Shown piece after piece: positions 1-64,000 of a DNA stretch of 64,000 nucleotides. The DNA comes from Pseudomonas taiwanensis (GTDB taxonomy: Bacteria; Pseudomonadota; Gammaproteobacteria; Pseudomonadales; Pseudomonadaceae): NCBI RefSeq assembly GCF_013393345.1, contig NZ_QJRF01000075.1:62001-126000 (forward strand). The letters are read 5' to 3'. Position 1 is the stretch's first letter, and each line of letters begins with the position of its first letter. The notes beneath the pieces were generated by a model, which had not been told where the DNA came from, made no database searches, and was given only the letters and a program-made list of their open reading frames with translations. The position numbers and the translations under genes were made by a program.

Positions 1-150
1 GAAGCCTGCCTGGTGCCCCAGGTCTACAACGCCCGACGCTTCGACTGTGACCTGTCGGCCTATCCGCGCATCCTCGATATCGCCGCGCGCTGCGACGCCC
101 TCGAAGCATTCAGGAATGCTGCTCCGGAGGTACAGCCAGACGCGCAATAA
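1..150 (+). CDS. maiA: Maleylacetoacetate isomerase, C-terminal end (partial)
   Basis: Reading frame 1 is open from the window edge to a TAA and encodes 49 residues. The stretch CLVPQVYNARRF followed by DLSAYPRI is the characteristic C-terminal region of zeta-class glutathione transferases that isomerise maleylacetoacetate to fumarylacetoacetate in tyrosine and homogentisate breakdown. The start lies outside the window. The next gene on the same strand is an aromatic amino acid permease, which fits a tyrosine catabolic locus. The identification rests on this short conserved segment, so it is likely but not complete. Confidence 0.8.
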   Translation, partial: EACLVPQVYNARRFDCDLSAYPRILDIAARCDALEAFRNAAPEVQPDAQ

Positions 151-232
151 GGTTTACCCGCCTTGCAAACCTCCGCCGGACCACAAGCCCGGCGGGTGAA
201 ATCCCGTCACGACAACAACAAAAGGTGACGCA

Positions 233-1648
233 ATGAGTGACATGCAACACTCAGGCGAGCTGAAACGCGGCCTGAAGAATCGCCACATCCAGTTGATCGC
301 CCTCGGCGGCGCCATCGGCACCGGTCTCTTCCTCGGTTCCGCCGGCGTGCTCAAGTCCGCCGGTCCTTCGATGATCCTTGGCTACGCCATCTGCGGATTC
401 ATCGCTTTCCTGATCATGCGCCAGCTCGGCGAGATGATCGTCGAAGAGCCGGTCGCCGGCTCCTTCAGCCATTTCGCCCACAAGTACTGGGGTGGTTTCG
501 CCGGCTTCCTTTCCGGCTGGAACTGCTGGGTGCTCTACATCCTGGTAGGCATGAGCGAGCTCACCGCCGTGGGCAAGTACATCCACTACTGGTGGCCGGA
601 AGTGCCCACTTGGGCCACCGCCGCGGTGTTCTTCCTCGTGGTCAACGCCATCAACCTGACCAACGTGAAGCTGTTCGGCGAAGCCGAATTCTGGTTCGCC
701 ATGATCAAGGTGGTCGCCATCGTCGGCATGATCGTCCTCGGTTGCTGGATGCTGTTCAGCGGTAGCGGCGGCGAGCAGGCGGCCGTGAGCAACCTCTGGG
801 AGCACGGCGGCTTCTTCCCCAACGGTGTCAGCGGGCTGGTGATGGCCATGGCCTTCATCATGTTCTCCTTCGGTGGCCTGGAAATGCTCGGCTTCACCGC
901 TGCCGAGGCCGACAAGCCGAAGCAGGTGATCCCGAAAGCGATCAACCAGGTGATCTACCGCATCCTGATCTTCTATGTCGGTGCCCTGGTGGTGCTGCTC
1001 TCCCTGAGCCCCTGGGATGCACTGCTGGCCTCCATCAACAGTGCTGGCGATGCCTACAGCGGCAGCCCGTTCGTGAAGATCTTCGCGCTGATCGGCAGTG
1101 ACACTGCTGCTCACCTGCTGAACTTCGTGGTGCTCACCGCCGCGCTGTCGGTCTACAACAGCGGCACCTACTGCAACGGCCGCATGCTGCTGGGCCTGGC
1201 GGAGCAGGGCGATGCCCCGCGTTCCCTGGCCAAGGTGGACAAGCGCGGTGTACCGGTGCGTGCCTTGGTGGTATCCGCCGCCGTGACCTTCCTCGCCGTG
1301 GTGGTCAACTACGTGATCCCGCACAACGCGCTGGAGCTGCTGATGTCCCTGGTGGTGGCGGCCTTGGTGATCAACTGGGCGATGATCAGCTACTCGCACC
1401 TGAAGTTCCGCCAGCGCATGGACAAGGACGGCGTCCGCACCGGCTTCCGTTCCCTCTGGTTCCCCATGAGCAACTACCTGTGCCTGGCCTTCGTGGTGTT
1501 CATCCTCGGCATCATGCTGATGATTCCGGGTATCCAGGTGTCGGTGTACGCCATCCCGGTGTGGCTGCTGGTGATGTGGGGCTGCTACCGCCTGAAGCTG
1601 AGCGGCAAGGCCCAGACCGGCAAGGTTGCGGGTTACGAAGCGGGCTGA
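233..1648 (+). CDS. Amino acid permease, AroP/ProY type
   Basis: This 471-residue inner-membrane protein has the amino acid-polyamine-organocation permease layout of about twelve hydrophobic helices. It opens with the family hallmark HIQLIALGGAIGTGLFLGS around residues 18-36 and carries the FSFGGLEMLGFTAAEA segment near residue 212, typical of proton-driven AAT-family carriers. Its length equals the usual AroP/PheP/ProY length. A purine-rich AAAGGTGA lies just before the ATG. The position directly after maiA suggests import of an aromatic amino acid (AroP2-like), but substrate specificity cannot be read from sequence. Confidence 0.85.
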   Translation: MSDMQHSGELKRGLKNRHIQLIALGGAIGTGLFLGSAGVLKSAGPSMILGYAICGFIAFLIMRQLGEMIVEEPVAGSFSHFAHKYWGGFAGFLSGWNCWVLYILVGMSELTAVGKYIHYWWPEVPTWATAAVFFLVVNAINLTNVKLFGEAEFWFAMIKVVAIVGMIVLGCWMLFSGSGGEQAAVSNLWEHGGFFPNGVSGLVMAMAFIMFSFGGLEMLGFTAAEADKPKQVIPKAINQVIYRILIFYVGALVVLLSLSPWDALLASINSAGDAYSGSPFVKIFALIGSDTAAHLLNFVVLTAALSVYNSGTYCNGRMLLGLAEQGDAPRSLAKVDKRGVPVRALVVSAAVTFLAVVVNYVIPHNALELLMSLVVAALVINWAMISYSHLKFRQRMDKDGVRTGFRSLWFPMSNYLCLAFVVFILGIMLMIPGIQVSVYAIPVWLLVMWGCYRLKLSGKAQTGKVAGYEAG

Positions 1649-1671
1649 TAATCCGCTGTACCAATAAGAAT

Positions 1672-1690
1672 CCCCGGCCTTGCGCCGGGG
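1672..1690 (+). terminator. Rho-independent terminator after the permease
   Basis: A CCCCGGC / GCCGGGG stem with a five-base loop begins 24 bases after the permease stop and is followed by TTCTGCTTT, a moderately T-rich tail. It probably ends the maiA-permease transcript. Confidence 0.7.
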
Positions 1691-1699
1691 TTCTGCTTT

Positions 1700-1804
1700 G
1701 TAGGTTGGGTAGAGGAACGAAACCCAACAGGCGGGGTTTCAGGCCCTTGCTTAGCCTGTCGTACCGCTAATCGTTGGGCATCGCTTCGCTCAGCCGCAAC
1801 CTAC
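1700..1804. repeat. Intergenic inverted repeat of the GTAGGTTGGGT type
   Basis: The stretch begins with GTAGGTTGGGT and ends with CAACCTAC, so its outer 8 bases are inverted copies. Inside are GAACGAAACCCAAC and GTTGGGCATCGCTTCGCT. A related single arm (GTTGGGTTTCGCTGCGCTC) occurs at about 24211-24243. This is a dispersed palindromic intergenic element between convergent genes. Confidence 0.6.
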
Positions 1805-1818
1805 GGGTCTTGCGTCAA

Positions 1819-3426
1819 TCAGATCTGAAATCGCGCCACCGACGATTGCATCGCACTGGCCACCGCATCCAGGCGTTCGGCGGCGTGGGCGAGATCCTGC
1901 ATGGCGCGACTGTTGCTCCGCGACATCTGGGCGATCAGCTCGACGCGCTGGGCCACTTCGCTGCTGGCCTTGGACTGCTCGCCGATGGTGTAGGAAATCT
2001 CTTCCACCACTTCCGCCGCACGATGAGCGCCACTGCGAATCTCGCTGATCGACTCGCCCGCCTGCCGCGCCAGGCCGACGCCATCCTGCACCCGTTCCAC
2101 GCCTGTCTGCATGCTGTCCACCGCATGCTGGGTCGATTCGCGGATGCGCTGGATCATCCCGGTGATTTCCTGGGTCGACTGCGCGGTGCGCGCTGCCAGG
2201 TTGCGTACCTCGTCCGCCACCACGGCAAAGCCCCGGCCGGCTTCCCCGGCCCGAGCGGCTTCGATGGCGGCGTTCAGTGCCAGCAGGTTGGTCTGTTCGG
2301 CGATGCCTTTGATCACCTGGATGATCGAGTGGATCTCTTCCGAAGACTCACCCAGCGCGGTAATGGTGCTGGAGGACTGGTTCACCGCGTCGGCGATGCG
2401 GTTCATGCCTTCCACCACCCCGAGGATCACCTTGCCGCCGCTGCCGGCGAGGTCTTCCGACTGGGCGGAAATGCTCTGCGCATTGCGCGCGTGTTCGGCG
2501 ATCTGGCCGATGTTGGTGATCATCTGTTCCATGGCCGCGGCCATGCTGGTGGCGCTGTCGGATTGCTCGCTGGCGCCGTCGACGATGCTTTGCGAGGTCT
2601 CGCTGAGGCGGTGGGCGGTACCGCGCAGCTCCTCACTCTCGCTGCGGATGGTGGCGATCATCTGCCGCAGATTTCCCTGCATGTCGGCCAGCGCCCGTTG
2701 CAACTGGCCGGCCTCGTCGTCGCTGTCGATGCTGACCTGGGTGGCCAGGTTGCCTTGGGCGATGGCGCGCGCCACGCCGACGGTTTTCTCCAGCGGCCGT
2801 AGCACGGCGCGCATCAATTGGCCGGTGACCAGGCAGAGCAGGCCGATCACCAGCAGGATGCCTCCGACCAGCCATTTGGCCGCGTTGCTGACGGCTGCTT
2901 CGCCGTCGGCGCGGGTCTTGGCCGCATGGGCTTCGATCTTGCCGCTGAGGGCTTCGTTCTTCTCTTCCAGCTCGCCGAAGCTGCGTTCGAAGGAAGCCAG
3001 TTCGGCACGGGCCGCTTGCGGGTCGCGCAGGGCGAGGTTGACGATTCGCTCGGCGTCGCCGATGTAGCTTTCCAGGGCCGGCTGGGACTCGGCGATGGCG
3101 CTGCGGATATCTGCGGTGAGCGGCAGCTTGGCGTTCTCGCCGAGGGTGCGGCGGAACCATTCGCTGTGATCGCGCAGGTCATTGCGCACCTGGTCGGCGC
3201 CGGCCTGGTCGCCCGGCTGCACCACCAGGGCGGCCAGCACGTCCGCGCGCAGGGCGTCGTGCATCATGTCGCCCTCCAGGTGGTTGCGCAGTGCGCTGAC
3301 GCTGAGCTGGTTCTCGGCCAGCGCGTCGGCGAGGTCGGTCTGTCCCCAGTAACCGATGCCACCCAGGAGGGTGGCGGCGAGGACGCTGATTGCCCCGGAG
3401 GCGACCATCTTCTGTCTTATTTTCAT
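1819..3426 (-). CDS. Methyl-accepting chemotaxis protein
   Basis: This 535-residue receptor has a membrane helix at residues 9-29, a helical periplasmic domain of about 160 residues resembling four-helix-bundle sensors, a second membrane helix near residues 187-207, then a HAMP linker and a signalling domain. The hairpin tip reads [20 protein letters not shown] followed by [11 protein letters not shown], which contacts CheA and CheW. The ligand is unknown. It stands alone, convergent with the permease and separated from the main chemotaxis cluster at 35-44 kb. Confidence 0.92.
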
Positions 3427-3544
3427 GTCCTGTACTCGCTGGATTGGCCGGATGCTGGCAAGGGTAGTCCAGCAACAAGTGGCGCTGGAGTGTTTATCGG
3501 CCGCCAGGCGAGTGGCATGAGGGCGGGGCGACCCAGTGAATTCC

Positions 3545-4582
3545 CTAGCGCTGCAGCAATCCCGCCCAGCTGGATAGGGGAATCACCTGATCCTCGTGCC
3601 AGATCCGCTGCCAGAGTAATTTCAGGCGCTCCAGGTCGCCCCGGCTGGTCGGCCAGCGGCGTGCCTCCGCTACCGGCTGCCAGCGGCCGTCGCGCTGTTC
3701 CGCGAGGATGAAGCGGAACGGATGGAAGCCCGTCATGCCCAGCCGCAGGTCGGTGACCACCAGCATCTGGTCGATCTGGTCGTAGCGCAGGATGCCGTGG
3801 GTGAACCAGGCCAGGCGCACATGTTGGGGGGAGTCCCGCAGGCGCCGAGCCAGGTCGGTGCCGCGCGGGATGCGTTCGAGCCTGGGGGGCGCGTCGTCGA
3901 ACCAGCTGACCAGCGCTTCGTGGTAGTCCTCGCCGTCCAGCACGGTCACGCGCCAGAGCAGGGTGTTGAATGGCGTGGGCGCACTGAAGATGGTTTGCGG
4001 GCGGATGCCGTCCCGCTCCAGCACGTCATACACCCGCTGTTCGGCCATGAACTTGCCGCCAAGGCTGGAGAGCAGGTAGAGGCTCGACAGGGCCAGCGCC
4101 GCAACCGGCAGGCGCGGCTTGCGTCCACGCAAGCCGAACAGCACTCCGCCAATCACGGCTGCGATCAAGGGCAGGGTGTAGAGCGGGTCGATGATGAAGA
4201 TGCTCGACCAGGCGATGGGCGGCGTCTGCATCGGCCAGAACAGCTGGGTGCCGTAGCTGGTGAAGGCGTCCAGCAGCGGGTGGGTGACCAGCACCAGCCA
4301 GAGCGCGAGGAACAGGCGCTGGGTGGTATACGCCGGATTGGGGCGCCATCGTCGTACCAGCAAGGTCAGCAGGGCCGCCAGTGCCGAGAGCACGAAGATC
4401 GAATGACTGAAGCCGCGGTGATAGGTCATCGCCGCCACCGCATCGGTGTAGCGGATCACCACGTCGAGGTCCGGCAAGGTGCCGAGCATGGCGCCATAGA
4501 GCAGCGCCTTGCGTCCTTGCCAGCGCCCGAGCAGCGCCCCCTGGATAGTGGCGCCGAGCACCGCCTGGGTGAGTGAGTCCAT
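3545..4582 (-). CDS. YdjM/YbcI-type inner-membrane metal-dependent hydrolase family protein
   Basis: This 345-residue membrane protein begins [19 protein letters not shown] and carries LPDLDV near residue 36 and HRGFSHS near residue 55. These conserved Asp and His residues define the DUF457/YdjM family of putative membrane-bound hydrolases. Several hydrophobic helices occupy the first 190 residues and a soluble domain of about 150 residues follows. I chose the second ATG because the family begins with MDSLT and the first ATG, two codons earlier, sits directly on the ribosome-binding sequence. The substrate is unknown. Confidence 0.8.
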
Positions 4583-4718
4583 TGCCATCTCTCGAGAATG
4601 ATCCGCCGGCTAAATTACTGCGCCGACAGTCTTTCCGGCAGCGGGAAATTCCCACCAGATTTTTCCGACAATGGAGACGGCGAAGGACCCTATGGATGCG
4701 AATCGAATCCTGCTGATT

Positions 4719-4753
4719 CCCCTCCTGGTGCGGGGCGGGCGGACCAGGAGGGG
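4719..4753. terminator. Hairpin after the small secreted-protein gene
   Basis: An 11-base stem CCCCTCCTGGT / ACCAGGAGGGG with a 13-base loop lies just downstream of the minus-strand gene ending at 4771. There is no T-run on either side, so it may be a weak terminator or a 3'-end stabiliser. Confidence 0.45.
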
Positions 4754-4770
4754 AAGCTGTTGCCGACCGA

Positions 4771-5058
4771 TTACTCGTACACCACTGGCCGATGATGGAT
4801 GCGTGATTGATAGCGGGATTTCTGTGCGGGTTCAGCCGCTTCCGTCGCGGTCCCTGACCCGGCCGCCGTGGGTTTTTCCTCGACCAGTTGGGCGAAACGC
4901 TCGCTTTCGTCCTGGGTCTTCTGCACGCGTTGTGCTTGCAGCTCCTGGTGCTGGATGAGCCGGTCGCTGCCTCCTTCAGCTGTGGCCTGGAAAGAGGTCA
5001 GCGCGACAAGAGAGAACAACAGGCTGGAGAAGGCAGTGGTGCTAATTGCGGATTTCAT
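4771..5058 (-). CDS. Small secreted protein with AEGGSDR motif
   Basis: The gene encodes 95 residues starting MKSAIS, preceded by GAGGAAGAAAC, a good ribosome-binding site. A signal peptide (charged start, hydrophobic core STTAFSSLLFSLVAL, cleavage near FQATA) would release a mature protein of about 67 residues beginning EGGSDRLIQHQ. The remainder is polar, with a Q/E-rich helical stretch and an Ala-rich tail ending RPVVYE. The motif AEGGSDR is the repeat unit of the protein at 15663-16088, suggesting a common family of exported proteins. Function is unknown. Confidence 0.7.
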   Translation of the reverse strand: MKSAISTTAFSSLLFSLVALTSFQATAEGGSDRLIQHQELQAQRVQKTQDESERFAQLVEEKPTAAGSGTATEAAEPAQKSRYQSRIHHRPVVYE

Positions 5059-5464
5059 GTTTCTTCCTCGTTTAAACACTTGAACAACCCCCGAGGCCGG
5101 ATATTAAGGAAGAACCTGGATGCCGCCAGAAGTATTTTGTGGTGCCTGATAAATGGCCAATTTAAAGATGATTGGTAGTTTTATAAGGTGCTGATTGGCA
5201 TGAAGTATTCCGTAGTTCATGTTCTTTTTAAGGGCATGTAAAGGACTGTTGTTGGGTATGTAAATGGCTGTAATTGAGTTGTTTCTGTCGAGTTTCAGGG
5301 AAACACTTCAGAAACAAAATAAGTTGGGCAACAGAGCTCGCTGGTCCGACTTTTGAATTGGAACGCCGGTAGCGATTTCAATGCCGCCCCCAACGCCCGC
5401 TCGCGTTCCCCCCGATACCCCGTTCTACAAGCGCCAGAGCCCCCGTCCTACGTGCCTTTCGCGC
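5059..5464. other. AT-rich non-coding stretch
   Basis: About 400 bases with no convincing gene. The first 280 are clearly AT-rich (runs such as TTTTATAAGG and GTATGTAAATGG) in contrast to the GC-rich surroundings, as is also seen upstream of the related gene at 15663-16088. They probably hold the promoter of the small secreted-protein gene. The last 100 bases return to GC-rich sequence and lead into the steroid operator. Confidence 0.5.
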
Positions 5465-5508
5465 TAGTCCCATTGGACGATGCCCCCCTTTGGACCTGCG
5501 GATTTAAT
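5465..5508 (+). promoter_or_regulatory. Candidate steroid operator and promoter 1
   Basis: TAGTCC-CATT-GGACGA (5465-5480) is an inverted repeat. After exactly 22 bases comes TTTAAT (5503-5508), a -10-like hexamer. The site lies 88 bases before the hsaC-type ATG. Three further copies with the same layout precede the other steroid transcription units at 24309, 31109 (minus) and 31288. Assignment as a regulator site is inference from this recurrence. Confidence 0.65.
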
Positions 5509-5568
5509 CCATCCCCATAGTGCCCCGTGCCCCGAGTGCGCGGCGATAACGACAATGAGGAGAACCGC

Positions 5569-6462
5569 ATGGATATCCGTGGCCTGGGTTACGTCACCGT
5601 AGCCTCGACAGACCTGAAGCGCTGGGGCGATTACGCCACCGGGGTGCTCGGCATGATGGTGGATGCCGTCGCGGACGAGCGGCTCTACCTGAAGATGGAC
5701 GAACGCCCCTACCGCATCCTGGTGGAACGTGCCGACCACGACGGCTATGGCGCCTGCGGCTGGGAAGTCGCCGGCAAGGCCGCCTTCGAACAGGCCATCG
5801 CCGAGCTGCAACAGGCCGATGTGCAGGTCCAGCGCGCCAGCGCTGTCGACGCCGCCGGCCGCAAGGTGCAGGAACTGGCGCGCTTCGCCGACCCGGATGG
5901 CAACCGCCACGAACTGTTCTGGGGCCCGCAGCAGAATTTCGCGCCCTTCGTCTCCCCGGTCGGTGTCAGCGGTTTCATTACCAGCGACCTCGGTATGGGT
6001 CATGCCGTATTGCCGGCACCTTCCTTTGACCGCTGCCTGGACTTCTACGAGCGGGTCATGGGCTTCGGTCTCTCCGACCTGATGAAAGTGCGCTTCACCC
6101 CTGATCCGGCCGAGCCGGAAAAGCGCATCCATTTCCTCCACTGCAACAACGGTCGCCATCACTCCCTGGCGCTGTTCGAGTGCCCGATTCCTTCGGGCTG
6201 CGTGCACCTGATGGTGGAAGTGGGCGAGCTGGACGACGTGGGCCGCGCCCTGGATCGCATGCACGCCAGCGGCGTGAAGCTCTCGGCCACCCTCGGCCGC
6301 CACACCAACGACGACATGACCAGCTTCTACATGCAGACGCCAGGCGGCTTCGACCTGGAGTACGGCTGTGGCGGCAAGGTCATGGACTGGGAGCGCCACA
6401 CCCCCTTCGAGAGCACCGTGGTCAGCCACTGGGGCCATGACTTCAGCGTCGGCCGTCAATAA
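5569..6462 (+). CDS. hsaC: Extradiol ring-cleavage dioxygenase, steroid type (3,4-DHSA dioxygenase)
   Basis: A 297-residue type I extradiol dioxygenase of two vicinal-oxygen-chelate halves. Iron ligands are visible as His145 in MGHAVLP, the HH pair at 197-198 in RHHSLALFE and Glu264 in FDLEYGCGG. The enzyme would open the catecholic A ring of 3,4-dihydroxy-9,10-secosteroid (HsaC in actinobacteria, TesB in Comamonas). The ATG at 5569 has GAGGAGAACC in front, better than an upstream in-frame start. It is the first gene of an operon with hydrindane-degrading genes. Biphenyl-type substrates are a less likely alternative given the neighbours. Confidence 0.8.
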   Translation: MDIRGLGYVTVASTDLKRWGDYATGVLGMMVDAVADERLYLKMDERPYRILVERADHDGYGACGWEVAGKAAFEQAIAELQQADVQVQRASAVDAAGRKVQELARFADPDGNRHELFWGPQQNFAPFVSPVGVSGFITSDLGMGHAVLPAPSFDRCLDFYERVMGFGLSDLMKVRFTPDPAEPEKRIHFLHCNNGRHHSLALFECPIPSGCVHLMVEVGELDDVGRALDRMHASGVKLSATLGRHTNDDMTSFYMQTPGGFDLEYGCGGKVMDWERHTPFESTVVSHWGHDFSVGRQ

Positions 6463-6474
6463 GGAGCCGCCCCC

Positions 6475-7356
6475 ATGGACAAACGCATGACTGCTGCCGA
6501 CGTCGTCGGCCAGCTGAGCGACGGCATGACTATCGGCATCGGCGGCTGGGGCCCCAGGCGCAAGCCGATGGCCCTGGTGCGCGAGATTCTGCGCTCCGAC
6601 CTCAAGGACCTCACGGTGGTCGCCTATGGCGGTGCCGACGTCGGCATGCTCTGTGCGGCCGGCAAGGTGAAGAAGCTGGTCTACGCCTTCGTGTCGCTGG
6701 ACTTCATCCCGCTCGAACCCTACTTCCGCAAGGCCCGCCAGGACGGCGCGGTGCAGGTCATGGAGATCGACGAAGGCATGCTGCTGCTCGGCCTCAAGGC
6801 CGCGGCCATGGGCGTGCCGTTCATTCCCACCGCCGTGGGCCTGGGCACCGACGTACTGAGCATCAACCCGGAGCTGAAACTGGTCAGCTCACCCTACGAC
6901 GACAGCCGCGACTGGGTCGCCATGCCGGCGCTGAAACTCGATGCGGCACTCGTCCATGTCGACCGCGCCGACGCCCGTGGCGTCTGCCAGATCGCCGGTC
7001 CCGACCATTACATGGACGACCTTTTCGTGCGCGCTGCCCAGAAGGCCTTCGTAAGTTGCGACGAACTGGTCGACAGTGCCTGGTTCCATGAGGACCCGGC
7101 CCGCGCCCGCCAGGTGTTCTGGGAGCGCAACCGCACCAGCGCCGTGGTGCATCTGCCGGGCGGCGCCCATCCGTCGTCCTGTGCGCCGCTCTACGGCTTC
7201 GATACCGCTCACTTCAAGGCCTACAACGCCTCGGCCACCGAGCCGGATGGCTGGCAGGCCTACATGGAGCGCTACGTGAACTGCGGGGAAGCGGAGTACC
7301 TCGCGCGTGTAGGTGGCCTGGATGCCATCCGCCAACTGCCGCTCCCGGTTTTCTGA
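6475..7356 (+). CDS. ipdA: IpdA-type CoA-transferase family subunit (COCHEA-CoA hydrolase alpha)
   Basis: This 293-residue protein belongs to the class I CoA-transferase alpha fold: GMTIGIGGWGPRRKPMALVREI near residue 17 and a conserved VMEIDEGMLLLGLKAAAMGVPFIPT segment near residue 95. Together with the next gene it matches IpdAB, which in Mycobacterium opens the last steroid ring as a hydrolase rather than transferring CoA. The proteobacterial equivalent is ScdL1L2. It starts 12 bases after the dioxygenase stop and is translationally close to ipdB. Functional assignment comes from family and gene context. Confidence 0.8.
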   Translation: MDKRMTAADVVGQLSDGMTIGIGGWGPRRKPMALVREILRSDLKDLTVVAYGGADVGMLCAAGKVKKLVYAFVSLDFIPLEPYFRKARQDGAVQVMEIDEGMLLLGLKAAAMGVPFIPTAVGLGTDVLSINPELKLVSSPYDDSRDWVAMPALKLDAALVHVDRADARGVCQIAGPDHYMDDLFVRAAQKAFVSCDELVDSAWFHEDPARARQVFWERNRTSAVVHLPGGAHPSSCAPLYGFDTAHFKAYNASATEPDGWQAYMERYVNCGEAEYLARVGGLDAIRQLPLPVF

Positions 7357-7366
7357 GGACGCTGAG

Positions 7367-8179
7367 ATGACTGCCACCAAACAACCCTACAGCCTCGCTG
7401 AACTGATGATCTGCGCCGCCTCCGAAGCGTTCGCCGGTGACGGTGAGGTGCTCGCCACTGGTATCGGCGTGCTCCAGCGCCTGGCCGCGTCGCTGGCGAT
7501 GCTCAATTCCAATGCCGAATTGATGATGACCGACTCCGAAGCCTTCATGGTCGCCGAGCCGGTACCCATCGGCCCGCGTGGCGGCTACCAGCCGAAGTTC
7601 GACAGCTGGATGGGCTTCTCGCGCATTTTCGATAACGTCTGGAGCGGCAAGCGCCATGCCCTGGTAGGGCCGGTGCAGATCGACCGCTTCGGCCAGGCCA
7701 ACATCTCCTGCATCGGCGAACACGCCAAACCGAAGTCGCAAATGCTCGGCGTACGTGGCTTCCCCGGCAACTCCATCAGCCACGCCAACTCGTTCATGGT
7801 GTCCAGCCACAACAAGCGCGTGTTCGTCGATGGCGAAGTGGATGTGGTGGCGTCGGTCGGCTACAACCCCGAGCGCCTCGCCCGTGGCTGGTCGCTGGAC
7901 GAGATCGATATCCGCATGATCGTCACCGACCTCTGCGTACTCGACTTCCAGGGGCCGGACCGGCAGATGCGCATCCGCTCCCTGCACCCCGGCGTCAGCG
8001 TGGAAGACGTGCAGGCCGCTACCAGCTTCCCGCTGCACGTGCCGGACTCCATCCCGACCACCGCCGCACCGACCCTTGAGCAACTGATCCTCATCCAGCA
8101 GCTGGACCCGCACAACCTGCGTGCCAGCCAGCTCAAGGACAATCCGCCGGGCGTCCGCGCTCCGGCCATGACCCACTGA
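7367..8179 (+). CDS. ipdB: IpdB-type CoA-transferase family subunit (COCHEA-CoA hydrolase beta)
   Basis: A 270-residue beta partner of IpdA with the segments YSLAELMICAASEAF at the start, EPVPIGPRGGYQPKFDSWMG in the middle and SVEDVQAATSFPLHVPDSIPTT near the end, typical of glutaconate-CoA-transferase-like beta subunits. I use the ATG at 7367, preceded by GAGGACGCTGAG and lying 10 bases after the ipdA stop; a longer in-frame start would overlap ipdA. IpdA and IpdB form one enzyme in steroid C/D-ring breakdown. High confidence for the family, moderate for the exact substrate. Confidence 0.8.
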   Translation: MTATKQPYSLAELMICAASEAFAGDGEVLATGIGVLQRLAASLAMLNSNAELMMTDSEAFMVAEPVPIGPRGGYQPKFDSWMGFSRIFDNVWSGKRHALVGPVQIDRFGQANISCIGEHAKPKSQMLGVRGFPGNSISHANSFMVSSHNKRVFVDGEVDVVASVGYNPERLARGWSLDEIDIRMIVTDLCVLDFQGPDRQMRIRSLHPGVSVEDVQAATSFPLHVPDSIPTTAAPTLEQLILIQQLDPHNLRASQLKDNPPGVRAPAMTH

Positions 8180-8194
8180 GGCGGAGCCGCACAC

Positions 8195-9064
8195 ATGAGC
8201 CACGAACAGGCCGCAGAAGCAGACGTGGTGCAGTACGAGGTGCAAGGGCCGCTGGCCCTGGTCACCATGCACCGCCCCGAGTACCACAACGCGCAGAACT
8301 CGCGCATGACCTATGCCCTGGACGCCGCCTTCCGCCGCGCCTGCGACGATGACGCGGTCAAGGTCATCATCCTGCGCGGTGCCGGCAAGCACTTCTCCGC
8401 CGGTCACGACATCGGCACGCCCGGCCGCGACGTCAACCAGAGCTTCGAACGCACCAGCCTCTGGTACGACCACGTGAACAAGCCGGGTGGAGAATTCCTC
8501 TACGCCCGCGAGCAGGAGGTCTACCTCGGCATGTGCCGGCGCTGGCGCGACATGCCCAAGCCGACCATCGCCATGGTGCAGGGCGCCTGCATCGCCGGCG
8601 GCCTGATGCTCGCCTGGGTCTGCGACCTGATCATCGCCTCGGAAGACGCCTACTTCGCCGATCCGGTGGTGCGCATGGGCATTCCAGGCGTCGAGTACTT
8701 CGCCCATGTGCACGAACTGAATCCGCGCATCGCCAAGGAATTCCTCTTCCTCGGTGAACGCATGGGCGCCGAGCGTGCGTACCAGATGGGCATGGTCAAC
8801 AAGGTGGTGCCGCGCGACGTGCTGGAAGACGTGACCCTGGACGTGGCCCGGCGCATTGCGCAGATGCCGCGCCTGGGCCTGCAACTGACCAAGCAGGCGG
8901 TGAACAACGCCGAGGACCTGATGGGCAAGCGCGCCACCATGGACATGGTGTTCGGCCTGCATCACTTCGCCCATGTGCACAACGAACTGGTCAGCGGCGA
9001 CAAGCTCGGCGGCTACGACGCCCGTGGCATGGCGCAGTCCCAGCGCAACCCGTCGGAGGCGTGA
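8195..9064 (+). CDS. Enoyl-CoA hydratase/isomerase family protein (crotonase)
   Basis: A 289-residue crotonase with the CoA-binding segment KHFSAGHDIGTPG near residue 66 and the oxyanion-hole segment GACIAGGLMLAW near residue 129. It is longer than the second crotonase of this operon and has an extended C-terminal region ending in an alpha-helical His-rich stretch. It lies between ipdB and the ipdC-type gene, and its stop codon overlaps the next start by one base (TGATG). Likely a hydratase of a steroid-ring acyl-CoA; which step is not clear. Confidence 0.75.
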   Translation: MSHEQAAEADVVQYEVQGPLALVTMHRPEYHNAQNSRMTYALDAAFRRACDDDAVKVIILRGAGKHFSAGHDIGTPGRDVNQSFERTSLWYDHVNKPGGEFLYAREQEVYLGMCRRWRDMPKPTIAMVQGACIAGGLMLAWVCDLIIASEDAYFADPVVRMGIPGVEYFAHVHELNPRIAKEFLFLGERMGAERAYQMGMVNKVVPRDVLEDVTLDVARRIAQMPRLGLQLTKQAVNNAEDLMGKRATMDMVFGLHHFAHVHNELVSGDKLGGYDARGMAQSQRNPSEA

Positions 9065-10131
9065 TGGCGATTTCACTCGATACCCGCCTGACCCGACTGC
9101 TGGGTTGCCGCTACCCGATCATCCAGACCGCCATGGGCTGGGTGGCCGATCCGAAACTGGTGGCGGCCACCGGCAACGCGGGCGGCTTCGGCTTCCTCGC
9201 CGGGGCCACCATCGAACCGCAACACATGGAAGCGGCCATCCTCGAGACGAAGCGGCTGACCGACCAGCCGTTCGGCGTCAACTTCCACATGTACCAGGCC
9301 AACGCCGGCGAGATCGTCGAACTGGTGCTCAAGCACGGCGTGCGCGCGGTGAGCTACAGCCGCTCGCCCGGCAAGGCGATGATCACCCGGCTGAAGGATG
9401 CAGGCGTCGTCTGCATACCCACCGTGGGCGCCCTGAAGCACGCAGTGAAGGCCGTGGAGATGGGTGCCGACGCCGTGACCGTGCAAGGCGGGGAGGGCGG
9501 TGGTCACACCGGTTCGGTTCCCACCTCGATCCTGCTCGGCCAGGTCGTGGATGCCGTCGAAGTTCCGGTGGTCGCCGCTGGCGGCTTCAAGGACGGGCGC
9601 GGCCTGGTGTCGGCCCTGGCCCTCGGCGCCGAGGGTATCGCCATGGGCACGCGCTTTTTGATGAGCGCCGAGAGCCCGGTGCCGCCGGCCACCCTGGAGC
9701 GCTACCTGAAGGTGCGTGATCCGGCCTCCATCATCGTCAGCCGCGCCATCGACGGCATGCCGCAGCGGATGATCCGCAACGAGCTGCTCGACAGTCTGGA
9801 ACGCTCCGGCGGCCTCAAGCGCCTTTTGCTGGCCCTGCGCAGTGCCCTGGCCTACCGCCGCCACAGTGGCGCCAGCATCGGCCAGTTGCTCGGCAGCGCC
9901 CTGAAGCTCGGCGGCGCAGATGGCCTGACCGCCGCGCAGACGCTGATGGCCGCAAACGCGCCCATGGTGATCCAGAAAGCCATGGTCGAGGGCTTGCCGG
10001 CAGCGGGCGTGCTCCCCGCCGGACAGATCGCCGCCAGCATCGACAGCCTGCCGGGCTGTGCCGAACTCATCGAATCCATCGTGCAGCAGGCCGAGCAGCG
10101 ACTCGCCGAGCTGTGCCGCCGTGCATCCTGA
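9064..10131 (+). CDS. ipdC: IpdC-type FMN-dependent reductase (nitronate monooxygenase family)
   Basis: A 355-residue TIM-barrel flavoprotein of the 2-nitropropane dioxygenase/NMO superfamily. Visible hallmarks are the substrate loop PIIQTAMGWVADPKL near residue 18, GADAVTVQGGEGGGHTG near residue 140 and the phosphate-binding VVAAGGFKDGRG near residue 170 followed by GAEGIAMGTRFL. In steroid degraders such proteins (IpdC) act on hydroxylated indane-acyl-CoA intermediates before IpdAB. The ATG at 9064 overlaps the previous stop. A true nitronate monooxygenase is the alternative but is unlikely here. Confidence 0.75.
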   Translation: MAISLDTRLTRLLGCRYPIIQTAMGWVADPKLVAATGNAGGFGFLAGATIEPQHMEAAILETKRLTDQPFGVNFHMYQANAGEIVELVLKHGVRAVSYSRSPGKAMITRLKDAGVVCIPTVGALKHAVKAVEMGADAVTVQGGEGGGHTGSVPTSILLGQVVDAVEVPVVAAGGFKDGRGLVSALALGAEGIAMGTRFLMSAESPVPPATLERYLKVRDPASIIVSRAIDGMPQRMIRNELLDSLERSGGLKRLLLALRSALAYRRHSGASIGQLLGSALKLGGADGLTAAQTLMAANAPMVIQKAMVEGLPAAGVLPAGQIAASIDSLPGCAELIESIVQQAEQRLAELCRRAS

Positions 10132-10143
10132 GGGGAGAAGGCC

Positions 10144-10902
10144 ATGGCAACACCATTCAACGTCAGTCTCGACAACGGCATCGCCGAGATGGTCTTCGAC
10201 CATCCGCCGGTGAACGCCTTCGACAGCAAGGGCTGGGCCGCGATCGCCGCCGAGCTGGAACGCCTGGGCGCATTGGCCGAGGTGCGCGTCATCGTCATCC
10301 GTGCCGAGGGGCGGGGCTTCTGCGCCGGCGTCGACATCAAGGAACTGGCGGCTGACGGCAATCTGATCGTCGCCGTCAACAAGGGCAACTACGACAGCTT
10401 CAAGGCGGTCCACTGCAATCCCAAGCCGGTGATCATTGCCGTGCACGGCTTCGTCCTCGGCGGCGGCATCGGCCTGTGCGGCGCGGCGGACATCCTGGTC
10501 GCCTCCGACTGCGCGCGTTTCGGCGTGCCTGAAGTGGACCGTGGCGCCATGGGCGGCGGCGCTCACCTGCAGCGCCTGTTCCCGGTGCAGAAAGTGCGCC
10601 ACATGTATTTCACCGGCGAAATGATCGACGCGGCCGAGGCGTACCGACTGGGCGCCGTGGAGCGCGTGGTACCCCGCGCTGAATTGCGTGAGGCGGCCCT
10701 GGACATCGCTCGCAAGATCGCCGCCAAGAGCCCGGCCATGATCGCCCTGGCCAAGGAGGCGCTGACCGGTATCGAGGACGGCAACCTCGAAGACAAATAC
10801 CGCTGGGAGCAGGGCTTCACCCTGCAGGCCTATCGCTCGCTGGATTCCCAGGAAGCCCGCGATGCCTTCGTCGACAAGCGCACTGCCACCTTCAAGGGCT
10901 AA
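10144..10902 (+). CDS. echA20: EchA20-type crotonase (ring hydrolase)
   Basis: A 252-residue crotonase-fold protein with PPVNAFDSKGW near residue 21, RAEGRGFCAGVDIKEL near residue 55 and HGFVLGGGIGLCGAADI near residue 101. This combination, in particular the GVDIKE and GGGIGL segments, is what I recall of EchA20, the hydrolase that opens the D-ring ketone of the hydrindane intermediate in cholesterol breakdown. It follows ipdC and precedes an acyl-CoA dehydrogenase pair. An ordinary enoyl-CoA hydratase is possible; catalytic residues were not checked structurally. Confidence 0.7.
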   Translation: MATPFNVSLDNGIAEMVFDHPPVNAFDSKGWAAIAAELERLGALAEVRVIVIRAEGRGFCAGVDIKELAADGNLIVAVNKGNYDSFKAVHCNPKPVIIAVHGFVLGGGIGLCGAADILVASDCARFGVPEVDRGAMGGGAHLQRLFPVQKVRHMYFTGEMIDAAEAYRLGAVERVVPRAELREAALDIARKIAAKSPAMIALAKEALTGIEDGNLEDKYRWEQGFTLQAYRSLDSQEARDAFVDKRTATFKG

Positions 10903-10906
10903 AGCC

Positions 10907-12073
10907 ATGGAACTGACCTACACATCCGAACAGCGGGCCTTCCGTGAGGAGGTCCGCGCCTGGCTGGCGGCCAATGTACCGGCTGAACAGCTGCAATCCT
11001 TCGACTGCGAAGAAGGCTTCCGCCAGCACCGCGCCTGGGAAGCGAAGCTCAACGAAGGTCGTTGGGGCATGGTGACCTGGCCCAAGGAACTCGGCGGTCG
11101 CGGCTGCGACCTGATCGAGTGGCTGATCTTCGAAGAGGAGTACTACCGCGCCGGCGCCCCGGCACGGGTCAACCAGAATGGCATCTTCCTGCTCGGCCCG
11201 ACCCTGATGGAGTTCGGCACCGCCGCGCAGCAGGAGCGCTTCCTGCCGAAGATGGCCACCGGTGAAGAAATCTGGGCCCAGGGCTGGTCCGAACCGAACG
11301 CCGGTTCCGACATGGCGGCCATCCGCTGCCGCGCCGAGCGCAAGGGCGATGTTTATGTGATCAACGGCCAGAAGACCTGGTCGACCCGCGCCGTCTGGGC
11401 CGACTGGTTGTTCGGCCTGTTCCGCAGCGACCCTCAGTCCAGCCGCCACCACGGCCTGACCTTCATCCTCCTGCCGCTGAACAGCCCCGGCATCACCGTG
11501 CGCCCGATCCCGCAGCTCAACGGCCTGCCGGGCTTCGCCGAAATCTTCTTCGACGACGTGGAAGTGCCTGTGGATAACGTGCTGGGCGGGGAAGGCATGG
11601 GCTGGCATGTGGCGATGTCCACCGCCGGCTTCGAACGCGGCCTGATGCTGCGCTCGCCGGCGCGCTTCCAGGAAACCGCACGGCGTCTGGTGCAGCTCTA
11701 CCTGGCCAACCGCGAGCAGGCCGACCTCGACCCGGCCATCGGCGAAGCGGTGATGCGCGCCTGGATGGACGCCGAGGCCTACACCCTGAACACCTACATG
11801 ACCGCTTCGCGGCTGGGGAAGGGCGGCAAGATCGGCCCGGAATCCTCCACCAACAAGATCTTCTGGTCCGAGCTGGATCAGCGCATGCACGAGACGGCGC
11901 TGTCGATCCTCGGCCTGCGCGGCGAACTGCTGCCCCACGCGCCGGATGCCGGCGAGGTCGGTCACTGGCTGGACGGCTTCCTGTTCGCCCAGGCCGGCCC
12001 GATCTATGCCGGCACCAACGAGATTCAACGCAACATCATCGCCGAGCGCATGCTCGGCATGCCGCGAGCTTGA
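10907..12073 (+). CDS. Acyl-CoA dehydrogenase, alpha-type subunit
   Basis: A 388-residue flavin-dependent acyl-CoA dehydrogenase. It has WGMVTWPKELGGRG near residue 50, the FAD-binding AQGWSEPNAGSDMA near residue 124 and the C-terminal YAGTNEIQRNIIAERMLG. The next gene encodes a shorter relative that lacks this last motif, so the two probably form one heteromeric enzyme, as known for steroid-degrading acyl-CoA dehydrogenases. The start codon is four bases after the previous stop. It likely introduces a double bond in a hydrindane-derived CoA ester. Confidence 0.8.
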   Translation: MELTYTSEQRAFREEVRAWLAANVPAEQLQSFDCEEGFRQHRAWEAKLNEGRWGMVTWPKELGGRGCDLIEWLIFEEEYYRAGAPARVNQNGIFLLGPTLMEFGTAAQQERFLPKMATGEEIWAQGWSEPNAGSDMAAIRCRAERKGDVYVINGQKTWSTRAVWADWLFGLFRSDPQSSRHHGLTFILLPLNSPGITVRPIPQLNGLPGFAEIFFDDVEVPVDNVLGGEGMGWHVAMSTAGFERGLMLRSPARFQETARRLVQLYLANREQADLDPAIGEAVMRAWMDAEAYTLNTYMTASRLGKGGKIGPESSTNKIFWSELDQRMHETALSILGLRGELLPHAPDAGEVGHWLDGFLFAQAGPIYAGTNEIQRNIIAERMLGMPRA

Positions 12074-12083
12074 GGAGCGCGCC

Positions 12084-13136
12084 ATGGACTTCACCTTCAG
12101 CGACGACCAACTGCTGTTCCAGGACAATGTGCGCGCCTTCCTCACCAACGAAGTGATCCCGGAGCGCATCCGCGAGCTCTGGCGCACCGAGAGCGGCCGC
12201 AGCGACGAGCTCTGGGCCCAGCTCACGGAACTGGGCCTCACCGCCCTGACCGTGCCGGACGGCTTCGGAGGCCTGGACATGAACGAACTGGACTTCATCC
12301 TGCTGGCCCAGGAGTGTGGCTACGCGGGCCTGCCCGAGCCCCTGGTGGACACCATGCTCATCGGCGTGCCGCTGCTCGCCGCCCTGACGAACCAGCTCGA
12401 CCTGCAAGGCGAATGGCTGACCCGCATCGCCGAGGGCAAGGCTCGAATCGCTGTGGGCGAGCCGGGCAACCCGCTGGTGGCGGACGCCCATGTGGCCGAT
12501 CTGTTGCTGCTGCCCCATGGCGATGAAGTACACGCCGTGCTGCCCGAGCAGGTGAAGCTCACCCGCAACGAATCGGTGGACCCGAGCCGCCAGCTGTTCC
12601 GTGTCGACTGGACGCCGAGCGCGCAAACCTGTGTGGCCGAAGGCGAACAGGGTCGAGCGCTCTGGGCGGCTGCGAAAAACCGAGGCGCGCTGGGCACCGC
12701 CGCCCAGCTGCTTGGCCTGGCCAAACGCATGGTCGACCTTGCGGTGGACTACAGCTTCGAGCGCAAGCAGTTCGGCAAGCCGGTGGGTTCCTTCCAGGCC
12801 GTGAAGCACCTGATGGCCAACGTCGCGGTCCTGATCGAGTTCGCCAAAGGCCCGCTCTATCGTGCCGCCCATGCCGTCGCCCAGAACCTTCCGGAACAGG
12901 ACGTACAGGTTTCCCACGCCCGCCTCGCCTGCACCGAGGCAGCATTGCTCGCGGCGAAGAACGCCATCCAGACCCACGGCGCCATGGGATACACCTGGGA
13001 AGTCGACCTGCAGCTCTTCATGAAACGCGCCTGGGCCCTGGACAAAGTCTGGGGCGACCGCGGCTGGCACAAGGCGCGGGTACGCCAAGCGCTGTTTTCC
13101 GGCGCTGTCCAGCCGGGGGCTGGGAATACCTTCTGA
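12084..13136 (+). CDS. Acyl-CoA dehydrogenase, beta-type subunit
   Basis: A 350-residue acyl-CoA dehydrogenase relative with the N-terminal helix FTFSDDQLLFQDNVRAFL and the C-terminal THGAMGYTWEVDLQLFMKRA. The middle beta domain is shortened and the xGTNEIQRN motif of the partner is missing, typical of the second chain in heteromeric steroid acyl-CoA dehydrogenases. GAGGAG sits 8 bases before the ATG, and the gene starts 10 bases after its partner. It is followed by a repeat-filled gap before the thiolase. Confidence 0.78.
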   Translation: MDFTFSDDQLLFQDNVRAFLTNEVIPERIRELWRTESGRSDELWAQLTELGLTALTVPDGFGGLDMNELDFILLAQECGYAGLPEPLVDTMLIGVPLLAALTNQLDLQGEWLTRIAEGKARIAVGEPGNPLVADAHVADLLLLPHGDEVHAVLPEQVKLTRNESVDPSRQLFRVDWTPSAQTCVAEGEQGRALWAAAKNRGALGTAAQLLGLAKRMVDLAVDYSFERKQFGKPVGSFQAVKHLMANVAVLIEFAKGPLYRAAHAVAQNLPEQDVQVSHARLACTEAALLAAKNAIQTHGAMGYTWEVDLQLFMKRAWALDKVWGDRGWHKARVRQALFSGAVQPGAGNTF

Positions 13137-13145
13137 CCCTTCCTG

Positions 13146-13260
13146 CCCTCACCCCAACCCTCTCCCGCAAGCGGGAGAGGGGGCTGTCCGTGCTGTGGTT
13201 GAATCCGGCACGGGCCGCTTGTCTCCCCTCTCCCTCCGGGAGAGGGGCCGGGGGTGAGGG
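13146..13260. repeat. Intergenic repeat, CCCTCACCCCAACCCTCTCCC family, full copy
   Basis: The element starts CCCTCACCCCAACCCTCTCC and ends GGGAGAGGGGCCGGGGGTGAGGG, so the two ends form a long imperfect inverted repeat around a variable centre. Each arm also contains its own short palindrome (CTCCCGCAAGCGGGAG; CTCCCTCCGGGAG). A second full copy lies at 35207-35322 and a half copy at 14471-14503. Confidence 0.75.
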
Positions 13261-13302
13261 AAGTTTTCCTTTACTCCAATCCTGACCATCCGAGACCACC
13301 TC

Positions 13303-14451
13303 ATGCCGCAAGCCTACATAGTCGACGCCCTGCGCACCCCCACCGGCCGGCGCAAGGGTGGCCTGAGCAAGATCCACGCCGCCGACCTCGGCGCCCATGT
13401 GCTGCGCGAACTGGTCGCGCGCAACTCCATCCCCGACGCCGACTACGACGATGTGATCTTCGGCTGCGTCGACACCATCGGCCCGCTGGCCGGTGACATC
13501 GCCCGCACCTGCTGGCTGGCCGCCGGCCTCGACCAGGCTGTGCCCGGTACCACCATCGACCGCCAGTGCGGCTCGTCCCAGCAGGCGGTGCACTTCGCCG
13601 CCCAGGCCGTGATGAGCGGCACCCAGGACGTGGTGATCGCCGGTGGCGTGCAGACCATGACCCAGATTCCGATTTCCTCGGCCATGACCGCTGCAGAGCC
13701 GCTGGGCTTTACCGACCCGTTCTCCGGCTCCGAAGGCTGGGTGAAGCGCTACGGCAAGGTGCCGCCGACCCAGTTCCGCTCGGCGCAGATGATCGCCGAG
13801 CGCTGGGGTCTGTCGCGCGAGGCGTTGGAGGCTTACTCCCTGGAGTCCCATCGCCGCGCCCTGCACGCCATCGCTGAAGGCCGCTTCGCCCGCGAGATCG
13901 TCCCGCTGGCCGGCGTCGAGCATGACGAAACCCCGCGCCAGACCAGCCTGGACAAGATGGCCGAACTGGAAATCCTGTTCGGCTGCGACCGCGTCACCGC
14001 CGGCGTATCCAGCCAGACCTGCGACGGCGCCAGCGCAATGCTGGTGGTCTCCGAGGCCGCGCTCAAACGCTACAACCTGACGCCCCGCGCCCGCATCCAC
14101 CACATCAGCGTGCGCGCCGACGACCCCGTATGGATGCTCACCGCCCCGATCCCCGCCACCGAGTACGCGCTGAAGCGCGCCGGCATGAAGCTGGACGACA
14201 TCGACCGGGTGGAGATCAACGAAGCCTTTGCCTCGGTCGCCCTGGCCTGGCTGAAGGAAACCGGCTACCCCCATGAGCGCACCAACGTCAACGGCGGCGC
14301 CATCGCCCTCGGCCACCCCCTGGGCGCCACCGGCACCCGTCTGATGTGCACCCTGCTGCACGAGCTGGAACGCAGCGGCGGCCGCTATGGCCTGCAGACC
14401 ATGTGCGAAGGCGGCGGCCAGGCGAACGTGACCATTATCGAGCGGCTTTAA
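13303..14451 (+). CDS. fadA6: Acetyl-CoA acyltransferase, FadA6-type thiolase
   Basis: A 382-residue thiolase with the nucleophilic cysteine in [13 protein letters not shown] near residue 89, NEAFASVAL near residue 307, [16 protein letters not shown] near residue 330 and CEGGGQAN near residue 370. The overall sequence, with its IPISSAMT and [13 protein letters not shown] segments, is like the FadA6 thiolase of steroid-ring degradation as I remember it. It would release acetyl-CoA or succinyl-CoA units from ring-opened intermediates. Separated from the upstream gene by the 115-base repeat, but probably in the same unit. Confidence 0.75.
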
Positions 14452-14470
14452 CCCCCGCACGGACAAAACC

Positions 14471-14503
14471 CCCTCTCCCTCTGGGAGAGGGCTGGGGTGA
14501 GGG
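14471..14503. repeat. Intergenic repeat, half copy of the CCCTCTCCC family
   Basis: CCCTCTCCCTCTGGGAGAGG with a following GCTGGGGTGAGGG matches the right arm of the element at 13146-13260. It lies in the 89-base gap between the thiolase and the following SDR gene, inside the presumed operon. Confidence 0.65.
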
Positions 14504-14540
14504 CAACCAACCCCCGCACGAACTCACCGGAGAACTCCCC

Positions 14541-15416
14541 ATGCCAATTTGCAAAGACCGCTCCGTCATCATCACCGGCGCCGGCGGCGGGCTGGGCCGG
14601 GCCTATGCCCTGGCCTTCGCCGCTGAAGGCGCCAAGGTCCTGGTCAACGACATCAACCTGCCGGCCGCCGAAACCGTGGTCGCTGAGATTCGCGCCAACG
14701 GCGGCCAGGCCATCGCCAACAACGGCGACATCACCAACTACGCCGCTGCCGGTGAAATCGTGCGCCAGGCCATCGAGGCCTTCGGCGACCTGCACGTCCT
14801 GGTGAACAACGCCGGGATCTGCCGCGACCGCATGTTCGCCAGCCTCACCGAAGCCGACTGGGACGCTGTGATGGCGGTGCACCTCAAGGGACACTTCTGC
14901 CTCGCCAGCCACGCCGTGAAGCACTGGCGCGAGCAGTCCAAGGGCGGTGCCCAGGTCAAGGCGCGGATCATCAACACCAGCTCCGGCGCCGGCCTGCAGG
15001 GCTCCGTCGGCCAGTCCAACTACGCCGCCGCCAAGGGAGGTATCGCCTCCTTGACCCTGGTGCAGGCCGCCGAACTGGCGCGCTACGGCATCACCGCCAA
15101 CGCCCTGGCCCCGGCCGCGCGCACGGGCATGACCGAGGACGTGTTCGCCGACGTAATGAAGAAGCCCGAAGACGGCTTCGACCACTTCGCCCCGGAGAAC
15201 GTCGCGCCGCTGGTGGTCTGGTTGGGCTCCGAAGCCTCCCAGGCGGTCAACGGCCGGATGTTCGAGGTGGAAGGCGGCAAGCTCTCCATCGCCGACGGCT
15301 GGCGCCGTGGCCCCGAGTTCGACAAGGGCGCACGCTACCAACCCGGTGAAGTGGGCGAGGTGGTTGAACACCTGCTGGCCGAAGCCGTCCCGGCTCAGAA
15401 GGTCTACGGCACCTGA
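14541..15416 (+). CDS. Short-chain dehydrogenase/reductase (hydroxyacyl-CoA dehydrogenase type)
   Basis: A 291-residue SDR. The cofactor motif is TGAGGGLGRAYALAFAAEG near residue 13, NNAG near residue 91, and the catalytic Ser and Tyr-x-x-x-Lys appear in NTSSGAGLQGS and YAAAKGG near residues 145-165. The C-terminal extension of about 35 residues beyond the core resembles the multifunctional-enzyme-like SDRs that oxidise 3-hydroxyacyl-CoA. The ATG at 14541 follows CGGAGAACTCCCC. It is the last gene of the first steroid operon, next to the thiolase it would feed. Confidence 0.78.
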   Translation: MPICKDRSVIITGAGGGLGRAYALAFAAEGAKVLVNDINLPAAETVVAEIRANGGQAIANNGDITNYAAAGEIVRQAIEAFGDLHVLVNNAGICRDRMFASLTEADWDAVMAVHLKGHFCLASHAVKHWREQSKGGAQVKARIINTSSGAGLQGSVGQSNYAAAKGGIASLTLVQAAELARYGITANALAPAARTGMTEDVFADVMKKPEDGFDHFAPENVAPLVVWLGSEASQAVNGRMFEVEGGKLSIADGWRRGPEFDKGARYQPGEVGEVVEHLLAEAVPAQKVYGT

Positions 15417-15443
15417 TCCCCGCTGCTCTCCTGCTCTTTCTTC

Positions 15444-15485
15444 TGTGGGGGCGAATTCATTCGCTAAGGGCAGCGCAGCTGCCCC
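15444..15485. repeat. Half copy of the GGGGGCGAATTCATTCGCT element
   Basis: The left arm TGTGGGGGCGAATTCATTCG and the following GCAGCGCAGCTGCCCC match the first 42 bases of the complete elements at 28016 and 31162, but the right arm is absent; it runs into a GAGCGAGC palindrome instead. Confidence 0.7.
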
Positions 15486-15489
15486 AAAT

Positions 15490-15541
15490 GGCCGGCACGC
15501 AATCACCACCGTAGGAGCGAGCTCTGCTCGCGAACAACCCC
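15490..15541. repeat. REP-type repeat, direct copy 1
   Basis: About 52 bases ending GTAGGAGCGAGCTCTGCTCG CGAACAACCCC (split here) recur with only a few differences at 16650-16702. The core GAGCGAGCTCTGCTCGC is a palindrome of the Pseudomonas REP type. The two copies sit in the same direction on both sides of the 13-residue-repeat protein gene. Confidence 0.7.
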
Positions 15542-15583
15542 ATCCAAATCCGCTCCCATAGATTTCGCATTCCCCAAAAAGAA

Positions 15584-15609
15584 AGAAGGCGCCACAGGTG
15601 GCGCCTTCT
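15584..15609. terminator. Strong bidirectional terminator
   Basis: A perfect 12-base stem AGAAGGCGCCAC / GTGGCGCCTTCT with a two-base loop. On the minus strand it is followed by a T-rich tail (TTCTTTTTGGGG), which suits termination of the gene at 15663-16088. Confidence 0.8.
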
Positions 15610-15662
15610 GCCTTTCGAGGTGCATACATCATGAATTGCCTGCCTCTGAACTGCTCCGGGAG

Positions 15663-16088
15663 TTAGCTGATGCGATTGGCGCCAGTGCGGTCGGCACCGC
15701 CTTCAGCTACTTGGAAAGCCGCGGTGCGGTCGGAACCACCTTCAGCGACACGCAGGGCCTGAGAACGCTCGGAACCATTCTCGGCAACATCGAAGGCCTT
15801 GGTACGGTCGGAACCACCTTCGGCCACGCGCAGGGCCTGGGAGCGCTCGGAACCATTCTCGGCGACATCGAAGGCCTTGGTACGGTCGGAGCCGCCTTCA
15901 GCCACACGCAGGGACTCGGAGCGCTCGGAGCCATTCTCTGCAATGCGGTGGATGCTGGTGCGGTCAGCGCCACCTTCGGCGACGCGGTGGATGGAAGTGC
16001 GGTCGGAACCACCCTCGGCAACCGACAGAGCAAAAGCGGAAGCGGACAGGCTGGCGATGAACAGGCTGGCGAAGATTTGCTTTTTCAT
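15663..16088 (-). CDS. Exported protein of nine 13-residue AEGGSDR repeats
   Basis: The gene encodes 141 residues from MKKQIF; AAGGTGA precedes the ATG. A signal peptide of about 20 residues (cleavage near ASAFA) is followed almost entirely by nine 13-residue units. Two alternate: VAEGGSDRTKAFD-like and VAENGSERSQALR-like. Every unit keeps A-E-x-G-x-(D/E)-R, giving regularly spaced acidic and arginine residues and no cysteine. The protein at 4771-5058 carries one such unit after its signal peptide. I know of small Pseudomonas proteins with similar repeats but no established function. The coding strand shows recent duplication. Confidence 0.8.
   Translation of the reverse strand: MKKQIFASLFIASLSASAFALSVAEGGSDRTSIHRVAEGGADRTSIHRIAENGSERSESLRVAEGGSDRTKAFDVAENGSERSQALRVAEGGSDRTKAFDVAENGSERSQALRVAEGGSDRTAAFQVAEGGADRTGANRIS
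15759..15914 (-). repeat. Two tandem 78-base units within the repeat-protein gene
   Basis: Two consecutive 78-base blocks, each coding for one VAEGGSDRTKAFD plus one VAENGSERSQALR unit, encode identical residues and differ at only a few bases, mostly silent. Surrounding 39-base units are more divergent. This is a coding minisatellite, not a CRISPR array. Confidence 0.7.
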
Positions 16089-16649
16089 TTTGGTCACCTT
16101 GGTTGGAAGGGGTTGGAACTCGTCTATGGGGCTCATGTTACTGATGTGATTTCGATGAAGAAGTGATGCTGCGTAATGGTTGCTATCGATGCTATTGATG
16201 GTTGATTTAGTTTCTATAAAAACAATGAGTTATGCATTTGATCAGTGCGTGGTTACGTCAAGTGGAAAAGCTTTTTCCGTTATCTTGAATAATCAGTTTT
16301 CTAGATGCATTCAGGCTGAATTGGCTCATTTTCTGAGCATTTGCTGAATCGAGCCTCGCTGCTACCAGGCGCGCCGGTGGCAGCGAGCCTGCCCTGTCTG
16401 CGTTTCAGAGGGCGTCGGCGTCGATGATGGGCTTGGTGAAGTTATGGCGATGTCTCCGTTGCAAGCGAGTGGTCAAGGGGCGCGGTCCCCTGCGTTTCTG
16501 GCTTGCAGTTAAACAGTGCGACTTATCTGGCCTGTGTCGATTACCGGGCCATATCGATGCCCATGTATCTCGATGCATTTCAGACACACTGTGATGCATG
16601 GCGGCCCTCCCCAGATCCGCCCATCTGTAGGGATCGCCAATGGCAGCGC
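16089..16649. other. Non-coding stretch, AT-rich near the repeat-protein gene
   Basis: About 560 bases with no gene I can support. The first 250 are AT-rich (for example TTTCTATAAAAACAATGAG) and presumably hold the promoter of the repeat-protein gene; the remainder has ordinary composition. A 97-codon minus-strand frame here (16405-16698) begins within the REP repeat and has an Arg/His-rich, featureless product. Confidence 0.4.
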
Positions 16650-16702
16650 AGACCGGCACGCGATAACCACCGTAGGAGCGAGCTCTGCTCGCGAACAACC
16701 CC
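16650..16702. repeat. REP-type repeat, direct copy 2
   Basis: Nearly identical to 15490-15541 (ACCGGCACGCGATAACCACC then GTAGGAGCGAGCTCTGCTCG). The copies flank about 1.1 kb containing the repeat-protein gene and its AT-rich leader. Confidence 0.7.
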
Positions 16703-16730
16703 TAAGCCAGCGCTATCCTTCAGGCACGAA

Positions 16731-16753
16731 AAAGCCCGCTCAATGCGGGCTTT
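16731..16753 (-). terminator. Terminator after mqsRA
   Basis: AAAGCCCGC / GCGGGCTTT with a five-base loop. On the minus strand the stem is followed by a run of T (GCGGGCTTTTTCG), a classic Rho-independent terminator about 50 bases after the mqsA stop. Confidence 0.85.
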
Positions 16754-16805
16754 GGCACCTCGGTAGACGGGTGACGGTGCGCTTCCCCCAATCTCACGGG
16801 CAAGG

Positions 16806-17207
16806 CTAGGTCGTCCTGACTTCGTTCAATAGTTCCGGGTGGCGATCAAGTATCTTGAGTAGTTTCACCAGAGCCAACGGCGGTTTGGTTTTGCCGTTCT
16901 CGTAGCGTGAAAATGCATTGACTCCACCGCCGAAAATCTCGGCCGCTTCACGCTGGTCGAGTGCGAGCTTCTTGCGAACGCTGGCGATGTAGCTTGGATC
17001 GACAATCGAAGCATTCACCTGTTTGTTGAATTCCAGCATCGCCGCACTGACGCGGGCCGACTCGGCTGCTTCGAGAACCGTCTCGCCACAAGCCGGGCAG
17101 AAGTCACCGGTAACTGTCGGAATGGTGGTCGACTCGTTCTTGTAGGTGTACGGCATATCACGGGTGTCATGCACCAGTTCCGACGCTGCACAAGATGGAC
17201 ATTTCAT
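16806..17207 (-). CDS. mqsA: MqsA-type antitoxin and transcriptional repressor
   Basis: A 133-residue antitoxin. The N-terminal zinc domain has Cys3, Cys6, Cys37 and Cys40, exactly the spacing of E. coli MqsA, which decided the start at MKCPSC; the ATG two codons earlier is too close to the GGAG ribosome-binding site. The C-terminal half is a helix-turn-helix (LDQREAAEIFGGGVNAFSRYENG) that would bind the palindrome at 17519-17533. It follows its toxin in the unusual toxin-first order of mqsRA, overlapping or abutting it. Confidence 0.92.
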   Translation of the reverse strand: MKCPSCAASELVHDTRDMPYTYKNESTTIPTVTGDFCPACGETVLEAAESARVSAAMLEFNKQVNASIVDPSYIASVRKKLALDQREAAEIFGGGVNAFSRYENGKTKPPLALVKLLKILDRHPELLNEVRTT

Positions 17208-17209
17208 GT

Positions 17210-17506
17210 TCATAGCTCCTTGAAGGACACGATGAGCACGTCATCAATGACCGTGAGTTTTAGATAAACCTCTCCGGCTTTCGTGTCAGTTCGGTACACG
17301 TCTTGCCAAATCTTGTGATCGGCGTGCGTGCTCATGCTCTTGTAGAAGTCTGCCGGGGCCAGGGCCCTGACAACCCTGACGATTCCTTCAAAATCGAATC
17401 CCAACGACGCCCCGCCAGCCAGCGCAGACATTGTGGCGCGTACTTTCCCTGCTTCGACCAAAGCTCTCACGACGGAAAGCTTGCAGTGTGGAGTCCTTTT
17501 TTCCAT
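17210..17506 (-). CDS. mqsR: MqsR-type mRNA interferase toxin
   Basis: A 98-residue toxin with MEKRTPHCKLSVVRALVEAG at the start and DFYKSMSTHADHKIWQDVYR followed by YLKLTVIDDVLIVSFKEL at the end, the conserved core of MqsR, an RNase that cuts mRNA at GC-containing sites. Length matches the E. coli protein (98 residues). The ATG at 17506 fits the family start; an upstream codon would add three residues. The toxin gene comes first and the antitoxin start overlaps its stop. The pair may act in stress response or simply be an addiction module of the inserted segment. Confidence 0.93.
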   Translation of the reverse strand: MEKRTPHCKLSVVRALVEAGKVRATMSALAGGASLGFDFEGIVRVVRALAPADFYKSMSTHADHKIWQDVYRTDTKAGEVYLKLTVIDDVLIVSFKEL

Positions 17507-17518
17507 AAAAGTCACGCT

Positions 17519-17533
17519 AACCTACTAGGTTAA
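17519..17533. promoter_or_regulatory. MqsA operator palindrome
   Basis: TAACCT-ACT-AGGTTA is a perfect inverted repeat 12 bases upstream of the mqsR start codon. It matches the AACCT-N3-AGGTT half-sites known to be bound by E. coli MqsA, so autoregulation of the pair is expected. Confidence 0.85.
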
Positions 17534-17625
17534 ATTTGGCAATTTGATTGGATTCGCCGCCGGTAACCGGCCCAACCCAAAGGCCCCCCTCCAATCCCGG
17601 AAGAGGGGCCATCCCACACCTCAAC

Positions 17626-17877
17626 TCACCTCACGCCCAACGGTAACTCCTCCATCTTCACCAACAGCCAGAAGTCCTCCAGGTTGCTGCGAGACAGATG
17701 AATCAACGCATCCACCAGCGCGCTTTCCTTGATGTTGTCCAGATAGGGCCCGGGAATCCCCTCCCGTAGCGCCGCATTGTCCAGCACGATCTCCACAATC
17801 ATCTGCACCGTATGCAGCCGCGAATCCAGACGGTCCAGCAGCTCTCGCAGCCTACGTTCCTCAAGGTCGATGCTCAC
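17626..17877 (-). CDS. Small helical protein coupled to the BRO-N gene
   Basis: An 83-residue protein starting at GTG 17877 (VSIDLEERRLRELLDRLDSRL), with AAGGAGG eight bases upstream. The start overlaps the stop of the BRO-N gene (GTGA), so the two are translationally coupled. The sequence is predicted to be mostly helical and leucine-rich, with LIHLSRSNLEDFWLLVKMEEL near the end, and has no motif I recognise. It may be a partner of the BRO-N protein. Confidence 0.65.
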   Translation of the reverse strand: MSIDLEERRLRELLDRLDSRLHTVQMIVEIVLDNAALREGIPGPYLDNIKESALVDALIHLSRSNLEDFWLLVKMEELPLGVR

Positions 17878-18341
17878 TCCGACACCTCCTTGCCCGAGGT
17901 CATGAACACCGGCAAATACCGCCACGCCACCCACACCTCGCCCTGCCAACGCACCACACCAATGCGCCCGCCCTCGTAGCTCAGAACATCACGGCACGGC
18001 GCCGCATCCGGCACCCGGTGATAGTCATGCAGCGTCGGCACCAGCACTTCACTCAGCCAACGGCCGACCTCGCCATGCACAGGCCCGCCAAACTGGAACA
18101 GCACCTTGTAGGCGCTGATGTCACTGATGGCCGTCACCTCTTCATGGAAGTCGTGGGTGTAGCCGAGGCGAAGGCTTTGTTGCTCGTGAGGCTCCAGGGC
18201 CTGGAGCAGGGGGAGGGAATTGGGGTGGCCGATCAGCCGGGCGAAGTCATGGGCAACGAACCAGGGCTGGTTGTCGACCATCAGGGCGCGCAGGCGGTGG
18301 GATTGGTGGTAGAAAACGATGGGGGTGTATGCGTCGTGCAT
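17874..18341 (-). CDS. BRO-N domain, antirepressor-like protein
   Basis: A 155-residue protein with the BRO-N fold of phage antirepressors: IVFYHQSHRLRALMVDNQPWFVAHDFARLIGHPNS at residues 8-42, a central EPHEQQSLRL segment and a second half with VLFQFGGPVHGEVGRWLSEVLVPTL. The ATG at 18341 has GCAGGAGTACCACC before it. No other phage gene is near, so this is a stand-alone or remnant module with one small downstream partner. Its leader contains sequences matching a C4-type antisense RNA; translation is probably controlled by it. Confidence 0.8.
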   Translation of the reverse strand: MHDAYTPIVFYHQSHRLRALMVDNQPWFVAHDFARLIGHPNSLPLLQALEPHEQQSLRLGYTHDFHEEVTAISDISAYKVLFQFGGPVHGEVGRWLSEVLVPTLHDYHRVPDAAPCRDVLSYEGGRIGVVRWQGEVWVAWRYLPVFMTSGKEVSE

Positions 18342-18393
18342 GGTGGTACTCCTGCTAAGAGAAAGAGTTGCCACCTGCGTCGCCAAACGTGGG

Positions 18394-18469
18394 TGGCAAA
18401 TCGCGCGGGGTTGGCGAACCGGTTAGCAGGAACCCGGCAGACCCGAAGGTCTCCCCGCGCGATCTGCCA
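18394..18469 (-). ncRNA. C4-type antisense RNA candidate upstream of the BRO-N gene
   Basis: Read on the minus strand, the arms 18453-18469 and 18394-18410 pair over 17 bases with one G-U pair. The 42-base interior contains a UUCG-capped hairpin (18439-18452) and two free segments, CCTGCTAA (18430-18423) and TCGCCAA (18417-18411). These are complementary to TTAGCAGG at 18358-18351, which overlaps the BRO-N ribosome-binding site, and to TTTGGCGA just upstream (18388-18379). The same target pair is also present ahead of the element (18578-18569, 18562-18555). Length of 76 bases, cloverleaf shape and the two-segment pairing rule are those of phage P1 C4 RNA, which silences an antirepressor. Confidence 0.7.
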
Positions 18470-18873
18470 TAAAGCGATGCAGGCTTTCTGCATTCGTGCG
18501 GGGACCTGCAAGAACCTCCGCCGTTCTCGCAAGCACCTTGCTGGCGCTATCGCGCCTGCTAATGTCGGGTCGCCAAACCCAGCCACGGGATTGACCGTGA
18601 CGGCGGGGACACTAGCTATGGCGCGCGTAGGGCCTCAAGGCTAACGGGCTGTAGGAAAGTTCTCTGTAGGGAGGAGGAAAGAGAGTCGGAAGTATCTGTA
18701 GGAGGTGGCCTTGCAAGAGTATAAACGGGGTGGCAATGGGGGCTGCTTCTGATCAATAGCCGCCTGCCATCACGGGCAACATGCACCATGGGGATTTTTG
18801 TTGGAACTCTCCGGCCAGCCGAGGCGCTCGAAGACGATGTGTATTGGCACTGATTGTTTTGACGGGGGGATCG
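18470..18873. other. Leader of the BRO-N unit and intergenic sequence
   Basis: 18470-18600 contains further small hairpins (ATGCAG-GCTTT-CTGCAT at about 18478-18494) and the upstream copy of the C4 target segments, and is probably the 5' part of the BRO-N transcript. 18600-18780 is purine-rich on the plus strand with repeated CTGTAGG words. I see no gene. The rest runs to the end of the LysR gene. Confidence 0.45.
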
Positions 18874-19800
18874 TCACCGCCATTTGACGAGGCTATCGCT
18901 CTGTCCATTCGCTTTGTGCTTGAAAACGTCGCGCAGGTGATCGACGAAAAGAGACACCTTTGCAGACAGGTTGAGGCGCTCCAGATAGACGGCATAGATG
19001 TCTGCAGGCGGCGTTTCATATTCCCCTAATACCTCTACCAGACGACCATCTCGCAGATGACTGGCAAGGTTCCACTCGGCGCGCATCAAGATACCGTGCC
19101 CCTCCAGCGCCCAATTCAATGCCACCTCGCCGTCATTGGTGCTGAGGCCACCACGTACCTTGATCGATTCATTTTGCTTGCCTCGACTGAACCGCCAGAT
19201 ACCGAAGGCGGCATCGTTCTGGCGCAAGACGATGCAGTTGTGCCGCATCAAGTCCTTGGGCGACTCCGGCGTACCGAAGCGCTCCAGGTAGACGGGTGCT
19301 GCGCACAGGCGACGTCGATTGGCGGCGATTTTGCGGGCGATCAGCCGGGAGTCGGGTAACTCACCAAAGCGGATGGCGACGTCGATGGCATCGTCCGGCA
19401 GATTGATCGGCCGGTCGGTCAGGTGCAGTTGCACCTCGACTTCTGCGTAGCGCGCAACAAAGGAAGAAATCGCCGGCCCTACATGGGTACGACCGAAGCC
19501 CAGCGGCGCGTTTACCCGTAGGAGCCCCTTGGGCTCCGCCCGGCTGCTTGCGATCTGGCTCTCCATTTCCTCAATTTCGCCGAGGATTCGCTGGGCGTTG
19601 ACCAGATAGAGCTCGCCCTCGGCGGTGAGGCTGATGCTACGCGTTGTGCGATTGAGCAGCCGTACACCCAATCGCTGTTCCAACTGCGCCAGCCGCTTGG
19701 AGACCGCTGGTGGCGTCAGGTTCAGCTCACGCGCCGTGGCCGCAAGGCTGCCAAGCCTGACCAAGTGGGTGAAGAAGGCCAATTCGGATACCGGGCTCAT
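18874..19800 (-). CDS. LysR-type transcriptional regulator of the tartrate genes
   Basis: A 308-residue LysR protein with the N-terminal helix-turn-helix LAATARELNLTPPAVSKRLAQLEQRLGVRLL and an effector-binding domain of about 220 residues. I chose the ATG at 19800 with TTGGAG eight bases upstream; a TTG four codons earlier is less likely. It is divergent from a dicarboxylate carrier followed by ttdAB, the usual position for a regulator such as TtdR that responds to tartrate. A palindrome at 19818-19837 lies just before its start. Confidence 0.85.
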   Translation of the reverse strand: MSPVSELAFFTHLVRLGSLAATARELNLTPPAVSKRLAQLEQRLGVRLLNRTTRSISLTAEGELYLVNAQRILGEIEEMESQIASSRAEPKGLLRVNAPLGFGRTHVGPAISSFVARYAEVEVQLHLTDRPINLPDDAIDVAIRFGELPDSRLIARKIAANRRRLCAAPVYLERFGTPESPKDLMRHNCIVLRQNDAAFGIWRFSRGKQNESIKVRGGLSTNDGEVALNWALEGHGILMRAEWNLASHLRDGRLVEVLGEYETPPADIYAVYLERLNLSAKVSLFVDHLRDVFKHKANGQSDSLVKWR

Positions 19801-19817
19801 TAGTAACTCCAAAGAAA

Positions 19818-19837
19818 CAATGAAATAACTTTCATTG
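19818..19837. promoter_or_regulatory. Palindrome in the lysR-transporter divergent promoter
   Basis: CAATGAAA-TAAC-TTTCATTG is a perfect inverted repeat 17 bases upstream of the LysR start and about 140 bases upstream of the carrier gene. Its dyad and AT-rich centre fit a LysR recognition site. Confidence 0.65.
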
Positions 19838-19978
19838 TATTACTCAATTTTTGGGAAACCATTAACTTTGACTCCGTGAATTGCCCACACGAACGCTGGG
19901 GCATTTGCCCGCCATAGCCCGGTAAAGCCGCCCGGGTGAAACCCAAATCCGACTCACAACAATAATTCGGAGAAAACC

Positions 19979-21319
19979 ATGGCCAAGCGATTCCTAGGAA
20001 AGCTCTATGTCCAGGTCCTGATCGGCGTAACCATCGGCATCCTGCTCGGTGTGTTCTGGCCGCAATTTGGTGCCGACCTGAAGCCGGTCGGCGATGCCTT
20101 CATCAAGCTGATCAAGATGGTCTTTGCACCGATCATCTTCGCCACCGTTGTGCTCGGCATCGCCAAGATGGAGAACATGAAGGAACTCGGTCGGGTCGGC
20201 GTCCGTGCGCTGATCTACTTCGAGGTCCTCTCGACCTTCGCCCTGATATTGGGCCTGGTCGTGGTCAACTTTGTGCAGCCCGGCCAGGGGATGAACGTTG
20301 ACCCAGCCACCCTCGACACCAAGAGCATCGCCTCCTACACGGCGACTGCGGCGAGTGGCTCCGGCAGTTTCACCGACTTCCTGCTGCACATCATTCCTGC
20401 CAGCGTCACCGATGCTTTTGCCAAGAATGAGATCCTACAGATTCTGCTGTTCTCGACCTTGTTCGGCATCGCCCTGTCTCACCTGGGCCCGCGCGGTAAG
20501 CCGATGGTAGATGTGCTGGAAGCCTTTTCCCACGGCATGTTCTACATCGTTGGCATGGTCATGCGCGTCGCACCGCTGGCCGCCTGCGGCGCGATGGCCT
20601 TCACCGTCGGCAAGTACGGACTGGGCTCGATCGTTTCGCTCGGAAAACTGATGGCGACCATGTACCTGACCTGCTTCCTGTTCGTGGTCATCGTCCTCGG
20701 CTTCATCGCTCGTCTATCCGGCTTCAGCCTGTGGAAGTTCCTGAAGTACCTCAAGGAAGAGCTGTTCACCGTGCTTGGTACCAGTTCCTCGGAATCGGTG
20801 GTGCCGCAGCTGATGAACAAGCTGGAGAACGTCGGCGTGTCCAAGCCGGTGGTAGGCCTGGTGATCCCCTCTGGGCTGACCTTCAACCCTGACGGCCAGT
20901 GCATCTACTACACCATGGCGGCCATCTTCATTGCTCAGGCCACCAATACCCCTCTTTCCTTGATGGACCAATTGATCGTGCTTGGCGTGTTGTTGCTCAC
21001 CTCGAAAGGTTCGGCAGGCGTCACCGGCTCCGGTTTCATCACCCTCGCCGCGACATTGGCCTCCCTGGACAACATCCCGGTCGCCGGCATGGTGCTGTTG
21101 CTCGGAGTCGACCGTTTCATGTCCGAGGCGCGCGCTATCACCAACACCATCGGCAACGCGGTCGGGACCATGGCGATCGCGAAATGGGTCGGTGCCCTCG
21201 ACAAATCCCGAATGGAAAAGGTGCTGAACGGTACCGACCTGCCGGAACAGAACCAGGCGCAGGAATCATCGGCGCCAAACCACACCGTAAAGCCGGTAAC
21301 GACAGCCAGCGGCGCCTAG
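19979..21319 (+). CDS. Dicarboxylate/H+ (Na+) symporter, DctA family
   Basis: A 446-residue inner-membrane carrier of the DAACS family. It has [22 protein letters not shown] near residue 41, the serine-rich reentrant loop [14 protein letters not shown] near residue 263 and [26 protein letters not shown] near residue 296, corresponding to the NLDGT substrate and cation site. Unlike C4-dicarboxylate DctA the loop reads FNPDGQ rather than FNLDGT, which may reflect a hydroxylated substrate. It lies directly before tartrate dehydratase genes, so tartrate uptake is likely. Confidence 0.82.
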
Positions 21320-21382
21320 TTCAGCAGGCTCGCCAACGGAATTCCAACAGAACCGCCTTGTGATGCAGTGAGGAGAATCAAA

Positions 21383-22282
21383 GTGGATAACCAATCAGCC
21401 GTTCAATCGCTTACCGACGTGATGGCCAAGTTCACCGCCTACATCGGCAAACGACTGCCGAAAGACGTGAAGGAGAAGACTGCGAAGTTGCGCGCCGCGG
21501 AAACCAATTCTCTGGCGATCGAGATCTACGACTCGATGGCCGAGAACCAGGACTACGCGGACAAACTGGACCGCCCGAGCTGCCAGGACACTGGGGTCAT
21601 CCAGTACTTCATCTCCGCTGGCGCCCGCTTCCCGCTGCTGGGTGAGCTGGAAGGCATCCTGCAGAACGCAACCCTGGAAGCCACCATAAAAGGACCGCTG
21701 CGCCACAACGCTGTGGAGACCTTCGACGAGAAGAACACGGGCACCAACACCGGCTCGAAGATCCCATGGCTCGACTGGGAAATCATTCCCGACGCCGACT
21801 ATGCACTGATCGACGTGTACATGGCCGGTGGCGGTTGCACCCTGCCGGGATCGGCCAAGGTGCTGATGCCCGGCCAGGGTTACGAGGGCGTGACGGAATT
21901 CGTCTTCGACGTGATCACTTCACGTGGCGTTAACGCTTGCCCGCCGCTACTGGTCGGTGTCGGCGTGTCCACCTCGGTAGAGACCGCAGCGCGCCTGTCG
22001 AAGCGGGCAATCCTGCGCCCGGTGGACTCCAGCCACCCCAACGCGAACGCAGCGATGATGGAAAAGCTTCTTGAGGAAGGGCTCAACGAGATCGGCATTG
22101 GCCCGCAGGGGCTGACGGGCAATAGCAGCGTGATGGGTGTGAACATCGAATCCTCGGCGCGCCACCCTTCGACCATCGGCGTCGCCGTCTCCACCGGCTG
22201 CTGGGCACACCGTCGCGGCAAGATCCGCATCAACGCCGACCTCTCCTACGACATCCTCTCCCACGAAGGAGTAGTACTGTGA
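21383..22282 (+). CDS. ttdA: L(+)-tartrate dehydratase, alpha subunit
   Basis: A 299-residue class I (iron-sulfur) hydro-lyase alpha subunit. Cysteines that would hold a [4Fe-4S] cluster occur in [16 protein letters not shown] and [10 protein letters not shown]. The overall sequence, including [12 protein letters not shown] and [14 protein letters not shown], matches E. coli TtdA more than fumarase. Together with TtdB it dehydrates tartrate to oxaloacetate. The start is GTG at 21383 with AGGAG eight bases upstream. A bifunctional fumarase cannot be fully excluded. Confidence 0.87.
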
Positions 22283-22887
22283 AAAAAGTTCTTTCGACCC
22301 CGATCAAGGATGAAGACCTCGCGGCCCTCAACGTCGGAGATGTGGTCTACCTGACCGGCCAACTGGTGACTTGCCGCGACGTGGCGCATCGCCGCCTGAT
22401 CGAACTCAAGCGCGAACTGCCGGTGGACCTGCGCGGTGGGGCGATCTTCCACGCTGGTCCCATCGTGAAGAAGAAGGACGACGGCAGCTTCGAGATGGTC
22501 TCCATCGGCCCGACCACCAGCATGCGCATGGAGAAGTTCGAGCGGCAGTTCATCGAGGAAACCGGCGTCAAGCTGATCATCGGCAAGGGCGGCATGGGCC
22601 CGGAAACCACCGCTGGATGCCTGGAGAATAAGGCCGTACACGCGGTATTCCCCGGCGGCTGCGCAGTACTGGCCGCCACCAAGGTAGAGGAAATCGAACG
22701 CGCCGAGTGGCAGGACCTGGGCATGCCGGAAACGCTCTGGGTCAACCGAGTTCGTGAGTTCGGTCCCCTGATCATCTCCATCGACACCAAGGGCAATAAC
22801 CTTTTCGAGCAGAACAAGGCGCGCTTCAACGAACGCAAGGGCGCTGTCATCGAGAAGATCAACAGCCAAGTGCGCTTCATCAAGTGA
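22279..22887 (+). CDS. ttdB: L(+)-tartrate dehydratase, beta subunit
   Basis: A 202-residue beta subunit with [26 protein letters not shown] near residue 17, [11 protein letters not shown] near residue 55, [12 protein letters not shown] near residue 74 and [13 protein letters not shown] near residue 103, all conserved in TtdB. The GTG start overlaps the TtdA stop (GTGA), indicating coupled translation of an obligate partner. The protein ends [14 protein letters not shown] ... RFIK as in the family. Confidence 0.88.
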
Positions 22888-23127
22888 CGTAGGGCGATCC
22901 AGGCCGGAGCCGTGATCGCCATCTCTTCAACTGCCCGCGCAAGGAAGGCCATGGACTGGCTACGGCGAGTTTCCGCCCTCCTTGCGCTGGTTTGCGGCGC
23001 TTTTCCTCCATTCGCCCATCACTCACTCCGGTCGAATCGGCGACCTACCAACATCTCGACCGTCAGGTACATGTCTTGCACAGCGTGACCGGTAGTAAGG
23101 CTCGATAAAGACCCGAGGGATAAGATC

Positions 23128-23994
23128 ATGCAAAAAGCCTGTCACCACGATCTGCGCAGCGCCTTCCGTGCCTTGCTTGAAAGCCCCGCCTGTTATCACA
23201 CGGCCTCCGTGTTCGACCCTATGTCGGCACGCATTGCCGCCGACCTGGGCTTCGAAGTCAGCATCCTGGGAGGCTCGGTCGCCTCCTTGCAAGTGCTCGC
23301 CGCACCTGACATCGCGCTGATCACCCTAAGCGAGTTCGTCGAACAGGCGACCCGTATTGGCCGGGTCGCCCGGCTGCCGGTTATCGCCGACGCCGACCAT
23401 GGCTACGGCAATGCCCTAAACGCCATGCGAACGGTGATTGAGCTCGAACGCGCTGGTGTAGCCGCGCTCACACTGGAAGACACACTGTTGCCCGCCCAGT
23501 TCGGACGCAAATCTTACGACCTGATCAATGTCGAGGAAGGCATCGGCAAGCTGCGCGCCGCCCAGGAAGTGCGCGACGACAAGGCCCTGTCCATCATTGC
23601 CCGCACCCACGCCGGAGTGCAGCCGCTCGCCGATGTTGTCCACCGTACCCGCGCCTACCAGGATGCCGGCGCTGACGGAATTTGCCTGGTCGGTGTGAAA
23701 GATTTCACTCATCTCGAAGCAATCGCTGAAAACCTGCGCGTACCGCTGATGTTGGTCACCTACGGGAATCCGGAGCTGCGCGATGACCACCGCCTGGCAG
23801 AGCTCGGCGTACGCATCGTAGTGGACGGCCATGCAGCGTATTTCGCGGCGATCAAAGCCACCTATGACAGTCTTCGCGAACAGCGCGGCATCACCATCGA
23901 TATCGGCCTCAGTGCATCAGAACTGGTGACCCGATACACCCATCCTGAGGACTACATCACCTGGGCGCTCGACCACATGAATGTGAGGGAGTGA
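23128..23994 (+). CDS. Oxaloacetate decarboxylase, PEP mutase/isocitrate lyase superfamily
   Basis: A 288-residue alpha/beta-barrel enzyme with [21 protein letters not shown] near residue 19, the metal-binding [14 protein letters not shown] near residue 86 and [13 protein letters not shown] near residue 119. It closely resembles the Pseudomonas PA4872-type enzyme shown to decarboxylate oxaloacetate. Placed 240 bases after ttdB, it would convert the oxaloacetate made from tartrate to pyruvate, completing a short pathway. Lysis of other 2-oxo acids is possible. Confidence 0.8.
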
Positions 23995-24308
23995 GGCTGA
24001 ACCCTGTACTTGGCCAGGACTTGACGATGCGCTGATATCGCCTCATTAACGCGCAAATTGCTGGTTCATGAGGCGCGGCTATGTCAACCAAGACAGTCCC
24101 CACCACGCCGCCGGCCTGAACCAACCCGTCTCTTCACACATCAATAAATGCCCCTTCCAGGGGTACGCCCACCGTGCAAACCAGTAAGTTGTCATTACTT
24201 GCTGGCCCCTCGTTGGGTTTCGCTGCGCTCTACCCAACCTACGGCCGCCAAGCAGCATTGAGTGCACACACCTACACATTTATCCCGCCACAACGGCCAT
24301 TCCCCTCG
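23995..24308. other. Intergenic stretch with hairpin and repeat arm
   Basis: No gene is supported. GCCTCAT ... ATGAGGC (about 24046-24074) is a loose inverted repeat after the decarboxylase gene that may act in termination, and 24211-24243 carries GTTGGGTTTCGCTGCGCTC, a copy of the repeat arm found near 1700-1804. Confidence 0.45.
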
Positions 24309-24352
24309 TCGTCCATCCGGACGATTCCCCCTCCAGCACAACTCGCCAGACT
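24309..24352 (+). promoter_or_regulatory. Candidate steroid operator and promoter 2
   Basis: TCGTCC-ATCC-GGACGA (24309-24324) is a perfect palindrome apart from its centre. After the same 22-base gap as at the other sites comes CAGACT (24347-24352), a weak -10-like hexamer. The site is 77 bases before the acyl-CoA dehydrogenase ATG. Confidence 0.6.
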
Positions 24353-24401
24353 CCTTCGCACCAGGGGCGTTCGCCCCGAGAGTCACTAGAAGGCAAGCGT
24401 T

Positions 24402-25559
24402 ATGGAATTCGCGTTCAGCGATGAGCAGGAGATGATCCGCGAGTCCGCCGAGAGCTTTCTCGCGGATGTATCCGACTCCGCCGCCGTGCGTGCGGCAATG
24501 GCCAGCGACCTTGGCCATGACCCGGCGCTCTGGCAGCGCGTATGCAGCGAGATGGTCTGGCCGGCCATCCATATTCCCGAAGCCTATGGCGGCCTCGGCT
24601 TGGGCTTCGTCGAACTGGCGATCCTGCTGGAGCAGATGGGCCGCCGCCTGTTCTGCTCGCCGTTCTTTGCCAGTGCTTGCCTCGCCACCCCGGCCCTGCT
24701 GCTGGGCGGGAGCGAGGAGCAGAAAGCGAAATGGTTACCGCAACTGGCCGAAGGCAGCCTGACGGCTACCCTGGCGTACGCCAGCAATACCCGTAACGGG
24801 CTGGATTCGGTACAGGCCAATGTGCGCGATGAGGGCAAAGGCTTTGTCCTCGATGGCAAGCTGCGCCAGGTGATCGATGGCCACAGCGCTGGCTTGCTGA
24901 TCGTGGCGGCTCGGGGTAGCGAGGGCATCGGCCTGTTCGTCATTCCGTCTGACACGCCGGGCATCAGCCGCAGGCTGGTACCGACCCTGGACCAGACCCG
25001 CAAACTGGCCGAAGTCGAACTCAACCATGTTTACGTGGGTGCCGATGCTGCGCTCGGCATCCCGGGGCAGGGCGGTGAGCTGCTGGAGAAAGTCCTCCAA
25101 CTGGCTTGCGTGGCCTTGGCCGCCGAGCAGACCGGCGGCGCCCAGCAGTCCCTGGACCTGACCCTGGCCTACACCGCCGAGCGGCAGCAGTTCGGTCGCG
25201 CCATCGCCAGCTTCCAGGCCATCAAGCACCGCGCCGCCGACATGATGCTGGAGGTGGAATGCGCGCGTTCGGCGGCCTTGTATGCCGCCTGTGTGGCCGA
25301 AGAAGTCCTGGCCGGCAATGGCGACCCGGACGTCGCCGCCGAACTGCCCCTGGCCGCCGCCCTCGCCAAGTCGCGCTGCTCGGAGGCCTTCTTCCATTGC
25401 GCGGCGGAATCCATCCAGTTGCATGGCGGCGTCGGCTTCACCTGGGAGTACGACCCGCACCTCTACTTCAAGCGCGCCCGGGCCAGCGAAGCCCTGTTCG
25501 GCGCGCCGTCCTGGCACCGCGAGCGCATCGCCGTCGCCCTCCTGGGGGAATACGCATGA
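24402..25559 (+). CDS. Acyl-CoA dehydrogenase, beta-type partner of FadE30-like protein
   Basis: A 385-residue acyl-CoA dehydrogenase with EFAFSDEQEMIRESAESFL at the start, IPEAYGGLGLGFVELAILLEQMG near residue 57 and the C-terminal IQLHGGVGFTWEYDPHLYFKRA. It lacks the GTNEIQRN motif that the next gene has, the same division seen in the pair at 10907-13136. Its stop overlaps the next start (ATGA), so the two chains are coupled and probably heteromeric. It is first in the second steroid operon. Confidence 0.78.
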   Translation: MEFAFSDEQEMIRESAESFLADVSDSAAVRAAMASDLGHDPALWQRVCSEMVWPAIHIPEAYGGLGLGFVELAILLEQMGRRLFCSPFFASACLATPALLLGGSEEQKAKWLPQLAEGSLTATLAYASNTRNGLDSVQANVRDEGKGFVLDGKLRQVIDGHSAGLLIVAARGSEGIGLFVIPSDTPGISRRLVPTLDQTRKLAEVELNHVYVGADAALGIPGQGGELLEKVLQLACVALAAEQTGGAQQSLDLTLAYTAERQQFGRAIASFQAIKHRAADMMLEVECARSAALYAACVAEEVLAGNGDPDVAAELPLAAALAKSRCSEAFFHCAAESIQLHGGVGFTWEYDPHLYFKRARASEALFGAPSWHRERIAVALLGEYA

Positions 25560-26743
25560 AGATCAGTTTCAGTGAGGCCGACGAAGCCTTCCGTCGCGAG
25601 GTGGCCGGCTGGCTGGCCGACAACCTTTGCGGTGAGTTCGAAACGCTGCGCTTTCGCGGTGGACCGGGCGACGAACACAGCTTTCCCGAGGAGCGTAAGG
25701 CCTGGGAGCGCAAGCTCGCCGAAGGGGGCTGGACCTGTGTGGGCTGGGCGCCGGAACACGGTGGGCGCGGTCTTTCCATCAACCAGCAGGTGATCTTCCA
25801 CGAGGAGTACGCCCGGGCTGGCGGTCCTGGCCGCATGGGGCACATCGGTGAGGGACTGGCCGGGCCGACCATCGCCGCCTTTGGCACCGACGATCAAAAG
25901 CGCCGCCTGCTGCCGGGCATCGTCGCCGGCACCGAGTTCTGGTGCCAGGGCTACTCCGAGCCCGCCGCGGGCTCTGACCTGGCCAACGTGAAGACCCGCG
26001 CCGTGCTGGAAAACGGCCAGTGGCGCATCAGCGGGCAGAAGGTCTGGACCTCGCTCGCCCACGAATCCGAATGGTGCTTCGTCATTGCCCGTACCGAGGC
26101 GGGTAGCGTCGGCCACCAGGGGTTGTCGTTCCTGCTGGTGCCCATGCACCAGCCGGGCATCACGGTACGCCCCATCGAGCAGCTCACCGGCACCTCCGAG
26201 TTCAACGAAGTGTTCTTCGACGAGGCGCTGACCGACGCCGACAACATTCTCGGCGCGCCGGGCGATGGCTGGAAGATCGCCATGGCCCTGCTCGGCTTCG
26301 AGCGCGGCGTGTCCACCCTCGGCCAGCAGATGCTGTTCCAGAATGAACTGGAAGAGATCATCCAGATCGCCCGCACCAATGGCGCCGCGCGTGACCCGTT
26401 GCTGCGCCAGCGTATCGCTGAAGCCTGGGGCGGACTGCGCATCCTGCGCTACAACTCCCTGCGCATGCTTTCCGGTGCCCAGGATGGCGGGCTGCGCCGC
26501 GAGGCGATGATCTACAAGCTGTGCTGGGCCAACTGGCACGTGGCCCTGGGCAAGCTGGCCATGGACGTGCTCGGCCCCGACGCCGAACTGCTGGAAGACG
26601 GGCCGTACCAACTCGGCCGACTGCAGTCGATGTTCCTCTTCAGCCGCTCCGACACCATCTACGGCGGCACCAACGAAATCCAACGCAACATCATCGCCGA
26701 ACGCGCGCTGGGCATGCCCCGCGAGCCGCGCGTGCGCGCCTGA
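25556..26743 (+). CDS. fadE30: Acyl-CoA dehydrogenase, FadE30 type
   Basis: A 395-residue acyl-CoA dehydrogenase with WTCVGWAPEHGGRGLSINQQ near residue 57, CQGYSEPAAGSDLANVKTRA near residue 131, the substrate-face segment FERGVSTLGQQMLFQNEL near residue 248 and YGGTNEIQRNIIAERALGMP at the C-terminus. The sequence is strongly like FadE30, which dehydrogenates the propionyl side chain of the hydrindane intermediate HIP-CoA. It is followed by the ipdF-type gene, the same functional neighbourhood as in actinobacteria. Confidence 0.8.
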   Translation: MKISFSEADEAFRREVAGWLADNLCGEFETLRFRGGPGDEHSFPEERKAWERKLAEGGWTCVGWAPEHGGRGLSINQQVIFHEEYARAGGPGRMGHIGEGLAGPTIAAFGTDDQKRRLLPGIVAGTEFWCQGYSEPAAGSDLANVKTRAVLENGQWRISGQKVWTSLAHESEWCFVIARTEAGSVGHQGLSFLLVPMHQPGITVRPIEQLTGTSEFNEVFFDEALTDADNILGAPGDGWKIAMALLGFERGVSTLGQQMLFQNELEEIIQIARTNGAARDPLLRQRIAEAWGGLRILRYNSLRMLSGAQDGGLRREAMIYKLCWANWHVALGKLAMDVLGPDAELLEDGPYQLGRLQSMFLFSRSDTIYGGTNEIQRNIIAERALGMPREPRVRA

Positions 26744-26757
26744 CCCGAGGACCTTGC

Positions 26758-27540
26758 ATGAGCACTCCCACCTACGTTCCCGGCCACGGCCTGCTGCGCG
26801 GCAAGTCGGTGCTGATCACCGCCGCCGCTGGTGCCGGTATCGGTTTCTCCGCCGCCCTGCGTGCCGCTGAGGAAGGCTGCCGGGCGATGATGATCAGCGA
26901 TATCCATGAAGGCCGCCTGCAGGAAGCGGCAGCAAAGATCCGCGAAGCCACTGGGCTTGAGCGCGTCCATACCTGCGTGTGCAACGTCACCAACGAAGAG
27001 CAGGTGCAGGCCCTGGTAGCCGCCGCCGAGCGCGAACTGGGCGGCGTCGATGTGCTGATCAACAACGCCGGCCTCGGCGGTTCGCGCCTGCTGGTGGAGA
27101 TGGGCGATGAGGAGTGGAATCGCGTCCTCGACGTGACCCTCACCGGCACCATGCGCATGACCCGCGCCATGCTGCCGAAGATGATGGATCGCGGTCGCGG
27201 TGTGATCGTCAACAACGCTTCGGTCCTCGGCTGGCGCGCGCAGAAGGAACAGAGCCACTACGCCGCGGCCAAGGCCGGTGTCATGGCCCTGACCCGCTGC
27301 GCAGCAGTGGAAGCGGCCGAGCATGGCATCCGCATCAACGCGGTAAGCCCGAGCATCGCCCTGCACGACTTCCTGAAGAAATCCGCACCCAAGGAACTGC
27401 TGGATCAGCTCGCCTCCCGCGAAGCCTTCGGCCGCGCCGCTGAAGTCTGGGAAGTGGCCAACGTGATGATGTTCCTGGCCAGCGACTACAGCTCCTACAT
27501 GACCGGCGAAGTGCTGTCGGTCTCCAGCCAGAGGGCATAA
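26758..27540 (+). CDS. ipdF: IpdF-type short-chain dehydrogenase
   Basis: A 260-residue SDR starting MSTPTYVPGHGLLRGKSVLITAAAGAGIG; the AAAGAGIG cofactor loop and the GHGLL prefix are features I associate with IpdF, which oxidises or reduces the 5-hydroxyl of the hydrindane-CoA intermediate. The active site shows NNAG near residue 102, NNASVLG near residue 156 and YAAAKAG near residue 169. The ATG at 26758 follows GAGGACCTTGC. The following maoC-type gene starts two bases after its stop. Confidence 0.76.
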   Translation: MSTPTYVPGHGLLRGKSVLITAAAGAGIGFSAALRAAEEGCRAMMISDIHEGRLQEAAAKIREATGLERVHTCVCNVTNEEQVQALVAAAERELGGVDVLINNAGLGGSRLLVEMGDEEWNRVLDVTLTGTMRMTRAMLPKMMDRGRGVIVNNASVLGWRAQKEQSHYAAAKAGVMALTRCAAVEAAEHGIRINAVSPSIALHDFLKKSAPKELLDQLASREAFGRAAEVWEVANVMMFLASDYSSYMTGEVLSVSSQRA

Positions 27541-27542
27541 GC

Positions 27543-28001
27543 ATGTCGACGATCTTCGCGACACCGGCCGCCTTGCTGGAGCACGTTGGTGAACAGCTGG
27601 GCGTGAGCGACTGGATCAGCGTCGAGCAATCACGCATCGACCAGTTCGCTGAAGCTACCGGCGACCACCAGTGGATTCATGTGGACCCTGTCCGCGCCGC
27701 CACCGGCCCCTTCGGCGCCTGCATCGCCCACGGCTACCTGACCCTGGCCCTGGTCAACCTCTTCCTGCCGCAGATAGTCGAGGTGCGCGGCATCTCCATG
27801 GGGGTGAACTACGGCTGCGAGAAGGTGCGCTTCCCCAACGTCGTCCGTGCCGGCAGCCGCGTGCGCGGCAGCGCCCAACTGGTCGCCGCCGAAGAAGTGA
27901 AGGGCGGCATTCAGGCCACCATCCGCGTCAGCGTGGAGATCGAGGGCGAAGAGCGGCCGGGCTGCGTGGTGGACACCATCAGTCGGTATTACTCGGCCTG
28001 A
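27543..28001 (+). CDS. MaoC-like (R)-specific enoyl-CoA hydratase
   Basis: A 152-residue single hot-dog protein with the hydratase motif FAEATGDHQWIHVDPVRA at residues 36-53, where Asp and His are the catalytic pair, followed by GPFGACIAHGYLTLAL. Length and motif fit the Rv0130/HtdZ type of MaoC dehydratases. It would hydrate the enoyl-CoA produced by the FadE30 pair. It is tightly linked to ipdF, but a 153-base gap with a palindromic repeat separates it from the thiolase downstream. Confidence 0.83.
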   Translation: MSTIFATPAALLEHVGEQLGVSDWISVEQSRIDQFAEATGDHQWIHVDPVRAATGPFGACIAHGYLTLALVNLFLPQIVEVRGISMGVNYGCEKVRFPNVVRAGSRVRGSAQLVAAEEVKGGIQATIRVSVEIEGEERPGCVVDTISRYYSA

Positions 28002-28015
28002 TCCCGCTTTTTCCC

Positions 28016-28114
28016 TGTGGGGGCGAATTCATTCGCTAAAGGGCAGCGCAGCTGCCCCTTCAGGCCTTGCAGGGCAGACCTGCGGTCTGCATAGCGAATG
28101 AATTCGCCCCCACA
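28016..28114. repeat. Palindromic repeat element, GGGGGCGAATTCATTCGCT family, complete copy
   Basis: Perfect 22-base inverted arms (28016-28037 and 28093-28114) enclose a 55-base centre with GCAGCGCAGCTGC and GCAGACCTGCGGTCTGC, themselves palindromic. Another full copy with one-arm identity is at 31162-31259. The element lies between two genes of one operon, 40 bases before the thiolase ATG. Confidence 0.8.
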
Positions 28115-28154
28115 AAGAAGCCATAGCCGGCCAACGAATTTCGAGGACAACCCA

Positions 28155-29357
28155 ATGAAAGAAGCCGTACTCGTATCCACCGCCCGCACCCCCATCGGCA
28201 AGGCCTTCCGGGGTGCCTTCAACGACACCGAAGCGCCGCTGATGGGCGGCCATGTGGTGCGCGAAGCACTGCGTCGTGCCGGTGTCGAAGGGGGCGAAGT
28301 GGACGACGTGATCATGGGCGCCGCCGCCCAGCAGGGCACCCAGGCCTATAACCTCGGCCGCCTCTGCGCGGTGGCCGCCGGGCTGCCGTCCAGCGTCGCC
28401 GGCATGGCCGTGGAACGTCAGTGTTCTTCCGGTCTGATGAGCATTGCCCTGGCCGCCAAGAGCATCATGTGCAACGAGATCGACATCGCTGTTGCCGGTG
28501 GCCTGGAGTCCATCTCCCTGGTGCAGAACAAGCACAAGAACAGCTACCGCAACCAGTCCGAAGCGGTGCTGGCGCAGGATCCGCGCGCCTACATTCCGAT
28601 GATCGAGACGGCGGAAATCGTCGCCGAGCGCTACGGCATCTCCCGCGAGGCCCAGGACGAATACAGCTACCAGAGCCAGATGCGCACCGCCCTGGCGCAG
28701 AGCGCAGGTCTGTTCGATACCGAGCTGGCGCCACTGACCGTACGCAAGCTGGTGACGGACAAGGCCACCGGCGAAAGCCGTCATGAATCCGTGACCCTCA
28801 CGCGCGACGAATGCAACCGTGCCGATACCACCCGCGAAAGCCTGCGCGCCCTGGAGCCCGTGTGGCAGGGCGGCCAGTGGAGCGGTGCCGGTCGCTTCAT
28901 CACCGCCGGCAACGCCTCGCAGCTTTCCGACGGCGCCAGTGCTTCGGTGCTGATGAGTTCGCGCGAGGCCGAGCGCCGGGGCCTGGAACCCCTGGGCATC
29001 TACCGCGGCCTGGCGGTGGCGGGCTGCGATTCCGATGAGATGGGCATCGGCCCGGTGTTCGCCATTCCCAAGCTGCTCAAGCGCCACGGCCTGACGATGG
29101 ATCACATTGGCCTGTGGGAGCTGAACGAGGCGTTCGCCTGCCAGGTCATCCACTGCCGCGACACCCTGGGGATTCCCGACGAGCGCCTGAACGTCAACGG
29201 CGGTGCCATTTCCATCGGCCATCCCTTCGGCATGTCCGGCGCGCGCATGGTCGGCCACGCGCTGGTCGAGGGCAAGCGCCGTGGTCTTCGCTACGTGGTG
29301 GTAAGCATGTGCATTGGTGGTGGCATGGGTGCCGCCGCTCTGTTCGAAGTGGCTTGA
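28155..29357 (+). CDS. Acetyl-CoA acyltransferase (thiolase)
   Basis: A 400-residue thiolase with the nucleophilic cysteine in [11 protein letters not shown] near residue 90, [15 protein letters not shown] near residue 324, [18 protein letters not shown] near residue 350 and CIGGGMGAA near residue 387. The substitution of the usual GHPLG by GHPFGMSG is seen in several non-fatty-acid thiolases. It follows FadE30-, IpdF- and MaoC-like genes, so it probably releases acetyl- or propionyl-CoA from the steroid hydrindane side chain. It differs clearly from the FadA6-type thiolase at 13303. Confidence 0.8.
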
Positions 29358-29367
29358 GGAAACTCCG

Positions 29368-29757
29368 ATGATCAGTCCAAAACAAGTACAAGAAACCATG
29401 GCCCGCTACGTCGAACTGGTGGACGCCTGCGATATCGACGGCATCGTCGCGCTCTACGCCGCCGATGCCACCGTGGAAGACCCCGTTGGCAGCCCGCCCC
29501 ATGTGGGCATCGAGGCCATCGACCGCTTCTACCGCGAGGGGCTGGGCCGCGCCAACGCTCGTGCTCGCCGCACCGGCCCGGTTTCCGCCAGCCACGCCGG
29601 CAGCGGAGCGGTGCCCTTCTGCGTGGACCTGGTGTGGAACGGTGCGCCGTGCTCCATCCAGGTGATCGACGTGATGGAGTTCGACGCCGAAGGTCGCATC
29701 CGCTCCATGAAAGCCTTCTGGGGCGAGGCCAACCTGGTGGCGAGGGACGCATCATGA
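29368..29757 (+). CDS. ksi: Delta5-3-ketosteroid isomerase
   Basis: A 129-residue NTF2-fold enzyme with the complete ketosteroid isomerase site: Tyr14 in ARYVELVD, Asp38 in ATVEDP and Asp101 in VIDVMEF, aligning with Tyr16, Asp40 and Asp103 of the classical Pseudomonas putida enzyme. Other segments (HVGIEAIDRFYREGLG, RTGPVSASHAGSGAVPF) are also those of true isomerases. It moves the C5-C6 double bond of 3-keto-delta5 steroids into conjugation at the start of ring degradation. Start ATG at 29368 lies 10 bases after the thiolase stop. This is the strongest single marker that the region degrades steroids. Confidence 0.93.
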   Translation: MISPKQVQETMARYVELVDACDIDGIVALYAADATVEDPVGSPPHVGIEAIDRFYREGLGRANARARRTGPVSASHAGSGAVPFCVDLVWNGAPCSIQVIDVMEFDAEGRIRSMKAFWGEANLVARDAS

Positions 29758-30197
29758 GCCTTGAGGCGCGCATCGCCGGATTGGAAGCGCTGGAAGCCAT
29801 CCGCCTGCTCAAGCACCGCTACTTCAACGCCTGCGACCTCAAGGACGTTGAGGCGATTCGCGAGTGCTTCGCTGAAGGTCCCATCGCCATCGACTACGGC
29901 CCGGTGGGCACCTTCCAGGAGCGCGACAGCTTTGTCGCGCTCTACCAAGCTCTGGCCTGCAACGAACGGGTGATCGACCTGCACCACGGCGCCAACCCGG
30001 AAATCGAGCTGGCGGGGGAGGGCGAAGCGGTCGGACGCTGGGCGCTCTACTACTTCAACCTCGACGCCGAGACGCGTGCCACGCGGCAACTGGGTGGGAT
30101 TTACCAGGATCGTTATCGGTGCATCGATGGGCGCTGGAAGATCGTCGAGACGGTGTTCAGGGCGAATTCGATGGTGGAGTCCGCTGCGACCACTTGA
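29754..30197 (+). CDS. SnoaL/NTF2-like protein, possible hydroxysteroid dehydratase
   Basis: A 147-residue NTF2-like protein whose ATG overlaps the isomerase stop (ATGA). It has EAIRLLKHRYFNACDLKD near residue 13, a pattern seen in scytalone-dehydratase and BaiE-like proteins, a possible catalytic His pair in DLHHGANPEI near residue 81, and WALYYFNLD ... QLGGIYQDRYRCIDGRWKI in the C-terminal half. It is not an isomerase, as the Tyr/Asp/Asp set is absent. Known bile-acid degraders use such a protein (Hsh2) as a 7-alpha-hydroxysteroid dehydratase; I infer that role only from family and position. Confidence 0.7.
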   Translation: MSLEARIAGLEALEAIRLLKHRYFNACDLKDVEAIRECFAEGPIAIDYGPVGTFQERDSFVALYQALACNERVIDLHHGANPEIELAGEGEAVGRWALYYFNLDAETRATRQLGGIYQDRYRCIDGRWKIVETVFRANSMVESAATT

Positions 30198-30269
30198 TGG
30201 GTATCGCTCCGCTCCACCGCATCCTACGAAGTCTGTCCGTAGGATGGGTGGAGCTTGCGATACCCATCA
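30195..30269. terminator. Long perfect hairpin between convergent genes
   Basis: TGATGGGTATCGC (30195-30207) pairs with GCGATACCCATCA (30257-30269), and inside CATCCTACG pairs with CGTAGGATG. The stem begins on the stop codon of the NTF2-like gene and ends six bases before the stop of the convergent SDR gene, so it serves both as a bidirectional end structure. There is no T-run. Confidence 0.65.
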
Positions 30270-30274
30270 GCCTT

Positions 30275-31048
30275 TCAGTTCGCCCCCGCCGCATCCAGAA
30301 ACGCCGGCTTCTCCCCACCCCCATGCACGCAGATATCCGCGCCGCTCACATAGCTGGACAGCTTCGACGCCAGGTACAGGCACGCATCGCCAATGTCCTC
30401 CGGGCTGGCCATGCGCTGCAGGGGAATCCCTGCCGCCACCCGCGCCACGCCCTCGGCATCGCCGTAGTGCAGTTCGGCCTGCTCGGTGAGGATCAGCCCC
30501 GCCGTTACCGCATTCACCCGTACCTTCGGCGCCCATTCCACAGCGAGGGAACGGGTCAGGTTGAGCAAGCCAGCCTTGGCTGCGCCATAGGCGGCGGTGC
30601 CGGGAGAGGGGCGGGTGGCGCTGACGCTGCAGATGTTGACGATGGCGCCGCCGCCCGGCTGCTCCTGCATCACCCGGTTGGCCAGTTGGCAGAGGTTGAG
30701 CGGCGCCAGCAGGTTGAGGCGGATGATGGATTCCGAGAAGCGCGGCGACGCCGTGGCAGCCTCGGCATGGGGCGCGCCGCCGGCGTTGTTCACCAGCACG
30801 TCGAGACGGCCGAAGCGGTCTACGACGGCATTCACCAACTGCTGGATCTGCTCGATGTCCCGCACGTCGCAGGGCAGGAAGTGCGCCTCGCGGCCAGCAT
30901 GGCTCGGCAACTGGTCCGGCGCATTGCGGCCACAGATCACCACCTCGGCACCACAGGCAAGGAAGCGCTGGCTGATACCCCGACCCACGCCCTTGCCGCC
31001 TCCGGTCACCAGTACCACTTTGCCGCTGAAATCCAATGCATCGCCCAT
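30275..31048 (-). CDS. Short-chain dehydrogenase, steroid-cluster type
   Basis: A 257-residue SDR: TGGGKGVGRGISQRFLACGAEV near residue 15, NNAGGAPH near residue 88, the catalytic serine in NICSVSATRPS near residue 139 and YGAAKAGLLNLTRSLAVEWAP near residue 155, ending with the conserved GADICVHGGGE. It is transcribed away from the hsaD-type gene and carries its own copy of the steroid operator 61 bases upstream. Substrate unknown; hydroxysteroid or hydroxyacyl-CoA oxidation are the obvious options. Confidence 0.78.
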   Translation of the reverse strand: MGDALDFSGKVVLVTGGGKGVGRGISQRFLACGAEVVICGRNAPDQLPSHAGREAHFLPCDVRDIEQIQQLVNAVVDRFGRLDVLVNNAGGAPHAEAATASPRFSESIIRLNLLAPLNLCQLANRVMQEQPGGGAIVNICSVSATRPSPGTAAYGAAKAGLLNLTRSLAVEWAPKVRVNAVTAGLILTEQAELHYGDAEGVARVAAGIPLQRMASPEDIGDACLYLASKLSSYVSGADICVHGGGEKPAFLDAAGAN

Positions 31049-31080
31049 GGCTGCCTCGTTAGTCGGTTGTCGATGGGCAG

Positions 31081-31124
31081 AGGCTAGGGCGAGCAGGGCG
31101 GGGTGCCTACGTCCGGGAGGACTA
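31081..31124 (-). promoter_or_regulatory. Candidate steroid operator and promoter 3 (for the SDR gene)
   Basis: On the minus strand TAGTCC-TCCC-GGACGT occupies 31124-31109, and after 22 bases TAGCCT (31086-31081) stands at the position of the -10 hexamer of the other three sites. It lies 61 bases before the SDR start codon and mirrors site 4 across the divergent region. Confidence 0.6.
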
Positions 31125-31161
31125 GGGCAATGCGAGGCACAGGCCCTGTGGGGGCACTCCT

Positions 31162-31259
31162 TGTGGGGGCGAATTCATTCGCTAAGGGCAGCGCAGCTGC
31201 CCCCCAGGGCCTTGCCGGGCAGACCTGCGGCCTGCATAGCGAATGAATTCGCCCCCACA
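31162..31259. repeat. Palindromic repeat element, GGGGGCGAATTCATTCGCT family, complete copy
   Basis: Perfect 22-base inverted arms at 31162-31183 and 31238-31259, with a centre nearly identical to that of 28016-28114. The element sits between the two divergent steroid promoters. Confidence 0.8.
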
Positions 31260-31287
31260 GAAAAAGCGGGATCACCGTATGGGTTGC

Positions 31288-31331
31288 TAGTCCTCTCGGA
31301 CGATGTTGCCCACCGGAGCGCGCCGAATAAT
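31288..31331 (+). promoter_or_regulatory. Candidate steroid operator and promoter 4 (for hsaD operon)
   Basis: TAGTCC-TCTC-GGACGA (31288-31303) followed after 22 bases by AATAAT (31326-31331). The layout is base-for-base the same as at 5465-5508, including CC after the -10 hexamer. It is 59 bases before the hsaD-type ATG. Confidence 0.65.
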
Positions 31332-31362
31332 CCGGGCACAACTACAAGCCGAGGAGAGTCCC

Positions 31363-32190
31363 ATGGACGCGCGATTGCCAGGGCGTTTCGTCACGCTGCC
31401 CGATGGCCTGCGACTGCATTACATCGAGGCGGGAGAAGGCGAACCGGTGGTGTTCATCCATGGCAGCGGCCCCGGCGCCAGCGGCCATAGCAATTTCAAG
31501 CAGAACTACCCGACGTTCGCCAAATTCGGCTACCGCGTGATCGTTCCGGATCTACCGGGTTATGGCGCTTCCGATAAGCCGGAAACCACCTACAGCCTGG
31601 ACTTCTTCGTCTCCGCCCTGACCGGCCTGCTGGACGCCCTGGACATCCAGCGTTGCGTGCTGGTGGGCAACTCCCTGGGCGGCGCCATCGCGATCAAGCT
31701 GGCGCTGGATGCGCCCAAGCGCGTCAGCCGCCTGGTGCTGATGGCGCCCGGCGGCCTGATGGAGAAAGAGCAGTACTACCTGCAGATGGAAGGCATCCAG
31801 AAAATGGGCGCCGCCTTTGCCAATGGCGAGCTGAATGACGCCGACGGCATGCGCCGGCTGCTGTCCCTGCAGCTCTACGACGCCTCGCTGATCAGCGATG
31901 AAACTGTCAACGAGCGGGTTGCCGTGGTGCAGCAGCAGCCGCGTTGCGTGCTGAGCACCATGCAGGTGCCGAACATGACCGCGCGCCTGTCCGAGCTGTC
32001 CTGCCCGATCCTCGGTTTCTGGGGCATGAACGACAAGTTCTGCCCGTCCTCCGGCGCGCAGACCATGTTGGAGAACTGCACCAACATCCGTTTCGTGATG
32101 CTCAGCGAGTGTGGGCACTGGGTGATGGTGGAGCACCGCGAGCTGTTCAACCGCACCTGCCTGGACTTCCTCGCGGAGGGCCGGTCATGA
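31363..32190 (+). CDS. hsaD: Meta-cleavage product hydrolase, HsaD/TesD type
   Basis: A 275-residue alpha/beta hydrolase. It has the oxyanion segment HGSGPGASG at residues 33-41, the nucleophile elbow GNSLGG with Ser104, an acid residue in WGMNDKFCP and His252 in SECGHWVMVEH, the signature of C-C bond hydrolases such as BphD, HsaD and TesD. It would split the product of the ring-cleavage dioxygenase into a hydrindane propionate and 2-hydroxyhexadienoate. GAGGAGAGTCCC precedes the ATG. Its gene leads a four-gene operon whose remaining members process the short fragment. Confidence 0.85.
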   Translation: MDARLPGRFVTLPDGLRLHYIEAGEGEPVVFIHGSGPGASGHSNFKQNYPTFAKFGYRVIVPDLPGYGASDKPETTYSLDFFVSALTGLLDALDIQRCVLVGNSLGGAIAIKLALDAPKRVSRLVLMAPGGLMEKEQYYLQMEGIQKMGAAFANGELNDADGMRRLLSLQLYDASLISDETVNERVAVVQQQPRCVLSTMQVPNMTARLSELSCPILGFWGMNDKFCPSSGAQTMLENCTNIRFVMLSECGHWVMVEHRELFNRTCLDFLAEGRS

Positions 32191-32978
32191 GTGAAATCCT
32201 GCAGCGCGCATACGGCGAAGAGCTCTATCAGGCCCTGCTCGCCGGCCGCACCCTGGCACCGCTGACCGAGCGCTGGCCAGAGATCACGATCGAAGATGCC
32301 TACCGCATCTCCCTCTACAGCATCGAGCGCCGCGTAGCGGCAGGCGATGCCATCGTCGGCAAGAAGATCGGCGTCACCTCCGAGGCCGTGCAACGCATGC
32401 TCAACGTGCACCAGCCGGACTTCGGCTTCATCACCCGCGACATGTGGTTCGACGATGGCGACGAGATTTCCCTCTCCGGAACCCGTCTGATCCAGCCCCG
32501 CGCCGAGGGTGAGATCGCCTTCAAGCTGAAACACGACCTTATCGGCCCAGGCGTTACCGAGCAGGACGTGCTCGATGCCACCGAGTACGTGATGCCCTGC
32601 TTCGAGATTGTCGATTCGCGCATCCACGACTGGAAGATCCGCATCCAGGACACCGTAGCCGATAACGCCTCCTGCGGGGTCTTCGTGCTCGGTCGCGAAC
32701 AGGTCGACCCGCGCGAGCTGGACCTGCCCAACCTGCGCATGACCGTGTTCAAGAACGGCACGCAGATCAGCCAGGGGCTGGGCTCGGCGGTACAGGGCAA
32801 CCCGCTCACCGCGGTGGCCTGGCTGGCCAACACCCTGGGCGCCTTCGGCATTCCCTTCAAGGCTGGAGAGATCATTCTTTCCGGTTCCCTGGTTCCACTG
32901 GAGCCGGCCCGCGCCGGCGACCATTTCGAACTGACCATCGACGGCCTGGGCAGCGCCCAGGTGTCCTTCCGCGACTGA
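32187..32978 (+). CDS. hsaE: 2-hydroxypenta(hexa)-2,4-dienoate hydratase
   Basis: A 263-residue hydratase of the fumarylacetoacetase-like MhpD/BphH/HsaE/TesE family, with [26 protein letters not shown] near residue 53, [10 protein letters not shown] near residue 106, [11 protein letters not shown] near residue 137 and [25 protein letters not shown] near the end. Metal-binding glutamates are in the AEGEIAF and CFEIVDSR segments. The start overlaps the hsaD stop (ATGA). It adds water to the dienoate released by HsaD. Confidence 0.88.
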
Positions 32979-32994
32979 CTCCGGGGGAAAGAGC

Positions 32995-33903
32995 ATGAGC
33001 AAGAAACTCAAGGCGGCCATCATCGGGCCGGGCAACATCGGCACCGACCTGTTGATCAAGATGCGCCGCTCCGAATGGATCGAGCCGGTGTGGATGGTGG
33101 GCGTCGACCCGACTTCCGAGGGCCTGAAACGCGCCGCCGAATTCGGCCTGAAGACCACCGCAGAAGGCGTCGACGGCCTGCTGCCCCACGTGTTGGACGA
33201 CGATATCCGCATCGCCTTCGATGCCACCTCGGCCTACGTCCACGCCGAGAACAGCCGCAAGCTCAATGAGCTGGGCGTGATCATGATCGACCTCACCCCG
33301 GCGGCCATCGGCCCGTACTGCGTACCGCCGGTGAACCTCAAGGAGCACGCCGAGAAGCTGGCGCTGAACGTCAACATGGTCACCTGTGGCGGCCAGGCCA
33401 CCATTCCCATGGTAGCGGCGGTGTCCCGCGTGCAGCCGGTGGAGTACGGCGAGATCGTCGCCACCGTGTCGTCCCGCTCCGTGGGGCCGGGCACCCGGCA
33501 GAACATCGACGAGTTCACCCGCACCACGGCCGGTGCTGTGGAAAAGATCGGCGGCGCCAAGCGTGGCAAGGCCATCATCGTCATCAACCCGGCCGAGCCG
33601 CCGCTGATGATGCGCGACACCATCCATTGCCTCACCGAAGGTGAACCTGACCAGGCGGAAATCCGCGCTTCGGTGCTGCACATGGTCAAGGAAGTGCAGC
33701 GCTACGTGCCGGGCTACAAGCTGATCAACGGCCCGGTATTCGATGGCCGCAAGGTGTCGATCTTCATCGAGGTGGAAGGGCTGGGAGACTTCCTGCCGAA
33801 GTCCGCCGGCAACCTGGACATCATGACCGCCGCCGGCTTGCGCACCGCTGAAATGTTCGCCGAAGAAGCCCACAAGGGCGCCCTGCAACTGCCTTCTCGC
33901 TGA
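32995..33903 (+). CDS. hsaG: Acetaldehyde/propanal dehydrogenase (acylating)
   Basis: A 302-residue dehydrogenase with the dinucleotide motif [14 protein letters not shown] near residue 11 and the catalytic cysteine in [20 protein letters not shown] near residue 128. Length and sequence fit the MhpF/BphJ/HsaG/TesF family, which forms a complex with the following aldolase and channels the aldehyde into acetyl-CoA or, for steroids, propionyl-CoA. It lies 16 bases after the hydratase gene, with GGGGGAAAGAGC ahead of the start. Confidence 0.92.
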
Positions 33904-33917
33904 GTGGAGATTCGCCA

Positions 33918-34952
33918 ATGAACCTGCAAGGTAAGCGCGTGCGCCTGCACGACATGAGTCTGCGCGATGGCATGCACGCCAAGCGCCACCAGATCAGCCT
34001 GGACGAGATGGTCGCAGTGGCCACCGGTCTCGACGCCGCCGGCGTGCCGCTGATCGAAATCACCCACGGCGATGGCCTGGGCGGCAGCTCGCTGAACTAC
34101 GGCTTCCCGGCCCACTCGGACGAGGAATACTTCGACGCGGTGATCCCCAAACTGAAGCAGGCCAAGGTCTCGGCCCTGCTGCTGCCCGGCATCGGTACCG
34201 TCGACCACCTGAAGATGGCCCACGACCTGGGCGTTTCCACCATCCGCGTCGCCACCCACTGCACCGAGGCAGACGTCTCCGGCCAGCACATCGGCATGTC
34301 GGCGAAGATGGGTCTGGACACCGTCGGCTTCCTGATGATGGCGCACATGGTCAGCGCGGAAAAACTGCTGGAGCAGGCGAAGCTGATGCAGAGCTACGGT
34401 GCCAACTGCATCTACTGCACCGATTCGGCGGGCTACATGCTGCCGGACGAAGTGACCGAGAAGATCGGCGTGCTGCGTGCCGGGCTCAGTGCCGACACCG
34501 AGGTGGGCTTCCACGGCCACCACAACATGGGCATGGCCATCGCCAACTCCCTGGCCGCCATCGAGGCTGGTGCTGCACGCATCGACGGCTCGGTAGCGGG
34601 CCTGGGCGCCGGCGCCGGCAACACGCCGCTGGAAGTGTTCGTCGCCGTACTGGAGCGCATGGGCGTGGAGACCGGCATCGACCTGTACAAGATCATGGAC
34701 GTGGCCGAGGACCTGGTGGTGCCGATGATGGACCAGCCGATCCGCGTCGACCGCGACGCCCTGACCCTGGGGTACGCGGGCGTGTACAGCTCCTTCCTGC
34801 TGTTCGCCAAGCGTGCCGAGAAGAAGTACGGCATCCAGGCCCGCGAGCTGCTGGTGGAGCTGGGACGTCGCGGCACCGTGGGTGGCCAGGAAGACATGAT
34901 CGAAGACCTGGCGCTGACCCTGTCGCGCCAGCGTGGGGTGTTGCCGACCTGA
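33918..34952 (+). CDS. hsaF: 4-hydroxy-2-oxovalerate (oxohexanoate) aldolase
   Basis: A 344-residue class II aldolase with [20 protein letters not shown] near residue 8, where the Asp binds the metal, [13 protein letters not shown] near residue 54 and the metal ligands in [12 protein letters not shown] near residue 196. A C-terminal DRE-TIM communication domain ends [14 protein letters not shown]. It is the aldolase partner of the preceding dehydrogenase (MhpE/HsaF/TesG). It ends the fourth steroid operon. Confidence 0.92.
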
Positions 34953-34956
34953 CGGA

Positions 34957-35088
34957 TCAGGCGATCAAGTCGTCATCACCTGGCCGGTCTTCCCGGGCCA
35001 GGTGATGGATGACGTACCAGCGAACGCCCAGCGACGCCCCCAGTGCGGACAGCACCGTCAGCAGAATCCGAAAGCTTTCCCCGTCCAT
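34957..35088 (-). CDS. Possible 43-residue membrane peptide
   Basis: A minus-strand frame of 44 codons starting MDGESFRILLTVLSALGASL with a hydrophobic helix of about 18 residues followed by a charged tail (REDRPGDDDLIA). Codon use is ordinary for the region. The ribosome-binding sequence is weak, and the frame ends convergently five bases from the aldolase stop. Plausible small membrane protein, but not proven as a gene. Confidence 0.4.
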   Translation of the reverse strand: MDGESFRILLTVLSALGASLGVRWYVIHHLAREDRPGDDDLIA

Positions 35089-35206
35089 GATTGCGAATCC
35101 GGTTGGTATGGGGATTCAGCCTAATCCTGCTGTTTGGGGATTGAACAGGTGCAGTTAAAGGCGGGGAGGGTGGAGCAGTTTTGGTGGTCCGAGTGGAATT
35201 CGATTG
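35089..35206. other. Short gap before the repeat, no feature seen
   Basis: Together with the repeat at 35207-35322 it makes up the gap of more than 250 bases between the aldolase/peptide and cheB. I see no gene or clear regulatory site in it. Confidence 0.4.
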
Positions 35207-35322
35207 CCCTCACCCCAACCCTCTCCCGAAGGGAGAGGGGGCTGTTCGGTGCCTCCGGACAGCTCCGTGCGAGCCGGCATGAGTCACCCCTCTCCCTCTG
35301 GGAGAGGGGCCGGGGGTGAGGG
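35207..35322. repeat. Intergenic repeat, CCCTCACCCCAACCCTCTCCC family, full copy
   Basis: Starts CCCTCACCCCAACCCTCTCC and ends GGGAGAGGGGCCGGGGGTGAGGG, as at 13146-13260; the centre differs. It marks the right edge of the steroid region. Confidence 0.75.
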
Positions 35323-35345
35323 TAGTCATGTCTCGCGCGGAGCCC

Positions 35346-36392
35346 TCATACCCGATTCCCACTCCCCCGTCTCCGCGCCTGCGCCAGCAGCGCGGGGCCT
35401 ATCTCTTCCAGCGGCAACACCTCTTCCGCCGCGCCAATCTCCGCCGCTTCCCGAGGCATTCCGTAGACCACGCAGCTGGCTTCGTCCTGGGCGACGGTGT
35501 AGCCGCCGGCTTCGCGGATTTCCAGTAAGCCTCGCGCACCGTCCTTGCCCATGCCGGTGAGCAGGGCGGCGATGAGGTTGCGTCCGGCACAACGGGCGGC
35601 GCTGTTGAACATCACGTCCACGGCCGGGCGATGGCCATTGACCGGAGGCGCTTCGGACAGGCGCGCGACGTAGTTGGCGCCGGAGCGCGCCACTTCCATG
35701 TGCAGGCCGCCGGGGGCAAGGAGGGCGGTGCCGGGGAGGATGCGGTCACCGTCGCGGGCTTCGCTGACGCTGATGCGGCAGAGCTTGTCCAGGCGGGCGG
35801 CGAAGGAGCGGGTGAAGCCGGCCGGCATGTGCTGGGTGATGACCACACCGGGGCTATCCGCCGGCAGGCCCAGCAGCACTTCCTTGATGGCCTCTGTGCC
35901 GCCGGTGGAGGCGCCGATGGCGATCAGTTTCTCGGTGCCGACGATGGGCAGGCCGCGTTCGACCGGGCGTTCGACAGCTGTGCGACGGATCATCCGCGCG
36001 CGTGCCGCCACCTTGAGCTTGGCGCGGATTTCCTCGGCGTAGGCGTGCATGCCCTCGGCAATGCCCAGCTTGGGCTTGGCAACGAAGTCGATGGCGCCCA
36101 GCTCCAGTGCACGCAGTGTCGCCTCGGAACCGCGTTCGGTGAGGGAGGAAATCATCACCACCGGCGTGGGCCGGCCCTTCATCAGTTTGTCGAGGAAGGT
36201 CAGGCCGTCCATGCGCGGCATTTCCACGTCGAGGGTGATGACGTCGGGCGAGTGTTGCTTGATCAGGTCGCGGGCGACATAGGCGTCGGGCGCCACGCCG
36301 ACCAGCTGCAGTTCGTTGTCGGCACGGACGATTTCGCTGAGCAGGCTGCGGATGAGCGCCGAGTCGTCCACCACCAGTACCTTGATCGGCAC
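35346..36392 (-). CDS. cheB: Chemotaxis response regulator protein-glutamate methylesterase
   Basis: A 348-residue CheB. The receiver domain has Asp9, Asp10 and the phosphorylation site Asp55 in [11 protein letters not shown]; the methylesterase domain shows the catalytic serine in IGASTGG, the histidine in TQHMPAGFT and the aspartate in [10 protein letters not shown] use a GTG start at 36392 preceded by AAGGAGTGAACAC and lying four bases after the cheD stop. It removes methyl groups from receptors and deamidates glutamines. Last gene of the cluster. Confidence 0.93.
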
Positions 36393-36396
36393 GTGT

Positions 36397-37008
36397 TCAC
36401 TCCTTGAACAGGTCGTAGGGCCCCAGCGCCTCCCCGCGCTTGAGGTAGAGGATGTATTCAAGCTCGCGCTGCAGGATGGTGTCGTTGTGTAGGCTCTTGA
36501 GCTTCTTCACCAGTACCTTGCCGCTGGACGGGAAGATGTAGACCTTGCGCGCCTCCGCGCCCATCACGTCCTCGGCCAGCAGGGGGATGCCTTCGGTGTC
36601 CAGGTAGCTGTGGACGAATTCCACGGTGCGCAGCGTGGTATCGACGCGGAGCAGGTCGTTGGGCAGGTTGCCGGCGCCGAACACCTTGGCTTCCAGCTGA
36701 TGCCGCCGCGCGCCCTGACGCAGCATCTCGTCGCTGAGCTGTTCCATGATGCGCACCCCGTGGTGGGTAGCGGCGCTGGCCAGGCCGCTACCGATGCCGG
36801 GTTCAGGCAGCATGAACTGATTCATCCCTCCGATGCCTCGTTGCTGGTCGAACAGGCACACCGCCACGCAACTGCCGAGCACCGAGACCAGCACCTGGTC
36901 CTCGGTGGTGGCGTAGAACTCGCCGGGCAGCACCTTGACCGCCGGCAACTGGAAATCCGGGTCGAAGTAGCGGGTGGCGGCAATGGCGCCTGCGGTTTCT
37001 CCTTTCAT
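36397..37008 (-). CDS. cheD: Chemoreceptor glutamine deamidase CheD, with altered active site
   Basis: A 203-residue CheD with the catalytic cysteine Cys47 in [12 protein letters not shown]. In Thermotoga CheD the partner histidine lies 17 residues after the cysteine; here that place is Gln64, in GGMNQFMLP instead of the usual GGMNHFMLP (codon CAG). The rest, including [10 protein letters not shown] and [11 protein letters not shown], is well conserved. The protein may be catalytically weak and serve as a binding partner. It overlaps cheR by four bases (ATGA). Confidence 0.9.
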
Positions 37009-37850
37009 GACGAGGCTCCCGGTACAGGCTGATAGACGGTGCGGCTGACCAGTTTCACCACGTGGTTGGCCTGCACGAAACTTTCCGAATGGCCGGCAAA
37101 GAACAGTCCGTCCGGCCGCAGCAGGCGCACCATGCGTTCCAGCAGGCGCACCTGGGTAGGCTTGTCGAAGTAGATCATCACGTTGCGGCAGAAGATGGCG
37201 TCGAGTCCGCCACTGAGGTGCCAGTCGCGGTCCAGCAGGTTGATGCGGCGGAACTCCACCATCTGCCGCAGCTCCGGCACGACTCGTGCGAGACCGGCGT
37301 TGGCTCCGGTACCGCGCTGGAAATAGCGCTTCTTCACTGCCGGGTCGAGCTGGTCGAGGCGCTCGACCGGATAGATACCGCGCCGCGCGGTTTCCAGCAC
37401 GCCGGTGTCGATGTCGGAGGCAATGATCTGCACGTGCTGGGCGCGATCCCCCAGGGCCTGATGCAGGGCAATCGCCATGGAGTAGGGCTCTTCCCCGGTG
37501 CTGGACGCCGCCGACCAGAAACGCAAAGGCCGGTTTCGGCGCGAGGGGTCCCTGGCCAGGGCGGCGAGCTGGTCGAAGTGGTGGCGCTCACGGAAGAAGG
37601 CGGTGATGTTGGTGGTCAGCGCATTGATAAAGGGCTGCCACTCTTCGGGATGCTGGTCGAGGTAGGCCAGGTAGCTGGAGAAGGTGCGCAATTCGAGGTG
37701 GCGCAGTCGACGTGCCAACCGGCTGTAGACCATCTGCTGCTTGCTGGTGGCCAGGCTGATGCCGGCACGGCGATAGAGCCGCTCGCGCACTTGCTCGAAG
37801 TCGTGGTCGTTGTAGCCGAACTCGTGTTCGCCCAGCACGTGCGCATTCAT
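37005..37850 (-). CDS. cheR: Chemoreceptor methyltransferase CheR
   Basis: A 281-residue CheR with an N-terminal helical domain (YRRAGISLATSKQQMVYSRLARRLR) and a methyltransferase domain carrying the AdoMet-binding WSAASSTGEEPYSMAI near residue 112 and FCRNVMIYFDKP near residue 224. In this type of cluster CheR docks to a C-terminal pentapeptide of the neighbouring receptor, and the receptor upstream does end with EWEEF. It is separated from the receptor gene by a strong hairpin. Confidence 0.93.
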   Translation of the reverse strand: MNAHVLGEHEFGYNDHDFEQVRERLYRRAGISLATSKQQMVYSRLARRLRHLELRTFSSYLAYLDQHPEEWQPFINALTTNITAFFRERHHFDQLAALARDPSRRNRPLRFWSAASSTGEEPYSMAIALHQALGDRAQHVQIIASDIDTGVLETARRGIYPVERLDQLDPAVKKRYFQRGTGANAGLARVVPELRQMVEFRRINLLDRDWHLSGGLDAIFCRNVMIYFDKPTQVRLLERMVRLLRPDGLFFAGHSESFVQANHVVKLVSRTVYQPVPGASS

Positions 37851-37866
37851 TGCATTACCTCAATGA

Positions 37867-37890
37867 CCCCCGGCGCCAGGGCGCCGGGGG
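37867..37890. terminator. GC-rich hairpin between mcp and cheR
   Basis: CCCCCGGCGCC / GGCGCCGGGGG with a two-base loop, perfectly paired, in the 48-base gap inside the chemotaxis operon. On the minus strand no T-run follows, so it may stabilise the receptor mRNA or partly attenuate cheR-cheD-cheB rather than end transcription. Confidence 0.6.
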
Positions 37891-37898
37891 TTACGGGA

Positions 37899-39902
37899 CT
37901 AGAACTCTTCCCATTCCTCTTCCTTGCTGCGCGCGCTTCGCCCTGCACGCGTCGGGCGTGCGCCCTGGGGTTGGCGCGCATGGCTGCGGGCGGCGGCAGG
38001 CTGGCCGGCGTGGGCCGGGTCCAGTTTGAACACCGCTACCGATTGGGCCATCAGCCCGGCCTGTTCCTGCAGGGCTTCGGCGGCGGCTGCGGCCTGTTCC
38101 ACCAGCGCGGCGTTCTGCTGGGTCATCTCGTCCATCTGGTTGACCGCGCCATTGACTTCCTCGATGCCACGGCTCTGCTCGGTGGAGGCGGCGGCGATCT
38201 CGGCCATGATGTCGGTGACCCGCTTGATGGCGATCACGATGTCGCTCATGGTCTGGCCCGCCTGGGCCACCAGGGTGTTGCCGTTCTCTACTTTGCTCAC
38301 CGAGTCGGAGATCAGTGTCTTGATCTCCTTGGCCGCCGCTGCCGAGCGTTGCGCCAGGGTGCGTACCTCGGCGGCCACCACGGCGAAGCCGCGACCCTGT
38401 TCACCGGCCCGCGCCGCTTCCACGGCCGCGTTGAGGGCGAGGATGTTGGTCTGGAAGGCGATTCCGTCGATGACGCCGATGATGTCGGAGATCTTCCGCG
38501 CCGAGTCGTTGATGGCGGTCATGGTGCTGACCACCTTCTGCACCACGTTGCCGCCTTCGGTGGCGACTTCCGAAGCGTTCACCGCCAGGGAGTTGGCCTG
38601 GCGCGCGTTCTCGGCGTTGAGCTTCACGGTGCTGGTCAGCTCTTCCATGCTGGAGGCGGTTTCCTCCAGGCTGGAGGCCTGCTGTTCGGTGCGGGTGGAG
38701 AGTTCGGCGTTGCCGCTGGCGATCTCGCTGGCGGCGGTGTTGATGGTGTCGGCGGACTCGCGGATCTGTCCGAGCATGCGCGAGAGGCTCTGCGCAGTTT
38801 CGTTGGAATAGTCCTTGAGTTCGCCGAAGGTGCCCTGGTAGTCGGCACTGATGCTTTGCGACAGGTCGCCTTGGGCGAGCGCGCCGAGCATCCGCGAGAC
38901 GTCCTTGAGACCCTTGTCGGCGGTCTCCACCAGGCTGTTCAGGCCGGTGGCCAGGTTGAGGATGAAGCCGCTCTTGCCGCTCTCATCGACGCGCTTGGAG
39001 AAGTCGCCTGCTGCCGCTGCGCCAACCAGCGCGGCGACCTCGCGTTCGACTTGTACTTCCAGCGTGCGGTCGGCCCATTCGACCACCGAGCCGAGACGTT
39101 CGCCGTCATCGCTGATGACCGGGTTGGCCACCAGGCCGAAGGTCCGCCCACCGACATCGATCTGGGTGCGGAAGGTGCTGGTGAAGGTGGCGAGCAGGCG
39201 CTTCTGGTGCTCGGGGTTCTTGTGGAACTGGTCGATCGAACCGCCCAGCAGCTTGCTCACGGAGAACGACGGCAGCGCCTTGCGCAGGTCGGCCTCGGCG
39301 TTCTGCAGCATGCTGGTGACGGTCTTGTTCATGTAGATGATGGTGCGGTCGCCGTCGGCGATCATCACGTTGGTGCTGCAGTTGTCCAGCGCGCTCTTGA
39401 TCCGGGTGTTCTCCGACGCGGCCTGGGCTGCGGCCTTGAGGCGGTCGCGCACGCCGTCGATGGCTTCGGTGATCTGCGCTTTCTTGCCCGGCAGGCGTTC
39501 CATGTCCTTGCTGAAGTCGCCGCGACCGTAGGCCGTGACCACGCCCACGACCTGCATCTTCACCGCGATATGGGCGGCCACCAGTTCATTGATGCCCTTG
39601 GCGATGCGCGCCTGGGTGCCGTTGAAGCGGTCCTCCGGGATGACCTGGTCGATCCAGCCTTCGGTGTGCTGGCGGGTCATCTCCACCAGTGCCTTATCCA
39701 GCGCCTCGGTGCTGGTGCTTTCCACCTGCTGCTGGCGCAGGCCCTTCTGCAAGCGGGCGAGGCTGTCGTAGACCGGCGTCCAGATCGGGTCGTCGCCGGC
39801 GCCGATGGATGGGTCGAGATTCCCTTCCGCCAGGCCCTGGATCAGGCTGGCCAGGTGTTGCGCGCGAAGCTGAGCTTGTGCTTTTCCGTTGAACAGTCCC
39901 AT
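37899..39902 (-). CDS. Soluble Aer2/McpB-type chemoreceptor with haem-PAS domain
   Basis: This 667-residue receptor has no membrane helix. Order: HAMP-like helices (about 10-160), a PAS domain (about 165-285), further HAMP segments (about 290-385) and the signalling domain with [28 protein letters not shown] (483-510). In the PAS domain His227 and Trp276 are 49 residues apart, the same spacing as the haem-binding His234 and oxygen-binding Trp283 of P. aeruginosa Aer2. The C-terminus EWEEF corresponds to the GWEEF tether that binds CheR2. Probably an oxygen or gas sensor. Confidence 0.9.
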
Positions 39903-39921
39903 TGACTAATCCCCTTGCGTG

Positions 39922-40407
39922 TCAGGCTGCGGCTGCTTCGACCAGGGCCATTTCGCGGCTGGTCATCAGCTTCTCGATATCCACCAGGATCAACATCCGC
40001 TCGGCCACGGTGGCTAGGCCCAGCAAGTACTCGGTATCGAAGCTGGCGCCGAACTCTGGCGGCGGCTTCACCTCGTCGCCCGACAGGGCGATCACGTCGG
40101 ACACCGAATCCACCACCACGCCGACGATGCGCCGGCCGATGTTGAGGATGATCACCACGGTGAAGGGGTCGTAGGTGACGTCGGCGAGGTTGAACTTGAT
40201 GCGCAGGTCGACAATGGGAACGATGGCGCCGCGCAGGTTGATCACGCCTTTGATGAAGGCCGGGCTGTTGGCGATGGTGGTCACCTGGTCATAGCCGCGA
40301 ATTTCCTGCACCCGGAGTATGTCGATGGCGTACTCCTCGCGACCGAGGGTGAAGGTCAGGTACTCCTGGGCCGGTTGCCCGGCCTGTTCCGCACTAAGGG
40401 AATTCAT
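39922..40407 (-). CDS. cheW: Chemotaxis coupling protein CheW
   Basis: A 161-residue CheW with [24 protein letters not shown] near residue 18 and [19 protein letters not shown] near residue 54, then [19 protein letters not shown]. It joins receptors to CheA. The ATG at 40407 lies inside the last codons of cheA, with AAGGAG ahead of it in the cheA end, indicating coupled translation. Confidence 0.94.
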
Positions 40408-42220
40408 GCAGCGCTGCTCCTTGTTGTTGTGCCAGGGCCGGCAGGGCGTCGACATCGAGGATCAGGGCGACGCTGCCGTCGCCCATGATGGTGGCGCCGG
40501 CGATACCATCGATCCGGCGGAAGTTCTGTTCCAGGCTCTTGATCACCACTTGCTGTTGCCCGACCAGGTCGTCCACCAGCAGGGCGAAGTGACGCCCGTC
40601 GGCCTCGAGGATGACCACGATGGACTGCTCCGCCGGCAGCGGCGGGGTGGCCTCGCCGAGCAGGTCGTGCAGCGAGAGCAGCGGCAGGTACTCACCGCGC
40701 ACGCGGATCACCGCGCCTTCCTCGCCGCCGAGGCCGCGAATGTCGGCGGCTTTCGGTTGCAGCGATTCGACGATGTAGGTCAGCGGGATCACGTAGTGGG
40801 TGCGTGCCACGGCGACGATCAGGCCATCGAGAATGGCCAGGGTCAGCGGCAGGCGAATGCTGATGCGCGTACCGAGGCCAGCGGCCGAGTCGATGTCGAT
40901 GCGTCCGCCCATGGCCTGGATATTGCGCTTGACCACGTCCATGCCGACGCCGCGCCCGGAGAGGTCGGTGACCACTTCGGCGGTGGAGAAACCGGGCATG
41001 AAGATCAGCTGCCAGACCTCGGTGTCGCTCATGCCGTCGTGTACCGCCAGGTTCTTCTCGCGGGCCTTGGCGAGGATACGCTCGCGGTCCAGGCCGCGGC
41101 CGTCATCGCTGATTTGCACCACGATGCTGCCGCCCTGGTGGAACGCCCCAAGGCGCACGGTGCCGCTGGCTGGCTTGCCGGCGGCCAGGCGCGTTTCGGG
41201 CAGCTCGATGCCGTGGTCGATGCTGTTGCGCACGATGTGGGTCAGCGGGTCGCTGAGGCGTTCGATCACGCCCTTGTCCAGCTCGGTGTGTTCGCCCTGC
41301 AGCACCAGTTCCACTTGCTTACCGAGCCGCGCGGAAGTGTCGCGTACCAAGCGCGGGAAGCGGCTGAAGATGAAGCTGATGGGAAGCATGCGGATCGACA
41401 TCACCGATTCCTGCAGGTCGCGGGTGTTGTGTTCGAGCTGCGCCAGGGCCTGGTGGATGCGCTCGTGCTGGCTCGGGTCCAGTGCGCCTCCGAGCTGGCC
41501 GAGCATGGCCTGGGTGATGACCAGCTCGCCCACCAGGTTGATCAGGCTGTCGATCTTCTCGACGCTGACGCGGATGGAGCTGGACTCGTTTTCGCCCGTG
41601 GCGGGTTTACTTGCGACCGGTACGGCTGCTGGTGCCGGCTTGGGCGGCTCGACGGCGATCAGGGCGGGTGTGCCGGGCGCGTCGTCGAAAAGGCCGAAGG
41701 CGTCGGAGTTTTCCTGGACCGGAGTTCCGGGGGCATCGTCGAAGAAGCCGAAGTCGTCATCGGCCGCCGCTTCGGGCATGCCCGGTGCGTCATCGAAGAA
41801 GCCGAAGTCCGCTGTTTCGTCCGGCGTTGGCGCGGCGTCCAGCAACCCGCGCAGACGGGTCACCGTTTCTTCCACCGGCACGTTCGGATCGGGGCACTGC
41901 CGGCGATGGGCGTCCAGCAGGCGCATCAGGACGTCACGGGCCTGCAGGAACAAGTCGACCATGTCCGCGCGCAGGGCCATCTGGCCGCTGCGGATGCGGT
42001 CGAGCAGGGTCTCCAGTTCATGGGTCACGGCGGTCAGGTCGTCGAAGCCGAACATGCCGGCCGAACCCTTGATGGAGTGCGCGGCGCGGAAGATGCCGTT
42101 GAGTTCTTCCGCGTCAGGCTGCTGCAGGTCGAGACCGAGCAGCAGCAGTTCGAGGCTTGCCAGGTGTTCTTCGGTTTCCTCGAAGAAGACCTGGAGGAAC
42201 TGGTTCATCCCTTCGGTCAT
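40394..42220 (-). CDS. cheA: Chemotaxis histidine kinase CheA
   Basis: A 608-residue CheA. The phosphotransfer domain has His48 in [16 protein letters not shown]; a linker of residues about 130-190 contains three FG(F/L)FDDAPG repeats instead of a normal P2 domain; then come dimerisation helices, the ATP-binding domain ([33 protein letters not shown]) and a CheW-like C-terminal domain. It autophosphorylates and passes phosphate to CheY and CheB. Upstream cheY starts the operon. Confidence 0.94.
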
Positions 42221-42241
42221 GGGAGGCGCCTTGTGCTGGGG

Positions 42242-42607
42242 TCAGGGGAGGACCTTGCGGGTGACTTCCAGCAATTTCGGCGGATCGAAAGGCTTGACCA
42301 GCCAGCCGGTGGCGCCGGCCGACTTGCCTTGCTGCTTCATGCTGTCACTGGATTCGGTGGTCAGCATGAGGATGGGGGTGGCGCGGTAGCCGGGCAGCCC
42401 ACGCAGGCTGCGGATCAGGCTGAGGCCATCCATGTTGGGCATGTTCTGGTCGGTGAAGACCAGGTTGTACGCCTTGCTCTGCGCCTTGCCGAGGCCATCC
42501 TTGCCATCTACCGCCTCGTCCACGAGGTACCCGGCGGCTTTGAGAGTGAAGCTCAGCATCTGTCTTATGGATGCGGAGTCGTCAACGATCAGGATCTGCT
42601 TGCTCAT
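42242..42607 (-). CDS. cheY: Chemotaxis response regulator CheY
   Basis: A 121-residue single receiver domain: Asp9 and Asp10 in ILIVDDSAS, the phosphorylation site Asp53 in VFTDQNMPNMDG, Thr in LMLTTES and the conserved lysine in WLVKPF. The ATG at 42607 has AAGGAGAG upstream and gives the normal length; a longer in-frame start is unlikely. Output might be motor control or, as proposed for this cluster, signal drain. Confidence 0.93.
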   Translation of the reverse strand: MSKQILIVDDSASIRQMLSFTLKAAGYLVDEAVDGKDGLGKAQSKAYNLVFTDQNMPNMDGLSLIRSLRGLPGYRATPILMLTTESSDSMKQQGKSAGATGWLVKPFDPPKLLEVTRKVLP

Positions 42608-42822
42608 CAGTGCCGCTCTCCTTGCCGCTTTTTCTTGGGGTGAAGCTTTAAGGGTCTTGTCGGGCTTCGCTTCGCTCTGCGCCAAGCTACGGAAAAACCT
42701 TGTCTTTCCGATTGGTAGCTAGTGGCCATGTTTATGTGTAGATGGGCGCCTGATGAGCGTCCAGCCGCTGACGCCAGCCATTCGTCGCAATGATGGGCGG
42801 CGAACGGCTGCTGTCTATCGAC

Positions 42823-43971
42823 TCAGAAAAGCTCCACCTCTCCAGCACTTACGTTGCTCTGCGCGACGGGATTGGCGACCGGCTTGCGCAGCTCGCGGGT
42901 TTCCTGGTCGACCCTGTCCGCCCATTGCTCCGGCGCCACCGCCCGCAACCCGCCGAGCCCTGCGGCGAATCCGCCGAGCTTGGCGAAGTGCTTGCGCATC
43001 TGCCCGATCAACTGGCTGCTCATGTCCTGGAATTGCAGGGCGGTGATGGCCTGGTCGACGCCAGAACCCACCTCCAGCGAAATCCGATCCAGCTCCTGGA
43101 TCACTTTCAGCGTGTGGCGGTTCATGCCTTCCAGATCTTCCAGCATGTGGTGCAGCTGCTGCTTGGATTCCAGGGCGATACCCATGTCCTTGTCCGCCAA
43201 CTGGGAGATGGCCGACTCGGCGTCCTGGATTTCGCGGTAAACGACGTCCACATGCTCGCGAATCTTTTCCGAAAAACCGGTGGAGCGGGTGGACAGGGCA
43301 CGGACTTCGTCGGCGACCACGGCGAAGCCCCGGCCGCTTTCGCCAGCACGGGCCGCCTCGATAGCGGCATTCAGCGCCAGCAGGTTGGTCTGCTTGGCGA
43401 TGGCGTCCATATCGTGGGTCGATTTCAGGATATCGGCGATCTTCTGCGTCACCCGGTCCATGCGTTTCACCAGCTCCTGGGAGGTCTGGCTGGTTTCCAG
43501 CGTCGCCTCGACGAACAGGCCGAGGGTGTTGCGGGTGGTGGAGATGAACTCCTGGAAATTCATTCCGTCATCGGCGCCCTGGTTGCCGTAGCGCTCGATC
43601 AGGGAATGAGAGTGGGCGCGCTGCTGGTCGATGCGCGCGGCCAGGCCCTGGAAGCTGTCGCCCAGGCGAGCGATGGCGTCCTGCAGCAAGCCATCGACCT
43701 GCCCGGCATGCGCCTGCAGGGTGCCCAGGTGTTCGTCCACGGCGTCCTGGGCCTGCTGCCAGTCGGGTGCCACTACGGCCGGGACTTGGGCTTGCGCCGC
43801 CTGCGGGCGGGATTCTCGCTGCAACCAGGTCAACAGCAGGCTGGCCAGCCAGCCACCGCCGAGGGCCAGCCATACCGGCAGGTCTACGGCAACCATGCCG
43901 GCGCAGGCCAGCCAGATCAGGGAGTGCAGGGCCAGGCCCTTGATGGGGTTAGCAGGCGACGGATGCGACAT
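42823..43971 (-). CDS. Membrane-anchored chemoreceptor without periplasmic domain
   Basis: A 382-residue receptor with two adjacent hydrophobic helices at residues 12-50 and almost no loop between them, a cytoplasmic helical region and a signalling tip [20 protein letters not shown] followed by [16 protein letters not shown]. It has no HAMP motif that I can see. The C-terminus is acidic-hydrophobic (SAGEVELF). It lies upstream of cheY on the same strand and may be part of the cluster. It might sense membrane state or an intracellular ligand. Confidence 0.85.
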
Positions 43972-44136
43972 GGAGCACTCCCTTGCGAGGGTTGTTTGAC
44001 CGGACGGCGGCCCCAGGTAGGGTAAAAACTACTGCGACGTTTTTACTCAGCCTCTAATAGGCCATCGGCAACGCTGCTTAAAGCTAGAGGCCGCTCGTCT
44101 GCTGTCAAATCGCTATCCATCAGTTTCTTGTGCCAT

Positions 44137-44289
44137 TCATCCCGCTGTTTCTGCCTCCTCTTCAGGCGGGCTGAGATAGCGATGTGCGCCGCAGCGCAGG
44201 CAGCGCTGGCAGATCATGGGAACGGCGCCCACTTCTGTACGAAAACCCTCGGTCCATTGGCAACCGAGCAGGAAGCAACGAATACGCAT
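44137..44289 (-). CDS. Small cysteine-rich protein
   Basis: A 50-residue protein starting MRIRCFLLGCQW with GGGAGGAGCC upstream. Cysteines occur as C5, C10 and in MICQRCLRCGAHRYL (C-x2-C-x2-C), suggesting metal binding, followed by an acidic tail. I recognise it as a family of conserved small Cys-rich Pseudomonas proteins without known function. A longer in-frame start exists but has no ribosome-binding site. Confidence 0.65.
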   Translation of the reverse strand: MRIRCFLLGCQWTEGFRTEVGAVPMICQRCLRCGAHRYLSPPEEEAETAG

Positions 44290-44463
44290 GGCTCCTCCCG
44301 GGGGCGTACCCCCTGGTCCAATCCGGCAGTGATGGGATGAACTGCACTCGCCTTGTTCTTGTTGGAGGCATGGGTCGCCGCGAGGATCGGCCGACCGCTC
44401 TAGAGCCGGCAACCTAAAAGGGCGAGCGGTGGGACCGTTGGTCGGGGAGGGAGTTGGGAGGGA

Positions 44464-45993
44464 TTACGCAGCATCCGCCCGCGGCCGGCGCGGATGCTCG
44501 TGTTTCAGATACTGGACCAGGCGGGCTTTCTGGCTGGGGCTCATGAACAGGCCGAGCTTGGTTCGGCGCCAGAGGATGTCTTCGGCACTGACGGCCCATT
44601 CCTGCTGACAGAGATAGTCCACTTCCCGGGAATAGAGGCCGGCGCCCAGGTGTTCGCCGAGGTCCGCCAGTTCCCGCACGTTGCGTAGCAGGTGCCAGCA
44701 GCGGCTGCCATAGAGGTTGGCCCAGCGCCTGGCGATGTGCGTAGGCAGCCAGCCGAAGCTGGAGCAGAGGGCTTCTACCAGGGCGCTGCGGCTTTCCATC
44801 TTTTCTCCGCCGGGCAGCGGCGCGCTGGCGGTCCAGGCGCCCTTGGCGAAGGGGAACCAGGGCGTCAGTTGCTGGAGGGCGGCTTCGGCCAGTTTGCGGT
44901 AGGTCGTGAGCTTGCCGCCGAACACCGAGAGCAGCGGCGCTTCGCCGGGATGGGCGGCGAGGGAAAGGGTGTAGTCGCGGGTCACTGCGGACGGATCGTC
45001 CGATTCGTCATCGCACAGTGGACGCACGCCGGAATAGCTGTGGAGGATGTCCGTTTCGCTCAGCTGGCGCTTGAAGTGGCGGTTGACCACGTCCAGCAGG
45101 TAACGGGTTTCTTCGGCTGTGATCGCCACGTCCGCCGGGTCGCCGTGATACTCGCGGTCGGTGGTGCCAATGAGGGTGAAGCGCTCCAGGTACGGAATCG
45201 CGAAGACGATGCGGCGATCTTCGTTCTGCAGGATATAGGCCTGCTCGCCGTCATGCAGACGCGGCACGATGATGTGGCTGCCCTGGATGAGACGGATGCC
45301 ATAGGGCGTCGCCTGCTTGAGGTCCTGCTGGATGAAACGGGCCACCCAGGGGCCGGCGGCGTTGACCAGGGCGCGGGCGCGGATCGACAGCAGGCTGCCG
45401 TCGACGCGTTCCAGGTGGATGTGCCAGAGGCCCTTGCTACGGCGGGCACTGACGCAGCGGGTGCGGGTATGCACATGGGCGCCGCGCTCGCGGGCGGCCA
45501 TCGCGTTGAGCACCACCAGGCGCGCGTCATCCACCCAGCAATCGGAGTATTCGAATCCCTGGGTGATTTCCGCCTGCAACGGGCTGCCGGCGCCAAAGCG
45601 CAGGCTGCGGGAGGCGGGCAGGCGCTTGCGCTTGCCGAGGTGGTCGTAGAGGAACAGGCCGGCACGGATCATCCAGGCCGGACGCAGGTGCGGCCGGTGC
45701 GGAAGAATGAAACGCAGCGGCTTGACGATGTGCGGCGCCTTGGCGAGCAGCACTTCGCGCTCGGCCAGGGCTTCGCGCACCAGGCGGAACTCGTGGTGTT
45801 CCAGGTAGCGCAGGCCGCCGTGGATCAGCTTGCTGCTGGCCGAAGACGTGTGCTGGGCGAGGTCGTCCTTCTCGCAGAGAAATACCGACAGCCCCCGTCC
45901 GGCTGCATCCGCGGCGATGCCGACGCCATTGATGCCGCCGCCGACGATTGCGAGGTCATAGACTTCCGCGATGGGGGAATGGTTGTGGTTCAT
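44464..45993 (-). CDS. glpD: Aerobic glycerol-3-phosphate dehydrogenase
   Basis: A 509-residue FAD enzyme with the dinucleotide motif DLAIVGGGINGVGIAADAAGRG near residue 13, SSKLIHGGLRYLEHHEFRLV near residue 46 and the C-terminal domain DILWRRTKLGLFMSPSQ. It oxidises sn-glycerol-3-phosphate to dihydroxyacetone phosphate at the inner membrane face. I start at MNHNHSP (45993). A GlpR-type operator lies 32 bases upstream, and glpR follows in the same direction further up. Confidence 0.95.
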   Translation of the reverse strand: MNHNHSPIAEVYDLAIVGGGINGVGIAADAAGRGLSVFLCEKDDLAQHTSSASSKLIHGGLRYLEHHEFRLVREALAEREVLLAKAPHIVKPLRFILPHRPHLRPAWMIRAGLFLYDHLGKRKRLPASRSLRFGAGSPLQAEITQGFEYSDCWVDDARLVVLNAMAARERGAHVHTRTRCVSARRSKGLWHIHLERVDGSLLSIRARALVNAAGPWVARFIQQDLKQATPYGIRLIQGSHIIVPRLHDGEQAYILQNEDRRIVFAIPYLERFTLIGTTDREYHGDPADVAITAEETRYLLDVVNRHFKRQLSETDILHSYSGVRPLCDDESDDPSAVTRDYTLSLAAHPGEAPLLSVFGGKLTTYRKLAEAALQQLTPWFPFAKGAWTASAPLPGGEKMESRSALVEALCSSFGWLPTHIARRWANLYGSRCWHLLRNVRELADLGEHLGAGLYSREVDYLCQQEWAVSAEDILWRRTKLGLFMSPSQKARLVQYLKHEHPRRPRADAA

Positions 45994-46024
45994 TGGCAGG
46001 CACCAAGGTCGAAATCGAACTTTC

Positions 46025-46043
46025 AATGTTCATTTTCGAAAAT
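46025..46043. promoter_or_regulatory. GlpR operator candidate before glpD
   Basis: AATGTTCATTTTCGAAAAT keeps the TGTTC-N6-GAA half-site spacing of the GlpR consensus TGTTCG-N4-CGAACA. Position just before glpD and behind glpR supports repression by GlpR. Confidence 0.65.
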
Positions 46044-46131
46044 AGCCTAGATGAGCGGGCGCAAAATGGCCAGCCCAATGCGCGAAAACGCGCTGGGTGG
46101 TCACAGAAAATTCATGCGGGTGAAGGGCGGA

Positions 46132-46890
46132 TCAGACGCGGTCGAGGTGCACTTTATGTTCGGCGAGCAGGCGGGTCAGGGCGGGGGAGGGCTGATGGTC
46201 GGTGAACAGGCGGTCCACCAGGGAAATGGCGCCCAGACGTACCACGGCGTTGCGACCGAACTTGCTTGAGTCGGCCGCGAGAAAGACCTGGCGGGCGTTC
46301 TCGATGATGGCCTGGGAGACGCGTACTTCCTGGTAATCGAAGTCCAGCAGGCTGCCGTCCTCGTCTATTCCGCTGATGCCCACCAGCGCGTAATCCACCT
46401 TGAACTGCTGGATGAAATCCACCGCTGCCTGGCCCACGATGCCGCCGTCGCTGCGTACCGTGCCGCCGGCTACCAGCACCTCGAAGTCCGGCTTGTCGGC
46501 CAGTTGCGCCGCCACGTGCAGGTTGTTGGTGATCACCTTCAGGCCCTTGTGGCCCATCAGGGCGCGGGCGATGGCTTCGGTGGTGGTGCCGATGTTGATG
46601 AAGAGCGAGGCGTGGTCCGGGATGTATTCGGCCACCGCATCGGCGATGCGTTGCTTTTCGTCGCGGTTCTGCCCGGCGCGCATGGCGTAGGCGGTGTTCT
46701 GGGTGCTTGAACCTTCGCTGGCGGCGCCGCCGTGGGTGCGTCGCAGCAGGCCATGTTCGGCGAGCTGGTTGATGTCGCGACGGATGGTCTGCGGGGTGAC
46801 GGCAAAGGCCTGGGCCAGTTCGTCGATGCTGACGTAGCCGCGATCGCGCGTAAGGTCGAGGATGTCTTGTTGCCGTGGGCCCAGGTTCAT
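46132..46890 (-). CDS. glpR: Glycerol-3-phosphate regulon repressor
   Basis: A 252-residue DeoR-family repressor: helix-turn-helix [38 protein letters not shown] at residues 19-56 and the effector domain with [14 protein letters not shown] near residue 98, [12 protein letters not shown] near residue 141 and [12 protein letters not shown] near residue 210. Glycerol-3-phosphate is the expected inducer. It lies 138 bases upstream of glpD in the same direction and is divergent from ybaK-glpK. Confidence 0.93.
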
Positions 46891-46975
46891 GCTGGCTCCT
46901 TGTTTTGCGCGGCATTATAGCGATGGGCTGTCGAATCACCGCTTTTCCGCTAAGGTACGCCGAATCTGTCGCAGG

Positions 46976-46993
46976 ATTTTCACAATCGAACAT
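46976..46993. promoter_or_regulatory. GlpR operator candidate at the ybaK start
   Basis: ATTTTCACAATCGAACAT keeps the six-base spacing between TTTTC and GAACA and overlaps the ybaK ATG at 46992. It could repress ybaK-glpK or influence glpR on the other strand. Confidence 0.55.
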
Positions 46994-47462
46994 GACTCCC
47001 GCCATCGATCTGCTGAAGAAAGCCAAGGCTGAGCACAAGGTGCACAGCTATCACCACGACCCCAAGGCTCCTTCCTACGGCCTGGAAGCCGCCGAAAAGC
47101 TCAACCTGGACCCGGCGCGGGTCTTCAAGACGCTGCTCGCCGCCACCGAGAAAGGTGAACTGCTGGTGGCGGTCGTACCGGTGGCCGGGACCCTCGACCT
47201 CAAGGCCCTGGCTCACGCTGCCGGCGCGAAGAAGGCCGAGATGGCCGATCCCACCCAGGCCCAGCGCTCCACCGGCTACCTGGTAGGTGGCATCAGCCCG
47301 CTGGGGCAGAAGAAGCGACTGCGCACCTTCATCGACGGTACCGCGCGCAATTTCGAAAGCATCCATGTCAGCGCTGGCCGGCGCGGGCTGGAAGTCGAAC
47401 TCTCCGCCGGTACCCTGGCGACCCATACCCAAGGCCAGTTCGCCGATATCGGCCGCCCCTGA
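46992..47462 (+). CDS. ybaK: Cys-tRNA(Pro)/Cys-tRNA deacylase, YbaK/EbsC family
   Basis: A 156-residue trans-editing protein with HSYHHDPKAPSYGLEAAEKLNLDPARVFKTLL near residue 17 containing the key lysine, and GYLVGGISPLGQKKRLRTFID near residue 95, both characteristic of YbaK. It hydrolyses Cys mis-attached to tRNA(Pro). The ATG at 46992 was chosen by family length; upstream in-frame starts would run through the glpR promoter. It sits just before glpK. Confidence 0.9.
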   Translation: MTPAIDLLKKAKAEHKVHSYHHDPKAPSYGLEAAEKLNLDPARVFKTLLAATEKGELLVAVVPVAGTLDLKALAHAAGAKKAEMADPTQAQRSTGYLVGGISPLGQKKRLRTFIDGTARNFESIHVSAGRRGLEVELSAGTLATHTQGQFADIGRP

Positions 47463-47526
47463 AAGCCTGCCCATGTCCGCGAGATCGCGTACAGGCTTGA
47501 AAAACCAATAACAAGGAAGCATCGCC

Positions 47527-49014
47527 ATGGCCCAATACCTGCTCGCCATCGACCAGGGCACCACCAGCAGCCGCGCCATCGTATTCAGCGCCCAGGGCCT
47601 GCCGGTGGCGCGTGCCCAGCAGGAGTTCAAGCAGTACTTTCCCAAGGACGGCTGGGTAGAGCACGACGGTGAGGAAATCTGGCTGACCACCCTCAAGGTC
47701 TGCCGCGAGGCCATCGAGCAGAGCGGGTTGAACCCGGCCGAGATCGCGGCCATCGGCATCACCAACCAGCGCGAGACCACCCTGGTCTGGGACGCGGTGA
47801 CGGGCACGCCCATCCACCCGGCCATCGTCTGGCAGGACCGCCGCACCGCGGACTATTGCGCCACGCTCAAGGCCGCCGGCCATGAAACCGATGTGGCCAA
47901 TCGCACGGGCCTGCTGATCGACCCCTACTTCTCCGCCACCAAGCTGCGCTGGGTGCTGGAGAACGTGCCCGGCGCCCGCGAGCGGGCCGAGCGTGGCGAG
48001 CTGCGTTTTGGCACGGTGGATTGCTTCCTGCTGTGGCGTCTGACCGGCGGCAAGGTGCACCGCACCGATGCCACCAACGCCTCGCGGACCCTGCTGTTCA
48101 ACATTCATAACCAGCAGTGGGACGCGGAGCTGCTGCGCCTGTTCGACATCCCTACCAGCCTGCTGCCGGAGGTGCTGGACTGCGCCGCCGAGTTTGGCGA
48201 TACGGACGCCGCGCTGCTCGGCGCCAGCATTCCCGTGCGCGGCATGGCGGGCGACCAGCAGGCGGCGCTGATCGGCCAGGCCTGCTTCAAGCCGGGCATG
48301 GTGAAGAGCACCTACGGCACGGGCTGCTTCATGATCCAGAACACCGGTGACCAGCCGGTGGTTTCCCGTAACCGGCTGCTGACCACAGTCGGCTACCGGC
48401 TCAATGGCAAGGTGAGCTATGCGGTGGAGGGCAGCATCTTCGTTGCCGGCGCCGCTGTGCAGTGGCTGCGCGACGGCATCAAGCTGATCAGCCACGCTCG
48501 TGACACCGAAGCCCTCGCCGAGCAGACCGGCGATGCCTGCGGCGTCTACCTGGTGCCGGCCTTCACCGGCCTCGGCGCTCCCTACTGGGACCCGCGCGCT
48601 CGCGGCGCGATCTTCGGTCTGACCCGCGATACCGGTATCAAGGAAATCGTCACCGCCGGGCTGCAATCCGTCTGCTACCAGACCCGCGACCTGCTGGAAG
48701 CCATGGCCCAGGATGGTGCCGCCGCACCCAGCGCGCTGCGGGTGGACGGCGGCATGGTGGAGAACAATTGGGTGATGCAGTTCCTTTCGGACATCCTCGG
48801 GGTTCCCGTCGAGCGTCCGGAAGTCACTGAGACGACAGCTCTCGGTGTGGCCTATCTCGCAGGTTTGCAGGCGGGGCTGTATCGCGATCTGGACGAAGTG
48901 GCCAGTCACTGGCATCGTCAACAGCGTTTTGCCCCGCGCATGGCCGATGAGCATCGCAAGAAGCTTTACGACGGCTGGCTGGATGCCGTGCAGCGGGTGC
49001 GTAGCGGCGCATGA
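47527..49014 (+). CDS. glpK: Glycerol kinase
   Basis: A 495-residue FGGY kinase: [16 protein letters not shown] near residue 5, [12 protein letters not shown] near residue 78, [25 protein letters not shown] near residue 260 and [24 protein letters not shown] near residue 344. It phosphorylates glycerol to glycerol-3-phosphate, the substrate of GlpD. CAAGGAAGC precedes the ATG. No glpF is found next to it: 64 bases separate it from ybaK. Confidence 0.95.
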
Positions 49015-49042
49015 CAGCGCCGCATGGGCGCTGGGAGGTAGG

Positions 49043-49834
49043 ATGGGGAAAGGGCAAGGATCGCTGAAACGCCATTGGCAGGCACTGACCCTGCTGGCGG
49101 CACCTTTGCTCTTCCCATCGGCCCATGCCGAAACCCTGGTGATCGCTGGGGACATCTGGTGCCCGATCAATTGCGAACCCGGCTCCGCGAAACCGGGCAT
49201 CTTCGTCGAGCTGGCGCAGGAAATCTTCGGCGAGGCCGGCATCGGCGTGGAGTACCGCCTGGTGAACTGGGCGCGCGCCGTCCATGACACCCGCAATGGC
49301 CGCCTGGATGCGCTGATCGGCGCCGGCATCCAGGACGCTCCCGACTTCGTCTTCACTCGCACGCCGCCCGGCGTGTCGCGCATGTGCTTCTACGTTGCCC
49401 CTGACAGCCAATGGCGTTACCGCGGATTGGCGTCACTCGCGGAGATTCGCCTGGGCAGCATCAACAGTTACAGCTATGGCCAGGAGCTCGACACCTACCT
49501 TCGCATCAAGCGCGACGATCCTGCTCGGGTGCAGGTCGTGTCCGGCGACCAGGCCCTGGCCATGAATGTGGAAAAGATCCTGCTCGGCCGCGTCGACGCC
49601 ACCATCGAGAACGCCTGGGTGATGGACGCCTGGCTCGCCGGCAGTGGCCAGCAGGGCAAGCTGGTGAAGGCCGGCTGCCGCTCGCCGGACGTGCCCATCT
49701 TCCTGGCGTTTTCCCCAGCACTGAAAGGCAGTCCGCGCCATGCGGCGATATTCGACGCCGGGCTCAAGCGTTTGCGTGAGTCCGGACGGATGAACGAGCT
49801 CCTGCAGCGCTACGGCCTGCCTCCGCTAGACTGA
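49043..49834 (+). CDS. Periplasmic solute-binding protein, family 3
   Basis: A 263-residue exported protein. The signal peptide covers about 30 residues with cleavage after FPSAHA. The mature part begins ETLVIAGDIWCPINC and has FVELAQEIFGEAGIGVEYRLVNWARAV and GRLDALIGAG near residue 85, typical of amino-acid-type binding proteins. Two cysteines in WCPINCEPG may form a disulfide. GGGAGGTAGG stands before the ATG. No transporter genes are adjacent, so it may act alone or with a distant system. Confidence 0.8.
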   Translation: MGKGQGSLKRHWQALTLLAAPLLFPSAHAETLVIAGDIWCPINCEPGSAKPGIFVELAQEIFGEAGIGVEYRLVNWARAVHDTRNGRLDALIGAGIQDAPDFVFTRTPPGVSRMCFYVAPDSQWRYRGLASLAEIRLGSINSYSYGQELDTYLRIKRDDPARVQVVSGDQALAMNVEKILLGRVDATIENAWVMDAWLAGSGQQGKLVKAGCRSPDVPIFLAFSPALKGSPRHAAIFDAGLKRLRESGRMNELLQRYGLPPLD

Positions 49835-49928
49835 TCAGGCTGTTCCACCGATATCGACTGGCCACTGTACCGCGCGTGAAGCGTCGGTGACTGGCATGCT
49901 GGTGCCCCCACATATCAAGGAGCGAGTC

Positions 49929-50711
49929 ATGCAGCTGGATTTCCATCAGGTCGACGCCTTCACCCAACGGCCCTTCGGCGGCAACCCGGCGGTGGTCTAT
50001 CGCCTCGACGCCTGGCTGGATGATCAGCTCATGCAACGCATCGCCGCCGAGCACAATTTGTCGGAGACCGCCTTCCTGGTGAAGGAAGGCAGTGCCTGGC
50101 ACATCCGCTGGTTCACACCCAGGGCCGAGGTGCCGCTCTGCGGCCATGCCACTCTGGCCAGCGCCCATGTGCTGTTCGATCTCTATCAGGAACCAGGCGA
50201 CCGCCTGGAGTTCACCAGCAAATCCGGCGAATTGCGTGTGATACGCGAAGAGGAAGGCCGATTGGCCCTGGACTTCCCTGCGCAGGTGCCGCAAGAGGTG
50301 GGCGTCACCCTGGAGCTGGAACATGCCTTGGGCATCGCTCCGGTGGATGCGCTGGGCGCCAATTTCCTGATGGCGGTACTGGAGTCGGAGCATGACGTGC
50401 GTGAGTGCACACCGGACTTCAAGGCATTGGCCAAGCTGCCCTGGTCTGGCGTGATCGTCACGGCAGCGGGGATGAAGCACGACTTCGTTTCGCGCTTCTT
50501 CGCGCCGGTGATCGGCATCGATGAAGACCCGGTGACTGGCGCCGCGCATTGCGCCCTGATTCCCTACTGGGCCAATCGTCTCAACAAGCGAGTGCTGCGG
50601 GCCCAGCAGTGTTCCGCGCGTAGCGGTGAGCTCTGGTGCCGCCTGGATGGCGATCGGGTGAGCATCGCAGGGCATTCGGTGCTGGTGGCCAGCGGTAGGC
50701 TGTGGATCTAA
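49929..50711 (+). CDS. PhzF-family isomerase/epimerase-like protein
   Basis: A 260-residue protein of the diaminopimelate-epimerase-like PhzF fold: DFHQVDAFTQRPFGGNPAVVYRLD at residues 4-27, the catalytic glutamate Glu46 in HNLSETAFLVKE, and WFTPRAEVPLCGHATLASAHVLF near residue 63 and DPVTGAAHCALIPYW in the C-terminal half. AAGGAGCGAGTC precedes the ATG at 49929. There are no phenazine genes nearby, so the reaction is unknown. Confidence 0.85.
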   Translation: MQLDFHQVDAFTQRPFGGNPAVVYRLDAWLDDQLMQRIAAEHNLSETAFLVKEGSAWHIRWFTPRAEVPLCGHATLASAHVLFDLYQEPGDRLEFTSKSGELRVIREEEGRLALDFPAQVPQEVGVTLELEHALGIAPVDALGANFLMAVLESEHDVRECTPDFKALAKLPWSGVIVTAAGMKHDFVSRFFAPVIGIDEDPVTGAAHCALIPYWANRLNKRVLRAQQCSARSGELWCRLDGDRVSIAGHSVLVASGRLWI

Positions 50712-50730
50712 GGCGCGAAACGATCGAAAA

Positions 50731-50818
50731 GCTCTGATGGCTTTCTGTAGGAGCGAGCTTGCTCGCGAAGGGTCGTGCGCGGGCTGTTCGCGAGCAAGCT
50801 CGCTCCTTCGGTCAGAGC
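50731..50818. repeat. REP-type palindrome between convergent genes
   Basis: GGAGCGAGCTTGCTCGCGAA (50750-50769) and its inverted copy (50787-50806), with an outer GCTCTGA/TCAGAGC pair, form a long stem between the PhzF gene and the ABC gene. Typical Pseudomonas REP pair; may act as a bidirectional terminator. Confidence 0.75.
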
Positions 50819-50824
50819 CTTACT

Positions 50825-51930
50825 TCAGAGCGCGCCGCTGATGCGGCGCACGCCGGATTCCTGGGGCGTGAAGTGGGCGGCGACAGTGCCCTGGGCGGGG
50901 AAGACCACCAGGTGATCGGCCGCGATTCGGATACCCACTTCCTGTCCGGGCTGGTGATCGGCGTGGCTGGGGAAGATCGATTCCAGCTGGCTACCGGTAG
51001 AGAGTTGCAGGCGATAGAGCGTGGCGGCGCCGAGGAAGGTCTTGCCGATCACCTTGGCGCGCAACTCGCTGTCCGGCGCGTGGACGATGTCGTCCGGCCG
51101 CAGCAGCACGTCCACCGCGGAGCCATGGGGCCAGGTGTAGGCGCGATTGCCACGGATGGTGCCGAGTTCTGTGGTCACGGCATCGGCTGAAATCAGCTGG
51201 CCGCGAATGAAGTAGCCCTGACCGACGAAGCTGGCGACGAAGGGCGTCAGGGGTTCGTGGTAGAGGTTGAACGGGGTGTCCCACTGCTCCAGCAGGCCGT
51301 CCCTGAACACGCCGACCTGATCGCTGACGGCGAAGGCCTCTTCCTGGTCGTGGGTCACCAGGATCGCACTGGTGCCGCGTGCCTTGAGGATTTCGCGGAC
51401 TTCCTGGCTGAGGCGTCGACGCAGTTCGCCATCGAGGTTGGAAAAGGGTTCGTCGAGCAGCAGCAGGCGTGGCTCTGGCGCCAGGGCGCGGGCCAGCGAA
51501 ACGCGTTGTTGCTGGCCGCCGGACAGCTCGTGGGGGTAGCGCTTGGCCAGATGGTTCAGCTTCACCAGTTCCAGCAATTCGTCGACCTTGCGTTCGCTAT
51601 CGGGCTCCTTGCGGATGCCGAAGGCGACGTTGTCGGCCACCGTCAGGTGAGGGAACAGGGCATAGTCCTGGAACACCATGCCGATTCGCCGCTTCTCCGG
51701 CGCCAGGGTGAAGCCGGCGCGGGAGATCACTTCGCCGGCCAGCTGGATTTCGCCTTCCAGCACCGGTTCGAATCCGGCGATGGCGCGAAGCGTCGTCGTC
51801 TTTCCGCAGCCGGAAGGACCGAGCAGGCAGCCGATGTCACCGGCGTTGAGATGAAGGTTCAGGCCTCGCACAACCTGCTGTTCGTGATAACCACAGCTGA
51901 GGTTGTGGAGGCTGAGGAGCAATTCGCGAG

Positions 51931-51934
<4 letters not shown>
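50825..51934 (-). CDS. ABC transporter ATP-binding protein, PotA/FbpC type
   Basis: A 369-residue ATPase with Walker [11 protein letters not shown] near residue 39, the Q-loop [11 protein letters not shown], signature [15 protein letters not shown] near residue 137 and Walker [13 protein letters not shown], followed by a TOBE-type regulatory domain of about 130 residues. This layout is that of importers for iron, polyamines or related solutes. The ATG overlaps the argF stop (ATGA), so it is translated with argF; no permease gene is next to it. Confidence 0.88.
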
Positions 51935-52848
<914 letters not shown>

Positions 52849-52967
52849 GGTTACTACCTTTCTTCTTTTGTCACTGGCCGCATGTCCTGGCCGGGTGTTG
52901 CGGGAACAAAGCAGGCGGGACGGGCGGTTGAGGCCGCACGTGGCGACGATTTGGGGGAAGGCGCGAT

Positions 52968-52995
52968 CTTATAAGGAAATGTCGCGGTTTTCCAA
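52968..52995 (-). promoter_or_regulatory. argF promoter overlapping an ARG box
   Basis: On the minus strand TTGGAA (52995-52990) and TATAAG (52973-52968), 16 bases apart, form a sigma-70-type promoter. On the plus strand TGTCGC-N8-AA (52980-52995), the Pseudomonas ArgR half-site consensus, covers its -35 and spacer, consistent with repression of argF by ArgR in arginine. The gap 52849-53206 otherwise shows nothing I can name. Confidence 0.65.
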
Positions 52996-53206
52996 TATGT
53001 CCGGAAACCGCGTCGTTCGTGGCTATGCGCCTGGCGTCCGGGAGTTTTCGGCGCAATCGGGTGGGCCGCTCTAGCGTGCCGTTTGCGTGAGGCCGGACGT
53101 TGTACAACGGCGTCGGGATCGGCGGCAAATGTCCATCATTCCAGATTGTTTCGGCACAGACGCTTGTCTAAGGTGAGCGCAGGCACGGGCAGTGAGGAGT
53201 GTGCGG

Positions 53207-54730
53207 ATGGCTGGAACCGGTCCGGAGCCCGTTCAGGGCACCCAGGGAACGCGGCGTTCCCTGTGGTTGGCGTATGCGCTGCTGCTGTTGGCGGGGCTGG
53301 GGGCCATCCTGATGAACCTGGCCCAGGTACTGGATTCGAAACAGGTCTACCTGCGGGAGGCGGACAAGGCCAATGCCAACCTGGCCTATTCCATTGCCCA
53401 GCATGGCCAGGAGTCCATCAAGGAAGCCGACATCATCCTTGGCGGCCTGGTGAACCTGCTGGAGCGGGGAGAAAACAGCCCCGACGCCATCAATCAATTG
53501 CTGGTGACCTACAAGCAGCGCGCCTCGCAACTGGCCGGGCTGTTCGTCTATGACGCCGAAGGGCGTTGGCTCTACTACACCAATCCGCCGCCGGCGGGCC
53601 ACGCGAACAACTCGGATCGGGCCTACTTTCAGCATCATTTCCATTCCGTGAGCCGCGATACCGAAGTGAGCAACCCCATTCGCAGCCGCTCCACCGGCGA
53701 GTGGATTCTGCCGGTGTCGCGTCGCTTCAATGACAAGGACGGCCGTTTTGCCGGGGTGGTGCTGGCGACCATCCGCATCGAACACTTCCGCGAGTTCTAC
53801 AAGCACTTCGACATGGGCGTGCAGGGTTCCCTGCTGATCGCCATGAACGACGGCACCATCATCTACCGGCGGCCGGAAAAGTTCGGCGCTACCGGGGATA
53901 GCATGGCTGGCAGCTACATGTTCCAGTCTGACCTCAAGCGTTCGCCGGTTGGGTTGGGGGCGAGTGTTTCCGTGCTCGACGGGGTGGACCGCATCTATGC
54001 CTACCGCGCCCTGGACCACTTCCCGCTGGTGGTGGCTGTGTCGATGTCGCGCCAGGAAGTGCTGGCCGAATGGGGACGCAAGACCGCAGTGGTGGCTTGC
54101 CTGGTGGCGATGCTGGTGCTGGCGCTGATGCTTGTCGGTGGCGGGCTGGCCACGCGGATGCGCAAGCGCATGGCCGCCGCCCAGAACATCGCGCGGGAAA
54201 ATCGCGAGCTGTTCCGACTGGCCAATCGAGACAGCCTGACCGGCATCTCCAATCGACGGCAGTTCGACCAGGCCTTGCAGGTCGAGTACCACCGCGCCGC
54301 CACGGTCGGCTCGCCGCTTGCCCTGGTGATGATCGACGTCGACTTCTTCAAGGCCTACAACGACCACTACGGTCACCAGGCGGGTGATGTCTGCCTCAAG
54401 GCAGTGGGCGACGTACTGCGTCGCTTCAAGGTGCGCGCCGGGGACACCGTGGCCCGTTATGGCGGCGAGGAATTCGCCGTGCTGCTGCCCCATACCGACG
54501 TCGCCGGCGCGCGCCTGGTGGCCGAGCGGATACGGCAGGCAGTCTACGAGCAGGGTCTGGTCCACTCCGGCAACCCCTTTGGCGTGGTGACCGTGAGTGT
54601 CGGCGCGCACAGCGAGGTGCCGGGGCAGGGCGACAGTCCCGGACAGCTTCTGGAGCAGGCCGATGCCGCGCTCTATCGGGCCAAGAGCGCCGGTCGCAAT
54701 CGAGTCTGCCTGGCTGAGCCTACGCCCTGA
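53207..54730 (+). CDS. Diguanylate cyclase with periplasmic Cache-type sensor
   Basis: A 507-residue membrane protein: a helix near residues 18-38, a periplasmic double-Cache domain (about 39-285) with LFVYDAEGRWLYYTN and DRAYFQHH, a second helix near 290-312 and a GGDEF domain. The active site reads RYGGEEFAVLLP near residue 416 and a product-inhibition site RAGD lies five residues before GGEEF, so it should be active and feedback regulated by cyclic di-GMP. I use the ATG at 53207 with GAGGAG eight bases upstream; GTG codons upstream are possible. Confidence 0.9.
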   Translation: MAGTGPEPVQGTQGTRRSLWLAYALLLLAGLGAILMNLAQVLDSKQVYLREADKANANLAYSIAQHGQESIKEADIILGGLVNLLERGENSPDAINQLLVTYKQRASQLAGLFVYDAEGRWLYYTNPPPAGHANNSDRAYFQHHFHSVSRDTEVSNPIRSRSTGEWILPVSRRFNDKDGRFAGVVLATIRIEHFREFYKHFDMGVQGSLLIAMNDGTIIYRRPEKFGATGDSMAGSYMFQSDLKRSPVGLGASVSVLDGVDRIYAYRALDHFPLVVAVSMSRQEVLAEWGRKTAVVACLVAMLVLALMLVGGGLATRMRKRMAAAQNIARENRELFRLANRDSLTGISNRRQFDQALQVEYHRAATVGSPLALVMIDVDFFKAYNDHYGHQAGDVCLKAVGDVLRRFKVRAGDTVARYGGEEFAVLLPHTDVAGARLVAERIRQAVYEQGLVHSGNPFGVVTVSVGAHSEVPGQGDSPGQLLEQADAALYRAKSAGRNRVCLAEPTP

Positions 54731-54926
54731 GGCGCGGGGACTTCTTCCTCTGCCACCACTGGACGGGGAACTATCTGAAGGTCGTTTCGGAACGCGTGAA
54801 CTGATGCCCCGCGAGGCGGATTGATAGGTTTGCGCGTCCCCGGATTCGAGTGATTTCCGGGGACGGTTACCGCATATGGAAATTCAGCGGAGCCGTTCAG
54901 ACTTTCCAAGATCCATGGAGATCCCA

Positions 54927-55364
54927 ATGAAGAAGTTTCTTGTCCCCACTTTCATGGCTGCCACATTCGCCGCCCTGACCGGCTGCACCAGCTACAACGT
55001 CAGCCAACCGACTTCACCGCTTAACGGCAGTGTGAATACCGACCTCAAGGCCGATATCAAAGTGGGCGAGCAAATCACTGGGCAGTCCGAGGTGAACATC
55101 CTGTTCAGCTTCCTTCAGTTCGGCGGGGATTCGGAGTTCGCCGATGGTGTGGCGTATGGCGGCGACGGTAGCGGTGGCCTGCCTTTCGGCCCGGACCCCA
55201 TCTCTTCCGTCAAATCCGCGGCTGCCTACAAGGCCGTCAAGGCGTCGGGCGCAGACCTGATCGTCGCGCCGCGCTACGAGCTGAGCGTGCAGGATTACTT
55301 CGTGTTCAAGAAGGTGACTGCCAAGGTGACGGGCAACAAGGGCACCATCCAGTCCATTCGCTGA
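54927..55364 (+). CDS. Small outer-membrane-type lipoprotein
   Basis: A 145-residue protein with a lipoprotein signal MKKFLVPTFMAATFAALTGC; Cys20 in LTGC is the expected lipid site. The mature part has a SADIKVGEQ-like beta-strand segment, a glycine-rich loop DGVAYGGDGSGG and ends with AADLIVAPRYELSVQDYF-like sequence, similar to TRL-type/uncharacterised Pseudomonas lipoproteins. GGAG lies six bases before the ATG. Function unknown. Confidence 0.75.
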   Translation: MKKFLVPTFMAATFAALTGCTSYNVSQPTSPLNGSVNTDLKADIKVGEQITGQSEVNILFSFLQFGGDSEFADGVAYGGDGSGGLPFGPDPISSVKSAAAYKAVKASGADLIVAPRYELSVQDYFVFKKVTAKVTGNKGTIQSIR

Positions 55365-55498
55365 CGGTACAGGTGAATCGGCAGGCATGATGCCTGCCGA
55401 TTCATGGCGGTGACGCTGCTGGCCTGGCGGCGGTTCTGGTTCCATAGTCTTGTACTTGCGACCTGACCGGTCGTCTCGAACAAGAATGAGGCCAGGCA

Positions 55499-57607
55499 AT
55501 GACCAAGACCCTTCATCACCGTGCATGCCATCTCTGTGAGGCCATCTGCGGCCTGACCATCGAGACCGAGGACCAGGCGGATGGCAGCCGGCGCATCCTC
55601 TCCATCAAGGGAGATGCCCAGGACAGTTTCAGCCGTGGCCATATCTGCCCCAAGGCCGTGGCCCTGCAGGACATCCAGAACGATCCGGACCGTATTCGCC
55701 AACCCATGCGCCGAGCTGGCAACGAATGGCTGCCCATCGAGTGGGATGAAGCCTTCGCGCTGGTGGCCGAGCGCCTGGCAGATATCCAGACGCGCCATGG
55801 CAACAATGCGGTGGCCGTTTACCAGGGCAACCCTAGCGTGCACAACTACGGGCTGATGACCCACAGCAACTACTTCCTCGGCCTGCTGCGGACCCGTGGA
55901 CGCTTCTCGGCGACCTCGGTGGACCAGTTGCCCCATCACCTGATCAGCCAGCAGATGTACGGCCACGGCTTGCTGATCCCGATTCCGGACATCGATCACA
56001 CGCAATTCATGCTCATCCTCGGCGGCAATCCACTGGCGTCCAACGGCAGCATCATGACCGTGCCGGACGTGGAGAAGCGCCTGAAAGCGCTGCAGGCGCG
56101 GGGCGGCAAGCTGGTGGTGGTGGACCCCCGGCGCAGCGAAACCGCGGCCATGGCCGATGAGCATTTGTTCGTGCGTCCGGGGCAGGATGCGGCGCTACTG
56201 TTCGGCTTGCTCAACACCCTGTTCGAAGAGGGTCTCGGTCGCGTTACGCACCTTGAGACGGAAGGTCTGGAGCAGGTGCGGGAAGCCATTGCGCGATTCA
56301 CACCCGAAGCCATGAGCCAGCGCTGCGGCGTTCCGGCGGAGCGCATTCGCAGACTGGCCCGGGATTTTGCTGCCGCTGAAAGCGCCGTCTGCTACGGCCG
56401 CATGGGTGTCTCGACCCAGGCATTCGGCAGCCTTTGCCAATGGCTGATCCAGCTCATCAACCTGGTGACCGGCAACCTGGATCGGGTGGGTGGGGTGCTC
56501 TGCACCGAGCCAGCGGTGGATCTGGTAGCCGCCACGTCGGGCGGTCATTTCAATCGCTGGCAGAGTCGGGTATCCGGCCTGCCCGAGTATGGCGGCGAGC
56601 TACCGGTGGCGGCGCTGGCCGAAGAGATGCTGACAGCTGGGGAGGGGCAAATACGCGCCCTGGTGACAGTGGCCGGCAATCCGGTGTTGTCCACGCCCAA
56701 TGGACGGCAGTTGGAACAGGCGCTGGATGGTCTGGAGTTCATGCTCAGCATCGACCTCTATATCAACGAAACCACCCGCTACGCCGATCTGATCCTGCCA
56801 CCCACCGCGCCCCTCGAGCACGAGCACTACGACACCACCTTCAACGTTTTCGCCGTTCGCAACGTCACCCGCTTCAACGAGCCCGTGCTGACCAAGCCTG
56901 TCGGTGCGCTGGATGACTGGGAAATCTTCGTCGGCCTGGCCAAGGCGTTTGCCGCGCGCACCGGCGTCGAATTGAAGCCCACCATGGCGCCTCAGCAGAT
57001 GATTGATCTGGGTCTGCGCGCGGGTGCCTACGGCGACCGTTCGGAACACAAGCTTTCCATTGCGCGCCTACGCGACTTTCCCCACGGCGTCGACCTTGGC
57101 CCGCTCAAACCCAACCTGGCCGGCCGGCTGAAGACAGCCAGCCGCAAGGTTGAGGCTGCGCCGTCGATTCTCCTGGCCGATCTTGATCGCTTTGCGGCAC
57201 AGCCCGTTCCCCGCGAGGGAGAACTCGTGCTCATCGGTCGTCGCCATGTGCGCAGCAACAACTCCTGGATGCACAACTACCACCGCCTGGTGAAAGGCAA
57301 GCCGCGTCACCAGTTGCTGATGCACCCGCATGACCTCGAAGCACGCGGTCTGGTCGACGGGCAGCGGGTGAGGGTGCGCTCGAGGGTCGGGATGATCGAG
57401 GTGGAGGTAGGCGCCAGCGAGGACATGATGCCGGGCGTAGTCAGCCTTCCCCACGGTTGGGGCCATGCGCGGCCGGGCGTACGCCTGGGAATCGCGAGTG
57501 AGCAGCCGGGAGCCAGTGCCAACGACCTGACGGATGAGCGCCAGTTGGATGCCGTTTCCGGCAATGCCGCACTCAATGGAGTTCCTGTGGAAGTGGTGGC
57601 CGCCTGA
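55499..57607 (+). CDS. Molybdopterin-dependent oxidoreductase
   Basis: A 702-residue protein of the formate dehydrogenase/nitrate reductase superfamily. Cys10, Cys13, Cys17 and Cys50 (CHLCEAICG ... GHICPK) bind a [4Fe-4S] cluster; ILGGNPLASNGS and VVVDPRRSETAAMADEHLFVRPGQDAAL belong to the pterin-guanine-dinucleotide domains, and the C-terminal SLPHGWGHARPGV is the second cofactor contact. The residue in the usual metal-ligand area is serine (SATSVDQLP), not Cys or Sec. No export signal, so cytoplasmic. Substrate unknown. Confidence 0.85.
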   Translation: MTKTLHHRACHLCEAICGLTIETEDQADGSRRILSIKGDAQDSFSRGHICPKAVALQDIQNDPDRIRQPMRRAGNEWLPIEWDEAFALVAERLADIQTRHGNNAVAVYQGNPSVHNYGLMTHSNYFLGLLRTRGRFSATSVDQLPHHLISQQMYGHGLLIPIPDIDHTQFMLILGGNPLASNGSIMTVPDVEKRLKALQARGGKLVVVDPRRSETAAMADEHLFVRPGQDAALLFGLLNTLFEEGLGRVTHLETEGLEQVREAIARFTPEAMSQRCGVPAERIRRLARDFAAAESAVCYGRMGVSTQAFGSLCQWLIQLINLVTGNLDRVGGVLCTEPAVDLVAATSGGHFNRWQSRVSGLPEYGGELPVAALAEEMLTAGEGQIRALVTVAGNPVLSTPNGRQLEQALDGLEFMLSIDLYINETTRYADLILPPTAPLEHEHYDTTFNVFAVRNVTRFNEPVLTKPVGALDDWEIFVGLAKAFAARTGVELKPTMAPQQMIDLGLRAGAYGDRSEHKLSIARLRDFPHGVDLGPLKPNLAGRLKTASRKVEAAPSILLADLDRFAAQPVPREGELVLIGRRHVRSNNSWMHNYHRLVKGKPRHQLLMHPHDLEARGLVDGQRVRVRSRVGMIEVEVGASEDMMPGVVSLPHGWGHARPGVRLGIASEQPGASANDLTDERQLDAVSGNAALNGVPVEVVAA

Positions 57608-57700
57608 AGACAAGGGAAGTCAGAGCGCGCTGCTCGGCTTTCCGTTACAATGCCGCCATCCTGCCGACTCGCCAGTCGGAAAGTTCAGCCGAGGTGCCCA

Positions 57701-58027
57701 ATGGATATCATCGAAACCATCAAAGAGCAGATCGCCAACAACACTGTCCTGCTGTACATGAAAGGCTCGCCGAACGCTCCGCAGTGCGGCTTCTCGGCCC
57801 GCGCCGCGCAAGTCCTGATGGGCTGTGGCGAGAAGTTCGCTTACGTCGACATCCTGCAGAACCCGGAAATCCGCGCCAATCTGCCGAAGTACGCGAACTG
57901 GCCGACCTTCCCGCAACTGTGGGTAGGCGGTGAACTGGTTGGTGGTAGCGACATCATGACCGAGATGTTCGAAAAGGGTGAGCTGCAGACCCTGGTCAAA
58001 GATGCCGTGAGCAAGGCCAGCGCCTGA
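57701..58027 (+). CDS. grxD: Monothiol glutaredoxin
   Basis: A 108-residue glutaredoxin with the CGFS active site at Cys29 (PQCGFSARAAQVL), TFPQLWVGGELVGGSDIM in the second half, and full family length. Such proteins carry [2Fe-2S] clusters with glutathione and pass them to acceptors. The ATG at 57701 follows GAGGTGCCCA. It is close to bacterioferritin and its ferredoxin, an iron-handling neighbourhood. Confidence 0.95.
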   Translation: MDIIETIKEQIANNTVLLYMKGSPNAPQCGFSARAAQVLMGCGEKFAYVDILQNPEIRANLPKYANWPTFPQLWVGGELVGGSDIMTEMFEKGELQTLVKDAVSKASA

Positions 58028-58043
58028 TCCGCTCCGGTTTCAA

Positions 58044-58072
58044 AAAAAGCCCCGCTAAATGCGGGGCTTTTT
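58044..58072 (+). terminator. Terminator after grxD
   Basis: AAAAAGCCCCGC / GCGGGGCTTTTT with a five-base loop, 16 bases after the grxD stop. Classic Rho-independent terminator. Confidence 0.92.
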
Positions 58073-58162
58073 ATTGCTGGAAGTTGTTGGTTTATTTCGC
58101 CGCGTTATTTGCGGTTTGATAGCGTTCTTCTTTATCCAGCTCTGATTGCAGAAATACCAAAT

Positions 58163-58193
58163 AAAAAAGCCCCGCATTAGCGGGGCTTTTTTT
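58163..58193. terminator. Bidirectional terminator before the bfrB end
   Basis: AAAAAAGCCCCGC / GCGGGGCTTTTTTT with a four-base loop. A-run on the left and T-run on the right let it work for both strands; for bfrB it is the terminator, 12 bases after the stop. It uses the same stem as 58044-58072. Confidence 0.92.
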
Positions 58194-58204
58194 GTGCTGC
58201 TGGA

Positions 58205-58675
58205 TTATTCGTCCATCTGCGACTGCAGATAGTTTTCCAGGCCGACTTTGTCGATCAGGCCCAGTTGGGTTTCCAGCCAGTCGATATGTTCTTCCTCGGA
58301 CTCGAGGATTTCTTCCAGCAGTTCGCGGCTGCCGTAGTCACCCACGCTTTCGCAGTAGGCGATGGCCGTCTTCAGGTCCGGTACGGCTGCCTGCTCCAGC
58401 TTGAGGTCGCTGGCCAGCATCTCCTTGGTGTTCTCGCCGATCATCAGCTTGCCAAGGTCTTGCAGGTTGGGAAGGCCTTCGAGGAAGAGGATGCGCTTGA
58501 TCAGCTTGTCCGCATGCTTCATCTCGTCGATGGACTCGTGGTACTCGTGGTCGCCCAGCTTCTTCAGGCCCCAATCTTCGTACATGCGGGCGTGCAGGAA
58601 GTACTGGTTGATCGCAACAAGCTCGTTACCGAGGATCTTGTTGAGATGCTGTATGACTTTCTTGTCGCCTTTCAT
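58205..58675 (-). CDS. bfrB: Bacterioferritin
   Basis: A 156-residue ferritin with all ferroxidase ligands visible: Glu18, Glu51, His54, Glu94, Glu127 and His130. Met52 in DEMKHADK is the haem ligand, so this is haem-binding BfrB type rather than FtnA. 24 subunits store iron, which Bfd mobilises; the bfd gene lies 200 bases upstream on the same strand. Confidence 0.96.
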
Positions 58676-58723
58676 GTGGAGTCCTGCCGTAGAAGTGTGG
58701 ATGGTCGATAAATTCTGATCCTC

Positions 58724-58751
58724 ACAACTTAGTGTGTCAAATCTAAGTTGT
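58724..58751. promoter_or_regulatory. bfrB promoter with flanking inverted repeat
   Basis: ACAACTTAG (58724-58732) and CTAAGTTGT (58743-58751) are perfect inverted copies. On the minus strand TTGACA, a good -35 hexamer, lies within the ten-base spacer between them, and CAGAAT is a possible -10. The dyad could be a regulator site. Confidence 0.5.
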
Positions 58752-58830
58752 TGAATTGCAAATAAAATTGAATATTAATAAGAATGTTTAACTTCTACAT
58801 TTGAACTCTAAATTATTGAAAATCAGGCAC

Positions 58831-58858
58831 AAAAAAACCGGACGCTGAGGTCCGGTTT
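58831..58858 (-). terminator. Terminator after bfd
   Basis: On the minus strand AAACCGGAC and GTCCGGTTT pair with a six-base loop, followed by seven T. It begins 20 bases after the bfd stop. Confidence 0.88.
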
Positions 58859-58878
58859 CCTGTGATTCCGCCGAATGG

Positions 58879-59097
58879 TCAGGCGATGGCGTATGCCGCA
58901 GGGTAGGCGAGGGCCGCCTGGCTGCTCTGCACCTCGGCCAGGGTCTCCTTGACCACCTGTTTGGCCAGGCATGCGCATTTGCCGCATTGGGTACCCACTT
59001 CCAGGGTGTTGCGTACTTCGCGATAGCTGCAGCAGCCTTCATAGATGGCTTCGCGAATTTGACCGTCAGTGACACCTAGACAGAGACAGACGTACAT
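58879..59097 (-). CDS. bfd: Bacterioferritin-associated ferredoxin
   Basis: A 72-residue BFD-like [2Fe-2S] protein with Cys4, Cys6, Cys38 and Cys41 (MYVCLCLGVTDGQI and GTQCGKCAC). It reduces the haem of BfrB to release stored iron. A Fur-box candidate lies 46-64 bases upstream, agreeing with induction by iron starvation. It is followed by a terminator and then by bfrB, so the two have separate promoters. Confidence 0.95.
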   Translation of the reverse strand: MYVCLCLGVTDGQIREAIYEGCCSYREVRNTLEVGTQCGKCACLAKQVVKETLAEVQSSQAALAYPAAYAIA

Positions 59098-59142
59098 AGC
59101 ACTCAGAACTCAGGGGAGTGGTTGGATGGAGGGGATACTAAT

Positions 59143-59161
59143 AGTAATGAGAATGATTGTC
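59143..59161. promoter_or_regulatory. Fur box candidate upstream of bfd
   Basis: AGTAATGAGAATGATTGTC matches 14 of 19 positions of the Fur consensus GATAATGATAATCATTATC and lies before bfd. Consistent with iron-repressed bfd. Confidence 0.75.
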
Positions 59162-59378
59162 AAAGATTGGCCTGAAACGCCCGGACCAGAGGCGCTCCTG
59201 AGGGAATCGGCGGGCGCTGGCTGAGGTTGACCCGTCAGTCGAAAGCGGTGGGCGGGTGTGCACTCCAAGTGTATGATTGCCCGTCCTTTTGGAAGCGGGT
59301 GTCATGGCGTCGCCACATTGGTCGGCCAGGCTGTGACCCCGACCCTCTGACTACTCATGACAACTCAGGAGACATGGA

Positions 59379-59981
59379 ATGAGCGTACTCGTAGGCAAGC
59401 AGGCTCCGGACTTCACTGTTGCCGCCGTTCTGGGCAATGGCGAAATCGTTGACAGCTTCAACCTGTCCTCGGCCATCAAAGGCAAATACGGTCTGGTGTT
59501 CTTCTACCCGCTGGACTTCACCTTCGTTTGCCCGTCCGAGCTGATCGCTCTGGACCACCGCATCCCGGAATTCCAGGCTCGCGGCGTGGAAGTGATCGGC
59601 GTGTCCATCGACTCCCACTTCACCCACAACGCCTGGCGTAACACCCCGGTGGACAAAGGCGGCATTGGCCCGGTCAAGTACACCCTGGCTGCTGACATGA
59701 AGCACGAAATCGCCAAGGCCTACGACGTCGAGTCCGAAGACGGCGTGGCGTACCGCGGTGCCTTCCTGATCGACAAGAACGGCGTTGTGCGTTCCCAGAT
59801 CGTCAACGACCTGCCGCTGGGCCGTAACATGGACGAGCTGCTGCGTCTGGTCGACGCCCTGCAATTCACCGAAGAGCACGGCGAAGTTTGCCCGGCCAAC
59901 TGGAAGAAAGGCGACAAGGGCATGACCGCTTCTCCGGAAGGCGTTGCCCAGTACCTGTCCGAAAACGCCTCTTCTCTGTAA
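59379..59981 (+). CDS. 2-Cys peroxiredoxin (AhpC/Prx1 type)
   Basis: A 200-residue typical 2-Cys peroxiredoxin: peroxidatic Cys51 in DFTFVCPSELIAL and resolving Cys171 in GEVCPANWKKG. It reduces hydrogen peroxide and alkyl hydroperoxides in the cytoplasm. GGAG precedes ACATGGA ATG-type context (AGGAGACATGGAATG) and a terminator follows. Codon use is strongly biased to favoured codons, suggesting high expression. Confidence 0.95.
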   Translation: MSVLVGKQAPDFTVAAVLGNGEIVDSFNLSSAIKGKYGLVFFYPLDFTFVCPSELIALDHRIPEFQARGVEVIGVSIDSHFTHNAWRNTPVDKGGIGPVKYTLAADMKHEIAKAYDVESEDGVAYRGAFLIDKNGVVRSQIVNDLPLGRNMDELLRLVDALQFTEEHGEVCPANWKKGDKGMTASPEGVAQYLSENASSL

Positions 59982-59997
59982 GCGTTTCCAGGTAAAG

Positions 59998-60025
59998 AAA
60001 AAGCCCGGCATCTGCCGGGCTTTTT
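59998..60025 (+). terminator. Terminator after the peroxiredoxin gene
   Basis: AAAAAGCCCGGCA / TGCCGGGCTTTTT with a two-base loop, 17 bases after the stop. Works on both strands. Confidence 0.92.
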
Positions 60026-60039
60026 CATGTCTGGGCGTT

Positions 60040-60088
60040 TGTAGGAGCCAGCTTGCTGGCGAAGTTTCGCGAGCAGGCTCGCTCCTAC
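60040..60088. repeat. REP-type palindrome
   Basis: TGTAGGAGCCAGCTTGCTGG and its imperfect inverted partner CGAGCAGGCTCGCTCCTACA lie between convergent genes, like 50731-50818. Confidence 0.75.
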
Positions 60089-60102
60089 AAGGGATGCCGA
60101 GA

Positions 60103-60777
60103 TCAATCCTCGTCGTCGATCCAGCCGCCCATTTCCTTCCAGCGGTTGACGATGCCGCAGAACAGCTCGGCGGTCTTCTCGGTGTCGTAGCGCGCCGAGT
60201 GTGCCTCGCGGCCGTCGAACTCGATACCAGCGGCCTGGCAGGCCTTGGCCAGCACGGTCTGGCCGTAGGCGAGGCCAGCCAGGGTCGCGGTGTCGAAGCT
60301 GGAGAAGGGGTGGAACGGATTGCGCTTGAGGGCCGTCCGGTTCACCGCCGCATTGAGGAAGCCGAGGTCAAAGCTGGAGTTGTGGCCGACCAGAATGGCG
60401 CGCTTGCAGCCGTTGGCTTTGATCGACTTGCGCAGGCCACGGAAGATTTCCGTCAGCGCGTGCTCTTCGGTCACCGCCATGCGCAGCGGATGGTCCAGCT
60501 TGATCCCGGTGAACTCCAGCGCGGCCTGTTCGATATTGGCGCCTTCGAACGGCTCGACGCGGAAGAAGTGGGTGTGGTCCGGATAGAGGAAGCCCTGCTC
60601 ATCCATCGCGATGGTGGTCGCGGCGATCTCCAGAAGGGCATCGGTCGCGGCGTTGAAACCGCCGGTTTCCACGTCCACCACTACCGGCAGGTAACCACGG
60701 AAACGCGCCGCCATGGGGTGGCGCGGGCCGGATGGCAGGCTGCCATCCAGTTCGTCGTCGTAAAGGTCCTCGCTCAC
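60103..60777 (-). CDS. rnt: Ribonuclease T
   Basis: A 224-residue DEDDh exonuclease with [21 protein letters not shown] near residue 32 (Asp and Glu), [14 protein letters not shown] near residue 132 and the catalytic histidine in [17 protein letters not shown] near residue 190. It trims 3' ends of tRNA and other stable RNA. The start is GTG at 60777 overlapping the pyrC stop (GTGA); the resulting protein begins [12 protein letters not shown] and has the expected Pseudomonas length. Confidence 0.95.
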
Positions 60778-61820
60778 GCTTGTTCCTCCAGCATACGCCA
60801 GCGCAGCTTCTCGCCGGCGCGCAGCGGTACCACCACCTGCTCGCCCAGCGGCAGGGTAGCGGGGGCAGTCCATTCTTCACGCACCAGGGTGATGTGGTCG
60901 GTGTTGCGCGGCAGACCGTAGAAGTCCGGACCATGGAAGCTGGCGAAGGCTTCCAGTTTGTCCAGCGCATTGCGCTGCTCGAACGCTTCGGCATACAGCT
61001 CGATGGCCGCATAGGCGGTGTAGCAACCGGCGCAGCCGCAGGCGGCTTCCTTGGCGTGCTTGGCGTGGGGCGCCGAGTCGGTGCCGAGGAAGAACTTGCT
61101 GCTGCCGCTGGTGGCGGCGTCCAGCAGGGCTTCCTGGTGCACGTTGCGCTTGAGGATCGGCAGGCAATAGAAGTGCGGGCGAATGCCGCCAACCAGCATG
61201 TGGTTACGGTTGTACAGCAGGTGGTGGGCGGTGATGGTGGCGCCCACGTTGGCCGAAGCCGATTGCACGAACTGCACCGCGTCGCCTGTGGTGATGTGTT
61301 CGAACACCACCTTCAGGGTCGGGAAGCGCTCGACCACACGGGTCAGGTGTTCGTCGATGAACACCTTCTCGCGGTCGAACACGTCGATCTCGCCACGGGT
61401 CACTTCACCATGGACCAGCAGCAGCATGCCGACTTCGGCCATGGCTTCCAGGGCCGGGAAGATCTTGTCGACGCTGGTGACGCCGGAGTCCGAGTTGGTG
61501 GTGGCGCCAGCCGGATAGAGCTTGGCCGCATGCACGAAGCCGGATGCCTTGGCCGCGCGGATGTCCTCCGGGCTGGTGCGGTCGGTGAGGTAGAGCACCA
61601 TCAGCGGCTCGAAGCGGCTGCCGGCCGGGCGGGCAGAGAGGATGCGCTGACGATAGGCATCGGCTTCCTCGGCATTGCGAACCGGTGGTACCAGGTTGGG
61701 CATGATGATGGCGCGGCCGAAGGTACGGGCGGCATCCGCAACGGTGTGGGCCAGGACGGCACCATCGCGCAGATGGATGTGCCAGTCGTCGGGACGCAGG
61801 AGGGTCAAACGGTCGGACAT
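60774..61820 (-). CDS. pyrC: Dihydroorotase
   Basis: A 348-residue class II dihydroorotase: WHIHLRDGA near residue 13 (metal-binding His-x-His), the carbamylated lysine in [18 protein letters not shown] near residue 101, [16 protein letters not shown] near residue 137 and [16 protein letters not shown] near residue 246. It closes the dihydroorotate ring in pyrimidine synthesis. It overlaps rnt by four bases and both are on the minus strand. Confidence 0.96.
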
Positions 61821-61987
61821 GAGGGGCTTCCAGGCGGGCAGAACTGGGCCGACATGCTACCGGAAAAGCCCTGCAGGGGCACGCAGGGCCTGATCCTCGG
61901 GCGGCTGCGCCGGTAAATCCGCGCTCAAGTTTTGCCGCGCGATACCGATACCCAGCAGGAACGCCGTAATTCCCCGTGGAGCCTGCC

Positions 61988-63004
61988 GTGCGCCAGCGCT
62001 ATCTCGCCATCCTGAGTCTGTTCGCCAGCCTGCCGGCCATGGCCATTACCTTCCAGACGCGCCTGGAGAAGGTGGAGTGGAAAGTCGAGGGCGACAAGTT
62101 CGAGTGCCGCCTGTCGCAGGCCATCACCGATTTCGGCGCCGGCGAGTTCGTGCGACGCGCCGGCGAGCAGGCCACTTTCCGCCTGAAGGCACATGAGCGC
62201 TGGATGGGCGCGGGCTCGGCGACCTTGCTGGCGGCAGCGGCGCCCTGGCAGCCGGGGAGGGGAGACATCAACCTCGGCATCGTCAGCGTCGGTGGTGGCG
62301 AGGTGCCTTTCAATAGCTCCCAGCAACAGGCCGGGCGACTGCTTACCGGCTTGATGGAAGGCCGCAGCCCAGTCATACGTCATCGCACCCTGCAGGGCGG
62401 CGATGCCATGGAGGTGCGCCTCTTGCCGGTGAAGTTCAACCAGGCCTATCAGGATTACCTCGCCTGCACCGCCAAGTTGCTGCCGGTGAACTTCGACCAG
62501 GTCAGGCATGTGCAGGTCGGCTTTCCGGGCAGCGGCATGGAGCTTGACGAGATGGCGCGGGCGAAGCTGGAAATCATGCTCGACTTCATCAAGGCCGATC
62601 CCAGCGTCAATCACATCGAGATCGATGGCCATTCCGACAACAGCGGCAACCGCCTGACCAACCGCGATCTCTCCCGTCGCCGCGCCCTGGCGGTGTACGA
62701 CTACTTCAAGGCCAACGGCTTCCCCGAGGCGCAGATGGTCATGCGTTTCCATGGCGAGCGCTATCCCCTGGCGCCGAACAACAGCCCGGCCAATCGGGCG
62801 AAGAACCGCCGGGCCACAGTACAGTTGTCCCGCGTCGACCTGCCCGTGGAAGCGCCAGCCGCCGCCCCTGCTCCAGAGCCCGCGCCGGCGGAGTCACCCG
62901 TTCCGGCCAAGCCTGGTGTTCCCGCCGCTGCGCCGGCCGCCCCAGCTACCGCGCCGGGTGTCCAGGGCGCTGCTCCGGCCCCCAGGGCTCCGACCGGTTC
63001 CTGA
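61988..63004 (+). CDS. motY: MotY-type flagellar T-ring protein with OmpA domain
   Basis: A 338-residue exported protein. The GTG at 61988 with GGAG six bases upstream gives a signal peptide ending LPAMA; the N-terminal domain (ITFQTRLEKVEWKVEGDKFECRL) is the MotY beta domain that binds the motor, and the C-terminal OmpA-like domain (IEIDGHSDNSGNRLTNRDLSRRRALAVYDYF) binds peptidoglycan. The last 50 residues are Pro/Ala repeats. The position between pyrC and argG matches the gene described as motY in P. aeruginosa. Confidence 0.88.
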   Translation: MRQRYLAILSLFASLPAMAITFQTRLEKVEWKVEGDKFECRLSQAITDFGAGEFVRRAGEQATFRLKAHERWMGAGSATLLAAAAPWQPGRGDINLGIVSVGGGEVPFNSSQQQAGRLLTGLMEGRSPVIRHRTLQGGDAMEVRLLPVKFNQAYQDYLACTAKLLPVNFDQVRHVQVGFPGSGMELDEMARAKLEIMLDFIKADPSVNHIEIDGHSDNSGNRLTNRDLSRRRALAVYDYFKANGFPEAQMVMRFHGERYPLAPNNSPANRAKNRRATVQLSRVDLPVEAPAAAPAPEPAPAESPVPAKPGVPAAAPAAPATAPGVQGAAPAPRAPTGS

Positions 63005-63133
63005 CCCTGCCGCTCGTCGCGCAACTGACAGAATCTGTCGCCTCGTCGTCATAAGCTGTCGCGCCACTGTAATTTGGCCGCCAGGGTCAGTAGAATCACG
63101 GGTTTTTCGTACAACCCCCGTGGAGTTGATGGC

Positions 63134-64000
<867 letters not shown>

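Follow-up and report, generated by a model that had tools for sequence, protein, structure and literature searches.

The window analysed here is a stretch of 64,000 nt from the Pseudomonas taiwanensis assembly GCF_013393345.1 (contig NZ_QJRF01000075.1), in which four steroid-type transcription units are each preceded by a palindromic 16-mer. Across the sites that we collected, the consensus is TAGTCC-N4-RGACGA, usually with TG next. The tesB/hsaC-like unit carries the putative operator TAGTCC-CATT-GGACGA (5465..5480, plus strand), with the -10-like hexamer TTTAAT (5503..5508, plus) 22 nt past it and a TesB/HsaC-like extradiol dioxygenase as first gene (5569..6462, plus); this promoter is conserved both within the genus and in further genera, and the position of the hexamer and its T6 are retained in comparisons. 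The second site, TCGTCC-ATCC-GGACGA (24309..24324, plus; one mismatch to consensus), is followed by CAGACT (24347..24352, plus) and by an IpdE2/PimD-like acyl-CoA dehydrogenase as the first gene of its unit (24402..25559, plus). The remaining two sites form a divergent pair. TAGTCC-TCCC-GGACGT (31109..31124, minus; one mismatch) and its hexamer TAGCCT (31081..31086, minus) lie before a short-chain dehydrogenase/reductase (SDR) gene (30275..31048, minus), whilst TAGTCC-TCTC-GGACGA (31288..31303, plus) and AATAAT (31326..31331, plus) precede the hsaD/tesD-like unit, headed by an HsaD/TesD-like alpha/beta hydrolase (31363..32190, plus). In the orthologous group of this last promoter (abh), 13 sites from the genus share an identical hexamer. 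Only the SDR scored above a curated NCBIfam cut-off (NF005893), so the other three first genes, all below theirs, are family-level calls.

The first-pass annotation had reported these four 16-mers, and all were found at the coordinates and on the strands it gave. Its description of the promoters was also reproduced, with each hexamer exactly 22 bases past its site, CC next in three of the four, and site-to-start-codon gaps of 88, 77, 60 and 59 bp, against a claimed range of 59–88. Genes were called with a small purpose-made gene finder that misplaced some starts and, in diverged genomes, called some genes on the wrong strand. The same annotation had noticed no copy before non-steroid genes. 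Allowing at most one mismatch to the consensus and at most 150 bp upstream, a site was found before only 4 of the 59 predicted genes in the window, the next best having three mismatches.

The bare core GTCC-N4-GGAC occurs exactly four times in the window, each time as one of the four sites. This count is only weakly unusual, as 1.44 were expected and four were reached in 8 of 100 shuffles. The core was dropped as a motif definition because it is too common, occurring at 157 places genome-wide; chance does not account for the bases flanking the core, for its placement or for its spacing. Scanned with a matrix built from a site set that includes these four, the window sites scored 24.6–29.5 and their reversed reads up to 16.5, and the best other match among those listed was intragenic and scored 13.1. 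The strict motif was present at 18 places in the genome, 11 intergenic and seven within unrelated predicted genes. The intergenic places fall in three steroid-type clusters, each with a TeiR-like LuxR-type regulator. All seven places outside these clusters are intragenic, indicating no spill-over to unrelated promoters, as the proposal of a steroid-specific site had anticipated. A regulon of four steroid units, as initially proposed, is nevertheless too narrow, since 18 intergenic places score at least 19 within 230 kb; the four window units are part of the regulon.

Conservation of the site and its 22 nt spacing, which had been set as a check on the original proposal, was evident across the genus and beyond. 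Of 80 further tesB loci from beta- and gammaproteobacteria, 79 have an upstream site with at most two mismatches and a -10-like hexamer exactly 22 nt after it. Another Burkholderiales family showed this arrangement in all seven tesB genomes, and the site was also present at the tesB promoter on three plasmids. No site was found at the tesB locus of MAG L296, though this genome carries a TeiR-like gene, or upstream of tesB in G673. Within the genus, 6–10 exact sites were present in all 13 tesB genomes and 0–1 in the five without tesB. Among 398 Pseudomonadaceae genomes, all 38 carrying the best-conserved regulator described below (C63-type, at least 70 % identity) had 3–11 exact sites, whilst none of the 332 genomes without a TeiR-like match had more than two (mean background 0.21 per genome). 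Of the 28 genomes whose TeiR-like genes are all diverged, eight had no exact site. None of the sites in these comparisons is independent of kinship.

The geometry of the promoters was similarly constrained. An offset of 22 from site to hexamer was the best in nine of ten orthologous groups, with four singleton promoters instead preferring offsets of 21, 23, 14 and 23. Every one of 79 tesB promoters has TG after the site and a hexamer at +22 ending in AAT. Given this spacing, the centre of the palindrome would lie at approximately -42.5 if the hexamer occupies -12 to -7 relative to the putative start. Scored against the TTGACA consensus only, at least four of six positions were matched at a spacer of 17 in 5 of 175 promoters, with one at a spacer of 16, none at 18 or 19 and 14 at 15. 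By this measure, site-bearing promoters lack a consensus -35 element.

A single LuxR-like regulator encoded outside the window had been suggested as the reader of these sites. LuxR-type regulator genes do lie outside the window, and their family is found together with the sites; a single regulator is not established, because the genome carries three paralogues, one beside each site cluster. All three exceed the Pfam GerE cut-off, and they are the three weakest of the 37 GerE matches in the genome. The C68-type gene has its start codon 0.8 kb to the left of the window; the other two paralogues adjoin the other site clusters (C63-type at 54286–55416 of contig 63). In the matrix scan, sites precede the C54-type gene and the gene preceding the C63-type. 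We regard the C63-type protein as the best candidate reader, the C54-type as second, and the C68-type, despite being the window's neighbour, as the least likely. A near-exact site of its own was found at 26 of 30 regulator loci. In a second set of 15 regulator loci such a site was plausible at one and a probable chance match at another, so autoregulation is not general.

The genome-by-genome regulator survey covered the TeiR-like family only. A TeiR-like match was present in all 34 records searched, and in nine of nine tesB genomes versus none of 13 without tesB. In one Burkholderiales family, the gene lies 17–19 kb downstream of tesB in six of seven genomes; this arrangement was not seen in the genome that the window comes from, in which three contigs carry the genes. 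In Cupriavidus basilensis OR16 the sole regulator match has two in-frame stops. The predicted architecture comprises a GAF-like domain, a long helix, a PAS-like domain and a GerE helix-turn-helix. Sequence searches returned no relatives of solved structure at E 0.01, and a fold search matched GAF proteins, phytochromes and regulators of the LuxR/PAS kind, including SdiA, TraR, VqmA and EL222, only weakly, with whole-length TM-scores of 0.19–0.35 among the matches listed. C. testosteroni TeiR/TesR did not appear by name in the best 120 matches of each regulator search, and Comamonas was not among the 80 named tesB loci.

In the lux box of luxI, a 20 bp class II dyad is centred at about -42.5 in a promoter with no -35 and is read by a GerE helix-turn-helix regulator. 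The promoters described here lack a -35 as well, would have the same dyad position if the start lies where the hexamer predicts, and probably use this type of regulator. They differ in having a 16 bp dyad of another sequence, a predicted GAF/PAS input in place of an AHL domain, and a catabolic rather than a quorum role. KstR and KstR2 of Actinobacteria, as summarized in the accessible literature, likewise mark a dispersed steroid-catabolism regulon with one palindromic operator, but they are TetR-type repressors, whereas a LuxR-type activator is proposed here. To our knowledge, their operator sequence is unrelated to TAGTCC-N4-RGACGA. The closest precedent is TeiR/TesR of Comamonas testosteroni, described in the sources available to us as a LuxR-type positive regulator of testosterone degradation (tes genes). 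It resembles the present regulators, as far as its published description goes, in its LuxR-type C-terminus and, for the Burkholderiales family noted above, in ending a tesB-headed cluster, which in the accessible part of one report runs from tesB to tesR (PMC13101464), but differs from them in that several paralogues per genome occur here. We found no operator for TeiR in the literature searched, and the papers on steroid degraders listed in searches on the site and its regulator did not describe the site; most subscription papers, including the original TeiR work, were beyond our reach. LuxR-type control of tes genes was already known; the additions made here are a putative operator, its promoter geometry and a regulon spanning several genera.

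Taken together, the site, its spacing, placement and conservation, the co-occurring regulator family and the lack of a consensus -35 are established at the level of sequence, and they make it probable that a GAF/PAS-LuxR (TeiR/TesR-like) activator of a steroid-catabolism regulon uses TAGTCC-N4-RGACGA as its operator, which would be centred near -42.5 and replace the -35 element. A dimer of the activator would bind the operator in response to a steroid or a degradation intermediate, stand in for the missing -35, and recruit sigma-70 polymerase directly in the class II manner of the lux box. The original proposal thus appears largely right, with a wider scope than first claimed. From the position of the site we infer activation rather than repression. 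A site adjoining the -35 region might block polymerase as well, and repressors of a single C. testosteroni steroid gene, among them LuxR, TetR and PhaR, have been reported, according to the accessible portions of two papers (PMC6678751, PMC8700777). A repressor operator (TetR/KstR-like or LuxR-type) covering the -35 region and released by steroids is nonetheless unlikely: the spacing from site to -10 is near-invariant across distant species, the family of the co-occurring regulators has a known activator member in the literature available, and the TTGACA counts over the 175 promoters gave no -35-like hexamer for a self-sufficient, KstR-type promoter that an operator could block.

Reading of the site by the C68-type regulator has proximity in its favour, as the closest LuxR-type gene to the window sites, and of the 12 other tesB genomes in the genus, 11 have orthologues of 72–92 % and the twelfth a partial match of 71 %. 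We consider it very unlikely, since the gene has an in-frame stop in two genomes (G001 and G005) that yet retain nine sites each, its recognition region is unlike those of the C54-, C63- and beta-type proteins, and nothing scoring above 19 precedes it. There is a still slimmer chance that the site belongs to some other regulator, neither related nor linked, and that TeiR-like genes are mere co-residents of steroid clusters; co-occurrence differs from binding, and tesB, the site and a TeiR-like gene travel together. Within a survey confined to the TeiR-like family, the sites at 26 of 30 regulator loci argue against this, as does a 174 kb Vibrio plasmid that carries tesB, the site and one TeiR-like gene. 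A chance pattern, which the abundance of the bare core and its recurrence in shuffles might suggest, has negligible probability, being contradicted by the extended motif, placement, spacing and conservation.

Steroid-breakdown genes of many bacteria from soil and water share this DNA switch, which a family of LuxR-type activators very probably employs for their joint activation. In 66 of the 398 Pseudomonadaceae genomes TeiR-like proteins were found (E up to 1e-60), which fits poorly with a remark, in the accessible text of PMC6895838, that tesR-like genes are confined to C. testosteroni. We give even weight to a broader possibility, namely that beta- and gammaproteobacteria have retained a single ancient operator-promoter code for steroid catabolism although the genes, operons and replicons around it were reshuffled. 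Its readers would be one to five GAF/PAS-LuxR proteins per genome with a common DNA-reading helix, competing or dividing labour on one box, perhaps with a separate steroid intermediate as the signal for each, and the regulon would extend to unrecognized members, one example being a small, conserved peptide (secreted or membrane) encoded next to the best-conserved regulator, on its 3' side. For operator work, the results name a regulator family for purification and suggest a promoter for a steroid biosensor. Since the operator has 12 bases, the promoter geometry is fixed and background hits are few, regulon members should be predictable genome by genome, and the operator marks steroid-catabolic clusters and plasmids.

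The operator palindrome and the -10-like hexamer that the first-pass annotation described at four steroid transcription units were found where it placed them, at window positions 5465 (+), 24309 (+), 31109-31124 (-) and 31288 (+). In all four cases 22 bases separate the 16-mer from its hexamer, and the gaps to the start codon (88, 77, 60 and 59 bp) agree with the 59-88 bp claimed. By NCBIfam comparison the first genes encode a TesB/HsaC-like dioxygenase, an IpdE2-like acyl-CoA dehydrogenase, an SDR and an HsaD-like hydrolase, with only the SDR passing its cut-off. No copy precedes the non-steroid genes, as was also claimed: among 59 predicted window genes, searched 150 bp upstream, only four displayed a site differing from TAGTCC-N4-RGACGA by no more than one base, and the next-best genes had three mismatches. 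The bare core GTCC-N4-GGAC likewise occurs four times in the window, always at these sites, a count that is weak by itself (1.44 expected; at least four in 8/100 shuffles). Genes for a methyl-accepting chemotaxis protein near tesB (1819-3426, minus) and a CheB-type protein after the last steroid unit (35346-36407, minus) are without an upstream site. The divergent promoters at 31109 and 31288 are separated by DNA that holds a long inverted repeat (31162-31183 / 31238-31259; TGTGGGGGCGAATTCATTCGCT and its complement), REP-like in appearance. Several regulon promoters that are otherwise unrelated share ACAACAA(G)-like bases in the stretch from hexamer to ribosome-binding site, for example at 31338-31349.

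A scan of the whole genome (6.7 Mb, 77 contigs), proposed in the same annotation, placed the strict motif TMGTCC-N4-GGACGW at 18 positions. The window, bases 62001-126000 of contig 68, has four of them, contigs 54 and 63 have three and four, and the other seven are elsewhere. These last seven all fall within predicted genes, and the 11 in the three clusters are intergenic, except that one runs three bases into a predicted stop codon. Ten of the 11 sit 59-88 bp upstream of a predicted start, and the eleventh is followed by a short ORF not called by the gene finder. First genes on contigs 54 and 63 include those for an HsaB-family-like flavin reductase, two SDRs, an EthD-domain protein, a polyketide-cyclase-like protein and a 3-ketosteroid-delta-1-dehydrogenase-like protein whose best scores are under the cut-offs. 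With the self-symmetric site at contig 63:51862 read on the minus strand, the hexamer at +22 had T in position six at 11/11 strict cluster sites and A in position two at 9/11. A matrix combining the site with the -10 element, descriptive rather than an independent test as it was built from genus sites including these ones, scored at least 19.1 at 18 distinct places over approximately 230 kb around the three clusters, all intergenic and seven of them new relative to the strict list. Two of the 18 were weak, one lying more than 800 bp from any start and the other having a poor hexamer.

Conservation in relatives was assessed against tesB, the steroid extradiol dioxygenase gene. The 13 of 18 genus genomes in which tesB was found carried 6-10 copies of the exact site TAGTCC-N4-GGACGA (8, 9, 7, 10, 9, 6, 9, 7, 9, 9, 9, 8 and 9), versus 0-1 in the five without it (1, 0, 1, 0 and 1). 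From 111 distinct genus sites taken with flanks, a next-gene distance filter kept 96 and removed 15, some of them promoters with a miscalled gene start and some inside genes. Of the 96, 92 could be assigned to ten orthologous groups and four were singletons. Across groups the mean -10 score was 3.96 at 22 nt, 2.01 at 23 nt and at most 1.84 at other offsets (8 to 45); 22 was the best offset in 9/10 groups, and the singletons peaked at 21, 23, 14 and 23.

The spacing also held beyond the genus. A tesB profile search of the species collection gave 142 relatives, and the 250 bp before tesB in the best 80 contained 27 exact sites, 23 with one mismatch, 29 with two and one with three; base-shuffled controls reached two mismatches in 15/1,600 and fewer in none. 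TG after the site and AAT ending a hexamer exactly at +22 were present in 79/79 loci with two mismatches or fewer, the lone exception among the best 80 of 142 being a Rhodospirillales MAG. This set spans Paraburkholderia, Burkholderia, Ralstonia, Cupriavidus, Collimonas, Pseudoduganella, Pseudomonas and Endozoicomonas, with strong kinship within it. Three plasmids, from Caballeronia, Burkholderia arboris and Vibrio alfacsensis, also bear the arrangement. On the 174-kb V. alfacsensis plasmid (L241) a TeiR-like gene accompanies a tesB-headed gene row whose operator lies 22 nt ahead of GATAAT, suggesting a mobile or transferable steroid module. In a draw of 399 Burkholderiales genomes seven had a tesB match; at 55 % identity or above the site stood at 22 nt in 3/4 (absent in genome G673), and three paralogues of 36-41 % were without it. 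Within the family of one of these genomes, tesB was found in 7/349 and the site at 22 nt in 7/7, G521 being included in both sets.

Among 398 Pseudomonadaceae genomes grouped by TeiR/TesR-like regulator, 38 with the type found on contig 63 (C63-type, at least 70 % identity) averaged 7.4 sites (range 3-11), 28 whose TeiR-like proteins were all diverged had 0-5 (mean 1.6; none in eight) and 332 without a match at E 1e-60 had 0-2 (mean 0.21). At least three sites were present in 38/38 C63-type genomes versus 0/332 without a match, in related genomes for which test probabilities overstate independence. Clusters with diverged TeiR-like genes in G351, G342 and G225 (L353-L358) use the same site, several copies being followed by GATACT at 23 nt, not 22. 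Of these three inspected clusters, two (G342 and G225) contain TesB- or IpdAB-like genes, judged by eye from predicted N-termini.

The first-pass annotation had placed a single regulator, possibly LuxR-like, outside the window. Such a gene exists 0.8 kb to the left (C68-type, L047:18091-19230, minus), and GerE genes beside the site clusters fit the LuxR-like type; a single regulator is not established, there being three paralogues. The genome has 37 GerE-domain matches, the weakest three of which adjoin the three site clusters. The three proteins (376-387 residues; 23-37 % pairwise identity) exceed the Pfam cut-off for GerE but fall short of that for PAS, and among the matches listed one has near relatives in Pseudomonas alcaligenes (96 %) and Metapseudomonas otitidis (92 %). 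Regulator and operator co-occur: at 26/30 loci an exact or one-mismatch site lay within 1.5 kb of the regulator, against two such sites for 30 other GerE genes of the window's genome. A second set of regulator loci gave 2/15, one of the two probably by chance. TeiR-like matches were present in 34/34 genomes searched (drawn from 83 tesB loci), the only copy in Cupriavidus basilensis OR16 having two in-frame stops. In another Burkholderiales set the gene was present in 9/9 genomes with tesB at 55 % or above and 0/13 lacking it, made up of three genomes with only a paralogue and ten out of the 342 family members that have no tesB. In 6/7 tesB genomes of the Burkholderiales family its start lies 17-19 kb downstream of tesB, both genes sharing a strand, an arrangement resembling the Comamonas testosteroni tesB-to-tesR cluster described in PMC13101464; in G985 the distance is about 62 kb.

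Extra matrix places lie 68 bp before the C54-type gene (L074:15766-15781, contig 54:25766) and, at contig 63:53012-53027, upstream of the gene next before that of the C63-type regulator; these weaker sites suggest that the regulators may belong to their own regulon through autoregulation. C54-, C63- and beta-type proteins share the recognition region N-T-x-R-[AS]-H-L-R, and close C68-type orthologues have N-T-x-R-[TS]-Q-L-R. The C68-type gene has an in-frame stop, possibly an assembly error, in two genus members that retain nine sites each, and may control something else. The predicted C63-type structure (mean pLDDT 79, pTM 0.59) runs from an alpha/beta N-terminal domain through a long helix and a second alpha/beta domain to a helix-turn-helix; aided by weak fold matches, the alpha/beta domains may be read as GAF-like and PAS-like. 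A site-driven small frame lies 1.0 kb 3' of this regulator (L077:11421-11594, contig 63:56421-56594), encoding 57 residues (66 if an upstream start is used) that include two Cys and a hydrophobic stretch; at 12/13 genus loci and several other Pseudomonas loci the site is followed by a comparable frame.

Lux boxes of class II are centred at -42.5. If the hexamer spans -12 to -7 of the predicted transcription starts, the palindrome would share that centre. Because of this position, and because TTGACA-like -35 elements are rare at usual spacers, the palindrome is best read from sequence as an activator site standing in for the -35, to which a TeiR/TesR-like protein would bind, probably with a ligand. 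Such polarity agrees with the positive role given to TeiR/TesR in the available text of PMC8399759, PMC6678751, PMC6895838, PMC8700777 and PMC13101464, and with the delayed growth on cholate of strain Chol1 after deletion of one of its two TeiR-like genes (unpublished data cited in PMC8399759). We consider the observation of a shared site confirmed, and its reading as a regulon supported and wider than first proposed. The family of regulators was already known; for the operator we found no description in the literature searched, which largely excluded subscription papers, and it allows a standing regulatory question to be tested directly.
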